Source: Haliscomenobacter hydrossis DSM 1100
GTDB taxonomy: Bacteria; Bacteroidota; Bacteroidia; Chitinophagales; Saprospiraceae
Reading direction: 5' to 3'
NCBI RefSeq assembly: GCF_000212735.1
Contig: NC_015510.1
Span: forward strand, 5,271,001 to 5,335,000
DNA: 64,000 bases
The notes below the pieces were generated by a model. It was given only the letters and a program-made list of their open reading frames with translations, was not told the origin of the DNA and did no database searches. This document shows, in pieces, positions 1-64,000 of this stretch (its first letter is position 1; every line of letters starts with the position of its first letter). Made by a program: the position numbers and the translations under genes.

Positions 1-2
1 TT

Positions 3-305
3 CAATACGCGCTAATTGCTCGAACGGCTGGAGAATATCCATGTCTGAATTGTGGCAACAGAAAAACGATTTACCTTAATGTTGGAGACGTATGGAAGTA
101 TGGAACCACCAGATTAGGGGAAAACGGACGCTATAAGTCAGATCCTATTGATGACAGACTAAGGTTTTTACCAGAATTTGCTGGCAATTATGCAGAGTGC
201 CTAAAGATGGAAAAAATCAAAATATACAATTATGTTTTGCTTCCAGAAAATCAAAAAAGGAAGTCACCAATTATCCGCCCTCCTGGAAATCCATACGACA
301 TTTAA
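3..305 (+). CDS. C-terminal part of a probable polymorphic toxin (5' end outside window)
   Basis: An open frame enters from the left edge and stops at TAA 303-305, giving about 100 residues. It contains a CLNC pair, then VWKYGTTR, a downstream arginine (GRYK), a conserved glutamate (EKIKIYNY) and ends in PPGNPYDI. The K-x-G-T-T...R-Y pattern followed by a C-terminal PPGN motif resembles toxin tips at the ends of Bacteroidota Rhs and polymorphic-toxin proteins, which I associate with GIY-YIG-like nucleases. That family link is from memory. The candidate immunity gene begins 21 bases later, the usual arrangement. It could instead be an unrelated C-terminal domain; the N-terminal delivery part is not visible. 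Confidence 0.5.
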   Translation, partial: QYALIARTAGEYPCLNCGNRKTIYLNVGDVWKYGTTRLGENGRYKSDPIDDRLRFLPEFAGNYAECLKMEKIKIYNYVLLPENQKRKSPIIRPPGNPYDI

Positions 306-326
306 AAAAAAGTGTAAATTCATGTC

Positions 327-767
327 ATGAATGCAATATCAACTATAACTCGATCCAATTTTGAACTCACATCCGTAATGACTCAGGAAGTAGGATTTGA
401 AAAGGATCATACTTTGTCCCTTGGAGATTTTTTGGAAGAAAAAATCAGCTTTAGTGGGTTCGGTTCAACGGTAAATAGTATTCGATTTATCCCTATAATA
501 GTTTCACCAGTTTTTGAAAAATTTTACCCCAACGAAATCATCTACCACCGCAGCAGACACCAACTTGGCCTCTACTGGCAAATGGATTACGAGCGCGTGA
601 TGAAATCCACCGCTGCTGAATGCAAAGCCTACCTCGCCGAGTTCTTCATCGAAGTGCTCGAAATCGCCAAAGCCACCAAGCGCATTCGCGACTTCGATTA
701 CGATGGGTTTATCGCTGCGGTAAAAGCCGTTTTGCCAGAATGGGTCGCATCTGAACCCGAGATTTGA
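327..767 (+). CDS. Candidate immunity protein for the upstream toxin
   Basis: 146 residues, no signal peptide or membrane segment, so probably cytoplasmic. I do not recognise the family. Its position, 21 bases after the stop of the toxin-like frame and on the same strand, is that of an immunity gene. The N-terminal third reads like an alpha/beta fold and the rest is helix-rich and charged (YERVMKSTAAECKAYL). The first ~200 bases are AT-rich like the toxin tail, whereas the part from about 525 on is distinctly GC-richer and resembles the resident genes, which suggests a recombination junction inside the gene. Role is inference from context. Confidence 0.6.
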   Translation: MNAISTITRSNFELTSVMTQEVGFEKDHTLSLGDFLEEKISFSGFGSTVNSIRFIPIIVSPVFEKFYPNEIIYHRSRHQLGLYWQMDYERVMKSTAAECKAYLAEFFIEVLEIAKATKRIRDFDYDGFIAAVKAVLPEWVASEPEI

Positions 768-790
768 AACAATTTTAACGTCAAAACAGC

Positions 791-798
791 TACATTTG
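791..798 (+). promoter_or_regulatory. Bacteroidota -7 element upstream of GH144 gene
   Basis: TACATTTG matches TAnnTTTG and lies 22 bases before the ATG at 821. A TTG about 23 bases upstream (765-767) could serve as the -33 element, though that spacing is slightly long. Confidence 0.4.
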
Positions 799-820
799 GG
801 TTCCATAAATCAAGCAAGAT

Positions 821-2404
821 ATGAGAACCTGCATCAGCGCTTTCCTGCTATTCAGCTGCGTTGCGCAATTTGTGATTGGTCAGTCCAGAGCACCACAATT
901 GCCGCCCAACGAAGCCAGCGAGTACATCAACACCGTACAACAACAAACCTTTAAATATTTCTGGGATTTCGCCCATCCCGTTTCGGGCCTAGCGCCCGAA
1001 CGCAACGCCACGCCCAATGTGGTGACCAGCGGCGGCAGCGGTTTTGGCATCATGGCCATTGTGGTCGGGAGCTACCGCGGCTGGATCACCCGTGCCCAAG
1101 CCGTAGATCGCATACTCAAAATCACCCGTTTTTTGGAAAAAGCCGAGCGTTTTCATGGAGCCTGGTCGCATTGGCTCGACGGATCAACCGGAAAAGTAGT
1201 GCCTTTTAGTCGATATGATGATGGTGGAGATTTGGTGGAAACCGCTTACCTGATCAACGGGCTCCTCGTGGCGCGTTCTTTTTTTGACCAAAACACCAAA
1301 GCCGAAACAGAGCTCCGCACCCGCATCAACCGACTTTGGGAAACGGTAGAATGGGATTGGTACGTCCACAACGGGCTCTTGCATTGGCATTGGAGTGCCA
1401 ACCACGGCTGGAAAATGAACCACGCGATCGGTGGCTACAACGAATGTTTCATTACTTACATCCTGGCTATGGGATCGCCTACCCATCCGATCACCCGCCA
1501 AGTATATGACGATACCTGGAAAAAAAAGGAAGCAGATCACTTTATCAATGGCAAAGACTATTTGGGGTACAAACTTCCCCTGGGTTTTGATTGGGGCGGG
1601 CCGCTCTTTTTTGCCCATTACTCCTACTTAAGTCTGGACCCGCGCTGGATGGAAGATGAACATACCAATTACTGGACCCTCAACGTAAACCAAACCATGA
1701 TCAATCGTGCACACTGCATCGAGCGAGCGCCCAATTCATACGGCTACTCGGAGCGAAACTGGGGCCTTACGGCCAGTGACGACCACCTGTTTTATGGTGC
1801 ACACCAGCCCACTGAAGACAATGGCACCATTTCGCCTACGGCCGCGTTGTCTTCTTTTCCTTATACACCTTATTATTCCTATCAAGCCATGATCTACTTT
1901 TACCGTACTCAAGGCAACCGTTTGTTCGGCGATTTAGGGTTTTACGATGCGTACAACGCCAAAGAGAGCTGGTACTCCAATCAGTACCTGGCCATCGACC
2001 AGGGGCCGATTGTCATCATGATTGAAAATTACCGCTCCGAATTGATTTGGAAAATGGGGGCCAAAGTGAAAGAGATGCAAGCCGCATTGCTCAAAATGGG
2101 CATCAAACGCCCAGATTATCCTACCGGATTTTACATGTATACCCCCGAAGTAAAAAGTGGCATGGTGCATTTGATGAAACATGCCGACGAAGGCCGCTAT
2201 ATCGCGGACTTTTATGTTGTGGGTACTGAACCGGTAAGTTTGAGTCTCACCCATAACAAAACCAATCAGACGCAAATGTTGGCTGATAAAAAAGCGTTCA
2301 CAACCGGCGCCCAACAAATACGCTTCAGCGCCGATTATGGTGATTATACGCTAGTGTTGACCCAAGGAAGTAAAGAAATAAAACTCAGTGTGGGTTTGAG
2401 GTAA
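821..2404 (+). CDS. Secreted glycoside hydrolase, glucoamylase-like (GH144-type endo-beta-1,2-glucanase candidate)
   Basis: 527 residues with a signal peptide ending near VIGQ. The mature protein has the glycoamylase-like domain (PF10091): an all-helical barrel with the N-terminal TFKYFWDFAHP and ERNATPNVVTSGGSGFG motifs, then HWLDGSTGK and FSRYDDGGDLVETAYL, and a later DWGGPLFFAHYSYLSLDP segment. This is the layout of GH144 endo-beta-1,2-glucanases from Chitinophaga and Bacteroides. About 100 further C-terminal residues form a small beta-rich appendage. It would hydrolyse beta-1,2-glucan or a related polysaccharide in the periplasm or outside the cell. The gene stands alone, so the substrate is inferred from family only. 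Confidence 0.8.
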   Translation: MRTCISAFLLFSCVAQFVIGQSRAPQLPPNEASEYINTVQQQTFKYFWDFAHPVSGLAPERNATPNVVTSGGSGFGIMAIVVGSYRGWITRAQAVDRILKITRFLEKAERFHGAWSHWLDGSTGKVVPFSRYDDGGDLVETAYLINGLLVARSFFDQNTKAETELRTRINRLWETVEWDWYVHNGLLHWHWSANHGWKMNHAIGGYNECFITYILAMGSPTHPITRQVYDDTWKKKEADHFINGKDYLGYKLPLGFDWGGPLFFAHYSYLSLDPRWMEDEHTNYWTLNVNQTMINRAHCIERAPNSYGYSERNWGLTASDDHLFYGAHQPTEDNGTISPTAALSSFPYTPYYSYQAMIYFYRTQGNRLFGDLGFYDAYNAKESWYSNQYLAIDQGPIVIMIENYRSELIWKMGAKVKEMQAALLKMGIKRPDYPTGFYMYTPEVKSGMVHLMKHADEGRYIADFYVVGTEPVSLSLTHNKTNQTQMLADKKAFTTGAQQIRFSADYGDYTLVLTQGSKEIKLSVGLR

Positions 2405-2407
2405 AGG

Positions 2408-2444
2408 TAAGGTGAGGCCAAAATATGGTTTTGGCCTCACCTTA
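2408..2444. terminator. Bidirectional intrinsic terminator between convergent genes
   Basis: A perfect 16-bp inverted repeat (arms 2408-2423 and 2429-2444, loop 5 nt) has AAAA/TTTT at the inner stem end and T-rich sequence after it. It sits 3 bases after the glucanase stop and 10 bases before the ferritin stop, serving both strands. Confidence 0.8.
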
Positions 2445-2453
2445 CTTTAGCTT

Positions 2454-2990
2454 TTAGTTCTCCTCTTCCGTAGATTCCTGTGCAATGGCCGTTTTGTTGA
2501 GTTTGTCCACTTCTTTATCGATGTAATACAAACTTTGACCGCCACTGCCAATCAGGCGAATTTTATTGAGAATATTGCGCATCAGCGCTTCTTCTTCTCT
2601 CTGCTCTTCGACATACCACTGCAAAAAATTCAAAGTAGAATGATCATTTTCAGCATAGCTCAAACTGAGCAAATCATTGATCGATTGAGTTACTTTTTGC
2701 TCGTGGGCATACACTTTTTCGAACATAGCCTGAACCGAGTCATACTCATGTGGGGGTTGGGCAATGGCCGGTGTTAGGGCAAAACCATCGGTTTCAGCCA
2801 AATAGGTATAAATCCGCAACATGTGGGCCCGTTCTTCATCGGATTGGCGGTGCATAAAACTGGCACAACCATCCAAACCCTCCCGATTACACCAAGAAGC
2901 CATTGCCAAATATAAAAATGAGGCGTATGCTTCCAGCGCAATTTGTTCGTTTAGGGCGCTTTCAATTTTTTTAGAAATCATTTTTTTCAA
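2454..2990 (-). CDS. ftnA: Ferritin (non-haem iron storage)
   Basis: 178 residues, the usual length of bacterial ferritin H-type chains. It shows the four-helix ferroxidase signature: ALNEQIALEAYASFLYLAMASW in helix A, DEERAHMLRIYTYL in helix B with the conserved glutamate and histidine, and WYVEEQREEE in helix C. It oxidises Fe(II) and stores it as a ferric core in a cytoplasmic 24-mer. The last ~15 residues are acidic and probably disordered. It is a single-gene unit: its own promoter lies upstream (TATCTTTG on this strand at 3059-3052) and a shared terminator follows. An alternative start at the fourth codon is possible. Confidence 0.95.
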   Translation of the reverse strand: MKKMISKKIESALNEQIALEAYASFLYLAMASWCNREGLDGCASFMHRQSDEERAHMLRIYTYLAETDGFALTPAIAQPPHEYDSVQAMFEKVYAHEQKVTQSINDLLSLSYAENDHSTLNFLQWYVEEQREEEALMRNILNKIRLIGSGGQSLYYIDKEVDKLNKTAIAQESTEEEN

Positions 2991-3051
2991 ATTTGAACTT
3001 ACAAATACTAAACCATATTTCCGGGAGAAAGTTATAAAACTACTGTTTACC

Positions 3052-3059
3052 CAAAGATA
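3052..3059 (-). promoter_or_regulatory. -7 element of the ferritin promoter
   Basis: TATCTTTG on the minus strand is an exact match to the Bacteroidota TAnnTTTG element, about 60 bases before the ferritin start codon. Confidence 0.55.
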
Positions 3060-3067
3060 AAAAGCAC

Positions 3068-3358
3068 ATGAAAATCATTGAAAAACATCAACTACAAAGT
3101 GCCGACATCGACCGGATTGTGGAAATGGCCTGGGAAGATCGGACTCCTTTTGACGCCATCACCCTCCAATTTGGCCTCAGTGAAAAAGAAATCATCGAGC
3201 TGATGAAGTTTGAAATGCACCCCAACAACTGGAAAAAATGGCGGGCCAGGGTACAAGGAAGAGCGACCAAACACAGCGCCAAGCGCGATTCGGGGGTAAA
3301 ACGCTTCAAATCCAGCCGACAACGCAGTATTTCTGGTAACCGCATGAGCAAACGGTAG
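3068..3358 (+). CDS. TIGR03643/DUF2805 family small protein
   Basis: 96 residues. The pattern DIDRIVEMAWEDRTPF, then QFGLSEKEIIELM, NWKKWRARVQGR and TKH is the hallmark of the TIGR03643 (DUF2805) family, conserved in Bacteroidota and Proteobacteria with no known biochemical role. The sequence suggests a helix-turn-helix-like first half followed by a basic, Arg/Lys/Ser-rich tail, so nucleic-acid binding is plausible but unproven. It is divergent from ferritin with 77 bases between start codons, so both promoters share that short spacer. Confidence 0.85.
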   Translation: MKIIEKHQLQSADIDRIVEMAWEDRTPFDAITLQFGLSEKEIIELMKFEMHPNNWKKWRARVQGRATKHSAKRDSGVKRFKSSRQRSISGNRMSKR

Positions 3359-3547
3359 ATCAAATTGGCCAATCCGCAGTTGGTTTTTGCCATTTGATGT
3401 GTAAGGTCACCCCTTTTGTCGATCATTTTTCCGAGCTGCCGAAGAAAGTAGCCGAATCATCGAATGCTCAGAATTCGCATTTTTTTTCGCCGTTACTTTG
3501 TGCCATGAAATCAAGCAGCCAATAAAAACTGCAAACCGGCACACAAA

Positions 3548-6139
3548 ATGAAAAAGTTAAGCACATTTTTACCACTGTTTATCGCCCTACTTTGGACAGT
3601 GACGGCCTCCGGCCAACAAACACCTTCTCCTAGTGGCAACCGCCCTCCAATGCCTACCAACGATGCGCCCGCATTAAACAGCGCACCCCAAGGCAACAAC
3701 AAGATCACTGGTATTGTGATGGATTCATTAAGCAAACAACCCGTAGAATTTGCTACGATAGCTTTATATCCTAAAAATTCTCCAACTCCTATTGACGGCA
3801 CAACCACTGACGAAAAAGGAAAATTCAGCCTTACGGGTATCGCCGGAGGTGATTATCGTTTGACGATCTCCTTTATCGGTTATCGCGACAAGACCATCAA
3901 CGACTTGCGTCTGACCAAAAATGATGACAAAAACATCGGCACCATCAGCCTCGCCCAAAGCATCAGTACCTTGAATGAAGTGGAAATTGTAGGAACAACC
4001 GCGCTGATTGAAGAAAAAGTAGACCGCACGGTGTACAATGCGGAAAAAGACATCACCACAAAAGGTGGCGATGCCTCAGATGTACTGCGTAGGGTTCCTA
4101 TGCTCTCGGTAGATTTGGATGGCAATGTATCCCTCCGCGGTAGCTCAAACGTTCGGGTCTTGATCAACAACAAACCTTCCACCATCATGGCGGCGAGTGT
4201 TGCCGATGCGATCAAGCAGATTCCCGCAGATATGATCAAAACCGTAGAAGTCATCACTTCACCTTCCGCTCGTTATGATGCAGAAGGTTCAGGCGGCATC
4301 ATCAATATCGTAACAAAGAAAAATACGCTGCAAGGTCTTACCATGAATGTTGACCTCGGTACAGGTAACCGGGGCTCAAACCTGGGTGTGAACGGCAGCT
4401 ATAGAAAAGGTAAAATGGGCTTTAACTTGGGAGGGCACGGTCGTTTGTTCTACAATCCGGCCCTCTCATCATTTGATCAAAACACCATCACCCCTACTGC
4501 TTCTATACGTACCCTCCAGGAAGTTGAGTCCTTTGACCGTGGCGGATTTGGCAGTTACAATTTGGCATGGGATTGGGATGTGGCAAAAAACCAAAACTTA
4601 TCTGCCAGCGCCCGTTTTGGTGCACGCAACCGGGGTAGTGAGCAAGACATGAACATCTCTTTATTTCAGGATCAACTGCTCAAGTCAAGTTCATTCCGCC
4701 AGGTTGATAGCCGGGACAATTCCGCCTCAATGGATTTCAACCTCGATTACCTGCGTACCTACAAGCCACAACGCGAATGGAGTATTTCTTCGCAATACAG
4801 CCGCAATGATTTGACCAACAACTTTGATTCAGACCTGTTTACGGCTGATGAATTAACAATACTCAACAGCCAGCGCAACATCAACAACAACCTGAATCAG
4901 GAAGTTACCCTGCAAAGCGATTACCAAACCCCCATTGGCCAACGCCAATTGGTGGAAGTAGGAGGTAAGGCTATTGCACGCATGGTAAACAGCGATTACA
5001 GCTACTTCTTGTCTGAAGGAAATTCTGGGGTGTACAATGTAGATTTGAGCCGCCCGGCAGGAGCACTGGATTATCAACAAAATGTCGCTGCGGGTTACCT
5101 TTCCTATACACTACAAACCAAAAACAAATACACGTTTAAACTTGGTGGTCGGTACGAGTACACTTCGATTGATGCCCAAACTGACGAAAATGGACAGATT
5201 GATCTGCCTGCATACAGCAACTTTGTACCGAGTATAAATGTGTCTAAAAACCTGAAAAGTGGCTTCATCGTAAAAGCTGGCTACAACCAGCGTATCCAAA
5301 GACCTGGTTTGCAGCAGTTGAACCCAAACTTCAACGCCGCCAACCCACAAAACATTACGGTGGGTAACCCTGGCCTGAGCCCTGAATTGACCAACAGCTT
5401 TGAGATGAGCTTGAGTGGCAACATCAAGAAGACCTACATGAACTTTTCAGTCTTCCGCCGCATCACCGACAATGCCATTTCTCAAATCAGTTTACCTTCG
5501 GATACTTTGGCTGGAGCAGTCATTACGACTTACCAAAACGTAGGTATTCAAAGAGCCTGGGGAACCAACTTATTTGGCAATTTCCAGATTACCCCCAAGT
5601 GGAGCATCAATGGTGGACTTGATATCGTCTACGCCTTCATGGAAGGTTTAACCAGAGACGTAAATGGTCTATCCGTTACCGTCAACAACAGCGGAGTGAA
5701 CCTCAACGGTCGTTTATCTACTCAAATTACCCTCCCTAAAGGTTGGGGTATCCAGGGATTCAGCTTCATGCGTGGTTCACAGGTACAATTACAAGGCCGT
5801 CAAGCTGGTTTTGGCATGTACTCTTTGGGCATCCGCAAAGATTTCAAAAACAAAAAAGGCAGCATTGGTTTCGGTGCAGAAAACTTCCTGACCAAAGGGA
5901 TTCGTATGAAAACCGAACTGAGCTCACCTACCTTTAACCAATTGATCGATATCCAACGTTTGAATAGAGGTTTCCGGGTGAATTTCAACTACCGCATTGG
6001 AAAAATGAGTTTCGATGCTCCGAAGAAAAAAGCCAAGTCGGTTGAAAACGACGACTTGAAGAGTGGTGGTGACGACAACAATGGCGGTGGTGGCCAAGGC
6101 GGTGGTAACAACCGTGGCAACAACACCCGCCAGAAGTAA
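3548..6139 (+). CDS. TonB-dependent outer-membrane receptor, CarboxypepD_reg plus OMP_b-brl_3 barrel
   Basis: 863 residues. Order: signal peptide (cleavage near ASGQQ), a low-complexity Pro/Asn linker, a carboxypeptidase-regulatory-like beta-sandwich (about residues 50-130, ITGIVMDSLSKQPVEFATI), a TonB plug (about 140-260, including GDASDVLRRVPMLSVDLDGNVSLRGSSNVRVLINNKP), then a barrel of the OMP_b-brl_3 type with QRIQRPGLQQLNP. The C-terminus is an Asn/Gly-rich tail instead of the usual terminal aromatic strand, so the barrel probably closes earlier. It is expected to import a ligand with TonB energy. Substrate is unknown, as no SusD partner or regulator lies nearby. A near-consensus -7 element lies at 3493-3500. 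Confidence 0.88.
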   Translation: MKKLSTFLPLFIALLWTVTASGQQTPSPSGNRPPMPTNDAPALNSAPQGNNKITGIVMDSLSKQPVEFATIALYPKNSPTPIDGTTTDEKGKFSLTGIAGGDYRLTISFIGYRDKTINDLRLTKNDDKNIGTISLAQSISTLNEVEIVGTTALIEEKVDRTVYNAEKDITTKGGDASDVLRRVPMLSVDLDGNVSLRGSSNVRVLINNKPSTIMAASVADAIKQIPADMIKTVEVITSPSARYDAEGSGGIINIVTKKNTLQGLTMNVDLGTGNRGSNLGVNGSYRKGKMGFNLGGHGRLFYNPALSSFDQNTITPTASIRTLQEVESFDRGGFGSYNLAWDWDVAKNQNLSASARFGARNRGSEQDMNISLFQDQLLKSSSFRQVDSRDNSASMDFNLDYLRTYKPQREWSISSQYSRNDLTNNFDSDLFTADELTILNSQRNINNNLNQEVTLQSDYQTPIGQRQLVEVGGKAIARMVNSDYSYFLSEGNSGVYNVDLSRPAGALDYQQNVAAGYLSYTLQTKNKYTFKLGGRYEYTSIDAQTDENGQIDLPAYSNFVPSINVSKNLKSGFIVKAGYNQRIQRPGLQQLNPNFNAANPQNITVGNPGLSPELTNSFEMSLSGNIKKTYMNFSVFRRITDNAISQISLPSDTLAGAVITTYQNVGIQRAWGTNLFGNFQITPKWSINGGLDIVYAFMEGLTRDVNGLSVTVNNSGVNLNGRLSTQITLPKGWGIQGFSFMRGSQVQLQGRQAGFGMYSLGIRKDFKNKKGSIGFGAENFLTKGIRMKTELSSPTFNQLIDIQRLNRGFRVNFNYRIGKMSFDAPKKKAKSVENDDLKSGGDDNNGGGGQGGGNNRGNNTRQK

Positions 6140-6170
6140 TATTTTTGGTTAAATATGATTGGTAATTTAG

Positions 6171-6195
6171 GGGGGGAAGCAGTTGTTGCTTTCCC
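6171..6195 (+). terminator. Possible terminator after TonB receptor gene
   Basis: A G-rich arm (GGGGAAGCA) faces TTGCTTTCCC across a 3-4 nt loop, 30 bases after the receptor stop. The stem has one bulge and there is no strong T-run, so this is only a candidate. Confidence 0.35.
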
Positions 6196-6391
6196 TTACC
6201 TAGCTCTACCTGATACTGGCATTGCCGTTATTTACCGTACTGAATTGATTTTAGATTGTTAATAATCTGCTAAATGCCGGTGATTATTTTTTTCTAATCG
6301 CAGGCAACCTTATATTTGAAGAGCATGTATAGGAATGGAGAACAAATTTCAAACCTGTACACTATTGTCTAATTCTTAAACCAAGATTTCA

Positions 6392-6985
6392 ATGAAGCAT
6401 CTGACTTTTCTCCTACTCTGCGCGGCCTTCATGGGCCTGGCTTTTACAAATCCAGCCAGTAATGCGGTGGTCGTTTACAAAGTTGATACCAACACCAGTA
6501 CCGTAAAGTGGACTGCGGCAAAAGTTACGGGTAAACATTTCGGCAAAGTTCCTATCAAGGTAGGTACATTGGAAATGAACAAAAGTAAATTGGTAGGAGC
6601 TAGCTTTGAAGTGAATATGGCTGCACTAACCGTAGAAGATGGTGGGGGCAACGAACGTCTACGCGGACACCTTACGAATGACGATTTCTTTGCAACGGAC
6701 AAGCACCCAACTGCAAGCTTTAAAGCAACCAAAGTTACTGCAAAAGATAAAGTTGGTAATTACACCGTTGTAGGCAATATGGTGATCAAAAACCTGACCA
6801 AATCCATTACTTTTGATGCCAATATCAAATCAGAAGGTGGCAAAGTAATGGGTACGGCTGTCATCAAATTGGACCGTACCGACTACGACATCAAATTCCG
6901 TTCCGGCAAATTCTTCCCTGATCTGGGCGACAAGCTGATCTACGATGAGTTTGAGTTGGAAGTTAGCCTCGTAGCGGCTAAATAA
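6392..6985 (+). CDS. YceI family periplasmic lipocalin-like protein
   Basis: 197 residues with a signal peptide (MKHLTFLLLCAAFMGLAF). The mature part shows the YceI fold signature: an N-terminal YKVDTNTSTVKWTAAKVTGKH strand, GHLTNDDFFATDKHPTASF in the middle, GNMVIKNLTKSITF, and the final FELEVSLVAAK strand. YceI proteins are extended beta-barrels that bind long amphiphilic molecules such as polyisoprenoids. The periplasmic location is predicted; the ligand is not visible from sequence. It is monocistronic and convergent with thymidine kinase, separated only by a long palindrome. Confidence 0.9.
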   Translation: MKHLTFLLLCAAFMGLAFTNPASNAVVVYKVDTNTSTVKWTAAKVTGKHFGKVPIKVGTLEMNKSKLVGASFEVNMAALTVEDGGGNERLRGHLTNDDFFATDKHPTASFKATKVTAKDKVGNYTVVGNMVIKNLTKSITFDANIKSEGGKVMGTAVIKLDRTDYDIKFRSGKFFPDLGDKLIYDEFELEVSLVAAK

Positions 6986-6993
6986 ATACAAAA

Positions 6994-7071
6994 GGGTTCG
7001 GGGGTTTGTGGGTTCGAAAGTTCGGGGGTTAATCAACCCTGGAACTCACGAACCTGCAAACCCCCGAACCC
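6994..7071. repeat. TTCGGGGG-type long palindrome, yceI/tdk spacer
   Basis: The outer arms (6994-7016 and about 7049-7071) pair over 23 bp with two mismatches. Inside are AGTTC...GAACT and GGGTT...AACCC pairings, so the whole 78 bases can fold as one nested hairpin. It fills the gap between two convergent stop codons (6985 and 7074) and could act as a bidirectional terminator. Arms are built from an ~8-bp unit, GGGTTCGG. Confidence 0.85.
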
Positions 7072-7073
7072 GT

Positions 7074-7649
7074 TTATATCACCTTCCCCAAGTGGTAGCA
7101 AGTCCTACACCTCGGTTCATACACATTTTTCTCTCCCAACACGACAGTGGCTTCTTCCTCTGATAAGCGATAAGAATGGGTGGCCAGATTGCCACAATGC
7201 GGACAAATCGCATGTACTTTAGTAATGTATTCTGCAATCGCCAATAGGCTGGGCACAGGCCCAAATGGAGCGCCACGAAAATCCATATCCAATCCAGCCA
7301 CAATCACCCGAATGCCCCGCATGGCCAGTTTTTCACAATTTCGCGGCAAATCCAGGTCAAAAAATTGCGCTTCATCGATACCCACCACACTGACCCGTTC
7401 GGAAAGTGCCAACAATTGATCCGAATGTTCAATTGGCGTGGAGGGAATTGAATTGGCATCGTGTGAGACCACTTTAGACTCATCGTAACGTGTATCGACT
7501 TTAGGCTTGAAGATTTCAACCTGCTGATTGGCAATCTTGGCCCGCCGCAATCGGCGAATCAGCTCTTCGGTTTTTCCAGAAAACATCGAACCGCAAATGA
7601 CTTCAATCCAGCCGCTGCGGTGTCCTTTAAAATGTGGCTCAAGAAACAT
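7074..7649 (-). CDS. tdk: Thymidine kinase
   Basis: Type II thymidine kinase: phosphorylates thymidine with ATP in the dTMP salvage pathway, cytoplasmic. Visible features are the P-loop [14 protein letters not shown], the [11 protein letters not shown] Walker B region, the [11 protein letters not shown] lasso segment, and the zinc knuckle CPHCG...CRTC near the C-terminus. The start at 7649 gives 191 residues, the normal family length. An upstream in-frame ATG at 7742 would add 31 residues with no homology, so I reject it. The gene ends 2 bases from the palindrome. Confidence 0.95.
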
Positions 7650-7781
7650 TGTAGTGTCTTTTCGTTGGTGTTTACTTGTTCTGGCACGAAAATTAATCAA
7701 TTTAAAAAAGTCTGTCCAAATTTCTTTTTCGACCAATGCCACCCACCCTTATAGGCTTACCATTGAGCGACAAACCCATCT

Positions 7782-7806
7782 AAACGGGTTTGATGCCCGT
7801 TTTTTT
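7782..7806 (+). terminator. Orphan rightward intrinsic terminator or leader attenuator
   Basis: AAACGGG (7782-7788) pairs with CCCGTTT (7796-7802) across a 7-nt loop and is followed by more T, a textbook rho-independent terminator for the plus strand. No plus-strand gene ends before it, since tdk runs the other way. It therefore terminates either a small RNA or an untranslated leader of the M28 peptidase gene that starts at 7895. Confidence 0.55.
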
Positions 7807-7894
7807 CCTTATCTTTAATGTAGTTTTTTTTTACCATTTTTTAAAGCCTCCAATCTGCAGCAGCAATTGGGGCAAAACCAATTAAAACCTGAGT

Positions 7895-9472
7895 ATGATT
7901 ATGAAGAAGCTCTCCTTATTGTTGTTGTTGGCTGTGGCAACAAGCCTATCCTTAATTGGCCAAGATGCCCCCAACCCTACGCTCAATACCGCCATCCGCA
8001 AACATGGCCTTGAAAAAAGCAAGGTCATGGACATTGCTTCCTGGATGTGTGACGTCTATGGCCCCCGTTTGACGGGATCACCCATGCTGGACAAAGCCAC
8101 AGACTGGGCCCAAAAAACCCTTAAAGATTGGGGCATGAGCAATGTGCACCTCGAAGCCTGGGGGCCTTTTGGACGCGGCTGGGAGTTTACGCACTTCGCC
8201 ATGCATGCTACCGCACCCAATTATTTCCCCATTATTGCCTATCCTAAAGCCTGGTCACCAGCTACCAAAGGGGTGCTTAGTGGTGAAGTAATTTACCTGC
8301 AAGCCGATGATGAAGAAGACCTGAAAAAATTAAAGGGCAAGCTGAAAGGCAAGTTCGTATTACTCGATACCATCCGCACCCTAAAAGAGTGGATGGACGC
8401 ACCAGCGAAACGTTATACTTCCGAAGATTTGTTGGATATGGCCAATGCCGCTGCACCAGGCCGCCGCCCTGATCGCGATTTCAACCGCCTGGGAGGTTTG
8501 TCTTTTAACCAAAAACTCTTCAAATTCATCATGGAAGAAGAGCCTTTGGCCGTGTTGGATCGTGGGTTTAAAGGTGACCTGGGTACCGTTTTTGTTACCG
8601 GAGCGCGGGCAGAAGAAGGTCGGGTTCAGGACCCCAAAGCCAAGGTTATTCCTCAGGCGACGCTTTCGGTAGAGCATTACAACCGCATTTTCCGCATGAT
8701 GCAAAAGGGCATCCCCGTGACGCTATCGATGGAACTCAAAGCAAACTACACCAACCCTGACGGGATGGAACACAACATCATCGCCGAAATCCCGGGAACC
8801 GACCTCAAGGATGAAGTCGTCATGTTGGGCGCACACTTCGACTCCTGGCACACGGGAACTGGAGCTACCGACAATGGTGCTGGTTCGTCCGTCATGATGG
8901 AAGCCGCACGCATCATCCTGGAAACCATCAAAGAAACAGGCATCAAACCACGCCGCACCATTCGTCTGGCCTTGTGGACGGGTGAAGAACAAGGTCTGTT
9001 GGGCTCACGTGGCTACGTCAAAGAGCATTTTGCCAATACCAGCCCCGAAGGAACCATTCAAAGCATCAAAGAAGCGGAACAAAGCAAAATATCGGGCTAT
9101 TTCAATCTGGACAATGGCACTGGAAAAATACGTGGCGTCTATCTTCAAGGCAATGCTGGGGTTTCACCGGTTTTCCGCGCCTGGTTGGATCCCTTCAAAG
9201 ACCTGGGTGCCGCTACCCTAACCCTGCAAAATACCGGAGGTACCGACCACCAGGCCTTTGATGCAGCGGGAATCCCGGGATTCCAGTTCATCCAGGAACC
9301 AATTGCCTACTCTACCCGCACCCACCACTCCAACATGGACAACTGGGATCACCTGGTGGAAGACGACCTCAAACAAGCTTCTACCATCATTGCTTCGTTT
9401 GTGTTGCATACCGCCATGCGGGATGAAAAATTGCCACGCAAAGCCACGGAGTTGAAGGCTGGAAGTAATTAA
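7895..9472 (+). CDS. Secreted M28 family zinc aminopeptidase
   Basis: 525 residues with a signal peptide (MKKLSLLLLLAVATSLSLIG). The N-terminal DVYGPRLTGSP motif and a PA-like insertion (about residues 110-290) precede the M28 catalytic part. Zinc and catalytic residues are visible: the histidine in GAHFDSWHTG, the aspartate in GATDNGAG, the glutamate pair in LWTGEEQGLLGSR, an aspartate in YFNLDNGTG and the terminal histidine in TRTHHSNMDNWD. It should remove N-terminal amino acids from peptides outside the inner membrane. A second ATG two codons in (7901) fits the signal peptide equally well. Confidence 0.93.
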   Translation: MIMKKLSLLLLLAVATSLSLIGQDAPNPTLNTAIRKHGLEKSKVMDIASWMCDVYGPRLTGSPMLDKATDWAQKTLKDWGMSNVHLEAWGPFGRGWEFTHFAMHATAPNYFPIIAYPKAWSPATKGVLSGEVIYLQADDEEDLKKLKGKLKGKFVLLDTIRTLKEWMDAPAKRYTSEDLLDMANAAAPGRRPDRDFNRLGGLSFNQKLFKFIMEEEPLAVLDRGFKGDLGTVFVTGARAEEGRVQDPKAKVIPQATLSVEHYNRIFRMMQKGIPVTLSMELKANYTNPDGMEHNIIAEIPGTDLKDEVVMLGAHFDSWHTGTGATDNGAGSSVMMEAARIILETIKETGIKPRRTIRLALWTGEEQGLLGSRGYVKEHFANTSPEGTIQSIKEAEQSKISGYFNLDNGTGKIRGVYLQGNAGVSPVFRAWLDPFKDLGAATLTLQNTGGTDHQAFDAAGIPGFQFIQEPIAYSTRTHHSNMDNWDHLVEDDLKQASTIIASFVLHTAMRDEKLPRKATELKAGSN

Positions 9473-9536
9473 TTTGTGCTGGATGGAACTTTTTGAAGTG
9501 AATCACAATTGATAATCACTCAAGTGACATTTTAAG

Positions 9537-9632
9537 CACAAAGGACACAAAGAAGGGCACAAGGGACACAAAGTTAGACGTTGACGACGCTCGCTCTTTG
9601 TGTCCTTTGTGCCCTTCTTTGTGTCCTTTGTG
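9537..9632. repeat. CACAAAGGA-type long palindrome
   Basis: Arms of 37 bp (9537-9573 and 9596-9632) match at 36 positions, the remaining one being a G-T pair, with a 22-nt loop rich in GACG. Each arm is itself a degenerate tandem array of CACAAAGGA and CACAAAGAAGGG-like units. A further flanking pair, AAGTGAC and GTCACTT, extends the symmetry outwards. It lies in the spacer between the M28 gene and the next gene. Confidence 0.9.
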
Positions 9633-9684
9633 TTAATAAATGCCGCATTGAGTCACTTTGATCACCTTATTAAGTTTCAAACAA

Positions 9685-10131
9685 ATGGACACCACCACCA
9701 CTATTACTGTATCTCCAAGCGAGATTGAAGAACTTGTTGCCGGTTTTAAAGACCACAGTCTACCCAGTGAGCGCTGGACCCACCAGGCCCACTTGATTGT
9801 CGGCCTCCACTTCGCCTACCATTTTCCTTTGGATCAGGCCATTTATTACCTGCGGGCAGGAATCATCACCTACAATGTAGCTACCGGGGGCAAAAACACC
9901 CACGAGCGGGGTTACCACGAGACAATTACCCAGTTGTGGGCACGTTTGTTGCAAGCATATGTGCGGGAAAAATGTACAGGATTGTCTTTGGCCGAAGCTT
10001 GCACGGCCTTGCTGAATAGTCCTTATGCCGAACAGGAGATCATGTTTCGGTTTTATTCCAAAGACTGCCTGTTTTCTATCGAAGCGCGGGCGCTATGGGT
10101 TGAGCCAGATCTCCAGCCCATTGCTTGCTGA
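9685..10131 (+). CDS. Conserved hypothetical protein of a widespread unnamed family
   Basis: About 148 residues from ATG 9685 (an earlier ATG at 9658 would start within the region after the palindrome). Recognisable conserved blocks are LPSERWTHQAHLIVG, then NTHERGYHETITQLWARLL and a C-terminal FYSKDCLFSIEARALWVEPDLQPI. I recall similar proteins in many phyla annotated as hypothetical. The conserved WTHQAHL and GYHET histidines could be metal ligands, but no function can be assigned. No signal peptide; cytoplasmic. It is convergent with exonuclease III, 14 bases apart. Confidence 0.8.
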   Translation: MDTTTTITVSPSEIEELVAGFKDHSLPSERWTHQAHLIVGLHFAYHFPLDQAIYYLRAGIITYNVATGGKNTHERGYHETITQLWARLLQAYVREKCTGLSLAEACTALLNSPYAEQEIMFRFYSKDCLFSIEARALWVEPDLQPIAC

Positions 10132-10145
10132 GGATTCCGAGTCCA

Positions 10146-10916
10146 TCAAACGTCTAATTCCACCAACACCGGACAGTGATCAGAATGTTCGGCTTCGTTC
10201 ATTTGGCGGGCCGAGCGCAGATTGTCGCGCAGATTGTCGCTGACCGATTGGTAATCGATCCGCCAACCCTTGTTGTTTTTGCGGGCACCAGCACGGAAAC
10301 TCCACCAACTGTATTCCACTTTATCGGGATTCAGGAAGCGGAAGGCATCGGTGAAGCCACTGTTGAACCATTTGCTCAACCACTCGCGTTCCTCTGGCAA
10401 GAACCCGGAAGAGTTTTTATTTCCTCGGGGATCGTGAATGTCGCGTTCGGTATGCGCAATGTTATAATCACCCAGAACGATCAACTTCGGGCGTTCTTTT
10501 TGCAGTTCATGCGCCCACTTGAAAAAATCCTCCAAAAAGACCATTTTGAATTCCTGGCGCACATCTCCGGTTGTACCGGAAGGAAAATAACAATTGAGAA
10601 TCGTGAGGTCACCAAAATCACTGCGCAAAATGCGGCCTTCATCGTCGTATTTGGCCATTCCACAGCCCGCAATTACCTGATCAGGCTCGCGCTTGCTGAA
10701 AGTCGCCACGCTACTGTAGCCCTTCTTTTGGGCAGAATGCCAGTAGGCATGATAACCCAAATCTGCAATGGGGGATAAATCGACCTGCTCAGGGCTGGCT
10801 TTGGTTTCCTGCAAGCAGATGATGTCGAATTGGTGTTCGCGCACCCATTCAGCCCAGCCTTTGTTGAGGGCAGAGCGGATGCCGTTGACGTTGTACGAGA
10901 CGAGTTTTAGAGACAT
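10146..10916 (-). CDS. xth: Exodeoxyribonuclease III
   Basis: 256 residues, full length for the EEP superfamily AP endonuclease. Motifs: SYNVNGIRSA at the N-terminus, DIICLQETKA (metal glutamate), GLNCYFPSG-like LNCYFPSG, the VLGDYNIAH catalytic block, WRIDYQ and the C-terminal SDHCPV with the catalytic histidine. It cleaves DNA at abasic sites and degrades duplex DNA 3' to 5' in base-excision repair. Single gene; the upstream spacer carries two small palindromes. Confidence 0.95.
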   Translation of the reverse strand: MSLKLVSYNVNGIRSALNKGWAEWVREHQFDIICLQETKASPEQVDLSPIADLGYHAYWHSAQKKGYSSVATFSKREPDQVIAGCGMAKYDDEGRILRSDFGDLTILNCYFPSGTTGDVRQEFKMVFLEDFFKWAHELQKERPKLIVLGDYNIAHTERDIHDPRGNKNSSGFLPEEREWLSKWFNSGFTDAFRFLNPDKVEYSWWSFRAGARKNNKGWRIDYQSVSDNLRDNLRSARQMNEAEHSDHCPVLVELDV

Positions 10917-10952
10917 GGTTTAAGGTGTATATATCATAGCTCCCTTTTCATT

Positions 10953-11010
10953 CCCACGACTAAAGTCATGGGGTGGGTGCTGTGTGGCCTCCCACGAATA
11001 AATTCGTGGG
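10953..11010. repeat. Pair of CCCACGA...TCGTGGG palindromes
   Basis: Two REP-like hairpins lie 17 bases apart. The second (10991-11010) is a perfect 9-bp stem, CCCACGAAT facing ATTCGTGGG. The first (10953-10973) is the same type with one mismatch. They fill the spacer between the xth start and the fpr stop. Confidence 0.7.
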
Positions 11011-11020
11011 TTGGCTTTGT

Positions 11021-11785
11021 TTAACCATACAATTCGGTGATGATCTGGCGCTTGTCGTATCCCAATTTATCATAGAGGTTGAGTACCGCTTCATCCACCA
11101 TATTTTGCCAGCCGCAAAGATAAAATTTTACATCGGAACGTGGTATGGCGTATTCATTTAGGTAAAAAGAATGGACATGCCCTGCCTGGACTTCAAAGGG
11201 GAACTGAGCAGGATCGAGGTTTTGCTCACGCGAAAGGGCTACCGAATAGCGAAAGTTTGGCAAGTGTTTTTGCAGCGCAACAAATTCCTCTTGGTAAAGA
11301 ACGCCTTCGGCCTGACGGGTACCAAAAATCAGGTGGAGCTTACGGTGAGGGATGTTGTGCGTGTAAATGTGTTGCAACATGCTCCGAAAGGGCGCAACTC
11401 CCGTGCCTGTGCACACCATCACCATGTCGTGATCGATGACCTCTGGCAATACAAATCCACCATCAGGGCCTTTAAAGCGCAACGTAGAGCCGACCGCGAT
11501 GTCGTCGAACAGGTACTCGGTAGCTTTACCTCCATCGAGGCGTACGATACAGAACTCCAATTGATTACTCTCCGCAGGCGCACTGGCAATGGAATAGCTG
11601 CGCCAGCGCTGTAGCCGTTTGTCTCCGATGGGTAAATCCATCGTTACAAACTGCCCGGCTTTGAAATTGAAGGCTTCCACAGCGGGTATTTCCACCCAAA
11701 AGCGGCGGGTAGTGGGGCTTTCGGACTGTATGTTGATGACGTTGGCGTCGTACCAGGTTGGCATTGTTTGCAGCGTTTTTTTCAA
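11021..11785 (-). CDS. fpr: Ferredoxin--NADP reductase (FNR-like flavoprotein)
   Basis: 254 residues. The FAD domain has the RSYSIAS motif that binds the flavin isoalloxazine and phosphate; the NADP domain has CTGTGVAPFRSM and HLIFGTRQAEGVLY, and the chain ends YDKRQIITELYG. This layout matches bacterial ferredoxin/flavodoxin-NADP+ reductases, which shuttle electrons between NADPH and ferredoxin. A second start at 11764 (MPTWYD) is equally plausible. It follows the mevalonate operon on the same strand by 48 bases and could be co-transcribed; NADPH use by that pathway makes this sensible but not proven. Confidence 0.88.
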   Translation of the reverse strand: MKKTLQTMPTWYDANVINIQSESPTTRRFWVEIPAVEAFNFKAGQFVTMDLPIGDKRLQRWRSYSIASAPAESNQLEFCIVRLDGGKATEYLFDDIAVGSTLRFKGPDGGFVLPEVIDHDMVMVCTGTGVAPFRSMLQHIYTHNIPHRKLHLIFGTRQAEGVLYQEEFVALQKHLPNFRYSVALSREQNLDPAQFPFEVQAGHVHSFYLNEYAIPRSDVKFYLCGWQNMVDEAVLNLYDKLGYDKRQIITELYG

Positions 11786-11833
11786 TAACCGTACAAAGTT
11801 AAGCTTTGTTTATATCTGGACTAAATTAAGTAT

Positions 11834-12751
11834 TTATAACACCATTTCCTGATACCTCAGCACCACCTCAAATCCTTTATTTTGAAAATAATTTTTGGTT
11901 TCCTGCTCTTCCCTATTGCTGGTGACCAACACAAAATCACCTCCCCAGGCTCCCAGGGATTTGACCTGTCCCCAATAATCGGCAAACCACAATTCTTGTG
12001 CACGAGTTAAATCCAAGGTACTTGCAACCAGGTTTTCATGCCTTTGGATACAGGACTCAAAAGCTTCCAGTGTGGCACAGGCGACGAACTCCAATGTCAA
12101 TTCACTGGCCTGCTCAATGGCATCAGCTGGTATTTTCCCCAAAGCCCGATAATGTTGAATGCCCTCCCGACTGTTTTGTTTTTTTCCCAAATACACAAAA
12201 TAAAGTTGATTGGCAAAGGGAGGCTGAAAAACGACTTTTTGCGCCGTTTTGTTTTGGTACAAAATCGGCCCCGAAGCCTGAGCACAAGCCAGATCATAAC
12301 CCGAACCACCGAAAGTTTCCTCCAGCAATGTATAAGGATTCACTGCGGTCAAATCCGCCAAAAAGCTGATCAAGGTTGAGCTGGTACCCAAACCCCAATG
12401 CCTGGAAAAACCCAGTTGGGTAGTGATGGTGCAGCCAGCTAATTCATCCAAAGCGAAATTAGAGCGCAAAAAAGCTTGCCGGATAACTTGTTGTAAACGT
12501 TGCGCCGGCGCCATTTCACTATATTCCAGAATGACTAAACCGGGAAGGTCATATGCTGCGCTAAACCACCTGCTTCCATCCACATCGTAGCTCTGCCAAC
12601 TCAATCGATCGGCAAGACCTGCACTGATGGAGAATTTTTGTCCCATGTGCGTGGGCAAGGCCAAAGCCAGGGCGCCATCCAGCACGAAGTATTCGCCAGT
12701 AAGCAATAATTTCCCTTGAGCTTGGTAACTTTTGCCGATGAATTGGGACAT
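11834..12751 (-). CDS. GYDIA-type GHMP kinase of the mevalonate cluster
   Basis: 305 residues, GHMP superfamily. Seen: the N-terminal GKLLLTGEYFVLDGALALALP strand pair, the ATP loop HWGLGTSSTLISFLA and the diagnostic GGSGYDLACAQASGP block, close to the GYDIA signature of a Bacteroidota subfamily found beside HMG-CoA reductase. It presumably phosphorylates mevalonate, phosphomevalonate or a related alcohol; which one cannot be read from the sequence. Only 7 bases separate it from hmgR, so it is the last gene of a three-gene operon. Confidence 0.88.
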   Translation of the reverse strand: MSQFIGKSYQAQGKLLLTGEYFVLDGALALALPTHMGQKFSISAGLADRLSWQSYDVDGSRWFSAAYDLPGLVILEYSEMAPAQRLQQVIRQAFLRSNFALDELAGCTITTQLGFSRHWGLGTSSTLISFLADLTAVNPYTLLEETFGGSGYDLACAQASGPILYQNKTAQKVVFQPPFANQLYFVYLGKKQNSREGIQHYRALGKIPADAIEQASELTLEFVACATLEAFESCIQRHENLVASTLDLTRAQELWFADYWGQVKSLGAWGGDFVLVTSNREEQETKNYFQNKGFEVVLRYQEMVL

Positions 12752-12758
12752 AGTGGGC

Positions 12759-14111
12759 TTAAATTGCTTTTGCCGGAGCTTTTTGTTTTTCTTCCTCGCG
12801 TCGATCCAAAAATTCGCGTACTGCCGAAAAAGACACGACCCGATCCTGAAAGTACAGCTCCGCTGCCAGACAATCGCTGGTATCTCCGCCCAGGTGGTTG
12901 AGGATGTTCATCAAGTGCATTTTCATGTGCCCTTTTTGAATGCCTGTAGTCACCAGAGAGCGAACCGCCGCAAAGTTCTGGGCCAGGCCAGTCGCTGCTA
13001 TGATGGACATCAACTCTGGTGCCGAAGGCTGTCCTAAAATATCGAGTGACAAATGCGCCAGGGGGTGCAATTTGGTCAAACCACCTACCGTACCCAGCGC
13101 AATGGGTAAATCAAGCCAAAAGGTAAAAACGCCCTCTTCAACACGACAATGGCTCAGGCTACGGTATTGCCCGTCGCGGGTTGCGTAGGTATGCCCACAA
13201 GCCTCGGTGGCCCGAAAATCGTTGCCAGTCGCAATCACCACCGCGTCTACCCCGTTGTAAATTCCTTTGTTGTGCGTTGCGGCGCGGTAGGGGTCGATTT
13301 CGGCAATGCGTACAGCTTTGGCAAATTTTTCGGCAAACCCTGAGCCATCCAGATTGATACAGGCATCGTCCAGCGCCTCCACCGGGCAACTCACCTCGGC
13401 ACGAACAATACAATCCGGGGTATAATTGGAAAGAATGGCCATAATGATCTCCACTTCACGCTCGTGAGCATGCATGGCCGGGTGGCTGCTCATGAAAAGT
13501 TGCAAACTGCGGCCAAACTCCTCCAAAACCGAATTGATGAAGTTGGCCCCCATCGAATCACAGGTCTCGAAGCTCACCCGCAGTTGAAAATAATGGGGTT
13601 CCAGTTCACCCATATCCAGTAGCTCAATGGAAAGTACACCTCCACCCCGTTTTTCCATATTGGTGGTGATGGGTTGAACATCTTCTAGGAGTTGATGGCG
13701 TAGCTCGGGCATCAGCTTTTGCAGTTTTGCTGCATCTCCGGACCAACTGAAATGCAGTTGTCCCAATTTGGTGGTTCCCAGTACCGTTGTTTTGAAACCT
13801 CCTTTGCTGAGCCAATATTTGCTGGCACTAGCGGCGGCGGCTACGACCGAACTTTCTTCGATCACCATTGGAACAGCGTACAAACGCCCGTCAATTAAAA
13901 AATTGGGGGCAATGCCGTAAGGGAAAAAATAGTTGCTCAGCGTGTTTTCGCTAAAACCGTCCATCACCCGCTGCAATTCCTCGTCTTCGTGCCAAAAACT
14001 GCGCAGCACTTCAAGTGTTTCCTCTGGCGCCGTAGTATAATGCACGGCCAACCAGTGCATTTTTTCTTCCTTGCTGAGCTTGTGAAGTCCCGATATTGAT
14101 TTTTCCTGCAT
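12759..14111 (-). CDS. Hydroxymethylglutaryl-CoA reductase, class II
   Basis: 450 residues. Class II signatures are visible: NYFFPYGIAPNFLIDG, the catalytic glutamate in IEESSVVAAAA, DSMGANFIN in the substrate domain, the catalytic lysine in ATHNKGI, aspartate in IATGNDFRA, GTVGGLTKLHP and a C-terminal GHMKMH with the catalytic histidine. It interconverts HMG-CoA and mevalonate; in this operon the direction should be biosynthetic even though class II enzymes are often labelled degradative. It sits between the IPP isomerase and the GHMP kinase with 7-base gaps on both sides, so one transcript. Confidence 0.95.
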   Translation of the reverse strand: MQEKSISGLHKLSKEEKMHWLAVHYTTAPEETLEVLRSFWHEDEELQRVMDGFSENTLSNYFFPYGIAPNFLIDGRLYAVPMVIEESSVVAAAASASKYWLSKGGFKTTVLGTTKLGQLHFSWSGDAAKLQKLMPELRHQLLEDVQPITTNMEKRGGGVLSIELLDMGELEPHYFQLRVSFETCDSMGANFINSVLEEFGRSLQLFMSSHPAMHAHEREVEIIMAILSNYTPDCIVRAEVSCPVEALDDACINLDGSGFAEKFAKAVRIAEIDPYRAATHNKGIYNGVDAVVIATGNDFRATEACGHTYATRDGQYRSLSHCRVEEGVFTFWLDLPIALGTVGGLTKLHPLAHLSLDILGQPSAPELMSIIAATGLAQNFAAVRSLVTTGIQKGHMKMHLMNILNHLGGDTSDCLAAELYFQDRVVSFSAVREFLDRREEEKQKAPAKAI

Positions 14112-14118
14112 TCTTTTT

Positions 14119-15207
14119 CTATCTGACCTTTAAAAATGCTTGTGCCAGCTCCAAACCCTCGATTTGAGCAGCGACGTATGTACGCAAGGACTCATAGTCT
14201 CCTTGGGCATGTTTGAGAAATCCCGATGCCTGACCATATACAGCCGGCAACTGCAGTTTATGGACCAGGTAATAACCATCCAGAAAATTTTGTACTCCTC
14301 CCGAGGCGATCACCGCCGGGCAACGTACTTTATCACCCAACTCCAGCAACAATTGATTGACAAAACCGACCATTTCAACCGCACTGTGACCTACCTGAGT
14401 CAAATGGCCATAAATCAATTGTTTGGCTTCAGAGTCGCGCAGCAATTCCAATTTGGCAAAATTGGTTCCTCCACCCGCAGCAAAATCTATTGCGGCCAAT
14501 GGAAGTTGCAACAATGCCCGCAGGCTTTCTTTGCCCATCCCTTGCCCCACTTCTTTCACAATAAGAGGTACGTCAACCTGAGCCAAAATGGTCTCAATGG
14601 TTTGGAGTGGTGGATGTACAAAGCGATCTCCTTCCGGTTGCAGCCATTCTTGCAAGGGATTAACGTGGATGATCAAGCCATCCGCCTCCAGTTTCTCCAG
14701 CATCATATTGATGCGGTACAACTCTCGGCGTGCGATGAGTTGCTCCAGTTGGGCAATGCCCAAATTGGCAAACAGGGGTTGCTTCCCCATCAAGGGTTTT
14801 ACGGCAAAATCAGCCAATACCTCATCACTGTACAATAAAGCGCGACATGACCCCAGGCCCATCCCCATCCCAAACTCTCCGCAGGCGCGGGCCAGGTTGT
14901 GGTTGATGGTGCGCGCCATGGCCGTACCTCCGGTCATACTGGAAACCCACAAGGGAGCCCGAAAAGTATGACCTAAAAAGGGAAAGCACGGCCAGGAACC
15001 CGCCACAGGGTGTCCACTGAGCAAGGGTTCGTAATAAAAACGCGCATCCAGTTCTGCTTGCAACACTTGCGCGTTAAAAGCGAGTTGAATGTGGTCTCGT
15101 TTGCGTTCTTCCGCAGTGGGATCCTCATTTGGTTGGGTATCAACGATGGCTTTGTTTGGCTCCTTCATCAAAAGAGAATGTTCATCCAGCAAAATTAAGG
15201 AATTCAA
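14119..15207 (-). CDS. fni: Isopentenyl-diphosphate delta-isomerase, type 2 (FMN-dependent)
   Basis: 362 residues, TIM barrel. Seen: ERKRDHIQLAF at the N-terminus, WVSSMTGGT, GMGLGSCRALL, NLGIAQL, HVNPLQEW with conserved Asn and Gln, VKEVGQGMG, DFAAGGGTNFAKLE and IASGGVQN for FMN phosphate binding. It isomerises IPP to DMAPP using reduced FMN and Mg2+. First gene of the mevalonate operon. The start at 15207 lies in a region that could be leader; ATG 15168 (MKEPNKA) would still keep every motif. Confidence 0.95.
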   Translation of the reverse strand: MNSLILLDEHSLLMKEPNKAIVDTQPNEDPTAEERKRDHIQLAFNAQVLQAELDARFYYEPLLSGHPVAGSWPCFPFLGHTFRAPLWVSSMTGGTAMARTINHNLARACGEFGMGMGLGSCRALLYSDEVLADFAVKPLMGKQPLFANLGIAQLEQLIARRELYRINMMLEKLEADGLIIHVNPLQEWLQPEGDRFVHPPLQTIETILAQVDVPLIVKEVGQGMGKESLRALLQLPLAAIDFAAGGGTNFAKLELLRDSEAKQLIYGHLTQVGHSAVEMVGFVNQLLLELGDKVRCPAVIASGGVQNFLDGYYLVHKLQLPAVYGQASGFLKHAQGDYESLRTYVAAQIEGLELAQAFLKVR

Positions 15208-15337
15208 CGGATGGAATGGTATAAAATCAGTTTCGGGAGTGAAACAAGATTAGTGCAGGAAAGTTTGCGTGGAGAAAAGAAAGAAAAAAGCTTGGAAAAA
15301 TTCAATCTTTATCTAATATTTGACAGCTATACAAAGT

Positions 15338-15396
15338 GGAAGGCAAGTCCGAACGATTGTTTGCTTGAGGAGCAAACGTTCGGACTTGGAGCTTCC
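15338..15396. repeat. Nested palindrome in the fni/nrtR-like spacer
   Basis: CAAGTCCGAACG (15344-15355) pairs perfectly with CGTTCGGACTTG (15377-15388). Inside, GTTTGCT pairs with AGCAAAC (overlapping by one base), and outside GGAAG pairs with CTTCC. The stem lacks a T-run, so it looks more like a palindromic element than a terminator. Confidence 0.65.
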
Positions 15397-15493
15397 TGCT
15401 CAAAATTAGAAACGCTTATTTACATAGAGGTAATCGCAATGTTGTTGGTGGAATACGTAGCGGTGCTCCACAAGAAAATTGTCTAAAACACAC

Positions 15494-15516
15494 CATTGTG
15501 TGATTGTGACACAATG
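15494..15516. promoter_or_regulatory. Palindromic operator upstream of the Nudix regulator
   Basis: CATTGTGT and ACACAATG are perfect 8-bp inverted arms separated by 7 bases (23 bp in all). The element overlaps the probable -33 hexamer of the next gene, a position that would block transcription, as expected for autoregulation by the dimeric NrtR-like protein encoded downstream. Confidence 0.6.
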
Positions 15517-15535
15517 ATAAGAATAATTATCTTTG
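15504..15535 (+). promoter_or_regulatory. Promoter of the Nudix regulator gene
   Basis: TTG at 15504-15506 and TATCTTTG at 15528-15535 are 21 bases apart, matching the Bacteroidota -33 TTG / -7 TAnnTTTG pattern. The ATG is 40 bases beyond. Confidence 0.6.
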
Positions 15536-15575
15536 TGTCCAAATTACACTAAGCTTTTTTTCTAATTTTTTTCAA

Positions 15576-16325
15576 ATGGACGAATTAATTGCGGTATTAA
15601 CGGAAATCAAAGCATTATTCAATCGATCTTTGAGTGAGTTATCCATAGATTGTGTGGTTTTTGGGTTTCATGACAATCAACTTAAGGTTCTTTTGCTTAG
15701 AGTAAAAGGCAGCGATGCATGGTCTTTGCCAGGTGGCTGGATTTACAAAACTGAAGATGTTGAACACGCGGCTTACCGGATTCTTCAAGAGCGTACTGGA
15801 TTAGACTCTATTTTCCTACAGCAGTTCCATGCATTTGGGGCTAATCAGCGCTACAATGGAAAAGAAGTCATGGCTAAAATGGGCCTGCCTCCAGAGCACA
15901 ATTTTTTCCCGGAAAGGGCTGTATCCATTGGGTATTATGCTTTAGTGGAGTATTCTTTGGTGGAACCCAAAACTGATTTATTCACCGATGAATGTCGCTG
16001 GTGGGATGTAGCCGAAATTCCAGATTTGTTGTTCGACCACAACGATATTGCCAGTATCGCCCTAAAAACCTTACGCCGTCAGTTTGACTACCAGCCCATC
16101 GGCTTCAATTTACTTCCCGAAAAATTCACCTTGATCGAGTTGCAAAAACTGCACGAAACCGTTCTTGGTCACCCCCTGGATCGGGGTAACTTTCAAAAGA
16201 AAATGCTGAGTTATGGTTTTTTAGAAAGGCTGGAGGAACGTAAAACGGGGGGAGCACATAAAGCGCCTTATTTGTATCGATTTGATGCAAAAAAATACGA
16301 AATCTATTTGCGTGACAATGAATAA
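15576..16325 (+). CDS. NrtR-like Nudix-domain transcriptional regulator
   Basis: 249 residues: an N-terminal Nudix domain (about 20-150) followed by a winged-helix domain (about 165-245, FTLIELQKLHETVLGHPLDRGNFQKKML). The Nudix box around residues 54-76 keeps G54, E60, R68, E72 and G75 but has I69 and R73 where catalytic glutamates are expected, so hydrolase activity is probably lost and the domain likely senses a nucleotide-sugar or ADP-ribose-type ligand. That is the known design of NrtR and the related AraR-type regulators of Bacteroides. Its regulon is not evident here; the only visible target is its own promoter. fni is divergent and might also be controlled. Confidence 0.85.
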   Translation: MDELIAVLTEIKALFNRSLSELSIDCVVFGFHDNQLKVLLLRVKGSDAWSLPGGWIYKTEDVEHAAYRILQERTGLDSIFLQQFHAFGANQRYNGKEVMAKMGLPPEHNFFPERAVSIGYYALVEYSLVEPKTDLFTDECRWWDVAEIPDLLFDHNDIASIALKTLRRQFDYQPIGFNLLPEKFTLIELQKLHETVLGHPLDRGNFQKKMLSYGFLERLEERKTGGAHKAPYLYRFDAKKYEIYLRDNE

Positions 16326-16327
16326 AT

Positions 16328-16843
16328 TCAACCTTGTTTTCTGCGCTGCCGGACAAAATACATGCCCAGAAAAAAACCAATCAGCGTGATTAATTCACTT
16401 TGACTGGACTCTTCCAGTAGTTCAATTTCTCCACTTTCCTGCACAAAGCGGTATAAATATTGATATTCAATGGAAATGGGATCGTCATCAGTATTGGGTA
16501 AATCGCGTATAATTTGCCAGCGGGTATTGAAAATATTCTTGCGTTTCCAAAAATAGACTTCCCCGCTATTCAAATAGATGGTCGATTTTCCAAATAGCCT
16601 CAGTTGGATGTTTCCCAACTCTTCTTCATTTTCATCACTGATGAGCACCTTGTGGATAAAAACACCCTGTAATTTAAAATTGACAACCACGCCGTTCAAT
16701 TCCGACTGAATTTTTTTTCCAAAAGTAGAAAACTGCATTTTTCCCATGTATTGGCCGCCTTCATCCAGAAATTGGTAACCCCTTTGGAAAGCATGCGACA
16801 TCCATTTTAGTTTGGAAGGAAAAGGGTAATGGTACAACATCAC
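16328..16843 (-). CDS. Hypothetical protein with C-terminal membrane anchor
   Basis: 171 residues. The body is beta-rich, with alternating patterns such as YQFLDEGGQYMGKMQFSTFGKK, reminiscent of tubby or LURP-one-like barrels that rotate lipids or scramble membranes, but I cannot confirm that family. A hydrophobic segment, LITLIGFFLGMYFV, followed by RQRRKQG near the end forms a tail anchor with the body in the cytoplasm. It is convergent with the Nudix regulator, stop codons 2 bases apart. Function unknown. Confidence 0.65.
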   Translation of the reverse strand: MMLYHYPFPSKLKWMSHAFQRGYQFLDEGGQYMGKMQFSTFGKKIQSELNGVVVNFKLQGVFIHKVLISDENEEELGNIQLRLFGKSTIYLNSGEVYFWKRKNIFNTRWQIIRDLPNTDDDPISIEYQYLYRFVQESGEIELLEESSQSELITLIGFFLGMYFVRQRRKQG

Positions 16844-16881
16844 AAAAATGATTGTTTGGATGAAAAGAGCGCTATCCTACG

Positions 16882-16923
16882 TAAAAAAAAAGCCCACCGG
16901 TTGGGTTAGGTTCACCCGGTGGG
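16882..16923 (-). terminator. Orphan leftward intrinsic terminator
   Basis: CCCACCGG (16893-16900) pairs with CCGGTGGG (16916-16923). On the minus strand the hairpin is followed by a run of about nine T (16891-16883). No minus-strand gene lies immediately to its right, so it would end a small leftward transcript; alternatively it shields the gene at 16328-16843. Confidence 0.6.
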
Positions 16924-17122
16924 TTGGTCTCAAGTGTTTTTGGTTAGTATACATCAGGAGAATAAATTATCTAGCTTGGTATTTGCTGCCGGGAAGGTAA
17001 AAGCTTTCTACGACAATTTGATAAAAAGGGTAAAAAATCCGCTACTAATGCCTCATTCTTACGTCTAATCAAGTGTGTTTGGTTAATTTTTTCAAAAACC
17101 ATTAAAAAAAAGCCATTGGATA
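16924..17122. other. Non-coding stretch between orphan terminator and the arginine leader
   Basis: AT-rich with no supported open reading frame. If the terminator at 16882-16923 is real, a small RNA transcribed leftward from within this stretch is possible. I could not find a clear CAAAnnTA (reverse -7) element to place its start. Confidence 0.4.
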
Positions 17123-17153
17123 TTGCATTCCAGGTCACTAAAAAGTACTTTTG
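17123..17153 (+). promoter_or_regulatory. Promoter of the arginine operon leader
   Basis: TTG at 17123-17125 and TACTTTTG at 17146-17153 (exact TAnnTTTG) are 20 bases apart. Transcription should begin a few bases later, almost at the leader peptide ATG at 17162, implying a nearly leaderless mRNA. Confidence 0.6.
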
Positions 17154-17161
17154 TTGCCACA

Positions 17162-17236
17162 ATGAACGAACTGACTACACATATTACCTTTGCGGCATAC
17201 CGTCGTCGTTTCGCACGCCGCCCTTGGGGGGCGTGA
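17162..17236 (+). CDS. Arginine leader peptide (attenuator peptide), 24 residues
   Basis: A 24-codon frame running from ATG 17162 to TGA 17234-17236, too short for ordinary gene calling. Its second half contains YRRRFARR: three consecutive CGT codons (17201-17209) and then CGC CGC (17216-17221). A GC-rich hairpin (17214-17235) overlaps the last codons, and an operon for arginine synthesis starts downstream. This is the architecture of ribosome-mediated attenuation: stalling at scarce Arg-tRNA would keep the hairpin open and change downstream folding. No homology was needed for the call and it has not been tested, so it is inference from layout. Confidence 0.6.
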   Translation: MNELTTHITFAAYRRRFARRPWGA

Positions 17237-17278
17237 TACTATTTCTTTACCCACCGGGGTAGGATGCAATTCCCTACC
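17214..17278 (+). promoter_or_regulatory. Leader hairpins of the arginine attenuator
   Basis: The first stem is CACGCC (17214-17219) with GGCGTG (17230-17235), overlapping the final Arg codons. The second is GGTAGG (17258-17263) with CCTACC (17273-17278). A run of Gs between them (17226-17230) could pair alternatively with CCCACC (17250-17255), but I did not resolve a unique antiterminator. Confidence 0.4.
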
Positions 17279-17380
17279 AAATACCACCAAAATAATTGTG
17301 TTATTTATATAGCATGTGATTGAGGATCAATTGCTTAAGTGTGCCTGAACTACAGTTTGCGCTCCGTACGAGATCTTCAA

Positions 17381-17416
17381 CACAATACACAGATTTGTGC
17401 GTGTGCTTATTTTTTG
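17381..17416 (+). terminator. Candidate attenuator terminator before the arginine operon
   Basis: CACA-rich and TGTG-rich arms (17381-17391 with 17395-17405, small internal loop) are followed by TTATTTTTTG. This lies 50 bases before the first structural gene, where a regulated terminator would be expected. The stem is imperfect, so strength is uncertain. Confidence 0.4.
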
Positions 17417-17465
17417 TTCACCCAAATCCAGGCCTAAACAACCTGTAAAACCATCAATAACTGAA

Positions 17466-18050
17466 ATGGAATTTATCGTTGAGGTAGCCCAACCCGAGCA
17501 CGAAAAGTATGCAGAAGCAATCTGCAACGAAATGCGTGAATCTGCCAAAGCCCGTGGAACTGGTATTGCCGAGCGTAAGCCCGAATACATCATCAAAAAG
17601 ATCCACGAAGGCAAAGCAGTAATCGCGTTGCAAGGCGACAAGTTTGCGGGCTTTTGTTACATCGAAACCTGGAGCCACGGCCAGTATGTGGCCAACTCCG
17701 GTTTGATTGTTGCACCCGACTATCGTCGTTACGGGCTTGCTACCCGCATCAAGGAGTGCATCTTCAAATTGTCACGTGATAAATACCCCGATGCACGCAT
17801 CTTTGGCATCACCACCAGTTTGGCGGTGATGAAAATCAACTCCTCACTGGGCTACGAGCCCGTTACTTTTTCGGAGTTGACGCAGGATGAAGCATTTTGG
17901 GCGGGTTGTAAAAGCTGCCCCAACTACGACATCCTGGAGCGCAATCAACGCCGCATGTGTCTGTGTACCGCCATGCTCGCCCCCTCCAAAAACGAGGTAG
18001 AGCGAATGAAACACGATTTATCTGACCTAATTGTTGTTACAAATGTCTAA
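17466..18050 (+). CDS. GNAT acetyltransferase of the arginine operon (candidate N-acetylglutamate synthase)
   Basis: 194 residues from ATG 17466. An upstream ATG at 17397 would run through the candidate terminator and is rejected. The GNAT core is clear: VANSGLIVAPDYRRYGLATRIKECIF carries the R/Q-x-x-G-x-G/A acetyl-CoA loop. A Cys-rich tail, GCKSCPNYD...RRMCLC, may bind a metal. No standard argA or argJ is nearby, and a GNAT gene heading the argG-argC-argD-carbamoyltransferase order suggests it acylates glutamate, the first step of the pathway. Whether acetyl- or succinyl-CoA is used is open. Its last 8 bases overlap argG, implying translational coupling. Confidence 0.75.
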   Translation: MEFIVEVAQPEHEKYAEAICNEMRESAKARGTGIAERKPEYIIKKIHEGKAVIALQGDKFAGFCYIETWSHGQYVANSGLIVAPDYRRYGLATRIKECIFKLSRDKYPDARIFGITTSLAVMKINSSLGYEPVTFSELTQDEAFWAGCKSCPNYDILERNQRRMCLCTAMLAPSKNEVERMKHDLSDLIVVTNV

Positions 18051-19236
18051 TCATAAAGTTGTTCTGGCCTACAGCGGTGGGCTGGACACCTCTTTTTGTA
18101 TCCTTCACCTTACCAAAGACAAAGGATTGGAAGTTCATGCGCTCACTGTAGATACGGGTGGTTTTAGCGCTGAACAATTAAAAACGATGGAAGAACGCGC
18201 CCTGCAATTGGGTGCCAAAAGTTTCCGCGTGGCCAATGCGCTGCACGATTATTACGACCAGTGTATTCGCTACATGGTTTTTGGAAACGTGTTGCGCAAC
18301 AACACCTATCCTCTATCGGTAAGCGCTGAACGCATGTTCCAGGCCATTGAAACGGCCAAATATGCCCAGGAAATTGGTGCTGGTGCAGTGGCACACGGCA
18401 GTACCGGGGCGGGCAACGACCAGGTTCGCTTTGACCTGGCCTTCAACGTCCTGGGACAAAACTTGGAAATCATTACGCCCATCCGCGACATGCAGCTTTC
18501 CCGCCAGGCGGAAATTGACTACCTGATCGAGCATGGCTACAACTGGAACTGGGAAAAAGCCAAATACTCCATCAATCAGGGCATTTGGGGTACGAGTGTT
18601 GGTGGGGCAGAGACCCTGACTTCGCAAAAAGCACTCCCCGAAGATGCTTATCCGACTCAATTGACGGAAAAAGATCCCTCCATCGTAGAACTACAATTTG
18701 AAAAAGGAGAACTGCAGGGCGTGAATGGCCAAAGCTTTGTCCACCCTACGGAAGCGATTCAAGCCTTGCAAAAATTGGCAGGGCCGTATGCCATTGGGCG
18801 CGACATCCACGTGGGCGATACCATTATTGGCATCAAAGGCCGGGTGGGATTTGAAGCAGCCGCACCGCTCATCCTCATCAAAGCACATCACTTGCTGGAG
18901 AAGCATACCCTCACCAAGTGGCAACAATATTGGAAAGACCAAATGGGCAACTGGTACGGCATGATGCTGCACGAAGCCCAATTCCTCGATCCGGTGATGC
19001 GCAACATCGAAACTTTTCTCGCCGATACGCAGGAACACGTTTCAGGCAAAGTTTGGGTAAAACTGATGCCCTACCGCTTCGAACTCCAGGGCATTGAGTC
19101 CCCCAACGACTTGATGAATTCCGCCTTCGGGCACTACGGCGAAATGAACAAAGGCTTTACTGGCGAGGATGTGAAAGGGTTTACGAAGATCTTGGGGAAC
19201 CAGACGAAGATTTTTCATTCCGTACATAAGAAATAG
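18043..19236 (+). CDS. argG: Argininosuccinate synthase
   Basis: 397 residues from ATG 18043, which overlaps the GNAT stop (ATGTCTAA). PP-loop VVLAYSGGLDTS, STGAGNDQVRF for aspartate and citrulline binding, WGTSVGGAE and a C-terminal tetramerisation region. It joins citrulline and aspartate with ATP to argininosuccinate. In this lineage citrulline comes from deacylation of the product of the carbamoyltransferase encoded three genes downstream. The protein ends HSVHKK, and the last G of its TAG stop is the first base of a TTCGGGGG palindrome. Confidence 0.96.
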   Translation: MSNHKVVLAYSGGLDTSFCILHLTKDKGLEVHALTVDTGGFSAEQLKTMEERALQLGAKSFRVANALHDYYDQCIRYMVFGNVLRNNTYPLSVSAERMFQAIETAKYAQEIGAGAVAHGSTGAGNDQVRFDLAFNVLGQNLEIITPIRDMQLSRQAEIDYLIEHGYNWNWEKAKYSINQGIWGTSVGGAETLTSQKALPEDAYPTQLTEKDPSIVELQFEKGELQGVNGQSFVHPTEAIQALQKLAGPYAIGRDIHVGDTIIGIKGRVGFEAAAPLILIKAHHLLEKHTLTKWQQYWKDQMGNWYGMMLHEAQFLDPVMRNIETFLADTQEHVSGKVWVKLMPYRFELQGIESPNDLMNSAFGHYGEMNKGFTGEDVKGFTKILGNQTKIFHSVHKK

Positions 19237-19325
19237 GGTTCGGGGGTTCGGGGGTTCGAGGGATAGAGCATTGCGCTTGATAACCCCCGAACTTTCGAAC
19301 CCCCGAACCCCCGAACCCTCGAACC
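19236..19325. repeat. TTCGGGGG-type palindrome filling the argG-argC spacer
   Basis: The element begins with the last base of the argG stop (TAG-GGTTCGGGGG) and ends at the base before the argC ATG, so it is the whole spacer. The left array (19236-19264) and right array (19282-19325) are inverted copies built from GGGGTTCG units; the core lacks the GAGCGAAG motif present in other copies. Confidence 0.9.
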
Positions 19326-20282
19326 ATGCTTAAAGTTGGAATAATCGGCGGCGGCGGCTACACCGCAGGTGAACTCATCCGCATCCTGCAATACCACCCC
19401 GAAGTAGAAATAAGTTTTGTACAAAGTGCGAGCCAGGCTGGCAAATACGTGTACGACACCCATGACGACCTCATGGGCGAATGTGCGCTCAAATTCACAG
19501 CTGAGTTATCTACTGATGTGGATGCCCTGTTCCTGTGCATGGGGCACGGCCAATCGCCAGCATTTATGGCACAAAATGCCATTCCCGATCACGTGGCTGT
19601 GATCGACCTGGGTAACGATTTTCGCCTGGATGAAACCTGGGTATATGGTTTGCCCGAATTGAACCGGGCTGCTATTCAGCACAGCAAGCGCATTGCCAAT
19701 CCAGGTTGTTTTGCGACGACCATCCAATTGGGATTGTTGCCCCTCGCGAAGGCGGGTTTGTTGGGCCCCGAGGTGCACATCAATGCAACTACAGGCTCTA
19801 CCGGTGCGGGTCAAGCGCCCAGTGCGACCACCCATTTCAGTTGGCGGGCTAGCAATTTATCGGTGTACAAAGCCTTCAACCATCAACACCTGGATGAAAT
19901 CCGACGAAGTTTGGTCCAGGCACAACCCGGCTTTGGCGGAGAATTGAACTTCATTCCCCTGCGCGGTGATTTTACCCGCGGCATCCTGGCCACCATGTAC
20001 CTGGACTGTAAAATGAGTGAACCGGAGTTGAACGAGCTCTACACTCAAACCTATCTCAACGAGCCATTTACCTTTGTTAGCGCGCCCAATCCACACCTCA
20101 AGCAGGTAGTCAATACCAACAAGTGTTTGGTACACGTGGAAAAACACGGCAACAAAGCCTTCATCATCAGCACCATCGACAACCTGACCAAAGGAGCTTC
20201 CGGGCAGGCGGTGCAAAACCTGAACCTGATTTTTGGACTACCGGAAAAAACCGGGTTGAACCTGAAATCGGTAGCATTTTAA
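19326..20282 (+). CDS. argC: N-acetyl-gamma-glutamyl-phosphate reductase
   Basis: 318 residues. GIIGGGGYTAGELIRIL forms the NADP Rossmann loop, NPGCFATTIQLGLLPL carries the catalytic cysteine, and HINATTGSTGAGQAPS plus the histidine in FNHQHLDEI complete the active site. It reduces the acyl-glutamyl phosphate to the semialdehyde. Because the neighbouring carbamoyltransferase belongs to the acetyl/succinyl-ornithine group, the acyl group here might be succinyl in place of acetyl. The start codon directly abuts the preceding palindrome, and no Shine-Dalgarno is visible. Confidence 0.95.
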   Translation: MLKVGIIGGGGYTAGELIRILQYHPEVEISFVQSASQAGKYVYDTHDDLMGECALKFTAELSTDVDALFLCMGHGQSPAFMAQNAIPDHVAVIDLGNDFRLDETWVYGLPELNRAAIQHSKRIANPGCFATTIQLGLLPLAKAGLLGPEVHINATTGSTGAGQAPSATTHFSWRASNLSVYKAFNHQHLDEIRRSLVQAQPGFGGELNFIPLRGDFTRGILATMYLDCKMSEPELNELYTQTYLNEPFTFVSAPNPHLKQVVNTNKCLVHVEKHGNKAFIISTIDNLTKGASGQAVQNLNLIFGLPEKTGLNLKSVAF

Positions 20283-20286
20283 ACCA

Positions 20287-20380
20287 GGTTCGGGAGTTCG
20301 GGGGGTCGAAGTTAGTGGTCGCCGAGCGAAGTCGAGGCGTCGCTAACTTCGAACTCCCGAACCCTCGAACCCCCGAACCC
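20287..20380. repeat. TTCGGGGG-type palindrome in the argC-argD spacer, with GAGCGAAGTCGA core
   Basis: GGTTCGGGAGTTCG (20287-20300) pairs perfectly with CGAACTCCCGAACC (20350-20363), and TCGAAGTTAG (20306-20315) with CTAACTTCGA (20343-20352). The 27-nt centre contains GCCGAGCGAAGTCGAGGC. It starts 5 bases after the argC stop and ends 8 bases before the argD start. Confidence 0.9.
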
Positions 20381-20388
20381 TTTTCGAC

Positions 20389-21546
20389 ATGAAACTCTTC
20401 GACGTATATCCACTCTACAACCTCAAACCCGTACGGGGGCAAGGCAACTACGTTTACGATGAAAAAGGCCAGGCTTATCTGGATCTTTACGGCGGCCACG
20501 CGGTGATTTCCATCGGCCATGCCCATCCACATTACGTAGCCAAATTGACAAATCAACTCCAGAGTCTTGGATTTTACTCCAACTCCATCCAAAACGAATT
20601 ACAAATCGAGCTGGCCCAAAAATTGGGTGCGCTTTCTGGCTGCGATCAATACAACCTGTTTTTGTGCAACTCTGGTGCCGAAGCCAATGAGAATGCCCTC
20701 AAGATGGCCTCGTTTCACAATGGCCGTACGAGGGTATTGGCCTTCAAAAAAGGTTTCCACGGGCGCACCTCCGCTGCGGTGAACGTCACTGATAGCCCGT
20801 ATATCCAGGCGCCCATCAACAAGGGTTTTCCCGTTGATCTGATCGCCTGGGATGATTTGGATGCCGCAAAAAAAATCCTGGCCAAAGGTGATGTGGCAGC
20901 CGTGATCATTGAAGGCATCCAGGGCATTGGTGGTATTTATGTACCTGATCCCCACTTCTTGCAGGAATTACAGGACTTGTGCCGTCTGCACAATACCATG
21001 TTGATCCTTGATGAAATCCAGTCGGGGTATGGCCGGAGCGGATGTTTTTTTGCCTTCCAACACGTACCCGGAATTGAACCCGATCTGATTACCATCGCCA
21101 AGGGAATGGGCAATGGTTTCCCGGTAGGTGGCTTGTTGATTCATCCCAAATTCAAGGCCAAACACGGCATGTTGGGCACTACTTTTGGCGGCAGCCACCT
21201 GGCTTGTGCCGCTTCCATCGCGGTGCTGGATGTGATGTATCAGGAGAGGCTCGTGCAAAATGCCGCTGAAGTGGGCAGTTATTTGCTGGATGAGTTGGCA
21301 AAAGTGGAATTAATTAAAGAAATTCGCGGGGAAGGCTTGATGGTCGGTATGGAATTTGATTTCAATACCACCGAATTGCGCAAGAACCTCCTCTTTGATG
21401 AAAAGGTTTTTGTAGGTTCTTCCTCTAACCCCAATGTCATCCGCCTATTGCCTGCCCTTTGCCTCGGAATCAAAGAAGTGGACATTTTTATGGAAAAACT
21501 GGATCAGGCCCTCAACAAATTAGAGCTTGAGGAACCCAACAATTAA
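20389..21546 (+). CDS. argD: Acylornithine aminotransferase (class III PLP transaminase)
   Basis: 385 residues. NYVYDEKGQAYLDLYGGHAV at the start, FLCNSGAEANENALKMA, LILDEIQSGYGRSG with the PLP-pyridine aspartate, and the Schiff-base lysine in TIAKGMGNGFPVGG. It converts acyl-glutamate semialdehyde to acylornithine using glutamate. Fourth structural gene of the operon; argF' follows after 9 bases. Confidence 0.95.
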   Translation: MKLFDVYPLYNLKPVRGQGNYVYDEKGQAYLDLYGGHAVISIGHAHPHYVAKLTNQLQSLGFYSNSIQNELQIELAQKLGALSGCDQYNLFLCNSGAEANENALKMASFHNGRTRVLAFKKGFHGRTSAAVNVTDSPYIQAPINKGFPVDLIAWDDLDAAKKILAKGDVAAVIIEGIQGIGGIYVPDPHFLQELQDLCRLHNTMLILDEIQSGYGRSGCFFAFQHVPGIEPDLITIAKGMGNGFPVGGLLIHPKFKAKHGMLGTTFGGSHLACAASIAVLDVMYQERLVQNAAEVGSYLLDELAKVELIKEIRGEGLMVGMEFDFNTTELRKNLLFDEKVFVGSSSNPNVIRLLPALCLGIKEVDIFMEKLDQALNKLELEEPNN

Positions 21547-21555
21547 GCGCATAGT

Positions 21556-22503
21556 ATGAAAAATTTCACATCTGCCAAAGACGTAACGGACCTGGCTGGA
21601 CTGGTTCAATTGGCCCGCGACATAAAAGCCGACCCATTCAAATTTCGGGATGCTGGCAAGGAAAAAACGATGGTCTTGTTGTTTTTTAACCCCAGCTTGC
21701 GCACCCGCCTGAGTACCGAAAAAGCGGCACTCAACCTGGGCATGCAAGTCATCAGCATGAATGCCGACCAGGGTTGGACCCTCGAATTTGAAGAAGGTGC
21801 CATCATGAACGCAGGTAGCGCCGAACACGTGAAGGAAGCTGCCGCCGTGGTGAGTCAATACGCCGACATCATCGGCATCCGCACTTTTCCGGGACTGAAA
21901 GACCGCGAAAAGGACTACTCGGAGCAGGTGATTGAAGCGTTCAAAAAATACGCCAGTGCGCCCATCATCAGTTTGGAATCGGCTACGCGCCATCCTTTGC
22001 AGTCTTTGGCCGATGTGTTGACCATTGAGGAATTTAAAAAGAAAGACCGCCCCAAGGTGGTGGTCAGTTGGGCACCCCACGTGCGCGCCCTTCCCCAGGC
22101 CGTACCCAACTCCTTTGTGGAATGGATGAAAATCGCCAACGTAGACCTGGTCGTGACCAATCCAGAAGGGTACGAATTGGCCGATGAATTTATGGATGGC
22201 GTGCAGCTCGAATACGACCAACAAAAAGCCTTTGCAGGCGCAGACTTCATTTACGCCAAAAACTGGTCTTCCTACCGCGAATACGGCCAAATCCTGAGCC
22301 AGGACGAAACTTGGCGCATCACCCAGGACAAAATGGTCAACTGGGCGAACAATGCCTACTTCATGCACTGCCTGCCCGTACGCCGCAATGTAGTGGTGGA
22401 AGATGCCGTGCTGGATGGCCCGAATTCGATTGTGATCAAGCAGGCGAATAACCGGACCTGGGCGGCGCAAGCGGTGGTGAAGAGGGTGTTGGAGGGGTTG
22501 TGA
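21556..22503 (+). CDS. argF': N-acetyl/succinyl-ornithine carbamoyltransferase
   Basis: 315 residues. The carbamoyl-phosphate loop NPSLRTRLSTEKAA and the second domain SLESATRHPLQSLADVLTIEE, TWAPH-like SWAPHVRALPQAVPNSF and FMHCLPVRRN mark the acylornithine carbamoyltransferase group, not classical OTCase. As I remember the Xanthomonas acetyl enzyme and Bacteroides fragilis succinyl enzyme, one residue (Glu versus Pro, in a G-x-x-x-E-H segment) sets acyl preference. Here that segment is AGSAEH, with Ala at residue 89, which is neither. Last arginine gene in the window; argB, argE and argH are not present. Confidence 0.93.
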   Translation: MKNFTSAKDVTDLAGLVQLARDIKADPFKFRDAGKEKTMVLLFFNPSLRTRLSTEKAALNLGMQVISMNADQGWTLEFEEGAIMNAGSAEHVKEAAAVVSQYADIIGIRTFPGLKDREKDYSEQVIEAFKKYASAPIISLESATRHPLQSLADVLTIEEFKKKDRPKVVVSWAPHVRALPQAVPNSFVEWMKIANVDLVVTNPEGYELADEFMDGVQLEYDQQKAFAGADFIYAKNWSSYREYGQILSQDETWRITQDKMVNWANNAYFMHCLPVRRNVVVEDAVLDGPNSIVIKQANNRTWAAQAVVKRVLEGL

Positions 22504-22539
22504 AGCGGTAGCTGCAAGAATCTTTAAATCCAATGCCCA

Positions 22540-22878
22540 ATGAAAAAAGTAAAAAAGTATGGTGATGCGATTTCAACCTTACTGAAAGGTTATCAGCATG
22601 ATCTTTCATCGCAAAATATTGAGGAGCACATTATCACAGACTATAAGCACGGCCATTTTCAACTGCTTCGCACGGGCTGGGCAGATGAGAACACTTATCG
22701 CATGGGTATTTTGCTCCATTTTCAAATAAAACCAAGTGGTAAAATCTGGATTCTGGCCAATTGGACAGAAGATGACGTAGCTAAAGCTTTGATCGATCTG
22801 GGCGTAAAAAAAGAAGATATTGTGTTGGGTTTTCAACCGGAGTTTGTGCGGCCATATTCGGGTTATGCGGTGGCGTAG
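22540..22878 (+). CDS. xisI: XisI-like protein (fdxN-element excision controlling factor family)
   Basis: 112 residues. The C-terminal half is diagnostic: GWADENTYRMGILLHFQIKPSGKIWILANWTEDDVAKALIDLGV and IVLGFQPEFVRPYSGYAVA. XisI proteins accompany XisH endonuclease-like proteins in cyanobacteria, Chloroflexi and some Bacteroidota; only their role in fdxN element excision in Nostoc is experimentally linked. No xisH is adjacent here, so this is an orphan. It follows argF' by 36 bases but is probably an insertion into the neighbourhood and unrelated to arginine. A broken second copy faces it. Confidence 0.9.
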   Translation: MKKVKKYGDAISTLLKGYQHDLSSQNIEEHIITDYKHGHFQLLRTGWADENTYRMGILLHFQIKPSGKIWILANWTEDDVAKALIDLGVKKEDIVLGFQPEFVRPYSGYAVA

Positions 22879-22903
22879 GTGGGCCAAATTTGACCAATCG
22901 ACA

Positions 22904-23217
22904 TCACGCCACCGCATACTCCATATACACCTGATGCCCTTCGGGAAAATAAGCCAGCACAATCTTCGACTTTGGAATCCCTTTTCAACCAATAAATTTG
23001 CGATACCTATTTCAGTATTGTCTTGCTGTATCCAAATTTTATCGTCGATATGGTCAATGTGAAAAGCTACGTTGAACACGTGGTCATTCTCTTTCCAGCC
23101 CACCCATAAGAACTGATAGTGGTGATTGCGTTCGCCAGTGACAATTTGGTTTTGAATATTCTGGCTACTTAGGTGAAATTGCTGGCGGTATTCTTCCAGT
23201 TGCGACGCGCAACAGAT
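22904..23217 (-). pseudogene. Frameshifted second xisI copy, convergent with the intact one
   Basis: On the minus strand, LEEYRQQFHLSSQNIQ...GERNHHYQFLWVGWKE...IDDKIWIQQDNTEIGIANLLVEKG reads as a clean XisI body. At about 22974-22982 a one-base deletion shifts the frame; restoring it gives IPKSKIVLAYFPEGHQ and EYAVA then TGA. An in-frame TGA at 23218-23220 precedes any good start, so the N-terminus is also missing. The final TATGCGGTGGCGT is identical over 13 bp to the end of the intact gene, producing an inverted repeat (22864-22876 and 22906-22918). Confidence 0.75.
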
Positions 23218-23248
23218 TCATCAGCGGAAATAAGCAGCAGCTTTAGCA

Positions 23249-23286
23249 GCGATTTTTCAATCGGTACTTTCCAATTGAAAAATCGC
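23249..23286. repeat. 13-bp stem hairpin in the xisI/DUF2975 spacer
   Basis: GCGATTTTTCAAT (23249-23261) and ATTGAAAAATCGC (23274-23286) are perfect inverted arms with a 12-nt loop. No T-run follows. It lies near the decayed end of the xisI pseudogene. Confidence 0.5.
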
Positions 23287-23486
23287 TTCCACCGTCGTTC
23301 CAAATACATTGGCATCTTGAGTGCAAGCAGGGTACAAGGCAAAGGCAATCACGGCGGCTGCCAGGTAAATCCTGATGGCCAGCTCGGATAGTTTTAAGTC
23401 AAATGTAAATTTTATCCTTTTTTAGTAAAAAATTATTGTTTATCAATAAATATTTACCGATATTTGCCTCATCTAAAACAACTAAG

Positions 23487-24017
23487 ATGAAAATAAAGAC
23501 AGAACACATTCTCACTTTTTTAAAAATTGTGGCCTGGTTGGCCTTCGTTGGGTACGCCATAAAAGCTGGGGCCCAAGCCGTTGCGCTTGTTGTCGGTTTT
23601 ATTGATCCGACCTTGGCTGAGAAGCTCTATGAGGTAAACCCGCTGCTGTTAAAGCTCCGCCAATACAACATCTCGTTTTTCGTCAATGCCATGTCGTTGG
23701 TTGTTTTTTTGTCAGCCATCACGGCCCATGTATGGTATCTGGCCATTCAGTTGTTGTCAAAATTGAGGCTCAAAACGCCGTTTTCAAGGGATGTAGCCAG
23801 AAGATTAGAAAAAATTGCCTTTGAAATACTGGGTATTTGGCTCATCAACATTATGGGGATGTCCTATTTTAAATGGTTGGAGAAATCCACCGGAGAGCAA
23901 CTGGGCAATCTTGGCATTGGGGACGAATTTTTGTTGATTGCTGCAATTGTGTACATCGTTTCCCAAATTTTCAAGCGTGGCATTGAAATCAATGAAGAAA
24001 ACGAACTAACCGTATAA
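23487..24017 (+). CDS. DUF2975 membrane protein
   Basis: About 176 residues from ATG 23487 (an ATG at 23436 would add 17 residues upstream, within the AT-rich promoter zone). Four hydrophobic segments are visible: near ILTFLKIVAWLAFVGYA, NISFFVNAMSLVVFLSAIT, the IAFEILGIWLINIMG stretch and FLLIAAIVYIVSQIF. The FKRGIEINEENELTV ending matches DUF2975 proteins, which are nearly always paired with a small HTH regulator, as in Bacillus YoaS/YozG. The HTH gene follows by 3 bases, so they form one unit. Function of the pair is unknown. Confidence 0.85.
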   Translation: MKIKTEHILTFLKIVAWLAFVGYAIKAGAQAVALVVGFIDPTLAEKLYEVNPLLLKLRQYNISFFVNAMSLVVFLSAITAHVWYLAIQLLSKLRLKTPFSRDVARRLEKIAFEILGIWLINIMGMSYFKWLEKSTGEQLGNLGIGDEFLLIAAIVYIVSQIFKRGIEINEENELTV

Positions 24018-24020
24018 GCC

Positions 24021-24233
24021 ATGCCGATTGTAGTCAATCTGGATGTGATGTTGGCGCGCCGCAAAATGCAACTCCAAGAGCTGGCGGAAAAAGTAGACAT
24101 TACCATTGCCAATCTCTCCGTCTTAAAAACGGGTAAAGCCAAAGCAGTGCGCTTCAGCACCCTGGAAGCCATTTGTAAGGCCTTGAATTGCCAACCGGGT
24201 GATATTTTGGAGTTTGTGGAGGAGGAGGAATAG
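24021..24233 (+). CDS. Small XRE/Cro-type HTH regulator paired with DUF2975
   Basis: 70 residues forming a single helix-turn-helix domain: LDVMLARRKMQLQELAEKVDITIANLSVLKTGKAKAVRFSTLEAICKALNCQPGDILEF. It matches the YozG-like subfamily. It probably represses or tunes the DUF2975 operon and perhaps other genes. The C-terminus is acidic (EEEE). Confidence 0.9.
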   Translation: MPIVVNLDVMLARRKMQLQELAEKVDITIANLSVLKTGKAKAVRFSTLEAICKALNCQPGDILEFVEEEE

Positions 24234-24252
24234 TTTAAATTCAACACTTCCT

Positions 24253-24804
24253 CTACTTCAACGGCTCCGGCGCGCCTTCGAAATGCTTGTATTTACCCAA
24301 AAGTTGCCCTACAACATAAACGATGGGGAGTATGATTTTTTTAACGAACCACGGAATGTCCTGCATGTCGTATTCGCTGGCATACCGGGTTAACAAGTAA
24401 GCGCCATCAAAACGTTCGGGTTCCCCTTTCCCGGATTTGTTTTGCGCAGCAAACACTGCTCCAAGAAAAAATTCAATGGAATGAGCGGGTTGAATCCATC
24501 CAGAGCAATGCAACACTTCCTGCCCTTCGACCCAAAATTTATGCGGAGTTCCTCTTTTAAAAAAGACGGTCTCACCCGGGTTCGCCATTTTGGGTTCTTC
24601 GCCCAAAATCTGATAGCCCATTTTCCCGGACAATACCGTGAACACTTCGTCTTGTTTGAAGTGGGTATGCATGGCAGGGCCAGCTCCGGGTTGACAGAAT
24701 GACTCAGCGATGAGCTTGTCGCCACCTGCGGATGGCTCCAGACCCAGGAAAATAATGGTTTCCCCGAGGCCATTTTCAATGGTGTGTGGATATTGGTAAG
24801 GCAT
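24253..24804 (-). CDS. Cupin-domain protein
   Basis: 183 residues. The cupin motifs are present: PGAGPAMHTHFKQDEVFTVLSGKMGY for motif 1 (two His and a Glu as metal ligands) and PGETVFFKRGTPHKFW for motif 2. The C-terminal third (DIPWFVKKIILPIVYVVGQLLG) is hydrophobic and may contact the membrane. Substrate unknown; small-molecule binding or oxygenase-type chemistry is possible. Convergent with the HTH gene. Confidence 0.8.
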   Translation of the reverse strand: MPYQYPHTIENGLGETIIFLGLEPSAGGDKLIAESFCQPGAGPAMHTHFKQDEVFTVLSGKMGYQILGEEPKMANPGETVFFKRGTPHKFWVEGQEVLHCSGWIQPAHSIEFFLGAVFAAQNKSGKGEPERFDGAYLLTRYASEYDMQDIPWFVKKIILPIVYVVGQLLGKYKHFEGAPEPLK

Positions 24805-25145
24805 TTGAAGAAGGTTTTTGCCTTAGACAATATTTTGAACAGGTGGGGCGCAGATGAGTAGCAAGTGTTGGTTTTTCGCAAAACGCCAATTTCATCAAAG
24901 CGAAAGAGTATTAGGCCTAGTAGGCTGGAGGTAATCTGGTTTGCATCATGGTGCCTTTGTGGAAGGTTTCTGATTTCTCTTGGGAGTGAATCAAATAAGC
25001 CAAATTGTCGATGTTTCAATTTTCTCCAGCCCCGCGCTATTTTTGGCCTGGAACTCAACGCTATGGCCCCGCTCGGACCGAATATGGGTGGCAACAGGAA
25101 ACCCGAATGATTCCGTAGTCCCGTGAGGCACGGAAGGTAGATCGT
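24805..25145. other. 341-base spacer without genes; holds a CCGTGAGGCACGG element
   Basis: No coding frame with family features on either strand. Near its right end (25121-25133) CCGTG and CACGG form a 5-bp hairpin with a 3-nt loop, followed by AAGGTAGATCG. Motifs of this kind (a CCGT...ACGG hairpin followed by a GGTAG tail) are, as I recall, dispersed in Bacteroidota genomes. The rest shows nothing I can identify. Confidence 0.55.
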
Positions 25146-25535
25146 TTAAATAAACCTACCATTAAACAGCACAACCCTCCATTTATCAGGATCTTCATAA
25201 GTTTCACTTTTACCTATCCAATAGGGGTTTTCGGGTTTTACAGGATAGTGGTTTAAGCGCTGTAAGTGCAGGTTTGCTTCTAGGTATTGATGATGATCAT
25301 CAAAATAAAAGACTAGCAAATTTTCTTTGGTTGGCTCAGGCAGCGGATGTTTACTCATGTGCTGCGTAAATTCAAGGTGATGCGTATGGTCAGGCATGCC
25401 CAACATGACCCCATCATACCCATCATGCGCGCTGAATTGACCAATTATTGTTAATCCTAGACCTTTGGTGTAGAATTCAATGACCGCTTCGAGTTGGTTG
25501 GTCGGTCTTGCTATTCTGAATTGTACTGCTTTCAT
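25146..25535 (-). CDS. VOC (glyoxalase/bleomycin-resistance) family protein
   Basis: 129 residues. Paired beta-alpha-beta-beta-beta modules are seen: FRIARPTNQLEAVIEFYTKGLGLTIIGQF in the first, HHLEFTQH as the metal-strand, and VFYFDDHHQYLEANLHL then NPYWIGKSETYEDPDKWRVVLF in the second. It lacks features that would name a substrate. Confidence 0.85.
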   Translation of the reverse strand: MKAVQFRIARPTNQLEAVIEFYTKGLGLTIIGQFSAHDGYDGVMLGMPDHTHHLEFTQHMSKHPLPEPTKENLLVFYFDDHHQYLEANLHLQRLNHYPVKPENPYWIGKSETYEDPDKWRVVLFNGRFI

Positions 25536-25619
25536 GTGTTAAAATATATACACCGTGCTAACGAACAGTGTGATTTTTACAATTCCTTATGACAAATGCT
25601 TAGGGAGACTTTGTTCTGT

Positions 25620-26687
25620 TTAAATGATCCTTCTCACTAAAGGACTCATTCTGAGTAGTGCTGTAAGCCCAAAAGATAAAATCAAGCCAAACAGCGTAAC
25701 CAAAAAGAATTTCAAATTGGGGCCAATGAACCAATGAACCATAAGTTGCTGCAAGAAAATTACGATAAAGAGATGAAACAAATAAACCCCGTAGACATTC
25801 TCCGATAACGTTTTGACAAAATAATTCATCGTGCTACCGTAACACCTGAAAAAGTTTAAAATGCCCATACCAATACCCACACACAAGGATGACTCTACAA
25901 AAGACTCTACAAGCCAATACTCCTTGACCGCTTCCGGCAGTTGTACATTCACGAGATAGGTGATGATGGCAAACGCTAAGAATGCCAAGCCAGATTTCAA
26001 TGTTAGCTGATGTAGCCAAGCAGCATGGTTAAACATTGTTCCAGCAATAAATAGACTAAAGTATTGTGGGAGATGAGCCGGTTCAACAGGGATTAGCCAG
26101 GTTCTCCAAGCATCAATCGGATATTTTAACCTTACTAGTGCGGATACGATGGTCAACAAAAGTAGGTAAATGACCAGGTGTACGACCTTTAATGAGCCAA
26201 AATTGCCAGCCTTTTGTACGAGCCACCTATGAAACAAAAGGAGATAAAAGAAAGAATAAACAAGCAACGATGCCACAAACCACAAGTGACCTGTGGCAAG
26301 TGGTGGTTTGTTTACGTATGTATCTACCAAGAACATAAACACATTCCCATGGCCACCTGCACGGTAATAATTAAAAGGCAAAAACACCAGTAAAGTAAAA
26401 AACAGGAGGGGTATGCCCAGCTTTTTCAATCTGTCTTTTGTAAATGCTGCGCTACTTTTTCTTTTAATGCTAAATACAAGGAAATAGCCTGAGATGAAAA
26501 AATACAAGCCCATCATGTAAGAAGCATTTATAAAGAAGAAGTTTCCTAACCAGGCTCCTTTGGACACATTGTCAACTACCCAAACACCCCCTGTAGGCCC
26601 ATAGGCTTGTCCGGCGTGATGGGCAACTACTAGGCAGGTAAGAAATACCCTGATCTGGTCTACATACGCAATCCTGTCTTTTTGCAT
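25620..26687 (-). CDS. Acyltransferase 3 family integral membrane protein
   Basis: 355 residues with about ten transmembrane segments. The N-terminal RIAYVDQIRVFLTCLVVAHHAGQAYG contains the conserved histidine pair of acyltransferase-3 enzymes, and LYFFISGYFLVFS and RLKKLGIPLLFF follow in the expected order. Such proteins transfer acetyl or succinyl groups onto glucans or other surface glycans. Target unknown; no glycan genes are adjacent. Confidence 0.85.
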   Translation of the reverse strand: MQKDRIAYVDQIRVFLTCLVVAHHAGQAYGPTGGVWVVDNVSKGAWLGNFFFINASYMMGLYFFISGYFLVFSIKRKSSAAFTKDRLKKLGIPLLFFTLLVFLPFNYYRAGGHGNVFMFLVDTYVNKPPLATGHLWFVASLLVYSFFYLLLFHRWLVQKAGNFGSLKVVHLVIYLLLLTIVSALVRLKYPIDAWRTWLIPVEPAHLPQYFSLFIAGTMFNHAAWLHQLTLKSGLAFLAFAIITYLVNVQLPEAVKEYWLVESFVESSLCVGIGMGILNFFRCYGSTMNYFVKTLSENVYGVYLFHLFIVIFLQQLMVHWFIGPNLKFFLVTLFGLILSFGLTALLRMSPLVRRII

Positions 26688-26770
26688 GGCAATGAAGATT
26701 AATGGTTTGGTGAATGTTCTGCGGCACCGATTTTATCCAATGCACTAGCTACAATGGATGGATAAATGCC

Positions 26771-27202
26771 CTACCCCTTTTCTGATTCGATTTTGAGGGA
26801 TCTATTCATGAGTTCAAACCCATCTTTTGTTTTGTCAAGTGCTTTACCCATTAAAGGCACTAAAATTCCGCTAAATTGCTCGCCGTGGATGAGCTTGGTT
26901 CGGTTGTTTTCCTGGCGAATCAATTGGAAATAGTGTTCGCCATCAAAAATGCCCCGTAAACCCAATTTGCCCTTCCAACGAAATTCCACATTTTCTTTAA
27001 ATGAAGTAACAATGGGCTGAAAGGTCATGCCATTTCCCCCGGGAGACTCTATGGAAACGGTTAATTTTTCCCCGATTTTCTTTTCACCCCTGATCGATTT
27101 GATAAAAGGATTCCACTTGGGGTGGTTTGTAAAATCGGTAAGAATTGACCAAATTTTTTCAGGGGTTGCCTCAATCAAAATTTCGGTTTCTATCTGTTTC
27201 AT
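26771..27202 (-). CDS. SRPBCC family protein (polyketide cyclase/START-like)
   Basis: 143 residues. The helix-grip fold is marked by IETEILIEATPEKIWSILTDFTNHPKWNPFIKSI and a C-terminal long helix LVPLMGKALDKTKDGFELMN. These proteins bind hydrophobic ligands in a central cavity; the ligand is unknown. 82 bases downstream of the OMP gene with a hairpin between. Confidence 0.85.
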   Translation of the reverse strand: MKQIETEILIEATPEKIWSILTDFTNHPKWNPFIKSIRGEKKIGEKLTVSIESPGGNGMTFQPIVTSFKENVEFRWKGKLGLRGIFDGEHYFQLIRQENNRTKLIHGEQFSGILVPLMGKALDKTKDGFELMNRSLKIESEKG

Positions 27203-27235
27203 TTTGAATTAAAATTTGATTTGTACTGTTTTTGA

Positions 27236-27271
27236 CTACATCTGGCACCGCATATCTAATGCCAGATGTAG
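27236..27271. terminator. 12-bp perfect hairpin after the PorT-type OMP gene
   Basis: CTACATCTGGCA (27236-27247) and TGCCAGATGTAG (27260-27271) pair perfectly, 12-nt loop, 12 bases past the OMP stop on the minus strand. There is no T-run, so it may be an RNA-stability or factor-assisted terminator hairpin. Confidence 0.5.
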
Positions 27272-27283
27272 TGAACCAAAAGA

Positions 27284-27976
27284 TTATTTGCCACCGAATT
27301 CGAGCTGATATCCGAGCGACAAGCTCAAACCTTCCCAGCGAGTTTTTTTGTGATCGAGGGGGGCATTACCACTAAAATTATTGAAATCGTTAAAGTCATA
27401 GGTTGCACGGGCATCGAGAAGAACACTGCCAGGCCCAAGTTTGTACTGGACACCGCCTCCTACCACTCCACTGAGGTCGAGGCGATTGTCTTTTCGACCA
27501 TCTGTATCTAAGCTGCTGTCAAACCTGAACTTCTCCTCTGTATTGATTTCTCCAGCAGTCAGCTTTGTTTTCCCATCCATTGCAAATCCTACACTTGGGC
27601 CAGTGATTATATATCCTTTCAGTGGCCCGGCACCAAGGCGGAATTTGGCGAGTAAAGGAGCCTCCAAATAGTTGATTTTCAGGCTGAATTTGAAATTGTC
27701 ACTGCCTTTGGATTTAAAAACACCGCCTTTTTCCAGGTAATTTATTTCTGGCTGAAGCGCAAACAGAGGTGAGATTCCAATTTCAAACAAGATTGCATTA
27801 AAGTTGCCATAGCTGAGTCCTTCTTCTAACTCGAGGTTTTCCGATGCTAGCGGATAATTCTTTAAGGTAGAGATGCTATATCCCCCGCGTAAGCCAATCG
27901 AATTTTGTGCCAATACACTGTTGCTCATGAGCAGTACTGCCGCAGCAGCAAACAAAATTTTAGACATGGTTTTCAT
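27284..27976 (-). CDS. Outer-membrane beta-barrel protein, PorT family (OMP_b-brl_2)
   Basis: 230 residues with a signal peptide ending VLAQ. The mature protein alternates beta strands, IGLRGGYSISTL, IGISPLFALQPEINYLEKGGVF, NYLEAPLLAKFRLGAGPLKGYIITGPSVGFAMDG and LSLSLGYQLEF at the end, as in PF13568 barrels. Likely an 8-strand barrel in the outer membrane with a structural or unknown role. Nearby LytTR genes are on the same strand, but a 161-base gap separates it from the solitary receiver. Confidence 0.85.
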   Translation of the reverse strand: MKTMSKILFAAAAVLLMSNSVLAQNSIGLRGGYSISTLKNYPLASENLELEEGLSYGNFNAILFEIGISPLFALQPEINYLEKGGVFKSKGSDNFKFSLKINYLEAPLLAKFRLGAGPLKGYIITGPSVGFAMDGKTKLTAGEINTEEKFRFDSSLDTDGRKDNRLDLSGVVGGGVQYKLGPGSVLLDARATYDFNDFNNFSGNAPLDHKKTRWEGLSLSLGYQLEFGGK

Positions 27977-28137
27977 GTTTTAGGTTTTAAAAGTTGAATG
28001 TTTTTTGTGAATTCTACTGCAATGATAAGGGCATCGGAACCTGGCTTGAAAATGATTGAGGATGGGCCATTCATTTTTGATACTGAACTTTGAAAATTGC
28101 CGATGAAGCAAAAGAAACCTTTTGGAGAAAGGCCTAA

Positions 28138-28506
28138 CTATGATTCTACAATCAACCGTTTGAAATGATCCAGTACTTCTGTCAGTTCATCATTACTGAC
28201 TGGTTTAGGCAAGCAAGCGAAATAATTAACCGGATAAACTTTGAGTAACTCATCCTCAAACGCAGTGGTGAGGATGACGGGTGCTGATATCAATGTTTGG
28301 TTCAGTATTGCAATGCTCGGACCGTCTTCCAGATGGATATCCATGAAGACGAGATCGGGCATAGGATGCACGAGAAACCACCGTACAGCAGAGCGAACCG
28401 AAGGAATTTTAGCTACAACCTCTATATTTTTATCATAACGCTCAATCAGCATTGCGAGCCGATTTGCGCTTAATGCTTCGTCTTCTATGATGAGTATTTT
28501 GAACAT
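28138..28506 (-). CDS. Solitary response-regulator receiver domain (LytTR-family type, output domain absent)
   Basis: 122 residues. Aspartate pocket EDE at 8-10, phospho-acceptor D56 in LVFMDIHL, T in ILTTAF and K in CLPKPV are all intact. It aligns without gaps with the receiver of the full LytTR regulator 0.2 kb away (same VAKIPSV..AV.W and LAPVI.TTAFE-type blocks), so it is a duplicated regulator that now ends after the receiver. No LytTR domain remains downstream. It could compete for phosphoryl groups. Confidence 0.85.
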   Translation of the reverse strand: MFKILIIEDEALSANRLAMLIERYDKNIEVVAKIPSVRSAVRWFLVHPMPDLVFMDIHLEDGPSIAILNQTLISAPVILTTAFEDELLKVYPVNYFACLPKPVSNDELTEVLDHFKRLIVES

Positions 28507-28575
28507 AGTAATTGTGACTTGTTGGCTAGAGTCGACCTAAATGAACACCTCGCAAATGTTCAAAACTATCAACAG

Positions 28576-28611
28576 GTAAAAAGCCTTGCCAAGTAATAAT
28601 TGACAAGGCTT
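28576..28611 (-). terminator. Intrinsic terminator of the LytS/LytTR operon
   Basis: AAGCCTTG (28581-28588) and CAAGGCTT (28604-28611) form an 8-bp stem, and on the minus strand it is followed by TTTTT. It lies 54 bases past the stop of the LytTR gene, so the solitary receiver probably has its own promoter. Confidence 0.7.
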
Positions 28612-28664
28612 CAATATTTAGCGCTGAAGTTTGAAAAGAAGCGATGGCTGTATTTGACCAACAA

Positions 28665-29423
28665 TTATGCGTCCAACCAATCTTTAAACTTGCCGTACCG
28701 CTCTATACTGACCAATATATCTTTGTTGTATTCTGGTTTTACACTGATTTTCAAGCGATTGGTCGATACTTTGTGGATTGTATTGATCGATTGCATGCTT
28801 ATAATGAGCTGTCGATTGATTTTGAAAAAATTGGCAGGATCAAGCACCGTAATCAATTTATCCAAACTGTATTCAATCGGATATCGGGAGTTTTTGAAGG
28901 TATGTAAAAATGTAATTTTATCCTCAGAAGAAAAATAAGCCACCTCTTCTACCGGGATACTGATGATTTTCGTACCAGAGGATACCAGAAACCGAGATTT
29001 TAATTTGGATTTTTGAAGATTTTCAATAGTAATTTCGTCTCCAGCGTTAAAATAATAGGTCGACAGTTTTAGTTTTTTGAACTTATCAATCGCGAAAGAA
29101 AGATCCTCCTGATTGATGGGCTTCAATAGGTAGTCAATGCTGTTTACTTTAAAGGCTTTGATCGTATATTCTTCAAATGCCGTAGTGAAAATTACGGGGG
29201 CAAGTACAGTGACTTGGTCGAAAATCGAAAAGCTGACTCCATCATCCAGATGTATATCCAAAAAAATGAGGTCTGGTTGTTGGTTTTGCTTCAACCATTG
29301 CACGGCTGCTTGGACAGATGGTATTTTTTCAACAATCTCAATCCTTGCATCACATTTCTGTACCATCGCTTCCAGTCGTTTTGCTGCCAGGCTTTCATCT
29401 TCGATGATTATTGCTTTTATCAT
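28665..29423 (-). CDS. LytTR-type response regulator
   Basis: 252 residues. Receiver (1-125) with D56 as phosphorylation site in LIFLDIHL, T in IFTTAF and K in YLLKPI; then a LytTR DNA-binding domain (about 140-250, VPVEEVAYFSSEDKITFLH-type and INRQLIISMQSINTIHKVSTNRLKI). Such regulators bind tandem direct repeats of about 9 bp. The adjacent LytS-type kinase gene precedes it by 3 bases, making a cognate pair. Possible targets are the tandem GTCCGTTT-like sites near 38.8 and 39.7 kb. Confidence 0.94.
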   Translation of the reverse strand: MIKAIIIEDESLAAKRLEAMVQKCDARIEIVEKIPSVQAAVQWLKQNQQPDLIFLDIHLDDGVSFSIFDQVTVLAPVIFTTAFEEYTIKAFKVNSIDYLLKPINQEDLSFAIDKFKKLKLSTYYFNAGDEITIENLQKSKLKSRFLVSSGTKIISIPVEEVAYFSSEDKITFLHTFKNSRYPIEYSLDKLITVLDPANFFKINRQLIISMQSINTIHKVSTNRLKISVKPEYNKDILVSIERYGKFKDWLDA

Positions 29424-29426
29424 AGA

Positions 29427-31292
29427 TCACGCATTTTTGATGAATGGGATTCTGACGGTATACTTATCTTGGTTTGCTACAAAAACGACTTCTGTTTTGG
29501 TGAATAATTTATATCGGCTTTTGATGTTATTTTGCCCAACTCCAGTAGAAGGCAATAATTTATCTCTTAATTGCAAATTATTAGACACCACTAAAAACTC
29601 GTCTCCTTCATTGTATATATCAATCACTAAAGGTGTTTTTGCGGAAATCCTATTGTGCTTTACTGCATTCTCGATCAGCAGTTGTAAGGTAAGCGGTGCC
29701 ACATAATACCCCATTGTTTCTTTATCCAGTCGGATATTTACTTTGAGTTTTTCTTCAAAGCGGATTTTTAGTAAAAAGGTGAAAGAATGAACAAAATCAA
29801 TTTCGGTTTTCAGCAGCACCAGATCATTGTCCTTTTGTTCCAGTAAATAACGGTAGGACCGAGCAAGTTGATCAATAAATTTTTCGGAGAGATCGGTATC
29901 CACATGAACCAGTGATGCCAACACATTCAGGCTATTAAACAAGAAATGAGGGTTAATTTGATTTTTAAGCGACTCAAATTGCGCCTGCGCAACCCCTCTT
30001 TCCCGTTCTTCCCGCTCGGCTAGGATACGACTGGTGATATCCCGGTTACTCCAGACCCGACCGACTACTTTGCCCTCGATGATTTGTGGTTTGGAAATAC
30101 ATTCTATTACCCTTTTGTTGTGGAAGTACGCTGTAATGGTAAGCGGTTGGTCGACATTCGTGGCCGCCAAACTGGCCTTTTCCAAGAGTTCTTCCCTGTT
30201 CTCCACCTTCTCAAGTGCGTATTGAAGGGCAACCCTGGCCTTTTTCAAGGGTAAAGCCCCGGCTGGTATCTGCCACATGTCTATAAATGTGGTGTTGTAA
30301 ACAATGACATTGTCATCCAAATCCGTTACCAGAATGCCTTCTGCCGTAGATTCAATGATGGCTGCATTTACGGATAGCGATTGTTTTGTTGCACTTTCCG
30401 CCTCTGATCGGAGCATCGCAGAAGTCAATATCTCCGTACAGATCGTCAATGCCGTGATGTCATCCTCCTGCCAGATTTTAGGCTCCAGCACCGAATCATA
30501 GCCAATAAATCCAATCAGTTGCCCATTGGTCAACATCGGAAGAAGTAGGATGGAAAGTGTCAGATCCGACTCAAACATGTCTTTCGTCTCCGATGCCTCA
30601 GGCGGCATTTCGTCAAGGTTTCCAATGTTAACGATCCTTCCGGCAGCAAGTTCTTCCTGCATCCAACGTCCCTGGGTTATTGGAAATCCGACTTGATTAA
30701 ATATTGACGGAAACTGATCACTTTCGGGCCTTCTCCATTCATGAATACAATCCCAATGCTGACGTTCTTTATCCAAAGTATAAACGTAGGCTCGGTCAAC
30801 CACTGCAAATTGCCCCAAATGGGTCAACATGTATTTTGTAGCCGATTCAACATCCTGATTCAGAAACCGCTTAGATATATCGGTCATGATTTGATACAGC
30901 TGGCTTGGTTTACGAATGGTTTCTTCTGCTTCAACCCGTTGTGTAACATCCCGAACTACTGCAATGATGCCATTCACCAGCGGGTTTTCGAGTGCATTGA
31001 CCACTTTCGTTTCAACGTATTTGACTGCATTGGATTTTGTGATGATTCGATAGTCTGTCTGATAGTGGTCAAACCCTGCTTTTTTCTGTGCTTCAAATTG
31101 GGTAATCACGCACGCCCTGTCTTCTGGATGTATCCATTGGAAAGGCTCTAGTTGAGCCGCTTCTTCGTTGGTATACCCGCCCAATGATTCCAGTTGTGAA
31201 CTGGAATACATGATACTTCCATCGGACCTGATAACCTGTACTAGGTCATTAATGCTCTCGATCAGGGTTTTAAAATAGCCTTCAGTTTCCAT
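29427..31292 (-). CDS. LytS-type sensor histidine kinase with PAS-GAF-PAS input
   Basis: About 621 residues from ATG 31292 (ATG 31361 would add a hydrophobic stretch of 23 residues, possibly a membrane anchor). Order: PAS (about 1-125), GAF-like (about 130-300), PAS (about 310-430), then a His-kinase of PF06580 type with FESLKNQINPHFLFNSLN carrying the phospho-acceptor histidine, and an HATPase with LLIENAVKHN and GVGQNNIKSRY. Soluble sensing of small ligands or redox state is likely; signal unknown. It should phosphorylate the LytTR regulator. Confidence 0.92.
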   Translation of the reverse strand: METEGYFKTLIESINDLVQVIRSDGSIMYSSSQLESLGGYTNEEAAQLEPFQWIHPEDRACVITQFEAQKKAGFDHYQTDYRIITKSNAVKYVETKVVNALENPLVNGIIAVVRDVTQRVEAEETIRKPSQLYQIMTDISKRFLNQDVESATKYMLTHLGQFAVVDRAYVYTLDKERQHWDCIHEWRRPESDQFPSIFNQVGFPITQGRWMQEELAAGRIVNIGNLDEMPPEASETKDMFESDLTLSILLLPMLTNGQLIGFIGYDSVLEPKIWQEDDITALTICTEILTSAMLRSEAESATKQSLSVNAAIIESTAEGILVTDLDDNVIVYNTTFIDMWQIPAGALPLKKARVALQYALEKVENREELLEKASLAATNVDQPLTITAYFHNKRVIECISKPQIIEGKVVGRVWSNRDITSRILAEREERERGVAQAQFESLKNQINPHFLFNSLNVLASLVHVDTDLSEKFIDQLARSYRYLLEQKDNDLVLLKTEIDFVHSFTFLLKIRFEEKLKVNIRLDKETMGYYVAPLTLQLLIENAVKHNRISAKTPLVIDIYNEGDEFLVVSNNLQLRDKLLPSTGVGQNNIKSRYKLFTKTEVVFVANQDKYTVRIPFIKNA

Positions 31293-31502
31293 AAAATGCA
31301 ACTCGACAGCGTATGAAAAAATGATCAGCCAAATATAAAAAGTTCTGCTTATCCCCGCCAAAAAGAACTAGCCCATTAAATAAACGGCTTATCGCAAAAC
31401 CCTTTTCCCAATTATTGATGCAATGAGTGAGTGGGATTTGAAAGACACGTTTAGATAGAATGAAGTGAATTTAGTGGGTATTGCTTTTTCTCTGCTGGCT
31501 AT

Positions 31503-31700
31503 TTATTCCAACGCAGCAAGGATTTTGCTCATAATGTTATACGACCTTCTATGACCGTATCCTTGCCCGTAGGCACTGGAGGTTAATGCAATGACCATTT
31601 CTTTTTCAGGAATGACAATTAGGTGATTGCCCCTATTTCCAGACGCGAAAAGATAGTCTATCTTTTTCCCTCCGAAAGTTCGGTGAGATGTATTTGGCAT
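31503..31700 (-). pseudogene. C-terminal remnant of a class C beta-lactamase-like serine hydrolase
   Basis: 65 codons survive, reading YLFASGNRGNHLIVIPEKEMVIALTSSAYGQGYGHRRSYNIMSKILAALE, typical of the last ~50 residues of a beta-lactamase-family serine hydrolase. The first 15 residues are not family-like and no catalytic SxxK or YxN part exists upstream, so the gene is a fragment. It stands between two unrelated genes. Confidence 0.65.
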
Positions 31701-31858
31701 TGCGCAATTTCCTCAGCTGGCATTTCACAAAATGCCAACTACCTTACCAAACCATACATATACTCAAAATAAAATTACAATCGATTGCATAAATTCAGGG
31801 CATTGTTGTAACATTGCTTTGATCACAACATTTTTATACCAATTAAGTGTAAACAAAC

Positions 31859-34633
31859 ATGAAACAATTGACCAAAAACCATTGGTTAGCAAGCTGCTTT
31901 TGTTTGCTAACGAGCTATGCGGTTGTAGCTCAAAATCTCATTCCTAACCCGGGCTTTGAAGCAGGTACGGGCAAAACTTTTACCAATTGGAGTATTTTCA
32001 ACGAAATCAGCGGCACTTTTTCGGAAGCTGTTGCCAACGGTGAATTCAGAAGCGGCAGCAGGGCCTTGAAAGGGCAAGTGACGCAAGCTGGCCAGCCTTG
32101 GCATTTGCAGTTGGCGAGTGATCCGATTCCTACTCAGTCGGGTGAGGAATATACCTTTTCCATTTGGGTGAAGGGCGCGAATGCAGGCACGCTGATTCGG
32201 TTTTCTACCCAACCAAACGCTTTGTATTCAGTAGATTATACCGTAAGTACTGAATGGACACAATTGACCTGGACCTTTACGGCGAATGAGGCGATGACGC
32301 GAATCGTACTGGACATTGGTGCACAAGTGAACACGTATTACCTGGACGACATGTCTTTGAGGGGCCCTGCGGGTGGCGCAGCAAATTGCCAATTGCTTGA
32401 CAATGGCGATTTTGAAATGTACAATCCAAGTGATAGTACATTCACGGGCTGGGCTTATTTCAACCAAAATGGCGGAAGCAGCTTTGGCGTAGCCACGGGC
32501 GATAACGCCTATGATGGCAATGCTGCTTTGCGGGCTGTCAATGCTGGCGGGATTCCCAGGTGGGGATTACAAGTTGGAACGCCCGCTTTTCCTACCGTGA
32601 ATGGACAAACCTACACCTTGAATATGTGGATCAAAGCACGGGTAGCTAATGCCAATTTCATCCAGTTTTCCACCAGAGATGGGAACGCGGCGAATGAAGG
32701 ACAATACACCAATTCTGCAACTAGGATAAGTGGGGATTGGACGCTCGTTTCTTATACGTTTACGGCGATTAGTGATGAGACGGTGATTACCTTAAATCTT
32801 GGCGACGAAACTGCAAATACCTATTACATTGACGACATTTGTGTGGTCTATCCAGAAACAACCGACAACTGTTTGCCGCTTAATAACAATGGTTTTGAAA
32901 CCTATGATACCGGGAGCAATACATTCAGCGGTTGGAGCTATTACAACCAGAGCAACGGTAGTTCTTTTGGCGTGACGATGGATACTGCGAAGGTATACAG
33001 CGGTTCCAAGGCGCTAGTTGCCCGTACTGCCACCAACACCTTAAGCTATCAGCTGCAAATGGCCAGTCCTTCTTTTTATACCTTATCCGGCGGTACCTAC
33101 CGCTTCAAGATATGGATTAAAGCAGACAGCGCGAATGTCAACACGATTCAATTTTCCCTGAGAAACGCGGCTAGTCCCTTCAATTCAGAAACGCAATACA
33201 CTACCTCTGCCAGTAGAATTGGTAATGAATGGATGCAGGTAACTTACGAATTCAAAGCGTTTAGCCCTCGGTCGCTTGTCACCCTCAATCTGGGCGGTGC
33301 CGTGGCCAATACGTATTACATCGATGAGGTCTGTCTGGAGGTGGTATGTGGCACAAGCTACGCCGCGCCAGAAACCCAAGTACCGATTGCGACGGGCAAG
33401 CCAAAGTTTTTAGGAAACGTTTACGCTGGTCATGCGTTGCCAGACTTTGAAAAATATTTCAATCAAGTAACTCCGGAAAACTCCGGTAAATGGGCCTCGG
33501 TAGAAGTACAAAGAGATTCGTTCAACTGGGCAGCGCTGGATCAGGCCCGGCAGTTTGCGAAAGCCCAGAATTTCCCTTTCCGGTTCCACGTAATGGTATG
33601 GGGCGCACAACAACCCACCTGGTTAGAAAATTTGCCGCAAGCGGAACAAGTGGCAGAAATCAAAGAATGGTTTGCTGCCGTGTCCACTCGTTACAGCGGC
33701 GAAAACGCTCCCGAATACCTGGAAGTAGTGAACGAGCCCTTGAATCAGCCACCTTTTTACAAAGCTGCTTTGAGTTCCTTAAACGCAGAACTAAACACTG
33801 AAGCTGGCGAATACGACTGGATTGTGAATGCTTTTAAATTGGCCAAACAATATTTCTCTGCGGAAACACAACTGATGATCAATGAATATGGGATTGAAAA
33901 CACGCCTAGCCTCAATAGCCGTTACGCCGATATCATCCGTTTGCTGAAAACAGATGACTTGATAGATGTGGTTGGCATGCAAGGCCATACCTTCAGTACC
34001 AAAAAATACGGAGGTACTTACGCAGGATTGAATAACAACCTAAGAAGCAATCTGGATAACATAGCGCAGTTGGGACTGCCCATTCAGATTACGGAACTGG
34101 ATATTGAAGGCGATATGTACTTTGATGCGAATGGAGAACCACAAGACGGGGGGACAACTGCTCAAAAAGACAGCTTCCAACTCGCGGAATACCAGCGAAT
34201 TTTTGACATCTACTGGAACCATCCCTCGGTTATTGGCATCACGCTGTGGGGCTGGCGACCAGGCCTGTGGCAAAATGACGCCGCAGCTTATCTGCTTGAT
34301 CCTTGTACGGGGCAGGAGCGACCTGCTTTACAGTGGCTGAATACCGCGATTAGGGCCTCCTCTCCACCCGTCAATATTCCCACCAGCTTAAAGGAGATCG
34401 AGTCAGCCATTCCGTTAAGGGTGTATCCTACGGTGGTTCAAAACGAGTTGACCATCGAGGGGCTGGCTCAAAATAGAGGGCTCGTTCAGGTTTTTGACCT
34501 CCAGGGGCGCTTGGTAAAATCGATTGCTCATCCCTTGAATGACGACAGAATTACGGTCAATGTGGGGGCATTACCGAGAGGGCTATACGTCATACGAGCA
34601 GGTAGAGCGGTTCAAAAAATTATCAAACAATAG
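31859..34633 (+). CDS. Secreted GH10 endo-xylanase with three tandem CBM4_9-like modules and T9SS sorting domain
   Basis: 924 residues: signal peptide (to VVAQ), three repeated carbohydrate-binding modules (about 25-168, 173-334, 338-497, each starting L-x-x-NGxFE and ending NTYYIDDI-like), a GH10 barrel (about 500-830), and a C-terminal sorting domain (about 845-924, VYPTVVQNELTIEGL to VQKIIKQ). Acid/base Glu626 in VVNEP and nucleophile Glu746 in ITELDIEG are intact, with the usual WGW (LWGWRPGLW) near the end of the barrel. It should cut beta-1,4-xylan outside the cell after T9SS export. Confidence 0.96.
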   Translation: MKQLTKNHWLASCFCLLTSYAVVAQNLIPNPGFEAGTGKTFTNWSIFNEISGTFSEAVANGEFRSGSRALKGQVTQAGQPWHLQLASDPIPTQSGEEYTFSIWVKGANAGTLIRFSTQPNALYSVDYTVSTEWTQLTWTFTANEAMTRIVLDIGAQVNTYYLDDMSLRGPAGGAANCQLLDNGDFEMYNPSDSTFTGWAYFNQNGGSSFGVATGDNAYDGNAALRAVNAGGIPRWGLQVGTPAFPTVNGQTYTLNMWIKARVANANFIQFSTRDGNAANEGQYTNSATRISGDWTLVSYTFTAISDETVITLNLGDETANTYYIDDICVVYPETTDNCLPLNNNGFETYDTGSNTFSGWSYYNQSNGSSFGVTMDTAKVYSGSKALVARTATNTLSYQLQMASPSFYTLSGGTYRFKIWIKADSANVNTIQFSLRNAASPFNSETQYTTSASRIGNEWMQVTYEFKAFSPRSLVTLNLGGAVANTYYIDEVCLEVVCGTSYAAPETQVPIATGKPKFLGNVYAGHALPDFEKYFNQVTPENSGKWASVEVQRDSFNWAALDQARQFAKAQNFPFRFHVMVWGAQQPTWLENLPQAEQVAEIKEWFAAVSTRYSGENAPEYLEVVNEPLNQPPFYKAALSSLNAELNTEAGEYDWIVNAFKLAKQYFSAETQLMINEYGIENTPSLNSRYADIIRLLKTDDLIDVVGMQGHTFSTKKYGGTYAGLNNNLRSNLDNIAQLGLPIQITELDIEGDMYFDANGEPQDGGTTAQKDSFQLAEYQRIFDIYWNHPSVIGITLWGWRPGLWQNDAAAYLLDPCTGQERPALQWLNTAIRASSPPVNIPTSLKEIESAIPLRVYPTVVQNELTIEGLAQNRGLVQVFDLQGRLVKSIAHPLNDDRITVNVGALPRGLYVIRAGRAVQKIIKQ

Positions 34634-34656
34634 TAGGGAGGTATTTTAAATATGCT

Positions 34657-34691
34657 AAAAGGGAAGCTGCCTCAGCGGTGGCTTCCCTTTT
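34657..34691. terminator. Bidirectional terminator between GH10 and GlxA-type genes
   Basis: AAAAGGGAAGC (34657-34667) and GCTTCCCTTTT (34681-34691) form a perfect 11-bp stem; the A and T runs at its base give a U-tract in both directions. Gene stops lie 24 bases to the left and 19 to the right. Confidence 0.8.
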
Positions 34692-34709
34692 ATCTTCTAG
34701 CTATAGCAG

Positions 34710-35624
34710 TCAATTTTTCAAAATCCTTTGCAATTGCCTTGCCGTTTTATAGCCACATTTCGAAGCGATGTACTCAATGGTATACTCAGGATTGTTAAGC
34801 ATGGTGTTGGCATATTCTTTACGCAACAACGTTAAGTATTCCAACACCGTAGTGCCCGTCTTTTCTTTAAAAACTCTGCTGAGGTTTCTGGGACTCATCC
34901 CTACCTTCGCGGCCAGTGATTCAATACTGTTCTCGTTCAAAAAATTTTCAACCAGAATATCCTGTACTTCATGAATCTGTGGATTGATGTGATTCCGATA
35001 ATCCAAATAAATGCTTTGTTGACTATGCCTACCACTTCTGCGGTGATACACCACCAGCCCTCGTGCAACTTTATGGGTAAAAAACGCACCCTTTAAATCT
35101 TCCAGGATTGCCAAAGCCAAATCTATCCCCGCACTAATGCCTGCACTGGTGTAAACATTATTGCTTTTTACATAGAGGATGTCTGTAATGACTTTTGCTT
35201 TTGGAAATTCTGTTTGTAACTCATTAACCCTTCGCCAATGTGTCGTACATTCTGTGTTGGTTAACAAGCCTGCATGACCCAAAGCAAATGCGCCATTGCA
35301 TACTGAACATACGGTGATGCGTTGATCAGAGCATTCTTTCAACCAATCAAAAAAGGCCCTTTCTGATTTAAAGGCGATGCTTTTTACATAATCATAATCC
35401 ATACCCGGCATAAAGACATAATCACCTTCTTTTAATTGTGCCTCTTTGAAATGCTTCAAAGTTTCAAACCCAAGACCCGCGCTACTGACCGGGGTTTCTT
35501 TGAACTGATAAAACTCCATCTTAATGTCCAAGCCCAAATCTTTAGCTTCGGTGAACACCTGCACAGGACCTGCAAAATCAAGCAGTTCAACCGAAGGTGG
35601 GATGATAAATGCTATTTTTTTCAT
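34710..35624 (-). CDS. GlxA-type transcriptional regulator (DJ-1/PfpI domain plus AraC HTH)
   Basis: About 304 residues from ATG 35624 (an earlier ATG at 35666 would overlap the preceding gene's stop). N-terminal DJ-1/PfpI-like domain (about 1-180: PPSVELLDFAGPVQVFTEA, MPGMDYD, VCSVCNGAFALGHAGLL with the nucleophile-elbow cysteine), then an AraC-type double HTH (MSPRNLSRVFKEKTGTTVLEYLTLLR, YIASKCGYKTARQLQRIL). It ends the leftward lipoprotein cluster and may control it. Ligand unknown. Confidence 0.9.
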   Translation of the reverse strand: MKKIAFIIPPSVELLDFAGPVQVFTEAKDLGLDIKMEFYQFKETPVSSAGLGFETLKHFKEAQLKEGDYVFMPGMDYDYVKSIAFKSERAFFDWLKECSDQRITVCSVCNGAFALGHAGLLTNTECTTHWRRVNELQTEFPKAKVITDILYVKSNNVYTSAGISAGIDLALAILEDLKGAFFTHKVARGLVVYHRRSGRHSQQSIYLDYRNHINPQIHEVQDILVENFLNENSIESLAAKVGMSPRNLSRVFKEKTGTTVLEYLTLLRKEYANTMLNNPEYTIEYIASKCGYKTARQLQRILKN

Positions 35625-35662
35625 GGTATGTAAATTTATTAAAGGTGTTTTAAAGTAGTTTT

Positions 35663-36820
35663 TCATAAAATAGCAGGCAAAACGTACTCTTTCATTATTG
35701 TATAGGCTATGGTATTATTGGTGCCCTTTCCATAATTACCAGCCGTCATAACCAGGATGAGGCTTAAATCGGGGCAAATCATGATGGATTGTCCGCCATT
35801 TCCTTTGGCTTCCACCATTATAAGATCCCTGTTTTTCACCGTCAATCCGTAAGTCCAAAATTGAAATCCGTATCCGCCGTCCTCCAGTCCCAGGTTTTTC
35901 AAATTGGGCCTTTTTATATGATCAGACAAACTTTCTTCAACCCATCTGCTGTCAATTACTGGGTTTTTATTAAATATTCCGCTATCATTGTACAGTATGC
36001 CTAATTTTAGCAGGTCTCTTGAGGTTAATCGGAGACCTGAAGCCGCTGCAGGCTCCCCACTCAGGCTAAGTTTGGTCCATTCTGTGTGCATAATACCCAA
36101 AGGATTAAATAGATGCTCTTTTGCAAATGCACAAATGTCTTTACCGCTTACCCTTTTGATGATCTCCGCCAAAACCTGCGTATTTCCACCGCTGTAATTC
36201 CAAATAGTTCCAGCCCGCGTATTCATTTTTTTGCTCAATACAAATTGAACAGGATGGGTATTTAAATCCATTTTGGTCTCGTCGTCCATTAAACCACTGT
36301 GTTTCCCGAGTTCTTCCCAGCAAAGGCCGCTGGACATGGTCAAAAGGTTTTTAATCGTAATGCGCGATTTTTCATCATTATCTGTGCATAACTCCGGAAA
36401 AAAGGTGTTGATTGGCTCCTCTACATTTTTGATTAGCCCCTTTTGAATGGCAATGCCTATACAGGCCGAAACAACACTTTTTGAAATGCTCCGTACATCG
36501 TGCAACGTATGGACATTGTGCTGAACAATGCCCAGGTTTTTTCCACGTTTCTCATCTTTCCCCCACCGGTATTGTTCGTAAAATAGTGCGTCGTTTTTGT
36601 AGATCAAAAGGCTGTGTATGTTGTAATCGGCTTTGTGTATAAAATTTTTACTGAGTTGAGTGGCTAACGAGGTATCCAGGATGTAATCCCGGATAGCCCC
36701 GACTTTAATCTGATCCTCAAGGCTGATGGGGGTGGTATTAGCATCGCTTTCGGGGGCGATGAATTGTTTTGAGCAGCTAAGCATTCCGAGTACAATCGGA
36801 ATAAACAATAGGTGTTTCAT
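35663..36820 (-). CDS. Lipoprotein serine hydrolase of the beta-lactamase class C family
   Basis: 385 residues. Lipobox LGMLSCS at the N-terminus. Catalytic SxxK in DVRSISKSVVS, the YxN-equivalent YSGGN, and a C-terminal KGNGGQS in place of KTG. Family members include D-aminopeptidases, esterases and penicillin-binding proteins; the Ser-Lys pair indicates an acyl-enzyme mechanism. It is 8 bases downstream of the S41 peptidase gene in the same operon. Periplasmic or outer-membrane attachment. Confidence 0.88.
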   Translation of the reverse strand: MKHLLFIPIVLGMLSCSKQFIAPESDANTTPISLEDQIKVGAIRDYILDTSLATQLSKNFIHKADYNIHSLLIYKNDALFYEQYRWGKDEKRGKNLGIVQHNVHTLHDVRSISKSVVSACIGIAIQKGLIKNVEEPINTFFPELCTDNDEKSRITIKNLLTMSSGLCWEELGKHSGLMDDETKMDLNTHPVQFVLSKKMNTRAGTIWNYSGGNTQVLAEIIKRVSGKDICAFAKEHLFNPLGIMHTEWTKLSLSGEPAAASGLRLTSRDLLKLGILYNDSGIFNKNPVIDSRWVEESLSDHIKRPNLKNLGLEDGGYGFQFWTYGLTVKNRDLIMVEAKGNGGQSIMICPDLSLILVMTAGNYGKGTNNTIAYTIMKEYVLPAIL

Positions 36821-36828
36821 ATCAATAG

Positions 36829-37833
36829 TTATATTGCTTGCAAGGCACGTTCCAAAATACTGTCTTTTCCTTTCTCCATATCGGATTTACTCATTTCCAC
36901 TTTGATGGTTGGGAGTACGCCATTTTCAAAATTTACCCCTTCAGCATCCGTTGCGTAGGTGGAAGAATAGCGCAAAATCCAGCCATTGCTCAATTGGATT
37001 GAGGTGGGCAAACCACCACCGCCACCAGTCGCGTCACCGATAAGCACCACATTGGGCAAGGCTTTTGCCAAAGCTGAAAAATACGAAGCGGCGCTGTAAC
37101 AACTGCGATTGATTAGGATGATGATTTTTTTATCGGCAAATTTCTTTGTATTCGCTAGAGGGTTGACCCATATTTCGGTGGCTGCCGAAAAATCGGCATG
37201 CTTTGGGCCATTTTTTTCATAGGTTTTTCCAATCAATATTTTTTTGTCGGTGAAACGTTTGAGCAAGATGAAAAGATTGTCAGCTTCCCCACCAGGATTG
37301 TTGCGAATGTCAAATACCAATCCTTTGGCATCTTTGTACGTATCGATGAGGTAATCCATTTGGCTTTCTGAAATCGGGTTGCTGAAAGAGGAGTACTGTA
37401 CATAAGCCACATTTCTGATGCGCTGGTGCACAAATGAACCCGTTGTTTTCCAATTGCCCAAATAATTGCGCTCCACCAGGCCCTTGTCATAATTTTGTGG
37501 ATAATCCAGATACCATTGCCAATTGCGGGAACGATTGAAAGGTGATTTCAAATTAACATGACCATCTCTGAGCGTGTACAACATTTTATCCAGGACATTG
37601 AATAAGCTGTCATCGCTGATGGTATTGGATACCTGTTTGCGGTAAACATTTCCTATACTGTCCCAATTGAGTTTTTTGAAATCCAAAAACGCATATTTTT
37701 GGTCAATAGCCTGCCAGGTTTGTTCAAAAATGGCGGAGGCTGTGCTCTCTTCAGTGGGTTCAATCAGTGATTTTTCGCAGCCAGATGCCATAAAGAAAAA
37801 CACGATGACAAGAATGATGTATTTGAATGACAT
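36829..37833 (-). CDS. S41 family C-terminal-processing peptidase lipoprotein
   Basis: 334 residues, lipobox MASGCEKS. The tail-specific protease domain shows LVFDIRNNPGGEADNLF, then INRSCYSAASYFSALAKALPNVVLIGDATGGGGG, where the serine in CYSAA is the nucleophile position. No PDZ domain is apparent, typical of short S41 enzymes. It may process or degrade periplasmic or surface proteins. Part of the outer-membrane, S41, serine hydrolase, GlxA operon. Confidence 0.9.
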   Translation of the reverse strand: MSFKYIILVIVFFFMASGCEKSLIEPTEESTASAIFEQTWQAIDQKYAFLDFKKLNWDSIGNVYRKQVSNTISDDSLFNVLDKMLYTLRDGHVNLKSPFNRSRNWQWYLDYPQNYDKGLVERNYLGNWKTTGSFVHQRIRNVAYVQYSSFSNPISESQMDYLIDTYKDAKGLVFDIRNNPGGEADNLFILLKRFTDKKILIGKTYEKNGPKHADFSAATEIWVNPLANTKKFADKKIIILINRSCYSAASYFSALAKALPNVVLIGDATGGGGGLPTSIQLSNGWILRYSSTYATDAEGVNFENGVLPTIKVEMSKSDMEKGKDSILERALQAI

Positions 37834-37882
37834 GGTTTTTATTTTTTAAAGTGATAAAAAGTGCTTGGTCAACAAGCGTTTA

Positions 37883-38707
37883 TTACTTTGAAAAATTGGT
37901 CAAAATCCCAATTGACAAGCTACCCGTAAGATTCTGATACCGATGTGAGGCAAAGCCATTATTGGCATAATTCCAGGTGTAACTCAATCGCAAGCGATTG
38001 CCGTTGGCATTGATTTTATCTAAATTGATTTGCTGGTTGAGGTATAAATACTTGTTATTGATGCCCCCAACAAAACGACCAAGTGATTGCCAATTCAGAT
38101 TTTTCCCATTTTCCCCTTCAACGACTGCCGAAATAGGTATAAATCCTAAATAATTGGGCCTCAGATTATAGGCTACAACGGGGAGACCCAATTGATAAGA
38201 CATTGAGAACGATTTATTTTTGAATGAAAAATCGTGTTGTGCTTTGCCGATAACATTCAGTCCGACATTGCCGTCCCAGCTAAACGTATTATTGGAAAGG
38301 GCTGAATAAATGCGCACATTGGCATTCACAAAAACAGAGCCGCCAAAAGACAGTTTCAAAAAAGAGTCTTGAGCTTTCCATAGTTTCCGGAGGTAAGCAT
38401 AGCTCATCATACCATGAATCTGGGTTGCCCTTGTGGCATATTTGTCATTTGCAATGTTTGCATTGAGGAGTGTTGCCATCAGGGTATTGTCTAATTTTGT
38501 ATAGATTTTTGAGCGCTCGGTTTCACCCCCCAGGTTGAGCTGTAAACCCGAACCGCTGTATTTTGCCAATGATTGCCCATTGTCATACACATTGGAGTGT
38601 GTAAAGCCAAATTCCTGGCGAAACCATTTTTGCGTAGTTTGGGCATTTGTTTGAAAACCCGCCAATAGGGGCAAAAGCAATAGGAGATAAAAAGTGTGCT
38701 TTTTCAT
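37883..38707 (-). CDS. Hypothetical outer-membrane beta-barrel protein
   Basis: 274 residues; signal peptide ending NAQT. The mature part is a series of amphipathic strands (GLQLNLGGETERSKIYTKLDN, FLKLSFGGSVFVNANVRIY, FSMSYQLGLPVVAYNLRPNY, RLRLSYTWNY) and ends LTGSLSIGILTNFSK, with aromatic residues as expected for Bam insertion. I do not recognise the family. First gene of the leftward lipoprotein operon and preceded by the LytTR-like tandem site. Confidence 0.75.
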   Translation of the reverse strand: MKKHTFYLLLLLPLLAGFQTNAQTTQKWFRQEFGFTHSNVYDNGQSLAKYSGSGLQLNLGGETERSKIYTKLDNTLMATLLNANIANDKYATRATQIHGMMSYAYLRKLWKAQDSFLKLSFGGSVFVNANVRIYSALSNNTFSWDGNVGLNVIGKAQHDFSFKNKSFSMSYQLGLPVVAYNLRPNYLGFIPISAVVEGENGKNLNWQSLGRFVGGINNKYLYLNQQINLDKINANGNRLRLSYTWNYANNGFASHRYQNLTGSLSIGILTNFSK

Positions 38708-38728
38708 CTTTAGGTTGAATTAATGGAT

Positions 38729-38787
38729 GATACAAAGTTGAGGCATTCAAGAGCGTGAAAAAGGACATAAAGATTTCAGAAACAGAC
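38729..38787 (-). promoter_or_regulatory. LytTR-like tandem operator and promoter for the 37.9-34.7 kb operon
   Basis: On the minus strand two direct repeats, GTCTGTTTCT (38787-38778) and GTCCTTTTTC (38766-38757), have the same phase 21 bp apart, two helical turns. They are followed by CAACTTTG, a near TAnnTTTG element. Nearly the same layout occurs upstream of the esterase gene. The spacing and the [TA][AC][CA]GTT-like half-sites match what is known of LytTR-domain operators. Confidence 0.5.
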
Positions 38788-38812
38788 AGCTAAATGAGAA
38801 CTCATCGTTCAG

Positions 38813-39637
38813 CTACCTGTTTTGAAAATAGTAAGTCAGCCCCTTGACGATGTTGGGATTTTTTGAGCCCATGTGACTTTCCTTCTGTTCAATGTTTTTA
38901 GCCAGTTTGGTGTAGGTGTAGTTGTCTTGCAGGGTCTGGTAAAATTCCTCAAAAGGCGTCAGCATCCGATCCACCTCTTCGGCACCACCTATTCCCATAA
39001 ATACCAGTTGGTCCTGATTTTTAATCTTATCCCGGTTGGCCTTTTCAAATTGGGTAGAAACCATGTTGTCAAACCATAAGGAAGGGCTCAATAAAATGTA
39101 GTTCCCAAACACTTGATTGTTCGTACAAAATGCATAAGTGCCAAACAGGCCGCCATAGGAATGTCCAATAATGACGCGACTGCTGCGGGTTGTATCCACA
39201 TGATAAGTGGCTTCTACTTTAGGAATCAATTGATTTTCAATAAATTTTAAAAACTCTGGCCCGCCGCCTGTCACGGAACTCATTTTTGTCGGAGTGTAAT
39301 CTATGCTTCGATTTCTCCCATAGCCTATACTGATGACCACTACATTGCTTGTCCCCAATGAGCTTGCGATTTCTTTGCACCGATTGGCAACGAATCCAAA
39401 ATCGTTTTCCCCATCCAAAACATATACAGTAGCATGTCTTTTAGTTGCAGCGTCATAGTCGACCGGAAGCCCAACCTTTATTTTGTAGTTTGCTCCATTG
39501 ATAGTTGACCGAATTGTAAATTCTTGCTGCGTCAAAACCGGGTCAATCGGTTCTGTTTCTGCACAGGATGTGAATAATAAGGCAAGAATCAGGATGTTTG
39601 CCATTGCGGCAATTGTTTTAAACATTCCCTTGTTCAT
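38813..39637 (-). CDS. Lipoprotein alpha/beta-hydrolase esterase (esterase D/Fes-like)
   Basis: 274 residues, lipobox LLFTSCAE. The PF00756 putative-esterase domain shows YVLDGENDFGF, VVVISIGYG, RSIDYTP, and the nucleophile elbow IGHSYGGLFGTYAF with catalytic serine; the C-terminal SHMGS holds the catalytic histidine. It hydrolyses an ester in the periplasm; relatives act on siderophores or acyl sugars, but no siderophore genes are near. Its promoter region copies that of the neighbouring operon. Confidence 0.88.
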   Translation of the reverse strand: MNKGMFKTIAAMANILILALLFTSCAETEPIDPVLTQQEFTIRSTINGANYKIKVGLPVDYDAATKRHATVYVLDGENDFGFVANRCKEIASSLGTSNVVVISIGYGRNRSIDYTPTKMSSVTGGGPEFLKFIENQLIPKVEATYHVDTTRSSRVIIGHSYGGLFGTYAFCTNNQVFGNYILLSPSLWFDNMVSTQFEKANRDKIKNQDQLVFMGIGGAEEVDRMLTPFEEFYQTLQDNYTYTKLAKNIEQKESHMGSKNPNIVKGLTYYFQNR

Positions 39638-39682
39638 CTGATTTCAATTTAAACGTGGTTGAATTGGATTGAATTGATGATA

Positions 39683-39737
39683 CAAAGGTGGGGCATCCAG
39701 GATAGCGAAAACGGACGTGGAGGTGTCAGAAACGGAC
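39683..39737 (-). promoter_or_regulatory. LytTR-like tandem operator and promoter for the esterase gene
   Basis: Direct repeats GTCCGTTTCT (39737-39728) and GTCCGTTTTC (39716-39707) are 21 bp apart, followed at 39690-39683 by CACCTTTG as a weak -7 element. The whole ~60-base block is about 75 percent identical to the block at 38729-38787, including positions between the repeats. Confidence 0.55.
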
Positions 39738-39770
39738 AAATGAAGGTTGGATCAATGAATATGGAGGGGT

Positions 39771-39935
39771 TTATGATAAAGATTGCGCCTCAAACCCATC
39801 CCGTATTGCCGCTTCAAGTACATCCAGGTTGATGTCTTTTAGCTTTTTAAACTTAATGCAATACCCGGTCACGCTTGTTTTGCCAAGGCTTTCTCCATAG
39901 GTTCTGGTCAGGTAGGTCTTGTCTTTGAGGCCCAT
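39771..39935 (-). CDS. Small DUF1801-like protein, translationally coupled to the protease gene
   Basis: 54 residues from ATG 39935-39933 to TAA 39773-39771. It ends TGYCIKFKKLKDINLDVLEAAIRDGFE, matching the C-terminal signature of DUF1801 proteins (TGKSCLY.KKL.D.DLDVLEELI in usual members). It is either a 5'-truncated DUF1801 gene or a mini-version: the first ~20 residues do not match a full domain. Its ATG overlaps the TGA of the protease by one base (TGATG), so it is likely translated. Confidence 0.55.
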   Translation of the reverse strand: MGLKDKTYLTRTYGESLGKTSVTGYCIKFKKLKDINLDVLEAAIRDGFEAQSLS

Positions 39936-41011
39936 CACTCTGCTCTCCAAACCGCTCCGTATTCCTCCACCAGTATATTGTCAAAATGATCGGCTTGTTC
40001 AAACAGGTTTTGAAACATCTTTAAACCCGACTCCACGTTCAGGTAGCGATCGTGGATAATCAGCGAAAGAATGATGGCCTGGTCTTTGATGCTAAGAGAC
40101 AGGCCTTCGAGGGTATAATTTTGCCGCAGCAAGAATTCATATAGCGGTTTGATATTGGCTTTGGGCAAAGAACAGAGGTAGGCATCGCCGGTGATGATGC
40201 CGTTGCCTTCGTGGTAATGTACCGTTATTTTGGCGCTACCTTTGTTGATGGTCCAGCAGTTTGGCCCGGAGCGGGAGAGGGGAGCCAGGTAACCTGCCTG
40301 CTCAAGCATCTCTTCCAAAGTTGCGGCTACACCCAGTGGCTCAAACTCTTCAACGGTATCGGGTAGTTTCAATTTGGCCCCACAGTGTGGACAATATACC
40401 CCTTCGATGTTGGATTTGAATACCCCATTGTTGCAAGAATGGCACCGTACACCCAATTGGCCTCCTCCTTTCTGAAATTCAGCCAAGGCTTCAGCCAAGT
40501 GCTGAACCGGCAAACTGATGCCGATGCTGTTGCCATCCTTTACCTTAAACGTATTGACCCCCACCACTTCACCATTCTCATTGATCAAGGGGCCGCCACT
40601 ATTGCCCGGATTGAGGGCTGCGTCGTGCTGGATGTACAAAATCTGTTCAATCTCATGGCGAGTATTGGACACGATGCCTTGACTAGCTGAATATTTAAAT
40701 CCAAAGGGATGACCTACCGCTACGACCACATCACCTTGCCTTACGGGACTGTCGACGCCCAATTTGATCACCGGGGCATCTACTGGGGGCGCAACAACAA
40801 AGGCCAGATCGTGTCGCTCATCAACAAACAATACCTGCGCAAGCTGTTTGGGAAAATGTACCCCATTGATCACTACTTCCCGATTGTCGCGTACAATGTG
40901 TTCATTGGTGACAATGACGCCAGCATCTCGAAGGTAAAAACCGGTGCCAATGAAGTAAGGAGTGGCAATTTCGATGACTACAGAATGATAGAGGTCGATG
41001 GCGTTTTGCAT
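39935..41011 (-). CDS. Trypsin-like serine protease with zinc ribbon and chaperone-like C-terminal domain
   Basis: 358 residues from ATG 41011. A start at 41149 would extend into the TerC promoter and is rejected. The protease domain has H in VTNEHIV, D in ERHDLAF and S in LNPGNSGGP, a complete triad of the DegP type but with no PDZ. Then a treble CxxC zinc ribbon (RCHSCNN...YCPHCGAKL), followed by a CesT/YbjN-like alpha-beta domain (about 260-358, LYEFLLRQNYTLEGLSLSIKDQAIILSLIIHDRYLN). No signal peptide, so a cytoplasmic protease. The domain order is unusual. Confidence 0.85.
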   Translation of the reverse strand: MQNAIDLYHSVVIEIATPYFIGTGFYLRDAGVIVTNEHIVRDNREVVINGVHFPKQLAQVLFVDERHDLAFVVAPPVDAPVIKLGVDSPVRQGDVVVAVGHPFGFKYSASQGIVSNTRHEIEQILYIQHDAALNPGNSGGPLINENGEVVGVNTFKVKDGNSIGISLPVQHLAEALAEFQKGGGQLGVRCHSCNNGVFKSNIEGVYCPHCGAKLKLPDTVEEFEPLGVAATLEEMLEQAGYLAPLSRSGPNCWTINKGSAKITVHYHEGNGIITGDAYLCSLPKANIKPLYEFLLRQNYTLEGLSLSIKDQAIILSLIIHDRYLNVESGLKMFQNLFEQADHFDNILVEEYGAVWRAE

Positions 41012-41097
41012 GGTGGTGCTTGATCGTATTTGCGGCTGAAAGATAGGGAATGGGTGACACAAAATCAAACAGTGGTTGGGTTCAAACCAATTTACTG

Positions 41098-41127
41098 TTT
41101 GTATTTTATTACAAGAGTCTATCTTTG
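41098..41127 (+). promoter_or_regulatory. Promoter of the TerC-family gene
   Basis: TTG at 41098-41100 and TATCTTTG at 41120-41127 (exact TAnnTTTG) are 19 bases apart; the ATG at 41148 is 20 bases beyond. Confidence 0.65.
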
Positions 41128-41147
41128 CCCCTTTAAACCTCAACTGC

Positions 41148-41918
41148 ATGACCGAATTTCTACATTACATTTTTGGTACCGACATCCAGGCTGGCCTCCT
41201 GGTTGTACTCAACCTCATTATCATTGAGAGTTTGCTTTCGGTAGACAATGCTGCGGTTTTGGCTACTATGGTCATGGATTTGCCCGTTCATCAACGCAGC
41301 CGTGCATTGCGCTATGGCATCATTGGTGCCTATGTTTTTCGAGGTTTGTGCCTGATTTTTGCGGCCTGGTTGGTGCAAATTTGGTGGCTCAAGCCCGTTG
41401 GCGGTTTGTATCTTTTATTCCTGGCTTACAGTTATTTTAAAGGGAAGTCAACGCCAGATGATCCAACTGATGACTACATTGATAAAAAATCAAATTGGTT
41501 GTATCGGGCAACTTTGGGCACTTTGGGGCAATTTTGGGCCACGATTGCTTTGGTTGAATTAATGGACCTGGCCTTTTCGATCGATAATGTATTTGCCGCG
41601 GTTGCTTTTACCGATCGGATTCAATTGATTATTTTAGGTGTATTCATTGGTATCCTGGCCATGCGTTTTGTAGCGCAAGGATTTGTGCAACTGATGGAAC
41701 GTTTCCCTTTTTTGGAAAAAATCGCTTTTCTAGTCATCGCCATATTAGGACTTAAACTTTCCCTCTCGGCGGTTACCCATTATTTTCCTCAATCACTACT
41801 GGCACAGATCGTTGATGGGGAAATGGCAGATTTATACACTTCAATCTTGACCGTAGCCCTTTTTGTGCTCCCCATTCTCAGCGCTTATTTCTTTAACTGG
41901 CCGAGTCGCAAAGATTAA
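41148..41918 (+). CDS. TerC family integral membrane protein
   Basis: 256 residues from ATG 41148 (41076 upstream is not supported by homology and precedes the promoter). Seven or so transmembrane segments. The two family signatures are ESLLSVDNAAVLATM near the N-terminus and DLAFSIDNVFAAVAF in the middle; the acidic residues in these membrane repeats are thought to bind metal ions. TerC relatives export Mn2+ or confer tellurite resistance. Single gene, promoter visible. Confidence 0.93.
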   Translation: MTEFLHYIFGTDIQAGLLVVLNLIIIESLLSVDNAAVLATMVMDLPVHQRSRALRYGIIGAYVFRGLCLIFAAWLVQIWWLKPVGGLYLLFLAYSYFKGKSTPDDPTDDYIDKKSNWLYRATLGTLGQFWATIALVELMDLAFSIDNVFAAVAFTDRIQLIILGVFIGILAMRFVAQGFVQLMERFPFLEKIAFLVIAILGLKLSLSAVTHYFPQSLLAQIVDGEMADLYTSILTVALFVLPILSAYFFNWPSRKD

Positions 41919-42033
41919 GCAACCAAGAACAATAAGTTTACTTGCTGAAATTCGGGTATTTAGATGACTTTGCACTTGTTTTTACCAGATTGTGTTTATC
42001 TTTAAGTGTTTTTTTTTGCAAATCATTGATCTC

Positions 42034-45000
42034 ATGAAAAAGTACTTACCTAAACTATTTGGAGCAGCTCCAATGGCAATGTATGGAATAGCCTTCCTGC
42101 TATGTCTGCCCATCTTGTGGCAACATACCTGGTTGAAAAATCAACCCACTAAGCCTGTTTTAGCAAATTCCGTGCCAAAATCCGGAATGGTGAATAAAAA
42201 AACATTCGAGGGTATTGCCTGTTTGGATGAGGTCAAAGTTGCACTGGGTTCAGATTGTACCTTTAAGGTGACCGCCAATATTTTAGCGGAATTCAACCCC
42301 GCCGACTGCAATCCAGATGGCATAGAGTTTTATATCGCCGACAAAAGTGGTAAAATAGTACCCAATAATCGACTTACCGGAGAACATGCAGGTCAACGCC
42401 TTAAATATTTTTTGAGTCATCCAATTTGCAACCCGGAAGGTTGTTGGGGTATTATTGAGGTGGAAGACAAAAATATGCCGAGGATTGATTTTGTAGAATT
42501 TGACAATACCCCGGTGCTATGTAGCAAAATTGACTACATCTTAAATAACCCAAAAACCATTGGTTACAAAAACCGGACGAGTAGCCCCAATCAAGTTCCG
42601 GCAGGAACCATCATCAATTATTCAGAGTCGACAGACAATGTACCCAATTTAGGTATTGTCAAATTTTCAAATTGTGACCCAACCTGTCCACTGACCGTAA
42701 AATGGAGCGACAAGCTAGAGGTATATGGCTGTGATTCATTGGCCAAAAACGGATTGTATGCCCGTATTTCTCGCTCTTGGGTAGCAACAAACTGCGTGGG
42801 TAAACGCCTGGATACCATCCAAAAAATCGACTTTTGTCGGCCTACAGCAGCAGATTTTAAATTCAATGGTCCAGGGGCAGATGGATATGATCGGGTAGTT
42901 ACGTATGCAGCCTGTACGCCCAACAAAAACTTGATCCGCCATCGTGATGTAACTCCGTTTGCAGTCAAAAGCCGGGGAGTGGTTGGCACGGTCATGGATA
43001 CCGTATATCTTGATGAACGTCCTTGCAGTTATACCATGCAGATCAATGACCAAGACTTTGAGATCTGTGATGGACGTGGGGTGAAAATTGACCGGAAGAT
43101 CTACATTTTTGATTGGTGTAATGGAGGAATTGTAGATACTTTTCACGTATTGATCAAAATTGGAGACTTTGAAGCACCTAAACTTACGCCACCTCACCAT
43201 TACCATGATACCTTACCGATAGCATTGTCTACTGGCCCTTTGAACTGTGAAGCATCAATCCCTGTAACCGTAAAGGGCCTGAAAGAAGTGCTGGGCATTG
43301 AAATTACGGACAACTGCAATGTAGCCAATGTTAGCATCAAAGTAAAGAGTGAAAACCATTATTCCAAGGGTTTTTTGGTGAGTACCAAGGGGCCAGGTCA
43401 ACCCTGGTTTGAAGATCCTTATCCAACCTCAAATGGGGTGTTGAGCGGATTGAACCCTGGCCGTCATTGGGTCATTGTGGATGCTTATGACGGTTGTTAC
43501 AACTCAGTCAAAGATTCTGTACTCATCAAGGTAGAGGACAAAATTTCCCCAGTAATGGTGATCAATGATCAGCTACACGTCAGTTTAGCCAATGCCAACT
43601 TGTACTCCAGAGGGTATGCAAAGGTATGTGTGGCGGATATTGATGAGGGGTCTTTCGACAACTGTAACCTACTCTGGATGAAGGCCCGCCGGGTTGTTTC
43701 TCAACAATGTATCAGTAGTTTCCTAGGAAAAGGATACGATACCAATGATAACGGAGTGCTGGATACTGTTCCTGCTGATGGCGACTGGACCAAAGCCGAT
43801 GGGTTTGACCTCAATGGCGACGGAGACTTAAATGATTTTGGCGAAACCTTTGTAATGAAAGGGGGGAAACTCATGACCCCCTTGATGAGTTGCCTGGATT
43901 TCTTCTGCTGTGATGTGAATGGAAAGGTTACCATCGAATTGTGGGGAGAAGACACGCAAAAAAATCGAAATTTTGCCTGGACAGAGATTCTTCTGGAAGA
44001 TAAAATCCCCCCCAGATGTGTGCCTCCATACAACCTTACCGTCTATTGCACGGATAAATGTTTGGCTCAACTTGATGACAAAAACAAATCCGCCAGTTGT
44101 TTTGGTGATGTGATTGTTCAGGAAGGTAACGATTGTGTTACGCTTGATACAACGTATAGCGTAGTACGCAAGCTGAAATGTGGCGCAGGTACAATTGAAC
44201 GGAAGTGGACCTTAACCAAACAAACTGCTAAGGGGCCGTTATCCACAACCTGTACCCAGATCATCAAGGTGCTTCCTGTGCATGAATACAACATCTGTTT
44301 CCCTAAAGACGTAGAACAAAGAAACTGTCTTAAACCACTGGCTGATACCGTAATCAAAGCTGAACTGGCTTGTGATTTGTTGTCGGTCAATGTCAAAGAC
44401 AATCGTTATGATGCTTCAGACGGGGAATGTTACAAAATATTCCGTACGTATACCGTTTTGAACTGGTGTGCTTACGATGATCGTTGTGGCGATCCCATGA
44501 TCAGCGAGAATGTTTACATAGTAGATCGTGCTACTTTTGGAAACCATGGAAAAAATCCACTCTACGTATTGGTTCGGGATGAGGATCAGGATCAAGACGA
44601 GGAATTTTACATTTCCAAAAACCTCATCCACAATGAAGTAGGAGACGAACACATGCTGGGTGATCTTGCGCCAAAAAACAGCTACAAGTCGACTTTTAAT
44701 GGGGACTACATGAGTTATTGTGAAGATGCATATAAAATCAACAATGAATTTGGTTTGCCGATCGGAGAATATTTTCACTCTTTTATGTATACCCAAATCA
44801 TCAAAGTATACGATGATATTTTACCAGAAGTGATTGTTCCTGTTCTTGACAAAATTCCCACCCGCCCGAATGACTGTCTTGCTGATGCAATCATTAATTT
44901 CAAGGCGAAGGATAATTGTACCGATAAAGTAGAATTGGAGCGGACCCAATTGATGGTCGCACCATTCCAAACCTTGGAAGCAGGTAAGATGATCCTCTAT

Positions 45001-46764
45001 TCAGCTACGCCACGTTGGAACATCCGCGAAAGCAGCGGGAATTCCTTTCAGGTAACGATTCGTGATTTACCCGAAGGTAAACACGATCTGCTTGTGGTGG
45101 TACGCGATGAATGTGGAAATTTGAGCCTTGCCAAGCGGATTCCTTTTGAAATTTACGATAACAAAGGACCTGCGCCCATTTGTATCAACGGCTTAGGCAC
45201 CGAGTTGATGCCCGATGGCAGTGGGGGTGGCATGATGTCCGTATGGGCCAATGATTTTATCGCTTCCAAAATATTTGATTGCCACGGTCAGGGGCCAGAA
45301 ACACAAAACGGGTTAAAACTGGTCACCAAATACTCCATCAACCGGGTTGGAGAAACACCCCGTCCTGATCAGACTGGCATAACCCTGACTTGTGCTGATG
45401 CCGGACTAACGCTGGATCTGGAAATACACGCCTGGGATGAAAAGGGGAATCACGATTTCTGCACAACCTATTTGCTGGTACAAGACAATCGGAAATTATG
45501 TCCGGAAGGGGCAACCTATGATGGCGAAATTAGTGGTTTGATCCTAACGGATGATGCCGAACCCCTGGCTGGCGTAAATGTTCAAATCAGCGGAAATGTG
45601 AACAAAACGCAGATTTCGGGTATCAGCGGTAAATTCGCTTTCCCCAGTCTGAAGAAGGATGCCGATTATTCCATCACGCCAATATTGGATAAAGACCACC
45701 AGAACGGTGTGTCTACTTTCGACCTCGTGCTCATTCAGAAGCACGTTTTGGGCGACCAACTTTTGACCAACCCTTACCGCATCATTGCGGCGGATGTCAA
45801 CAACTCGCATACCATTACGACCATAGATTTGATCCAGGTACGCAAATTGATTTTGGGACTTGAGGATCGATTTAAAACCGTACCCAGTTGGAAGTTTGTG
45901 GATGCCAGCCACAAGTTTTCTACTCCAGGTAACCCCTGGCAAATAGAAATGCCTGAAGTAGTCAATATCAATGACTTAAAAGGTAAAGTCAGTGTGGATT
46001 TTATGGCCATAAAAATGGGGGATGTCAATGGAAATGCCAAGCCCAACACCTCCTTCACCGGGCAAAGTGAGCTGCGCAGTGATCGTGTTTTCAAAATTCA
46101 GGCAGAAAAATCAGGCCATCCATCTCTTGGTTTTAAAACGGGGGAATCAGTAGTCGTGGCCTTAAAAGCCAAAGATTTGGCAGCGGTGCAGGGGTATCAA
46201 TTTACCCTGAATTTTGATCCTCAATTGCTGGAATTGGAAAACCTGGAATACCACGCCATCAAGGCTGAACACCTCGGTGTTTTTGCCAAAGAAGGGGAGC
46301 TTACAGTGAGTTGGAATGAAAAAGGGTTTGCCTCAGGAGCTGAGCAAACCTTGCTGGTGTTGCAATTCAAAACCAAGGCAGCGGGTGCCCTGAATGAAGT
46401 ATTGAAACTCAATAGTCGCCGCACGGCAGCGGAAGCTTATACGCTTGATGATGAAGCCATTGGTATTCAACTTGACTGGGGCAATGTGCAAGAAACACCA
46501 GCAGTTGCTTTGCTGCACCAAAACGCGCCCAACCCATTCCAGGATGAGACCCTGATTGAATTCAGTTTGCCCAAGGCTACAAATGCGACCTTGAGCATCA
46601 GGGATGTAGCAGGTAGGTTGTTGTGGACCACCAGCACCTGGTTTGCCAAAGGCGACAACCGCGTGCCAATTAAAGCCAATGCATTGAAGGGTGGTGGTGT
46701 ACTGTACTATACCCTGGAAGCAGATGGATTTACGGCTACCCGTAAGATGATTTTGTTGGATTAA
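42034..46764 (+). CDS. Giant Cys-rich secreted protein with dockerin, cohesin and T9SS sorting domains
   Basis: About 1576 residues from ATG 42034 (41992 also possible). A membrane-spanning N-terminus is followed by ~1100 residues of repetitive Cys-rich beta domains with paired CxxC and WC patterns (DNCN, VTIELWGEDTQKNRNF, LNWCAYDDRC). Then a CarboxypepD_reg-like domain (about 1155-1215, GEISGLILTDDAEPLAGVNV), two dockerin EF-hand repeats (about 1220-1280, NGVSTFDLVLIQKHVLGD and NSHTITTIDLIQVRKLILG), a cohesin-like beta-sandwich (about 1365-1480, VVVALKAKDLAAVQGYQFTLNFDP), and a T9SS CTD. Residue figures are estimates. Cohesin and dockerin in one chain would allow self-assembly. Surface role; function unknown. 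Confidence 0.85.
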   Translation: MKKYLPKLFGAAPMAMYGIAFLLCLPILWQHTWLKNQPTKPVLANSVPKSGMVNKKTFEGIACLDEVKVALGSDCTFKVTANILAEFNPADCNPDGIEFYIADKSGKIVPNNRLTGEHAGQRLKYFLSHPICNPEGCWGIIEVEDKNMPRIDFVEFDNTPVLCSKIDYILNNPKTIGYKNRTSSPNQVPAGTIINYSESTDNVPNLGIVKFSNCDPTCPLTVKWSDKLEVYGCDSLAKNGLYARISRSWVATNCVGKRLDTIQKIDFCRPTAADFKFNGPGADGYDRVVTYAACTPNKNLIRHRDVTPFAVKSRGVVGTVMDTVYLDERPCSYTMQINDQDFEICDGRGVKIDRKIYIFDWCNGGIVDTFHVLIKIGDFEAPKLTPPHHYHDTLPIALSTGPLNCEASIPVTVKGLKEVLGIEITDNCNVANVSIKVKSENHYSKGFLVSTKGPGQPWFEDPYPTSNGVLSGLNPGRHWVIVDAYDGCYNSVKDSVLIKVEDKISPVMVINDQLHVSLANANLYSRGYAKVCVADIDEGSFDNCNLLWMKARRVVSQQCISSFLGKGYDTNDNGVLDTVPADGDWTKADGFDLNGDGDLNDFGETFVMKGGKLMTPLMSCLDFFCCDVNGKVTIELWGEDTQKNRNFAWTEILLEDKIPPRCVPPYNLTVYCTDKCLAQLDDKNKSASCFGDVIVQEGNDCVTLDTTYSVVRKLKCGAGTIERKWTLTKQTAKGPLSTTCTQIIKVLPVHEYNICFPKDVEQRNCLKPLADTVIKAELACDLLSVNVKDNRYDASDGECYKIFRTYTVLNWCAYDDRCGDPMISENVYIVDRATFGNHGKNPLYVLVRDEDQDQDEEFYISKNLIHNEVGDEHMLGDLAPKNSYKSTFNGDYMSYCEDAYKINNEFGLPIGEYFHSFMYTQIIKVYDDILPEVIVPVLDKIPTRPNDCLADAIINFKAKDNCTDKVELERTQLMVAPFQTLEAGKMILYSATPRWNIRESSGNSFQVTIRDLPEGKHDLLVVVRDECGNLSLAKRIPFEIYDNKGPAPICINGLGTELMPDGSGGGMMSVWANDFIASKIFDCHGQGPETQNGLKLVTKYSINRVGETPRPDQTGITLTCADAGLTLDLEIHAWDEKGNHDFCTTYLLVQDNRKLCPEGATYDGEISGLILTDDAEPLAGVNVQISGNVNKTQISGISGKFAFPSLKKDADYSITPILDKDHQNGVSTFDLVLIQKHVLGDQLLTNPYRIIAADVNNSHTITTIDLIQVRKLILGLEDRFKTVPSWKFVDASHKFSTPGNPWQIEMPEVVNINDLKGKVSVDFMAIKMGDVNGNAKPNTSFTGQSELRSDRVFKIQAEKSGHPSLGFKTGESVVVALKAKDLAAVQGYQFTLNFDPQLLELENLEYHAIKAEHLGVFAKEGELTVSWNEKGFASGAEQTLLVLQFKTKAAGALNEVLKLNSRRTAAEAYTLDDEAIGIQLDWGNVQETPAVALLHQNAPNPFQDETLIEFSLPKATNATLSIRDVAGRLLWTTSTWFAKGDNRVPIKANALKGGGVLYYTLEADGFTATRKMILLD

Positions 46765-46820
46765 TATAGATACAAAATATTGAAGAATAGTGAAATATTG
46801 AAGCACCAATCTTCCAGCCA

Positions 46821-46849
46821 CCGCCCGAAAGTTTCAAACTTTCGGGCGG
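46821..46849. terminator. Perfect 14-bp palindrome after the giant protein gene
   Basis: CCGCCCGAAAGTTT (46821-46834) and AAACTTTCGGGCGG (46836-46849) flank a single C. It lies 57 bases past the stop. It may terminate transcription or be a dispersed element: a weaker relative (CTTCCCGAAAG with CTTTCAGGAAG, 46899-46928) follows directly. Confidence 0.6.
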
Positions 46850-47040
46850 TTCAGGTTTGTAGCATACCCCGCTGAATGCGAAATTTTACCTCGTTCAACT
46901 TCCCGAAAGGCATAAAACTTTCAGGAAGGCGTTTTGGATTTTCGCTTGCGCCAGTGGTGCAGATTGCTTAAAAAAAATGCGACCTGCTGTAGATCAACGT
47001 TGTCCTATCGTTTAGTTTCATCACCTAAAACCAAACACAC

Positions 47041-47145
47041 ATGACAACGCTGGTTGTAACCTTGTTCGTGGCCGGAGTGGCCATGTTTATCTTCGGATTG
47101 AGAACGGGTATTCAAGCAATGCGCTACCGCAGCAACGCGCAGTAG
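47041..47145 (+). CDS. Small 34-residue single-pass membrane protein (candidate)
   Basis: ATG 47041 to TAG 47143-47145. The peptide is one hydrophobic helix (TTLVVTLFVAGVAMFIFGL) followed by a short basic tail, RTGIQAMRYRSN. It is short but has the composition of a tail-anchored small membrane protein and lies in an otherwise empty spacer. No homology is claimed. Confidence 0.4.
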   Translation: MTTLVVTLFVAGVAMFIFGLRTGIQAMRYRSNAQ

Positions 47146-47154
47146 CCCCACCCT

Positions 47155-47197
47155 TGAACCCCGGAACTACGAACCCCCGAACCCCGAAAACCCCTCC
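47155..47197. repeat. Half copy of the TTCGGGGG element, overlapping the DUF1330 stop
   Basis: TTGAACCCC, CGAACCCCCGAACCCC and GAAAACCCC occur in one orientation only, without the inverted partner seen at other sites. It overlaps the 3' end of the DUF1330 gene. Confidence 0.7.
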
Positions 47198-47472
47198 ACC
47201 AAAATCATCTCCGTTTCCGCCGTGCGTTGCCGGATGGCTTTGGCGGTAGCGTATTCTTCCGATTCCCACCAGGCTTGAGCAGTGGCTTTGTCTGGGAATT
47301 CCAGCACCACAAGACGACCTGGATTCCAGGTGCCTTCCAGCGTTTCGACGGCAGCACCCCGTACGATAAAACGCCCTCCAAAAGCGTGGATCGAGGCGGG
47401 GGTGAGGGATTTGTACAGTTCGTATTCAATTGGTTCGTTGACTTTGACTTGAACGATGACGTATGCAGGCAT
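47167..47472 (-). CDS. DUF1330 family protein
   Basis: 101 residues from ATG 47472 (47559 would put the start inside the palindrome upstream). Ferredoxin-like fold: MPAYVIVQVKVNEPIEYELY, GGRFIVRGAAVETLEG, LVVLEFPDKATAQAWWESEEY and the expected tail AIRQRTAETEMILVEGF. Dabb-type small monomers of unknown role. The last eight residues, GFSGFGGS, are encoded by TTCGGGGGTTCG repeat sequence and are probably not ancestral. Confidence 0.88.
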   Translation of the reverse strand: MPAYVIVQVKVNEPIEYELYKSLTPASIHAFGGRFIVRGAAVETLEGTWNPGRLVVLEFPDKATAQAWWESEEYATAKAIRQRTAETEMILVEGFSGFGGS

Positions 47473-47476
47473 GATC

Positions 47477-47585
47477 AATTTTTTTTGCCACAAATTCCAC
47501 AAATTTTCACAAAAAAACACACAAATGTAGGCCCGAGAGGGCCTAATATTTGTGCCCAATTTGTGGAATTTGTGGCAAAAAAATT
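47477..47585. repeat. CCACAAATT-type long palindrome with AGGCCC core
   Basis: Arms 47477-47505 and 47558-47585 pair over about 28 bp with one A-length difference. Nested inside, CACAAAT pairs with ATTTGTG and AGGCCC with GGGCCT across GAGA. It starts 5 bases upstream of the DUF1330 ATG and ends 36 bases from the stop of the previous leftward gene (47621). Confidence 0.9.
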
Positions 47586-47620
47586 GTCGCTTTGGCCAAT
47601 TTAAGTGGAGCCGAAGCCTT

Positions 47621-50131
47621 TTATTCCCGCTTCAGCAACACCCCCGGAAATTCCTTTGTACTTTTTCCTTTCACAAAAACCGCTTTCCCGTTCACCCAAA
47701 CCTGCTCGATTCCCGTGGAAAGTAAAGTTGGATTCTGAAATGTCGCATTGTCCTGCACCGTTTTGGGATCGAACAACACCAGATCAGCGTAATAGCCCGG
47801 CGCGATCAATCCCCGGTTTTGCAAACCCAGGTGCTCTGCCGAAAGGCCAGTCATTTTATGGATGGCCTCCTCCATACTCAGGGCTTTTTTCTCGCGCACA
47901 TACCGCGCCAATACCCGTGTAAACGCCCCGTGCCCGCGCGGGTGGCTACGGTGGGTACCATCCGAACAAACATTGGTATGCGGCCACTTCAAAAGGTCGA
48001 TCACATCTTTATCCGCCATCGACGCGCCAATGATGGATTCGGTTTCGCCCGTGCGTTCGGCTTCCGCTACGAGGTGCATCAGGGTTTTGGCCACGGGCTC
48101 GCTGCGCATTTGGGCGATGGCACTCAGGGTTTTACCCGCATAAGCAGGTTGGGCACCAAAGCGGGAAACGATGCTGCGCGTGGGGTCAACCAACTGTGTG
48201 ACGGCAAATTCTGCGCTGGCCAAATTGTCAAAATCCTTTTTGGGAAACAAGACCCGCAGCGTGGATTGCCAGTGCTCGTAAGGGTACACGTCGGCAGTGA
48301 TGTCGATGCCCTCCGCACGGGCGGCTTGCAAGCGGGCGAGCAGTTGGGGTGCTTGTCCCCATTTGCTTTTGAGGGCAATTTTGAAATGAGAAATTTGCAC
48401 CGGCAGCTTCGCCTCTCGCCCAATCTGAATGATTTCGTCCAGCGCATCGTCCAGGTAGATGTCTTCGCTGCGGATATGACTCATGTAGCGGCCACCCGCG
48501 GCAGCGGCCACTTTGGCCAGGGTGATGACCTCGTCGCGGTTGGAATAAAACCCTTCTTCGTATTCCAGGCCGGAGCACAAACCCAGGGCGCCGGCTTTTA
48601 ATTCATCATCCAGAAGTACTTTCATTTTATCCACTTCGGCCATCGTGGCGGGGCGCCGGAAACTGCTCAAACCCATCGCCCGCAGGCGCAGGGTGCTGTG
48701 CCCGGCGTAGGAAGCGAGGTTGACAGCAATAGGGCGGCGCTTGATGCGTGCCGCTAGTGAGTCCATCGGCTCGGATTCGCCGTCCTGACCCGAAACAATG
48801 GTCGTCACCCCCTGGCTGGCCACGGCCAACATCTCTGGCCGTTCGTCCATCGTACCTGCATGGTGGCTATGCGTGTCGATGAAGCCAGGCGCGAGCACTT
48901 TCCCCAGACCATCCACCACTTTTTCTCCCGGCAAAGGACTCAATGAGCCCAGGTCGCGAATCCGGTTGTTGAGCACCCGCACCGCACCGAGGCGTGCTGC
49001 ACTCCCCGTACCATCGATGATTTGCACATTGCGGATGAGCAGGGAACTGGGCAGCTTGGGCGCTTTCCCTTCGTACCAATTGCGCAGGGCTTGCTGGGCA
49101 TGACCTTGCCCGGAATTGTCCAAGAGGATCAAGCTGCGTTTTTGTTCCACATCGCGGACGATGAGGTTGCGGAAACCTACCCAACTGCCCGTGTGGCTCA
49201 GTTCTTTGCCATCTTTGGCTATCCCCCATCCAAAACCATAGGGATGAGTGCTGCCGTCGCTGAGTTTGACGGGCTGAAAGGCTTCCTCCAACGTAGTTTT
49301 TTTGACCAGCTTTTCGGTGTACAGGGCTTGTTCCCAACGCAGCAAATCCTCCGCTGAGCTGTATACATTGCCATCACCCACCACGCCATCAATGCTGATC
49401 AGGTCATCGGGTAGGGTCTTGCCGTTTTCCCAGCGCATGCCCAGCACCCTTTGAGCGGGCGCTGTCGGGCCTTTGAAGTGGTACACAAAAGTGTGTTGCA
49501 AACCCAGGGGACGGGCGATGCGTTCAGCAAAAAAATCGGCAAAAGGTTGGCCTGAAACTTTGATGACCACCGAGGCCAGCAACACGTACCCCGTATTGCA
49601 ATAGGCCCAACGATTTCCTGGTTCAAACTCCAGGGCGGGTTTGTGCCGTACTAGCAATTGCAGCATATCCTCGTTCGTCAAGGTGTCCAACAATGTGAGG
49701 TGACGTTGCGCCAAATCAAAATATTCGGGAAGTCCGGAAGTATGCGTCAACAGGTGTCGGATGGTAATGTTGCCGTAAGGGAAACCGGGTAAATATTTCT
49801 GTACGGGATCATCGTATTGCAACTTGTTTTCTTCTTTGAGCAACATGGCCGTCATGGCGACAAACTGCTTGGAAACGGAGGCCAGATTGAAGGAAGATTG
49901 GGGGCTGAGGGCGGTTTTGCCGCTGGCATCACTTTTGCCAAAGGCTTTTTGGTAGATAACCTGGCCATCTTGAGCTATGAGCGCAACGCCGTTGAAAAGT
50001 TGGAGTTGGTGCAAGGCGCTTAAAGTGGAATCCAACTGGGCGGTATTCAGCTTGCTTTGGCTCTGGGCAAGGGTGGTAAAGCATAGCCCAATCAGGAGGA
50101 TCAAGGTAAATGGTGTTACTCGCTTGAGCAT
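47621..50131 (-). CDS. Serine hydrolase (class C) fused to D-aminoacylase-type amidohydrolase
   Basis: 836 residues with a signal peptide ending LAQS. N-terminal half (about 25-355) is a beta-lactamase-family serine hydrolase: SVSKQF (SxxK), YCNTGY (YxN) and SHTGSWVG (KTG-like). C-terminal half (about 365-836) is an amidohydrolase resembling N-acyl-D-amino-acid deacylases: metal motif DTHSHHAG, SHIRSED, ISHFK and CSDGTHRSHPRGHG. Both families include enzymes acting on D-amino-acid compounds (D-aminopeptidase and D-aminoacylase), so the fusion suggests two-step trimming of D-amino-acid peptides or acyl-D-amino acids in the periplasm. Substrate is inference. Confidence 0.88.
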   Translation of the reverse strand: MLKRVTPFTLILLIGLCFTTLAQSQSKLNTAQLDSTLSALHQLQLFNGVALIAQDGQVIYQKAFGKSDASGKTALSPQSSFNLASVSKQFVAMTAMLLKEENKLQYDDPVQKYLPGFPYGNITIRHLLTHTSGLPEYFDLAQRHLTLLDTLTNEDMLQLLVRHKPALEFEPGNRWAYCNTGYVLLASVVIKVSGQPFADFFAERIARPLGLQHTFVYHFKGPTAPAQRVLGMRWENGKTLPDDLISIDGVVGDGNVYSSAEDLLRWEQALYTEKLVKKTTLEEAFQPVKLSDGSTHPYGFGWGIAKDGKELSHTGSWVGFRNLIVRDVEQKRSLILLDNSGQGHAQQALRNWYEGKAPKLPSSLLIRNVQIIDGTGSAARLGAVRVLNNRIRDLGSLSPLPGEKVVDGLGKVLAPGFIDTHSHHAGTMDERPEMLAVASQGVTTIVSGQDGESEPMDSLAARIKRRPIAVNLASYAGHSTLRLRAMGLSSFRRPATMAEVDKMKVLLDDELKAGALGLCSGLEYEEGFYSNRDEVITLAKVAAAAGGRYMSHIRSEDIYLDDALDEIIQIGREAKLPVQISHFKIALKSKWGQAPQLLARLQAARAEGIDITADVYPYEHWQSTLRVLFPKKDFDNLASAEFAVTQLVDPTRSIVSRFGAQPAYAGKTLSAIAQMRSEPVAKTLMHLVAEAERTGETESIIGASMADKDVIDLLKWPHTNVCSDGTHRSHPRGHGAFTRVLARYVREKKALSMEEAIHKMTGLSAEHLGLQNRGLIAPGYYADLVLFDPKTVQDNATFQNPTLLSTGIEQVWVNGKAVFVKGKSTKEFPGVLLKRE

Positions 50132-50278
50132 AATTGAATTTTTCTTTGATTGAAAGTAGTGGGTTTTTTGGTACTATGTCTTGCCAACACGGATAATTTT
50201 TACAGAAAAAAAATGCGCAAAAGCATCTTTGTAGCTGGTTTGCTCTCTTTGAGGGTAATGCACTTAAAAACCTAGCTT

Positions 50279-51772
50279 ATGAAACCCATTCTCGCCTTGT
50301 TGCTGATGGCGGGCCTTGCGCCTGCCCTAATGGCCCAACAGTTTACCCAACTGAAAAATTCTCCACTGACGACCAAACCCGGCGACAGCCGCAGCATCAA
50401 TCTGGTTGACCTCAATGGCGACGGCCTGGACGACGTGTTTGTGTCCAAAGGATTAAAAGGAGGCCAAAACAACGACCTGTTTTTCAACCTCGGCAAAGGC
50501 AATTTCCAAGCCATTACCACCGATTCTATTGCCCTGGACATGAGCCCTTCCGACGGAGCCACTTTTGCCGATACCGACAACGATGGCGACCTCGATGCTT
50601 ATGTAACCACCTGGTACCGCCGCCCCAACCTGTTTTACCTCAACGATGGCAAAGGTGGTTTCACGCACATTCCCAAGGGCATTACGGGCAGTATGGGCAC
50701 CTATTCCGAAACAGCAGCTTTTGGCGATTACGACAACGATGGCCTGGTGGACATTTACATCTCCAACAGCGCGGGCGACAAACGCAACTTGTTGTACCGC
50801 AACAAGGGCAACAATGATTTTGAGCGGGTGAGTATCGACTGGCTGAATGAAGCCCTCCCCAGTCGCTCCGCCAATTGGGCGGATTTTGACAACGATGGGG
50901 ATCTGGATCTGTTTGTAGCCAATGAAGAGGCGCAACCCAACAGCCTGTTCCGCAATATGGGCAAAGGCAATTTTGAAAAAATTATTACTGATCCCGTGGC
51001 AAAAGATACCTTCAGCTCCATCACTGCGAGTTGGGGTGATGTGAACAACGATGGCTTTTTGGACCTGTTTGTAGGCAACGCTGGGTACATGAAAGCCCAG
51101 AACAACCAACTTTTTCTCAATACAGGCAAAGGTGGATTCACTTTAGCACCGAGTGGCCCGCTCAATACGGATGGCGGGTGCAGCTTCGGCAGCGCTTTTG
51201 CGGATTACGACAACGATGGCGACCTCGACTTGTTTGTGAGCAATGGCTACTGCACGGGTGAGATTATCAATTTTTTGTACCGCAATCGTGGCGACGGCAC
51301 TTTTGAACGCGACCTGAGCAGTTTGCCCAATTACCAAACGCCCTGCTCATTTGGCACTGCCTGGGGGGATTTGAACAACGACGGTTTTTTGGATTTGATG
51401 GTCTCCACCTGTAAAAATGGCGAAAAAGACCCCGAACCCAACAACCTGGTGTTTATGAACAATGGCAATGCCAACCATTGGCTGAAAATTCGACTGCAGG
51501 GCGTGGCTTCCAATCGTGCGGCCATTGGGGCGAAAATTCGGGTAAAAACCAAAATCAATGGCAAGTCAGTTTGGCAAATGCGCGAACTATCGGCACAAAC
51601 CGGTTATGCCGGGCAGAGTAGTTTGACCACTCATTTTGGTCTGGGCACGGCCCAACGCATTGATGAGCTGATCGTGGAATGGCCGAGTGGGGCAAAACAA
51701 AAGTTCTCCAAAATCAAATCGGGGCGAACGTATCAATTGCTGGAGAATGGGAAGCTTGTTCCCAGCAATTGA
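50279..51772 (+). CDS. FG-GAP/VCBS repeat protein with UnbV-ASPIC domain (CRTAC1-like)
   Basis: 497 residues, signal peptide ending LMAQ. Six or so VCBS repeats, each with a calcium-binding DxNxDGxxD loop (DLNGDGLDD, DTDNDGDLD, DYDNDGLVD, DFDNDGDLD, DVNNDGFLD, DYDNDGDLD, DLNNDGFLD) form a beta-propeller. The C-terminal ASPIC/UnbV domain contains GAKIRVKTKING and VEWPSGAKQKF. Secreted calcium-binding protein of CRTAC1 type; in Bacteroidota often outer-surface. Function unknown. Confidence 0.9.
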   Translation: MKPILALLLMAGLAPALMAQQFTQLKNSPLTTKPGDSRSINLVDLNGDGLDDVFVSKGLKGGQNNDLFFNLGKGNFQAITTDSIALDMSPSDGATFADTDNDGDLDAYVTTWYRRPNLFYLNDGKGGFTHIPKGITGSMGTYSETAAFGDYDNDGLVDIYISNSAGDKRNLLYRNKGNNDFERVSIDWLNEALPSRSANWADFDNDGDLDLFVANEEAQPNSLFRNMGKGNFEKIITDPVAKDTFSSITASWGDVNNDGFLDLFVGNAGYMKAQNNQLFLNTGKGGFTLAPSGPLNTDGGCSFGSAFADYDNDGDLDLFVSNGYCTGEIINFLYRNRGDGTFERDLSSLPNYQTPCSFGTAWGDLNNDGFLDLMVSTCKNGEKDPEPNNLVFMNNGNANHWLKIRLQGVASNRAAIGAKIRVKTKINGKSVWQMRELSAQTGYAGQSSLTTHFGLGTAQRIDELIVEWPSGAKQKFSKIKSGRTYQLLENGKLVPSN

Positions 51773-51824
51773 TTAACTTCAACACCTGCGCCGTCACATT
51801 TTGTTAGGGCAGCTTCGCTGCTTA

Positions 51825-51963
51825 TTTTTTACCACGACGAAACGACGGCACGACGAAACGACGTTAGCTGCCGCTACAACACGACGCATGGCGTCGTGTC
51901 CAATGAGCGCGTAGCGCGCAGAAACGTCGCGACGTCGTGCCGTCGTTTCGTCGTGGTAAAAAA
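51825..51963. repeat. CACGACGAAACGACGG-type long palindrome
   Basis: Arms 51825-51855 and 51933-51963 are a perfect 31-bp inverted match; the left array is two 16-bp CACGACGAAACGACGG units. The 77-nt interior carries ACGACGC-ATG-GCGTCGT (7-bp stem) and CGCG-TAG-CGCG hairpins. A small GCAGC-TTC-GCTGC hairpin sits just outside at 51809-51821. Confidence 0.9.
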
Positions 51964-52006
51964 CGATTTGGCGCAGCCGAATCAAAAAAAATCGTCGAGT
52001 TTAATT

Positions 52007-52909
52007 TTATTTCAAACTCCGCAGCGCCTCTTCCAAATTCGGGTGTTCAAAATCAAAACCCTCCCGTTGGATTTTTGCGGAAGAAGCCCTTACCCCGGTC
52101 AAAATGGCATCCGCCAACTCGCCCAATACCGCCCGCAAAGCCAGGGCTGGTGCGGGCATCGAGATGGTGCGACGTGCAAATATTTTAGAGGCCGTTTTGA
52201 TCAGTTCCCGATTGCGTACGGGATGGGGCGCTACCGCATTGAAAAAACCGGTCATGTCCGCGTCTTGCAGAGCAAAAAGGAACATGCGGCACAAGTCGTC
52301 GATGTGGATCCAGGGATACCAGGTGTTGCCGGACCCAAAATAGGGGGCCAAACCAAATTTCATGGGTTGCGTCATTTTGGGCAAGGCACCGCCTTTGGTA
52401 GAAAGCACTATGCCAATACGCAAACCAACTACCCGCACCCCCGTCTCGATCAAGCTGCGGATGGAAGCCTCCCAGGCAATACAACTTTCGGATAAAAAGC
52501 CAGTGCCGGGAGGAGCATCTTCGCCGATCCATTGGTCACTGGGGTTGTCGCCATAATAGCCAACAGCTGCACTGGAAACAAAGGCTTTGGGAGGCTGGGG
52601 CATGGCCAGAATATGCCTTTTGAGCAATTGATTACTTTTGACCCGGCTGTTGATGATGAGCAGCTTACGGGCTTGGGTCCAGGGTTTGTCGGCAACTCCA
52701 GCACCAGCCAGGTTGATGATGTATTCTACCCCCTCCAGGGCCAAAGGGTCGAGGGTTCCTTTGTCAACATCCCAGGCAAAAGTGGGATAGGTCGCGTTGG
52801 GCTGAGCACTTCTACTGAGGTGCCGCACTTGAAACCCCTGTTCACTCAGCAGTTTACTAAGCTGTGTACCGATTAATCCAGTGCCGCCAGCAATCAAAAC
52901 TATACTCAT
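52007..52909 (-). CDS. TIGR01777 family NAD(P)-dependent epimerase
   Basis: 300 residues from ATG 52909 (ATG 52930 adds 7 residues). Rossmann motif VLIAGGTGLIGTQL at the start; SSAAVGYYGD and GFLSESCIAWEAS give the SDR-like active site where the canonical Tyr-x-x-x-Lys is replaced by the family's YYGD motif; DDLCRMFLFAL and NAVAPHPVRNREL match the TIGR01777 C-terminal domain. The reaction is not established for the family. Confidence 0.92.
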   Translation of the reverse strand: MSIVLIAGGTGLIGTQLSKLLSEQGFQVRHLSRSAQPNATYPTFAWDVDKGTLDPLALEGVEYIINLAGAGVADKPWTQARKLLIINSRVKSNQLLKRHILAMPQPPKAFVSSAAVGYYGDNPSDQWIGEDAPPGTGFLSESCIAWEASIRSLIETGVRVVGLRIGIVLSTKGGALPKMTQPMKFGLAPYFGSGNTWYPWIHIDDLCRMFLFALQDADMTGFFNAVAPHPVRNRELIKTASKIFARRTISMPAPALALRAVLGELADAILTGVRASSAKIQREGFDFEHPNLEEALRSLK

Positions 52910-53055
52910 CATGAATGGTTTTATAAACAAAATACAAGGTCAATTTCGGGATAATTTTTGTTACCAATGTATAATGTTTATTTTTGAGCAATAAACACCA
53001 GATTTAATCAGTCGTTCATTGGTGTGATAAATAGTTAAACCTTTAATCCAACGTA

Positions 53056-54804
53056 ATGCGTTACATGAACATCTCCCAAACCGTTCTAATCAGCCTGAGC
53101 GTTTTTTTCAGCTCTTGTATACGAGATTCAAAAGACAAATTGCCCGATGTAGATTTTAAGCGGACCGATAATACGGTGGTCGTGCGGATGGAAAGTGATG
53201 CCGATCGCTTGAACACGCTGCTTACCCAAAGCCAGTACGGCCGGATGCCTTCAGATTTGGCGCAGCTCAATTTGATGACTTACAACGATTCCCTCGAATT
53301 GATTCCCTATATGGTCAAGGGTCAACCAGAAATCAAAGACCTGCCCAACAACGCAGTGAGTTATACCTTCGAGATGCTGGATGAAGCAGTATGGGACGAC
53401 GGCAAACCCGTAACCGGACATGATTATTTGTTTACCTTAAAAACCATCCTCAACCCCAAAATTGAAGGAGTGTTGGGTCCTTTTGTGGAGGAAATCAAGG
53501 ATGTACAAGTTGACGCGAAAAATCCCAAGCGCTTTACCGTGGTGATGAGCCCCAAAACAATTTATTCGCTGGATTACGCCACAAACTCGTTTTCAGTGAT
53601 ACCCCAGCACATCATGGATCCCAAGGGTTTGATGAAAAGTATTCCACTGGCCGATTTGATCGATCCGGCCAAAGCTGAGGCGCTGGCGAGCAATCCCAAG
53701 ATTGTTGAATATGCTGAATTGTTCAGTTCCCCAGCGTATTCCAACGACCCCAAATACCTCGTGGGTTGTGGTCCTTACCGCATTGAATCCTGGACTCCCG
53801 GCGAAAAAATTGTGGTGAAAAAGAAAAAAGATTGGTGGGGGGATAAATTGGCCCAAACCAACCCGCTGTTGACGGCTTACCCGGACGAGATTATCTTTAA
53901 AGTGATCATCGATCCGGCTGCGACGACGGCGGCATTGAAAAATGAAGAAATTGATGTCACCAACCGAATTAACCCGGAGGATTTTTTAGCGCTGCAAAAA
54001 AACAAAGCAGTATCGGATCGTTATGCTTTTCACAATCCAGCCACGATGGCTTATTACTGCATTCCGGTCAATGCCCGCAACCCAAAACTGGCCGACAAAA
54101 GAGTACGCCAAGCGCTGGCTTACGCGATTGATGTGGATGAAATCATCAACGAAATTTACCTGGGCTTCGCCGAAAGAATTGCCAGCCCGGTTTCCCTAAC
54201 CTCTCCCGATTACAACAAGAAGCTCAAACCCATTCCATTTGACATCAACAAATCCAAGGCATTGTTGGCAGAAGCAGGTTGGAAAGACAGCAACAGCAAT
54301 GGCATTGTGGATAAGGTGATCAATGGTAAAAGCACCGAACTGAGTTTGAATTTCCTTTACGCTGCAGGTAAAGAAACCTCACAACAATTGGCTTTATTGA
54401 TTCAAGACAATGCCAAAAAAGCGGGCATCGACATCAAAATTCAAGCCATGGATGGCCGGGAAGCAATTGGACGTTGGGCGACTCATGATTTTGAGCTATT
54501 GAGTGCTGGCCGGGGCATTGCCCCCATTTGGTCGCCCGAACAGAATTGGCGTACCGATGCCGACAACCGCAGTGGCTTTGGCAATGCCGAAACCGATGCC
54601 TTGATCGATAAAATTCCCCTCACGTTTGACCCCAAAAAACGCCGGGAAATGTACCATCGACTGCAAGAAATCATCTTTGACGAGCAAGTCGAAATCTTCT
54701 TATTTGCCCCCAAGGATTGTATCGCCATCCACAAACGTTTCTCGGCGGAGCCAGTTTCCAATTCGCCGGGGTATGCTCCCTCGGAGTTTAAGCTGAAAAA
54801 GTAA
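53056..54804 (+). CDS. Peptide-type ABC transporter substrate-binding lipoprotein
   Basis: 582 residues, lipobox FFSSCIRDS. SBP_bac_5 layout: SYTFEMLDEAVWDDGKPVTGHDYLFTL, GCGPYRIESWTPGEKIVVKKKKDWWG, RVRQALAYAIDVDEIINEIYLGFA and PLTFDPKKRREMYHRLQEIIFDEQVEIFLF. It captures oligopeptides or related solutes for the two permeases that follow. It may start at ATG 53065 instead. A palindrome starts 3 bases after its stop. Confidence 0.92.
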   Translation: MRYMNISQTVLISLSVFFSSCIRDSKDKLPDVDFKRTDNTVVVRMESDADRLNTLLTQSQYGRMPSDLAQLNLMTYNDSLELIPYMVKGQPEIKDLPNNAVSYTFEMLDEAVWDDGKPVTGHDYLFTLKTILNPKIEGVLGPFVEEIKDVQVDAKNPKRFTVVMSPKTIYSLDYATNSFSVIPQHIMDPKGLMKSIPLADLIDPAKAEALASNPKIVEYAELFSSPAYSNDPKYLVGCGPYRIESWTPGEKIVVKKKKDWWGDKLAQTNPLLTAYPDEIIFKVIIDPAATTAALKNEEIDVTNRINPEDFLALQKNKAVSDRYAFHNPATMAYYCIPVNARNPKLADKRVRQALAYAIDVDEIINEIYLGFAERIASPVSLTSPDYNKKLKPIPFDINKSKALLAEAGWKDSNSNGIVDKVINGKSTELSLNFLYAAGKETSQQLALLIQDNAKKAGIDIKIQAMDGREAIGRWATHDFELLSAGRGIAPIWSPEQNWRTDADNRSGFGNAETDALIDKIPLTFDPKKRREMYHRLQEIIFDEQVEIFLFAPKDCIAIHKRFSAEPVSNSPGYAPSEFKLKK

Positions 54805-54806
54805 TA

Positions 54807-54956
54807 GGGCTCGGGGTTCGAAGGTTCGTAGTTCGAGGGTTCCATCGGTCGCCGAGCGGAGCCGAGGTGCCCGATGGAACCCTCGAACCCCCGAACCCTC
54901 GAACCCTCGAACCCCCGAACCCTCGAACCCTCGAACCCCCGAACCCCCGAACCCTC
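54807..54956. repeat. Largest TTCGGGGG-type palindrome, between SBP and permease genes
   Basis: Inner arms CGAGGGTTCCATCGG (54834-54848) and CCGATGGAACCCTCG (54871-54885) pair perfectly over 15 bp around a 22-nt centre containing GAGCGGAGCCGAGG. The right array runs on for a further 70 bases of CGAACCCCCGAACCCT units. It starts 3 bases after a stop and ends 12 before the next start. Confidence 0.92.
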
Positions 54957-54968
54957 AATCCCTCTCCC

Positions 54969-56408
54969 ATGCTTCGCTACTTTCTCAATCGTATCCTTTT
55001 GCTTGCCCCAACACTCCTGGTTGCACTGGTGTTGACCTTTGGGTTGAGTCGATTGGTACCCGGCGATCCCGTGGAGCAGGCGAATGAAGATGACCTCGAA
55101 AAATCTACCCAAAAGGAAGCGGAATTGCTGCGGATGTATCGGCGCAAGTCGGCTCGGATGGGGTTGGACAAACCCGTATTTTACTTCAGCATTCAGCCCG
55201 CAGCCTATCCCGATACCTTGTATAAAATCCCCTTCCGCAATCGGCGGGAAATGCTCATTGCGCTGTTGCGGCAAAATGGCAACTGGCCAGCCGTAGAGCA
55301 GTATTTGGTAGAAATTGGCAACTTCAAAACTGGTTTGCAAAAGTTACCCGATTCCCTCCGTTCGGAAGCGCGCAGCAACCTGGCCCAAGAGATCAACGAC
55401 CTACAATTCACTGCGGACTTCTCGGTTGCGCAGGCTCAATTGCAGACGATGGGTGGATTGGTGCAAAAAGATCCAGACTTACAACAAGGAATGGGCGGTG
55501 CTTACACTCAACTGCTGGAATCATTCCAATACTTACAAGCCCATCCACAAAAAGTGAAATTGTATCTCCCGGCCTTCAAGTGGCATGGTTTTGACAATCA
55601 ATTTCAGGACCTTTTGTCTGGCTACCTGCGGGGGGACTTGGGTTTGTCGTACAATGACGGTAAACCAGTGAATGCAAAAATCGGACGAGCGTTGGTCTGG
55701 ACGGTCTTGCTCAATGTTTTTGCCTTACCCATCGCTTATTTTTTGGCCATCTTTTTTGGGGTACGCATGGCCGTGGGCAAAGGAGGGCGTTTTGATCGCC
55801 GGATGAACAATGTCCTTTTTGGCTTGTACGCCTTGCCTGCATTTTGGGTAGCATTGGTGCTTTTGGTCGTTTTTTCAAATCCCGATTGGGGCATGAATTT
55901 CATCAGCATTACCGGGATGATGGATTTGGATAAAAACTCGTCCTGGGGCGAATGGATCAGGGTAGGGGCGCGGCAGTTGATTGTGCCGATCATTTGCCTG
56001 ATTTATCCGGCCATGACGGTATTGGCCCGCCAGATGCGCAGTTCGATGATTGTAGCCTTGAACCAGGACTTCGTGCGCACCGCCCGAGCCAAGGGTTTGA
56101 CGGAAAAAGAAGTCATTTGGAAACACGCTTTCCCCAACGCAGCTTTTCCGCTGATCGCCTATTTTGGTTCGCTCTTGCCGGAGATGGTGACGGGTTCAAT
56201 TTTACTGGAGAATATTTTCAACGTCCCCGGTATGGGACGTTTGTTGATTTATGGGATGGGTACCCAGGATTGGCCAATCGTTTTTGGCATCATGATTTTG
56301 GGGACACTCTTGAGCATCATCGGACTGTTGTTTGCCGATTTGGCCTACGCCTGGCTCGATCCACGGGTACGTTTTGGTGCTGAATCCAATCCAATTGCAC
56401 AAGTATGA
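54969..56408 (+). CDS. DppB/OppB-type ABC permease with large extracytoplasmic insertion
   Basis: 479 residues from ATG 54969. An in-frame ATG at 54867 lies inside the palindrome and would add 34 repeat-encoded residues (NPRTLEP units), so I reject it. One membrane helix (FLNRILLLAPTLLVALVLTFGLSRLVPGDP) is followed by about 200 extracytoplasmic residues, then the conserved permease core ending EKEVIWKHAFPNAAFPLIAYFG (EAA-type loop), a helix series and LADLAYAWLDPRVRFG. It forms the peptide importer with the next permease. The insertion is much longer than in E. coli DppB. Stop overlaps the next start (ATGA). Confidence 0.92.
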   Translation: MLRYFLNRILLLAPTLLVALVLTFGLSRLVPGDPVEQANEDDLEKSTQKEAELLRMYRRKSARMGLDKPVFYFSIQPAAYPDTLYKIPFRNRREMLIALLRQNGNWPAVEQYLVEIGNFKTGLQKLPDSLRSEARSNLAQEINDLQFTADFSVAQAQLQTMGGLVQKDPDLQQGMGGAYTQLLESFQYLQAHPQKVKLYLPAFKWHGFDNQFQDLLSGYLRGDLGLSYNDGKPVNAKIGRALVWTVLLNVFALPIAYFLAIFFGVRMAVGKGGRFDRRMNNVLFGLYALPAFWVALVLLVVFSNPDWGMNFISITGMMDLDKNSSWGEWIRVGARQLIVPIICLIYPAMTVLARQMRSSMIVALNQDFVRTARAKGLTEKEVIWKHAFPNAAFPLIAYFGSLLPEMVTGSILLENIFNVPGMGRLLIYGMGTQDWPIVFGIMILGTLLSIIGLLFADLAYAWLDPRVRFGAESNPIAQV

Positions 56409-57664
56409 GCAAAAAACAAGTTAACGCAGGTTATTGGGCCAATGTTTGGCAACGCTTCCGCAGCCGTCCTGCGGGTCGTTTGGCCCTGCGCAGCTTGAGC
56501 GTTTTTGTCCTGGTGGCTTTTTTGGCCCCTTTTGTTGCCAATGAAAGACCTGTTTACGCAAAAATGGAAGGACGTACTTATTTTCCTTTGTTTCAAGGCG
56601 TGTTGGTTGATTTGGGTTGGCGTTCCTGGGACGCCAGATTGCTTCCGGCTGAAGATTGGCTGGACAAAACTTACGACAAAGTATGGTACACCCTCATCCC
56701 TTATTCCCCTGCTTCCATCGACCACCGCAACCTTAATGCCCGTGGGCCATTTGAACGGCAGCGCGTAGAATCTTTACGTTTTCGGCATTGGCTAGGCACC
56801 GATAAAACGGGGCGCGATGTGGCCGCCGGAATGCTCCACGGCACCCGCATGGCCCTGTGGGTCGGTTTGGTCGCCATTGGGGTGGCCTTGTTTTTTGGTC
56901 TTTCTTTGGGCGGCTTGGCGGGATACTTTGGTGATCAGGGCTTGGTGATCCGCAAATCTACGCTGGCGATTTGGGCACTATTTGCACCTTTGAGTCTTTT
57001 TTATGTAGTTTATTTGCCAGGCTTGTCCAGTGAACCCAGCTGGCAAACTCAGGTTTTGATACTATTGGTATACTTGATCACGCCGCTGATTTTGGCGATG
57101 CTGCTGAGCCGGATTTTTAGCCGATTTTTGCCAAAACTAGGTCAAATTACCCTGCCTTTAGACACCCTGTTGATGCGCTTGCTCGAAGTTGTGGACGCCA
57201 TACCGGCCACCATTCTGGTGTTGGCCTTGATTGCGACCATGGAACAGCCCGATACCACTTACATAATGGTGGTGGTGGGGGTGGTGGGTAGCGCATCAGT
57301 GGCGCGCTTTGTACGGGCCGAGTTTTTAAGGGTGCGCAAACAGACCTATATGGAAGCGGGGCGGGCCTTGGGTTTTGGCCATTTTCGGCTCATTTTTCGA
57401 CATGCTTTGCCTAATGCAGTTGGGCCGCTGCTGGTACTGCTTTCGTTCAGCATGGCGGGGGCCATTTTAACCGAATCCAGCTTGTCGCTGTTGGGAATTG
57501 GAGCAGCTGACAGGGTCACCTGGGGTTCCATTCTGGGGGGATTACGTGGTCAACACGAGATTGAATGGTGGCTGGCATTTTTCCCGGGGATGGCTATTTT
57601 TTGTACGGTACTGACCTTTAAATACTTGGGTGAGGGCTTGAGCGAGGCTTTGGGGGAAAAATAA
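56405..57664 (+). CDS. DppC/OppC-type ABC permease
   Basis: 419 residues, start overlapping the previous stop (ATGA). N-terminal helix and a periplasmic stretch ending HWLGTDKTGRDVAAGMLHGTRMAL, the usual DppC signature. Core: LLEVVDAIPATILVL, QTYMEAGRALGFGHFRLIFRHALPNAVGPLL (EAA loop), then ESSLSLLGIGAADRVTWGSILG. About 60 residues between helices (FGDQGLV to QVLILL) are extra relative to short DppC proteins. No ATPase genes follow, so the ATPases must be encoded elsewhere. Confidence 0.92.
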   Translation: MSKKQVNAGYWANVWQRFRSRPAGRLALRSLSVFVLVAFLAPFVANERPVYAKMEGRTYFPLFQGVLVDLGWRSWDARLLPAEDWLDKTYDKVWYTLIPYSPASIDHRNLNARGPFERQRVESLRFRHWLGTDKTGRDVAAGMLHGTRMALWVGLVAIGVALFFGLSLGGLAGYFGDQGLVIRKSTLAIWALFAPLSLFYVVYLPGLSSEPSWQTQVLILLVYLITPLILAMLLSRIFSRFLPKLGQITLPLDTLLMRLLEVVDAIPATILVLALIATMEQPDTTYIMVVVGVVGSASVARFVRAEFLRVRKQTYMEAGRALGFGHFRLIFRHALPNAVGPLLVLLSFSMAGAILTESSLSLLGIGAADRVTWGSILGGLRGQHEIEWWLAFFPGMAIFCTVLTFKYLGEGLSEALGEK

Positions 57665-57806
57665 TCCACATCTATAGACTTGTAAATAAATTGAACGTTT
57701 CCCCTCCTCAAGTGTAGATGAAAAAAATTATTCCGACATAGGGGTAATTTATTGGCCGTTGCATCTACTAATCAATTATTCATTATTACATCATCACCGG
57801 ACTGTT

Positions 57807-60188
57807 ATGAAACTTCTCGTCACCACAGGGAGCATGCTACTGCTGTGCCTATCCCTGACTGCCCAAGCCAACCTGAATGGCAAACTGCAAGATGAAAACC
57901 GCGCAGCCATTCCTTACGCCAATATACTCCTGTTGGAGTCCAACGATTCAAGTTTGATCAAAGCCGCCATTTCCAATGACGATGGCAGTTTTGAAATCAA
58001 AGACATCCCCACGGGTAAAAACTATCTGCTGAGGGTGGTGATGTTGGGTTTTACCGATCATTTCCAAAAAGTTACTGATTTTAAAGAAAACCTTACGCTG
58101 AATACCATTTCATTACATGCGGATGTAAAAACTTTAGCCACCGCGGAAGTCACTGCCCGGAAACCCTTTTTGGAGCAAAAAGCCGGAACCATGATCGTCA
58201 ATGTAGCCAACAGCATCACCGGAGCTAGCGGCAGTGCCCTGGATGTACTGCGCAAGGTGCCGGGCATGATCGTTGTCAATGACCGCATCAGTTTGGCTGG
58301 TCAGCAAGGCCTTTCCATCCTCATCGACGGGCGTCCGACGCAGTACATGGACATGCAAAGTCTGCTGAAAGACATGCCCTCCGCCAACATCGACCGCATT
58401 GAAGTGATCAGTCAGCCAGGGGCGCGTTTTGACGCACAAGGGACTGGAGCCGTACTCAACATCATCCTCAAACGCAACATGAAACTGGGGCTCAACGGCA
58501 CCGCTACCCTTGGGGCAGGCAAAGGCCGCTTCTGGAAATACCGGGGCTCGGGCACGCTCAATTTCCGCAATGAAAAATTCAACTTTACCAATTTGGTAGC
58601 CTTCAGTCACCGCAGTTGGTACCAGGGTTTGAGCCTGGATCGGGTGGTGGGTACTGAATTGTACCAGCAATACAATTTTCAACCCGGCTTGCCGTACTCA
58701 CTCAATGTCAAGTCGGGGGTAGATTATTATTTGGACAAAAACCAAACCCTTGGCTTGTCGGTAAACGCATTGGGAACTACCAATCAGTCTACCAATGAAA
58801 ATACCACCACCATTTTGACGGATTTGCAAAAAGCCCGCGAAGAACTCTTGACCACCAACAAAACCGAGCGCCGAACGGGCCTGATCAATGTGGATGCCTA
58901 CTACGAATTCAAACTCGATACCAGCGGACAAAAAATCAATGCCGATGTGAGTGTGAACCGCTATGGCCGCGATGTGAGCAATTTGCTGCAAACCACCTTG
59001 CGGATAGGAGAGGGGACTTACCCCAATCGCCGCCAGGAACAACCCGGAAATACGGAAATCGAAGCCTACCGCATCGATTATACCAAACCCTTTGGCAAAA
59101 AACTGAAAATCGAAACAGGGCTTAAATACAGCCACGCGGTAGTGGACAATGACCTGCAGGCCAATATCTTTAGCGACAACACCTGGGTGAATGACCCCAC
59201 GTTGAGCAACCACTTCATTTTTACAGAAAACATTTCGGCAGCTTATGTGTCCTCCAATTTTACGCTGGGTAAAGTGGAAGGTCAGGCGGGTTTGCGCTAT
59301 GAAAACTCCGTTTCTACGGGCTATTCGGTTACGGTAGACAGTACCCAGGAGCGCAGGATCTCCCGTTTGTTCCCCAGCCTGAGCCTTTCTGCGCCGCTGA
59401 CCGATAAGCTTGGATTGGCCCTGGCCTACAGCAACCGCATCAACCGCCCCGGTTACAGTTCGCTCAACCCTTTCGTTCGGTTCCTTGACCCCTATACCTA
59501 TGAAAAAGGCAATCCTTTCCTCCGCCCCGAAATTACCGATTCCTACAAAGTTTCTTTGACCTATGACAAACAGCCATTTTTCAACCTGGAGTACAGCCGC
59601 ACCAACAACGTGATTCAGTTGGTGACCCAACAAGATGAAAGCACCGGGGTGGGTTTTGGCATGGACGACAACCTGGCTACGTTTGAGCGCTACGGTGGTA
59701 GTTTGTTCTTTCCCCTGGAGTTTGTGAAAAAACTGTCGGGTTACGGCGGGGTGATGGTGTTTTACAACCGCTACGAATCGGAGGTGTTTGCTGAGCAATT
59801 CAACAAAGGCCGCTGGAATGTAACGGCCTTTTTGCAGGGCACTTATACCTTGCCCAAGGATTGGAAATTTGAAATTGGCGGCTGGTACAATGGCCCGGGT
59901 ATCGAAGGGATTCAGATTGCTGAACACTTGTACAGTGTGAGTTTGGGTGTCCAGAAAAAAATCTTGAAAGAGCGCGGCAACCTTAACCTGAGTATGGACG
60001 ACATCCTCTTCCGCTACTGGCATGGCCGCATCGATCACGCCAACTTTGAAGCCAACATCCGCTCGGAATGGGAAACCCAAATTGTCAATTTGACCTTCAC
60101 GTACAATTTTGGGAACCAGTACCTGAACAAGGCGGCACGGCGGAGAAGTGGCGCGTCGGAGGAGCAGGGTCGGGTGAATGAGAAGTAA
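57807..60188 (+). CDS. TonB-dependent receptor-like outer-membrane protein, CarboxypepD_reg plus OMP_b-brl_3
   Basis: 793 residues from ATG 57807 (57759 is upstream of the signal peptide). Signal peptide ending LTAQAN, CarboxypepD_reg-like domain (about 22-105, LNGKLQDENRAAIPYANILLLES), plug-like domain (about 115-235, GSALDVLRKVPGMIVVNDRISLAGQQGLSILIDGRP and SQPGARFDAQGTGAVLNI), then the OMP_b-brl_3 barrel with NRINRPGYSSLNPFVRF. Similar in plan to the receptor at 3548. Follows the ABC importer genes by 142 bases and may feed the same substrate, which is unproven. Confidence 0.87.
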   Translation: MKLLVTTGSMLLLCLSLTAQANLNGKLQDENRAAIPYANILLLESNDSSLIKAAISNDDGSFEIKDIPTGKNYLLRVVMLGFTDHFQKVTDFKENLTLNTISLHADVKTLATAEVTARKPFLEQKAGTMIVNVANSITGASGSALDVLRKVPGMIVVNDRISLAGQQGLSILIDGRPTQYMDMQSLLKDMPSANIDRIEVISQPGARFDAQGTGAVLNIILKRNMKLGLNGTATLGAGKGRFWKYRGSGTLNFRNEKFNFTNLVAFSHRSWYQGLSLDRVVGTELYQQYNFQPGLPYSLNVKSGVDYYLDKNQTLGLSVNALGTTNQSTNENTTTILTDLQKAREELLTTNKTERRTGLINVDAYYEFKLDTSGQKINADVSVNRYGRDVSNLLQTTLRIGEGTYPNRRQEQPGNTEIEAYRIDYTKPFGKKLKIETGLKYSHAVVDNDLQANIFSDNTWVNDPTLSNHFIFTENISAAYVSSNFTLGKVEGQAGLRYENSVSTGYSVTVDSTQERRISRLFPSLSLSAPLTDKLGLALAYSNRINRPGYSSLNPFVRFLDPYTYEKGNPFLRPEITDSYKVSLTYDKQPFFNLEYSRTNNVIQLVTQQDESTGVGFGMDDNLATFERYGGSLFFPLEFVKKLSGYGGVMVFYNRYESEVFAEQFNKGRWNVTAFLQGTYTLPKDWKFEIGGWYNGPGIEGIQIAEHLYSVSLGVQKKILKERGNLNLSMDDILFRYWHGRIDHANFEANIRSEWETQIVNLTFTYNFGNQYLNKAARRRSGASEEQGRVNEK

Positions 60189-60191
60189 AAA

Positions 60192-60305
60192 GGGTTTGAG
60201 GGTTCGGGGGTTCGAAAGTTCGGGGGTTTCTGGACTGTTCGCCAAGCTGGTCACAGAGCGAAGTCGAAGTGGCCGAGGTGCGCGGTTCACGAACCCCCGA
60301 ACCCT
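60192..60305. repeat. TTCGGGGG-type palindrome between two convergent genes
   Basis: GAGGGTTCGGGGGTTCG (60199-60214) pairs with its complement near 60290-60305 over 16 bp. The centre contains GGTCACAGAGCGAAGTCGAAGTGGCC-like sequence with GGTCAC and GTGGCC arms. The right end overlaps the TAG stop of the leftward gene (60306-60304), so that gene also ends TAGGGTTCGGGGG, as argG does. Confidence 0.9.
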
Positions 60306-61257
60306 ATTTGGTTACCACCAATCTTTCTACACCTATTACTAACTCCTGTTGCCGCAAATAAACCAAATATACCCCCGAAGGCAAATCACCTGTATCCACT
60401 TGTACTTGATTTTGCGGGGTATTGACCGTACGAATGTTCCGGCCAAAGGCATCGTTGATTTGTACGCTGAAATTACCCGTTTTGTCCGGTATTTCCCAGC
60501 TTATCAATGCTTGATCTCGTGCTGGATTGGGGCTGATGTAGAGATTTTGCAGGGTAGGGCTTGGATGTTGAGTTGGGGTGGTGAATTGGAGCGAGAGGTC
60601 GTCGATGGTGAGGTAGAGGCATTCTCTACCAAACTCACTGGCACAATGTGTAGATGAAATTGGATATAATTTTTTTATTCCCCCCAATGGGTTAAGTGCG
60701 TAGTTGATCGAAACTGTTGTAAAAAAAATGCTAATGGTATCAGGTTCTAAATCGCGTAAATAATGGATTGGAACGGTAAACTCTGTATAATTTTCTGTTT
60801 TACCTAAATTAAGTAAGCCTTGTCCAACAATGACAGATTTTTGCTCTACTTCTAAAAATCGCCGTAGAAAAACGATCACCTGACCTGAATCAAGCGTTAC
60901 CCGACTTGGATCAACTTTTTCATACTTGTACCAACCTTTTAAGCTTTTTACCTTTTGTTGGATCGGCATTCCCAAACTACCTTGTTCTCCCAGATCAACG
61001 AGTGTAGAAGTATTTTTTTTGATGTAATCTCCTAGGAATGAATTACCTGGAACATAAAAGTAGTTGTGTACTATTCTCATCGCTTTAGCGCCGCGATAGG
61101 CATCATCGATCAACGCTGATTTGGAAGGGAAAGTTTGAACCAACCAGTTGGTAGGTAAACCACTGGTATCGATGTCTTCAAAGCTGAGGTTGAGGTCTTG
61201 GGCTACGCCATTAAGGCCAAGGAAAACGAATAGACAAAAGTAGAGCGGTTTGTTCAT
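60304..61257 (-). CDS. T9SS cargo protein with galactose-binding-like N-terminal region
   Basis: 317 residues, signal peptide ending GVAQ. The N-terminal two-thirds is a beta-sandwich-like region (NLSFEDIDTSGLPTNWL, KGWYKYEK, IDDLSLQF) resembling PCMD or CBM-type jelly-rolls, with four cysteines. The C-terminal 80 residues form a type A sorting domain (LYISPNPARDQALISWEIPD ... GVYLVYL). Surface protein of unknown binding target. Its stop lies in a palindrome. Confidence 0.85.
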   Translation of the reverse strand: MNKPLYFCLFVFLGLNGVAQDLNLSFEDIDTSGLPTNWLVQTFPSKSALIDDAYRGAKAMRIVHNYFYVPGNSFLGDYIKKNTSTLVDLGEQGSLGMPIQQKVKSLKGWYKYEKVDPSRVTLDSGQVIVFLRRFLEVEQKSVIVGQGLLNLGKTENYTEFTVPIHYLRDLEPDTISIFFTTVSINYALNPLGGIKKLYPISSTHCASEFGRECLYLTIDDLSLQFTTPTQHPSPTLQNLYISPNPARDQALISWEIPDKTGNFSVQINDAFGRNIRTVNTPQNQVQVDTGDLPSGVYLVYLRQQELVIGVERLVVTK

Positions 61258-61379
61258 GAGAATATTTTTTCAGAGAACGTATTGTCTGAAAAAATATTTA
61301 AGTTTAGGCTGAATTTAATAAAGTGCGCACGGTTTATTAGTTGGCTTTGACTCTTGAGTTAAACGGACTTCTGCTGCAT

Positions 61380-62486
61380 CTAAAACCCCAACACCTGCCT
61401 CATTTTCACATATATCGCCGTATTCTCATACACCCCCGCAAACAACTCAGCACCTGGGCCAAAGGCAAAAACCGGAATCAATTGCGCGGTATGCCCTTTG
61501 GTGGTAAATGCCCCTCGGATTTTACCCAGTTCTGATCCGGGACTGATGGCGTAGCCCCCCGTTTCGTGGTCGGCAGTGACGATGACCAGGGTCTCGCCGT
61601 CGGCGGCGGCAAAGTCCAGAATTTTGCCAATGGTTTGATCAAAATCTACCACTTCGCTCACGATGTAATCCGATTCATTGTTGTGGCCACCCCAATCGAT
61701 TTGTGAACTCTCCACCATTAGGAAAAAACCTTTTTCGGAGCGTTTTTTCAAATGATTGGCCGCCAAAACACTGAGTGGTGCCAAATAGCTGCGGCCTTCA
61801 GATGCCTTGGCTGGATCGGCATCGGCGCTGAAGTAGATGAAATTTTTGCTTGGATCGGGTGCCAAACTGCTGGCGTTCTTTTGGGTGAAATCACTCACCT
61901 GATAACCTTTGTCTTTGAGTTCCTGGTACAGATTTCGGCCATCGGCGGCGCGCTGTTCGAAGAACTTTTTGCCTCCTCCGGCCAAAAAATCAATTTCGGT
62001 TTTGAGGAAAAAAGTGGCAATTTCTTCATCGAACTTGCGGTTGCGCACGTGGGCCACAAAGGAGGCTGGGGTAGCGTGGGTGAGGGTAGAAGTGACCACC
62101 ATACCCGTAGCAAGACCGCGCTCTTCGGCTTCTTCCAGAATGGTTTTTACGGGCATGCTGTCCGTATTGACACCGATGGCGCCGTTGTAGGTTTTGATGC
62201 CACTGGCAAAGGCAGTCGCCCCGGCTGCGGAGTCGGTAATCAAATCACTGGCTGAATAGGCTTTTTGCAAACCAGCCACGGGGAAACGTTCAAAATTGCT
62301 TTGGTTGTTGTTGAAATACATCCCCGCCGAAATATGGGTCAGTCCCATGCCATCTCCGATGAGCAAAATGACATTTTTGGCTTTGGGCACTGCAACAGCC
62401 GGACTTGCTGCACCTTTTGCTTTCTTTTGGCTGAAAACTGGCAAACACAGCAGCATGGCCAGTGCGCATATCAAGAGTTTTTTCAT
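61380..62486 (-). CDS. Alkaline phosphatase
   Basis: 368 residues with a signal peptide ending PVFSQ. Metal and catalytic residues: D45 in LLIGDGMGLTH, nucleophile S86 in DSAAGATAFASG, T and H in TLTHATPAS, DWGGHNN, D and H in VTADHETGG, and H in HTAQLIPVFAFGPG. Removes phosphate from phosphomonoesters in the periplasm. No Pho-box-like direct repeats were seen upstream. Shorter than E. coli PhoA, as in many Bacteroidota. Confidence 0.94.
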   Translation of the reverse strand: MKKLLICALAMLLCLPVFSQKKAKGAASPAVAVPKAKNVILLIGDGMGLTHISAGMYFNNNQSNFERFPVAGLQKAYSASDLITDSAAGATAFASGIKTYNGAIGVNTDSMPVKTILEEAEERGLATGMVVTSTLTHATPASFVAHVRNRKFDEEIATFFLKTEIDFLAGGGKKFFEQRAADGRNLYQELKDKGYQVSDFTQKNASSLAPDPSKNFIYFSADADPAKASEGRSYLAPLSVLAANHLKKRSEKGFFLMVESSQIDWGGHNNESDYIVSEVVDFDQTIGKILDFAAADGETLVIVTADHETGGYAISPGSELGKIRGAFTTKGHTAQLIPVFAFGPGAELFAGVYENTAIYVKMRQVLGF

Positions 62487-62526
62487 CTAATCTAAACTAT
62501 GGTAATCTCAGTGAATACGAAAAAAA

Positions 62527-63621
62527 CTACACCAAAACGTAACGTTTACCCGGCAGTGCTCGAATGACGCCTTTGAACTCCAGTTCGAGCAACAAAGTCG
62601 CCATTTCACTATTTGATTTTTGCGACAGATAAGTAAGCGCGTCAATGTCCTTTTCTTCGTCGTGACGCAACAAATTTACAATATTTTTTTCTTCCACACT
62701 GAGTTCAGTAAAAAGCTGTTGTTGAACGCCGTATCGGAACGCTCCCAAATCCCAACGCAACATGCGCACCAGGTCTTCGGCGCTTTCCAACAAATGGGCC
62801 TGGTTGTTTTTGATGAGTTCGTTGCATCCCGCTGAAAAGGGATCTTTGACCCGTCCGGGAACCGCAAAAACGTCTTTATTGTACTCATTGGCAAAATTAG
62901 CAGTGATGATGGATCCCCCGTAGCGGGCGGTTTCCACCACGAGCAAGGCATCACACATGCCCGCGATGATGCGGTTGCGCAAGGGGAAATGTTCTTTTTC
63001 GGCGTTGGTTTCAAAACCATATTCGGTGATGATGCCCCCGTTTTCCAACATCCTCTGGGCCACTGAGCGATGGGTAGGTGGATACAAATGGGCCAGGCCA
63101 TGCGCCAAAACCCCAACCGTTGGTAGTTTTAACTCCAGGGCTTTGCGGTGCGCACAAATGTCGATGCCATAAGCCAAGCCGCTGATGATGAGTGGTTCGT
63201 AAGGGGCAATTTGTTCTAAAAATTCTTCGCAGAAAGTAGTCCCCTGAACGGTAGGTTTGCGCGTACCCACAATGGCCACAATGCGGCTGGCGTTCAAGTT
63301 TGAACTGCCTTTGTGGTATACGATTAGAGGGCTATCGGGATAATGCTTCAAACGACTGGGGTAATGTTCATCCAGGTAAAACAGGGCAGCGATGTTTTGT
63401 TTTTCCAGATGGAGGAGTTCTTTTTCGGCGGCACGGAGGGGTTCCTCTGACTTGATTTGTTGGGTCAATTGCCCACCAATACCCGGGATTTTGAGCAAAG
63501 ATTTGGTGCTGCTTAAAAACACTTCCTGCGGGCTCCCACAATAACTGACCAGCGTACGTGCCGTGACCGGGCCTACTTTGGGTATTTTTGTAAGTGCAAT
63601 TTGGTAAAATAAATGCTCCAT
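62527..63621 (-). CDS. dprA: DNA-processing protein DprA (Smf)
   Basis: 364 residues. An N-terminal HhH/SAM-like domain (LTKIPKVGPVTARTLV, LLKIPGIGGQLTQQI), a Rossmann-like core (SRIVAIVGTRKPT, IISGLAYGIDICAHRKAL, VGVLAHGL, FPLRNRIIAGMCDALLVVE, GSIITANFANEYNKDVFAVPG) and a C-terminal winged-helix (DIDALTYLSQKSNSEMATLLLELEFKGVI). It loads RecA on incoming single-stranded DNA during transformation. Divergent from the SH3 gene with 40 bases between. Confidence 0.95.
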   Translation of the reverse strand: MEHLFYQIALTKIPKVGPVTARTLVSYCGSPQEVFLSSTKSLLKIPGIGGQLTQQIKSEEPLRAAEKELLHLEKQNIAALFYLDEHYPSRLKHYPDSPLIVYHKGSSNLNASRIVAIVGTRKPTVQGTTFCEEFLEQIAPYEPLIISGLAYGIDICAHRKALELKLPTVGVLAHGLAHLYPPTHRSVAQRMLENGGIITEYGFETNAEKEHFPLRNRIIAGMCDALLVVETARYGGSIITANFANEYNKDVFAVPGRVKDPFSAGCNELIKNNQAHLLESAEDLVRMLRWDLGAFRYGVQQQLFTELSVEEKNIVNLLRHDEEKDIDALTYLSQKSNSEMATLLLELEFKGVIRALPGKRYVLV

Positions 63622-63633
63622 TGCAAAAACGAA

Positions 63634-63641
63634 TATCTTTG
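63634..63641 (+). promoter_or_regulatory. -7 element between dprA and the SH3-domain gene
   Basis: TATCTTTG matches TAnnTTTG exactly, 20 bases before the rightward ATG 63662. A TTG at the ideal distance was not found, so the promoter is incomplete. Confidence 0.4.
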
Positions 63642-63661
63642 TAGATTACAATTCAACTACT

Positions 63662-64000
63662 ATGAGCGAAAAAAAAGGTTCAATTTTACCCAGCCTGGAA
63701 CTCTTGATCATTGCCGCTTTTTTCATTGGCTTTGCGTTTTGGGCCATCAACAAATGCACGGCTACCCGGGCCAAGTACATCGACAGAACGGAACGGGAAC
63801 ACATTCGCAATCTGGAGGACAGCCTCGGGCGCGCCATTGAAGACGTTCAACGGGATACTCCCAAAGTAGCTCCGGTTCAGGCTCCTTCAACAGCTCCAGC
63901 ACTCTCCAAATTGTACGTGAGCATCGAAGGACTCAAGGTGCGCAAAAGCCCCCGTCGTGATGCGGAAATACTGGAAAGCCTGGTCCTTTTTGAAGAAGTT
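63662..64000 (+). CDS. Membrane-anchored bacterial SH3-domain protein (3' end outside window)
   Basis: 113 codons visible. N-terminal basic stretch, one transmembrane helix (LLIIAAFFIGFAFWAI), a charged coiled stretch (YIDRTEREHIRNLEDSL), a Pro/Ala linker (APVQAPSTAPAL) and the start of an SH3b domain (LYVSIEGLKVRKSPRRDAEILESLVLFEEV). Membrane-anchored SH3b proteins often bind cell-wall peptides. Runs off the right edge. Confidence 0.75.
   Translation, partial: MSEKKGSILPSLELLIIAAFFIGFAFWAINKCTATRAKYIDRTEREHIRNLEDSLGRAIEDVQRDTPKVAPVQAPSTAPALSKLYVSIEGLKVRKSPRRDAEILESLVLFEEV

What the first reader, a model, noticed from the sequence alone, without database searches (positions are those of the whole stretch)
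6994..60305. One architecture, four sequence families: palindromes whose arms are short tandem repeats
Spacers at 6994-7071, 9537-9632, 19236-19325, 20287-20380, 47477-47585, 51825-51963, 54807-54956 and 60192-60305 hold long inverted repeats, with stems up to 37 bp. In all of them the arms are built from short tandem units: GGGTTCGG (8 bp), CACAAAGGA (9-12), CCACAAATT (about 10) or CACGACGAAACGACGG (16). Several have nested hairpins at the centre. The four families share no sequence. The shared form suggests one process, such as replication slippage plus template switching or a mobile palindrome that rebuilds its arms, producing different sequences.
Basis: partly seen in the sequence, partly recalled or inferred. 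Interest (0 to 1): 0.8.

Follow-up and report, generated by a model that had tools for sequence, protein, structure and literature searches.

The report
Mobile palindromes with tandem-repeat arms
The repeated palindromes between this bacterium's genes look like gene-less copies of two widespread kinds of small mobile element, each with its own little protein gene, and this may also explain the puzzling seven-base repeats of cyanobacteria and the insertions in bacterial ribosomal RNA genes.

Summary
All eight spacers hold strong inverted repeats (8 of 8 beat shuffles) and seven of eight are tandem-periodic. There are many families, not four. The same architecture flanks two small gene families: 23S_rRNA_IVP (four-helix bundle, TIGR02436) and GxxExxY (PD-(D/E)XK nuclease, TIGR04256). 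In five genomes of the genus 22 of 25 IVP and 14 of 20 GxxExxY genes lie between inverted repeats, against 3 of 139 control ORFs. Across phyla it is 62 of 79 GxxExxY genes against 2 of 147 displaced controls, and 8 of 8 fetched cyanobacterial IVP genes. Three of the four window arm types occur beside such a gene in this genome. Arm sequence tracks protein sequence at unlinked sites. Nostoc plasmids show filled, gene-less and empty versions of one site. Best reading: gene-less, REPIN-like copies of two superfamilies of mobile element without a known transposase. Shown: association, co-variation, insertion polymorphism. Inferred: that these proteins move them, and how.

The parts
6994..7071 (.). 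Gene-less palindrome, GGGTTCGG arms (IVP-type family; gene-bearing copy elsewhere in the genome = L021)
   Evidence: RNA fold z -9.5; family link
9537..9632 (.). Gene-less palindrome, CACAAAGGA arms (GxxExxY-type family; related palindrome beside the gene L012). The G004 ortholog keeps the family with its centre inverted (by eye)
   Evidence: z -14.0
19236..19325 (.). Gene-less palindrome, GGGTTCGG arms, between co-directional genes. Same spot holds GTTCCAGG arms in G002, GTTGAGAA in G001, GGTTGAGGAA in G004; G003 spacer is 5 nt
20287..20380 (.). Gene-less palindrome, GGTTCGGG arms around a REP-like core (CGCCGAGCGAAGTCGAGGCG)
47477..47585 (.). Palindrome with CCACAAATT arms; looks GxxExxY-type by its CAC start (inference), but not matched to any gene copy here and tandem period not significant (p 0.086)
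   Evidence: z -10.3
51825..51963 (.). Gene-less palindrome, CACGACGAAACGACGG arms with inner hairpins, in a convergent spacer (GxxExxY-type; gene copy L011); no palindrome at the orthologous site in G001 (147-nt spacer) or G004 (1-nt spacer)
   Evidence: z -12.2
54807..54956 (.). Gene-less palindrome, GGTTCGAGG arms (right arm much longer) around a REP-like core; G001 spacer is 2 nt, G002 has GTTCCAAG arms
60192..60305 (.). Gene-less palindrome, GGGTTCGG arms around a REP-like core (weakest of the eight); GTGAAAA palindrome behind the same gene in G002 and G004
   Evidence: z -4.3

Best explanation
The palindromes are gene-less (non-autonomous) copies of short mobile elements. A full element is one small gene between two inverted arrays of a 7-10 bp unit, with arms nearly always read in one polarity. 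The gene is of one of two unrelated kinds. Class I carries an IVP four-helix-bundle protein (relative of the rRNA-intervening-sequence protein S23 and, more distantly, of Avd) and arms such as GTTCGGGG, GTTGAAGA, GTGAAAA, GTCAGAA. Class II carries the GxxExxY PD-(D/E)XK nuclease and arms mostly of the form C[AG]CNNAG every 8-10 bp. Inferred working model: the protein binds the repeated unit of its own family in the folded (hairpin or cruciform) element. Class II then cuts; class I recruits a host activity. The element is copied into single-stranded or nicked DNA of co-directional and convergent spacers. Gene-less copies ride on the protein of the cognate full copy, as REPINs ride on RAYTs. Array length drifts by slippage, and the unit drifts together with the protein, so families diverge in sequence but not in form. 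Shown: architecture, gene association, arm-protein co-variation, copy number, empty/filled sites. Inferred: recognition, catalysis, route of copying.
For: Gene association: IVP 22 of 25 and GxxExxY 14 of 20 genes in G000-G004 lie between inverted repeats; 0 of 11 weak-hit other proteins and 3 of 139 control ORFs (G000 only) do. GxxExxY in many phyla, including two archaeal MAGs: 62 of 79 testable loci against 2 of 147 displaced intervals (80 loci kept of 579). 52 of 62 arms hold at least two C[AG]CNNAG, 0.2 expected after shuffling (motif framed). IVP in the phylum: 21 of 30 loci against 1 of 60 displaced intervals. Cyanobacterial plasmids: 8 of 8 fetched, of 26 records. Families: of 193 palindromes 47 match IVP flanks, 35 GxxExxY flanks and 19 RAYT flanks; RAYT ones are never tandem (0 of 19), IVP ones nearly always (44 of 47); a random-stretch library matched 24 of 193. 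Co-variation of arms with protein: Mantel r 0.66 (24 IVP) and 0.67 (14 GxxExxY), p 0.0005; 0.61 (19) and 0.66 (12) after dropping syntenic copies; across phyla r 0.21, p 0.0005 (48 loci). Polarity 111 to 1 over six partly overlapping unit patterns. Empty sites: 6 of 13 palindrome-less orthologous spacers are 5 nt or shorter. Nostoc plasmids: one spacer is 3 nt in five, 420-602 nt with an IVP gene in three and otherwise filled in one; another spacer is empty (-1 to 4 nt) in eight and 505 nt with an IVP gene in one; a third site has IVP, gene-less and empty forms. GxxExxY keeps D, E, K and Q in 61 of 61 aligned (75 were readable); its model (pLDDT 97) is nearest to Cas4 and lambda exonuclease.
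Against: No movement was observed and no enzyme activity tested. Foldseek gave nothing at E <= 0.001. No constant target-site duplication: 5 nt, 3 nt and 4 nt at three junction pairs, and one insertion replaced about 40 nt (read by eye). Of 193 palindromes 92 are unassigned at the strict threshold, 28 of them tandem; two of the eight IVP genes (L019, L024) drew no palindrome. The GTTCCAGG family of G002/G004 has no gene-bearing copy among the loci found there, so some families look orphaned. No inverted repeat reached the cut at 6 of 20 GxxExxY and 3 of 25 IVP loci of the genus, 17 of 79 GxxExxY loci and 9 of 30 IVP loci; with the strict score only 4 of those 30 IVP loci pass. Co-variation rests much on close relatives: Spearman 0.25 and 0.45, and r 0.17 for cross-phylum pairs below 70% identity. 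Some class II arms (CGGAT, CGACG types) do not fit C[AG]CNNAG. Published: in Xanthomonas only 16% of heptamer sites lacked the pattern in a sister species and loci near repeats were called more stable (PMC4692102, abstract and passage); S23p seems not to be made in Coxiella (PMC4990558, abstract passage). IVP has no known catalytic activity (recalled).
Confidence: 0.75

Rival explanations
1. No mobility: each palindrome arises in place by replication slippage (tandem arms) plus template switching (inverted copy), and the genes are bystanders.
For: Array length changes by one unit between related copies L292 and L306. Arms at orthologous sites differ in sequence.
Against: Dispersed copies share unit families. 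Arms co-vary with protein at unlinked loci. 62 of 79 against 2 of 147 association with GxxExxY across phyla. Clean insertion polymorphism including a gene.
Confidence: 0.07
2. They are REPINs moved by RAYT (Y1) transposases.
For: The genome has 7 Y1_Tnp matches. Spacers with palindromes (all kinds) are 86 of 343 co-directional, 49 of 100 convergent, 8 of 125 divergent, a placement like that published for REPs (PMC3733652, abstract).
Against: RAYT flanks match a different, non-tandem set of palindromes: 19 assigned, 0 tandem. A search for three tandem-unit patterns (GGTTCG, GTTGA, CACNNAG) in the 7 RAYT loci found none.
Confidence: 0.04
3. IVP and GxxExxY genes are passengers: another, unseen transposase moves all tandem palindromes, and the genes were captured inside them.
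For: Neither family is a known transposase (recalled). One architecture carries two unrelated proteins. Some GxxExxY genes lie beside whole palindromes, composite-like (L136, L133, L012).
Against: Arm sequence tracks the protein within each class, and each class has its own kind of unit. A common mover would predict neither.
Confidence: 0.2
4. They are regulatory or structural spacers kept by selection (terminators, mRNA stabilisers, quadruplexes), with the sequence free to change.
For: Avoidance of divergent spacers and excess in convergent ones; very stable folds; re-use of the same site by different families. Heptamer repeats of Xanthomonas and Nostoc were proposed as G-quadruplexes (PMC4692102, abstract and passages).
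Against: Orthologous spacers are often empty, 6 of 13 at 5 nt or less. Does not explain the genes inside.
Confidence: 0.1

Closest known systems
REPIN/RAYT systems (repetitive extragenic palindromes with Y1 transposases)
   Same: Intergenic palindromes in many gene-less copies, a single-gene cognate locus flanked by the same arms, avoidance of divergent spacers. A RAYT set is present in this genome and served as internal positive control.
   Different: Cognate proteins are IVP or GxxExxY, not Y1 transposases; arms are tandem arrays of 7-10 bp units; there are two classes with many diverging families.
23S rRNA intervening sequences (IVS) with S23/IVP ORF
   Same: Same protein family (PF05635/TIGR02436) between inverted repeats. 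The Coxiella IVS has tandem heptamers GACAGAT just upstream of the ORF (PMC4990558, passage).
   Different: Here the elements sit between protein ORFs, with inverted tandem arms and many gene-less copies; rRNA genes were not examined.
Cyanobacterial short tandemly repeated repetitive (STRR) heptamers
   Same: Eight cyanobacterial plasmid IVP genes lie between inverted, mostly heptamer arrays such as AGTAGGG, GTCAGAA, AACAGGG. STRRs are 7-bp repeats that can form hairpins and whose function was called unknown (PMC2670836, passage).
   Different: The papers whose passages I saw describe STRRs as repeats alone; no search listing showed a link to a gene-bearing element.
GGGAATC / GGGGA[CT]T quadruplex repeats of Xanthomonas and Nostoc (PMC4692102)
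   Same: Heptamer arrays; 70 cases of inverted pairs in X. campestris; under-represented between divergent ORFs (abstract and passages). The solved IVP structure 2gsc is XCC0516; that XCC is X. campestris is recalled.
   Different: That study generally found no association with mobile elements; its genomes were not available to test here.
MITEs
   Same: Short, non-coding, inverted-repeat, multi-copy.
   Different: No parent transposase found, no constant target-site duplication seen, tandem arms.

Membership tests
REPIN/RAYT | Cognate Y1 tyrosine transposase flanked by the same palindrome | tested here: not met
   7 Y1_Tnp matches; 19 palindromes match RAYT flanks, none tandem (six of the seven loci used)
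REPIN/RAYT | Multi-copy extragenic palindromes that avoid divergent spacers | tested here: met
   143 of 568 spacers; 8 of 125 divergent against 49 of 100 convergent (all palindrome kinds; tandem-armed alone 3 of 125 and 22 of 100)
23S rRNA IVS | S23/IVP ORF inside inverted repeats | tested here: met
   Met by class I gene copies, 22 of 25 loci; the window palindromes themselves carry no such gene
23S rRNA IVS | Location inside an rRNA gene, excised by RNase III | tested here: not met
   Window copies lie in spacers between ORFs. RNase III was not testable
Class I / class II element (this report) | Arms are inverted tandem arrays of a 7-10 bp unit | tested here: met
   8 of 8 window palindromes inverted, 7 of 8 periodic
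Class I / class II element (this report) | Arm family shared with a gene-bearing copy | tested here: met
   Three of four window families: L021, L012, L011. CCACAAATT (47477) not matched
Cyanobacterial STRR | Tandem heptamers in intergenic DNA of cyanobacteria | tested here: inconclusive
   8 of 8 fetched cyanobacterial IVP flanks hold inverted short arrays; whether classical STRRs derive from them was not tested
MITE | Terminal inverted repeats of a transposase-bearing parent and constant TSD | tested here: inconclusive
   Duplications of 3, 4 and 5 nt at three sites, about 40 nt replaced at a fourth (by eye); no transposase family searched except Y1
PD-(D/E)XK nuclease (GxxExxY) | Conserved D...ExK and fold | tested here: met
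   D68, E78, K80, Q92 invariant in 61 of 61 aligned; nearest solved folds Cas4 4ic1 and lambda exonuclease, top E 4e-3, prob 1.00

The most novel reading that the evidence does not exclude
A new class of DNA mobility without a canonical transposase: two unrelated small proteins (an Avd/S23-like helical bundle and a Cas4-like nuclease) each drive palindromic elements whose ends are tandem arrays of a unit that co-evolves with the protein. Arms can be rewritten in place, so one genomic site changes its repeat family while keeping its palindrome. Cyanobacterial STRRs, Xanthomonas heptamers, rRNA intervening sequences and the CAC-AAG repeats found in many phyla would be one system.
Probability: 0.4. 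Interest if true: 0.92.

Novelty: new variant of a known kind. Interest (0 to 1): 0.82.

Why it matters
If right, it gives a genetic cause to several separate curiosities: heptamer repeats of cyanobacteria (function 'still not known', PMC2670836, passage), rRNA intervening sequences (whose 'functionality and origin' remain unclear, PMC4990558, passage), and two widespread protein families for which I found no assigned role (GxxExxY; 'four helix bundle protein'). It makes the 1993 idea that the IVS ORF serves mobility (Ralph and McClelland, as cited in PMC4990558) directly testable in harmless organisms. In the sampled part of this genome 143 of 568 spacers of 40-700 bp hold a palindrome and 65 a tandem-armed one, so such elements shape operon spacing on a large scale.

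Tried and rejected
Four families as independent curiosities: rejected, because the sample shows many more families in the same form. RAYT as mover: rejected for tandem palindromes, kept for the non-tandem ones. Target-site duplication as signature: looked for by eye, inconsistent. Orthologous-site enrichment (13 of 26 spacer pairs with, against 6 of 30 without, a palindrome in G000; Fisher p 0.025) is weak because pairs are not independent; I do not use it as proof of in-place rewriting. Gene-less copies as internal deletions of gene copies: looked for in the CACAAAG family; instead L136 and L133 show whole palindromes beside the gene, so left open. PDB sequence relatives of GxxExxY: none at E <= 10. 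The strict score cut gave only 4 of 30 IVP loci in the wider phylum; a gapped shuffle test gave 21 of 30 with 1 of 60 displaced controls, so arms are more degenerate there. Literature searches for six repeat strings found nothing.

The first mismatched-pair null contained near-identical loci (maximum 317), so I rely on the control ORFs instead. L133 was translated on the wrong strand and corrected. Motif C[AG]CNNAG was written. In one search seven RAYT loci were cut to six (L285, with a stop inside, left out). In one search L121, L012, L134, L138, L140, L143 and L144 were left out of the co-variation test (no arm pair, partial or chimeric). One search counted 149 palindrome-spacer pairs; the distinct spacers are 143.
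Full report
WHAT WAS CHECKED. The eight intervals are real palindromes: inverted-repeat score beats every one of 300 shuffles in 8 of 8, tandem period is significant in 7 of 8, and RNA folding z-scores run from -4.3 to -14.0. The host assembly has 8,771,651 bases, the size given for Haliscomenobacter hydrossis in the abstract of PMC3156403. In 1.264 Mb of this genome there are 195 inverted-repeat clusters against 10 mirror-control clusters, 85 with tandem arms. The arm list shows many families: GGGTTCGG, GTTGAAAA, GTTGAGGA, GTTGATGAAG, GTGAAAA, TGACGAA, CACAAAGGA, CACAGATTCG, GCGGATTGA, AACGGATTGA, CACGACGG and others. Of 568 spacers of 40-700 bp 143 hold a palindrome: 86 of 343 co-directional, 49 of 100 convergent, 8 of 125 divergent; 65 hold a tandem-armed one. 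Only 11 of 186 midpoints fall in ORFs of 100 aa or more.

THE GENES. A recalled lead, that GxxExxY and 'four helix bundle' genes often lie among short repeats, was tested by searching the whole genome for PF13366 and PF05635. The six strong GxxExxY hits and eight IVP hits all showed short-tandem arrays beside them by eye, with many different units, including three of the four window families: GGGTTCGG at the IVP gene L021, CACGACG at the GxxExxY gene L011, CACAAGG/CACAAAG at the GxxExxY gene L012 (L012 has a whole palindrome on one side rather than one arm each side). Three further weak PF13366 hits (L015-L017) sit in ORFs of about 540 aa and have no such flanks. With a fixed score cut-off over five genomes, 22 of 25 IVP and 14 of 20 GxxExxY loci have inverted flanks, against 0 of 11 proteins with weak hits to these models and 3 of 139 random ORFs.

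ACROSS PHYLA. 62 of 79 testable loci have significant inverted flanks, 2 of 147 displaced controls do. Their arms follow C[AG]CNNAG, mostly every 8-10 bp: 52 of 62 have two or more, 0.2 expected after shuffling (the motif was framed). IVP matches occur in 116 of 148 genomes of the phylum (113 over the cut-off) and 21 of the 30 best-scoring loci given have inverted flanks by a shuffle test, against 1 of 60 displaced controls; only 4 of 30 pass the stricter cut. On plasmids, IVP hits are mostly cyanobacterial; 8 of 8 fetched loci (of 26 records) lie between inverted repeats at p = 0.005, mostly heptamer arrays.

ARMS TRACK PROTEINS. Protein identity correlates with arm similarity: Mantel r 0.66 for 24 IVP and 0.67 for 14 GxxExxY loci, p 0.0005. 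After dropping one member of each syntenic pair r is 0.61 (19) and 0.66 (12), p 0.0005. Much of this comes from close relatives: Spearman is 0.25 and 0.45, and across phyla r is 0.21, p 0.0005, or 0.17 for pairs below 70% identity. Arms have fixed polarity, 111 to 1 over six partly overlapping unit patterns. Of 193 palindromes 47 match IVP flanks, 35 GxxExxY flanks and 19 RAYT flanks, 92 none; a random-stretch library matched 24. RAYT-type palindromes are non-tandem (0 of 19), which makes the known REPIN/RAYT system of the same genome an internal positive control.

MOVEMENT. Spacers of the window were compared with G001-G004 and those of two sample stretches with G002 and G004. 13 of 26 spacer pairs with a palindrome in H. 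hydrossis lack one in the relative, 6 of these with a spacer of 5 nt or less. In the other 13 pairs only one keeps the same arm family; nine carry a different tandem family and three a non-tandem palindrome (families by eye). In one spacer three species carry GTTCGGGG, GTTCCTGG and GTTGAAAA arms starting right after the same stop codon (by eye). Nostoc plasmids give a cleaner series. In one operon the A-B spacer is 3 nt in five plasmids and holds IVP plus GTCAGAA-type arms in three (annotated as a shortened gene in one), with other content in a ninth. The B-C spacer is empty (-1 to 4 nt) in eight and holds a different IVP plus AAGGGGA arms in one. At a TraM-side spacer there are IVP copies (2), a gene-less palindrome (1), another kind of palindrome (1) and empty forms (3). 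An nrdB-nrdA spacer is 497 nt with an IVP gene in one plasmid and 40 nt in another. Two IVP copies at the TraM site differ by one heptamer, 6 against 5, so slippage does act on arms. Junction duplications are 5, 3 and 4 nt and one insertion replaced about 40 nt (by eye): no constant duplication.

MECHANISM. GxxExxY keeps the PD-(D/E)XK residues in 61 of 61 aligned sequences. Its model is confident (pLDDT 97) and the nearest solved folds are Cas4 (4ic1) and lambda exonuclease, with modest significance (best E 4e-3, none below 0.001). IVP matches TIGR02436, and one of three copies scanned also matches the Avd model at 3e-11, below its cut-off; solved relatives are 2rld and 2gsc. I therefore propose protein recognition of the repeated unit in a folded element, with cutting by GxxExxY, or recruitment of a host activity by IVP. 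These steps are inferred, not shown. That REPINs move as single-stranded hairpins is recalled.

KNOWN WORK. The Coxiella IVS has tandem heptamers upstream of its S23 ORF, and its origin and function were called unclear (PMC4990558, passages). Heptamer arrays, many as inverted pairs, are known in Xanthomonas and Nostoc, generally without a mobile-element link; there most sites are shared between two Xanthomonas species, which argues for slow movement (PMC4692102, abstract and passages). Cyanobacterial 7-bp repeats forming hairpins have unknown function (PMC2670836, passage). IVP ORFs in CPR rRNA insertions are called functionally uncharacterised (PMC11270868, passages). Searches for GxxExxY (two papers, one passage seen), the repeat strings and combined terms showed no paper in their listings that joins these repeats to IVP or GxxExxY genes; listings are capped and the library holds open-licence papers only.

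VERDICT. Real, far from chance, and best read as gene-less members of two superfamilies of palindromic mobile element. They work like REPINs but are not RAYT-linked, and share a protein with rRNA IVS without sitting in rRNA genes. Movement by these proteins is the untested core.

Noticed in passing
L279, L280, L281, L282, L284 (G000 RAYT loci): Five of seven Y1_Tnp matches lie between inverted repeats (score >= 20) of non-tandem palindromes (TCGCGTAGCGACG.., CCCACGAATAAATTCGTGGG, GACCTCGGAGAGGTC, CCCCGAAGGGGTGACA). Nineteen palindromes of the genome sample match RAYT flanks; the CCCACG kind shows up at orthologous spacers of relatives.
   Followed up: partly
window 20287-20380, 54807-54956, 60192-60305: A REP-like core (CGCCGAGCGAAGTCGAGGCG and variants) sits inside GGTTCG arms; a similar core lies inside GTTCCAGG arms in G002. 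A second core (GGCTACCGCAGCGACTTTGAC..GCGGTAGCC) is shared by GTTGAGG, GTGAAAA and GTTGATG arms. Cores and arms may be exchanged as modules.
   Followed up: partly
L136 1277-1340 and 1974; L133 1369; window 9574: In the CACAAAG/CACAGAG family, whole palindromes with the centre TTAG[AG]CNTTGACGA lie beside the GxxExxY gene, like a composite transposon; the window copy at 9537 has the same centre.
   Followed up: partly
L287, L291 (cyanobacterial plasmids), L286, L309: Elements sit inside operons: IVP between cas6 and cas4 (two genera), IVP between nrdB and nrdA, GxxExxY between fabD and fabG in Sphingomonas (where only a weak inverted flank was seen).
   Followed up: no
window 51773-52006; L011, L014, L109 2138-2376: GxxExxY-type palindromes often begin with a T-run and AACCAC or CACC and are bounded by small GC hairpins that look like terminators reading inward; the element may target the T-run of terminators (by eye).
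   Followed up: no
L121 (G001): An ORF of 522-584 aa starts with an IVP N-terminus and continues into a protein that looks like an ATPase with a PD-(D/E)XK-like end (label recalled); possibly a fusion or an assembly artefact. No inverted flanks.
   Followed up: no
window 2404-2448: Ordinary short hairpin (AAGGTAAGGTGAGGCCAAAA) right behind an ORF; not tandem, probably a plain terminator.
   Followed up: no
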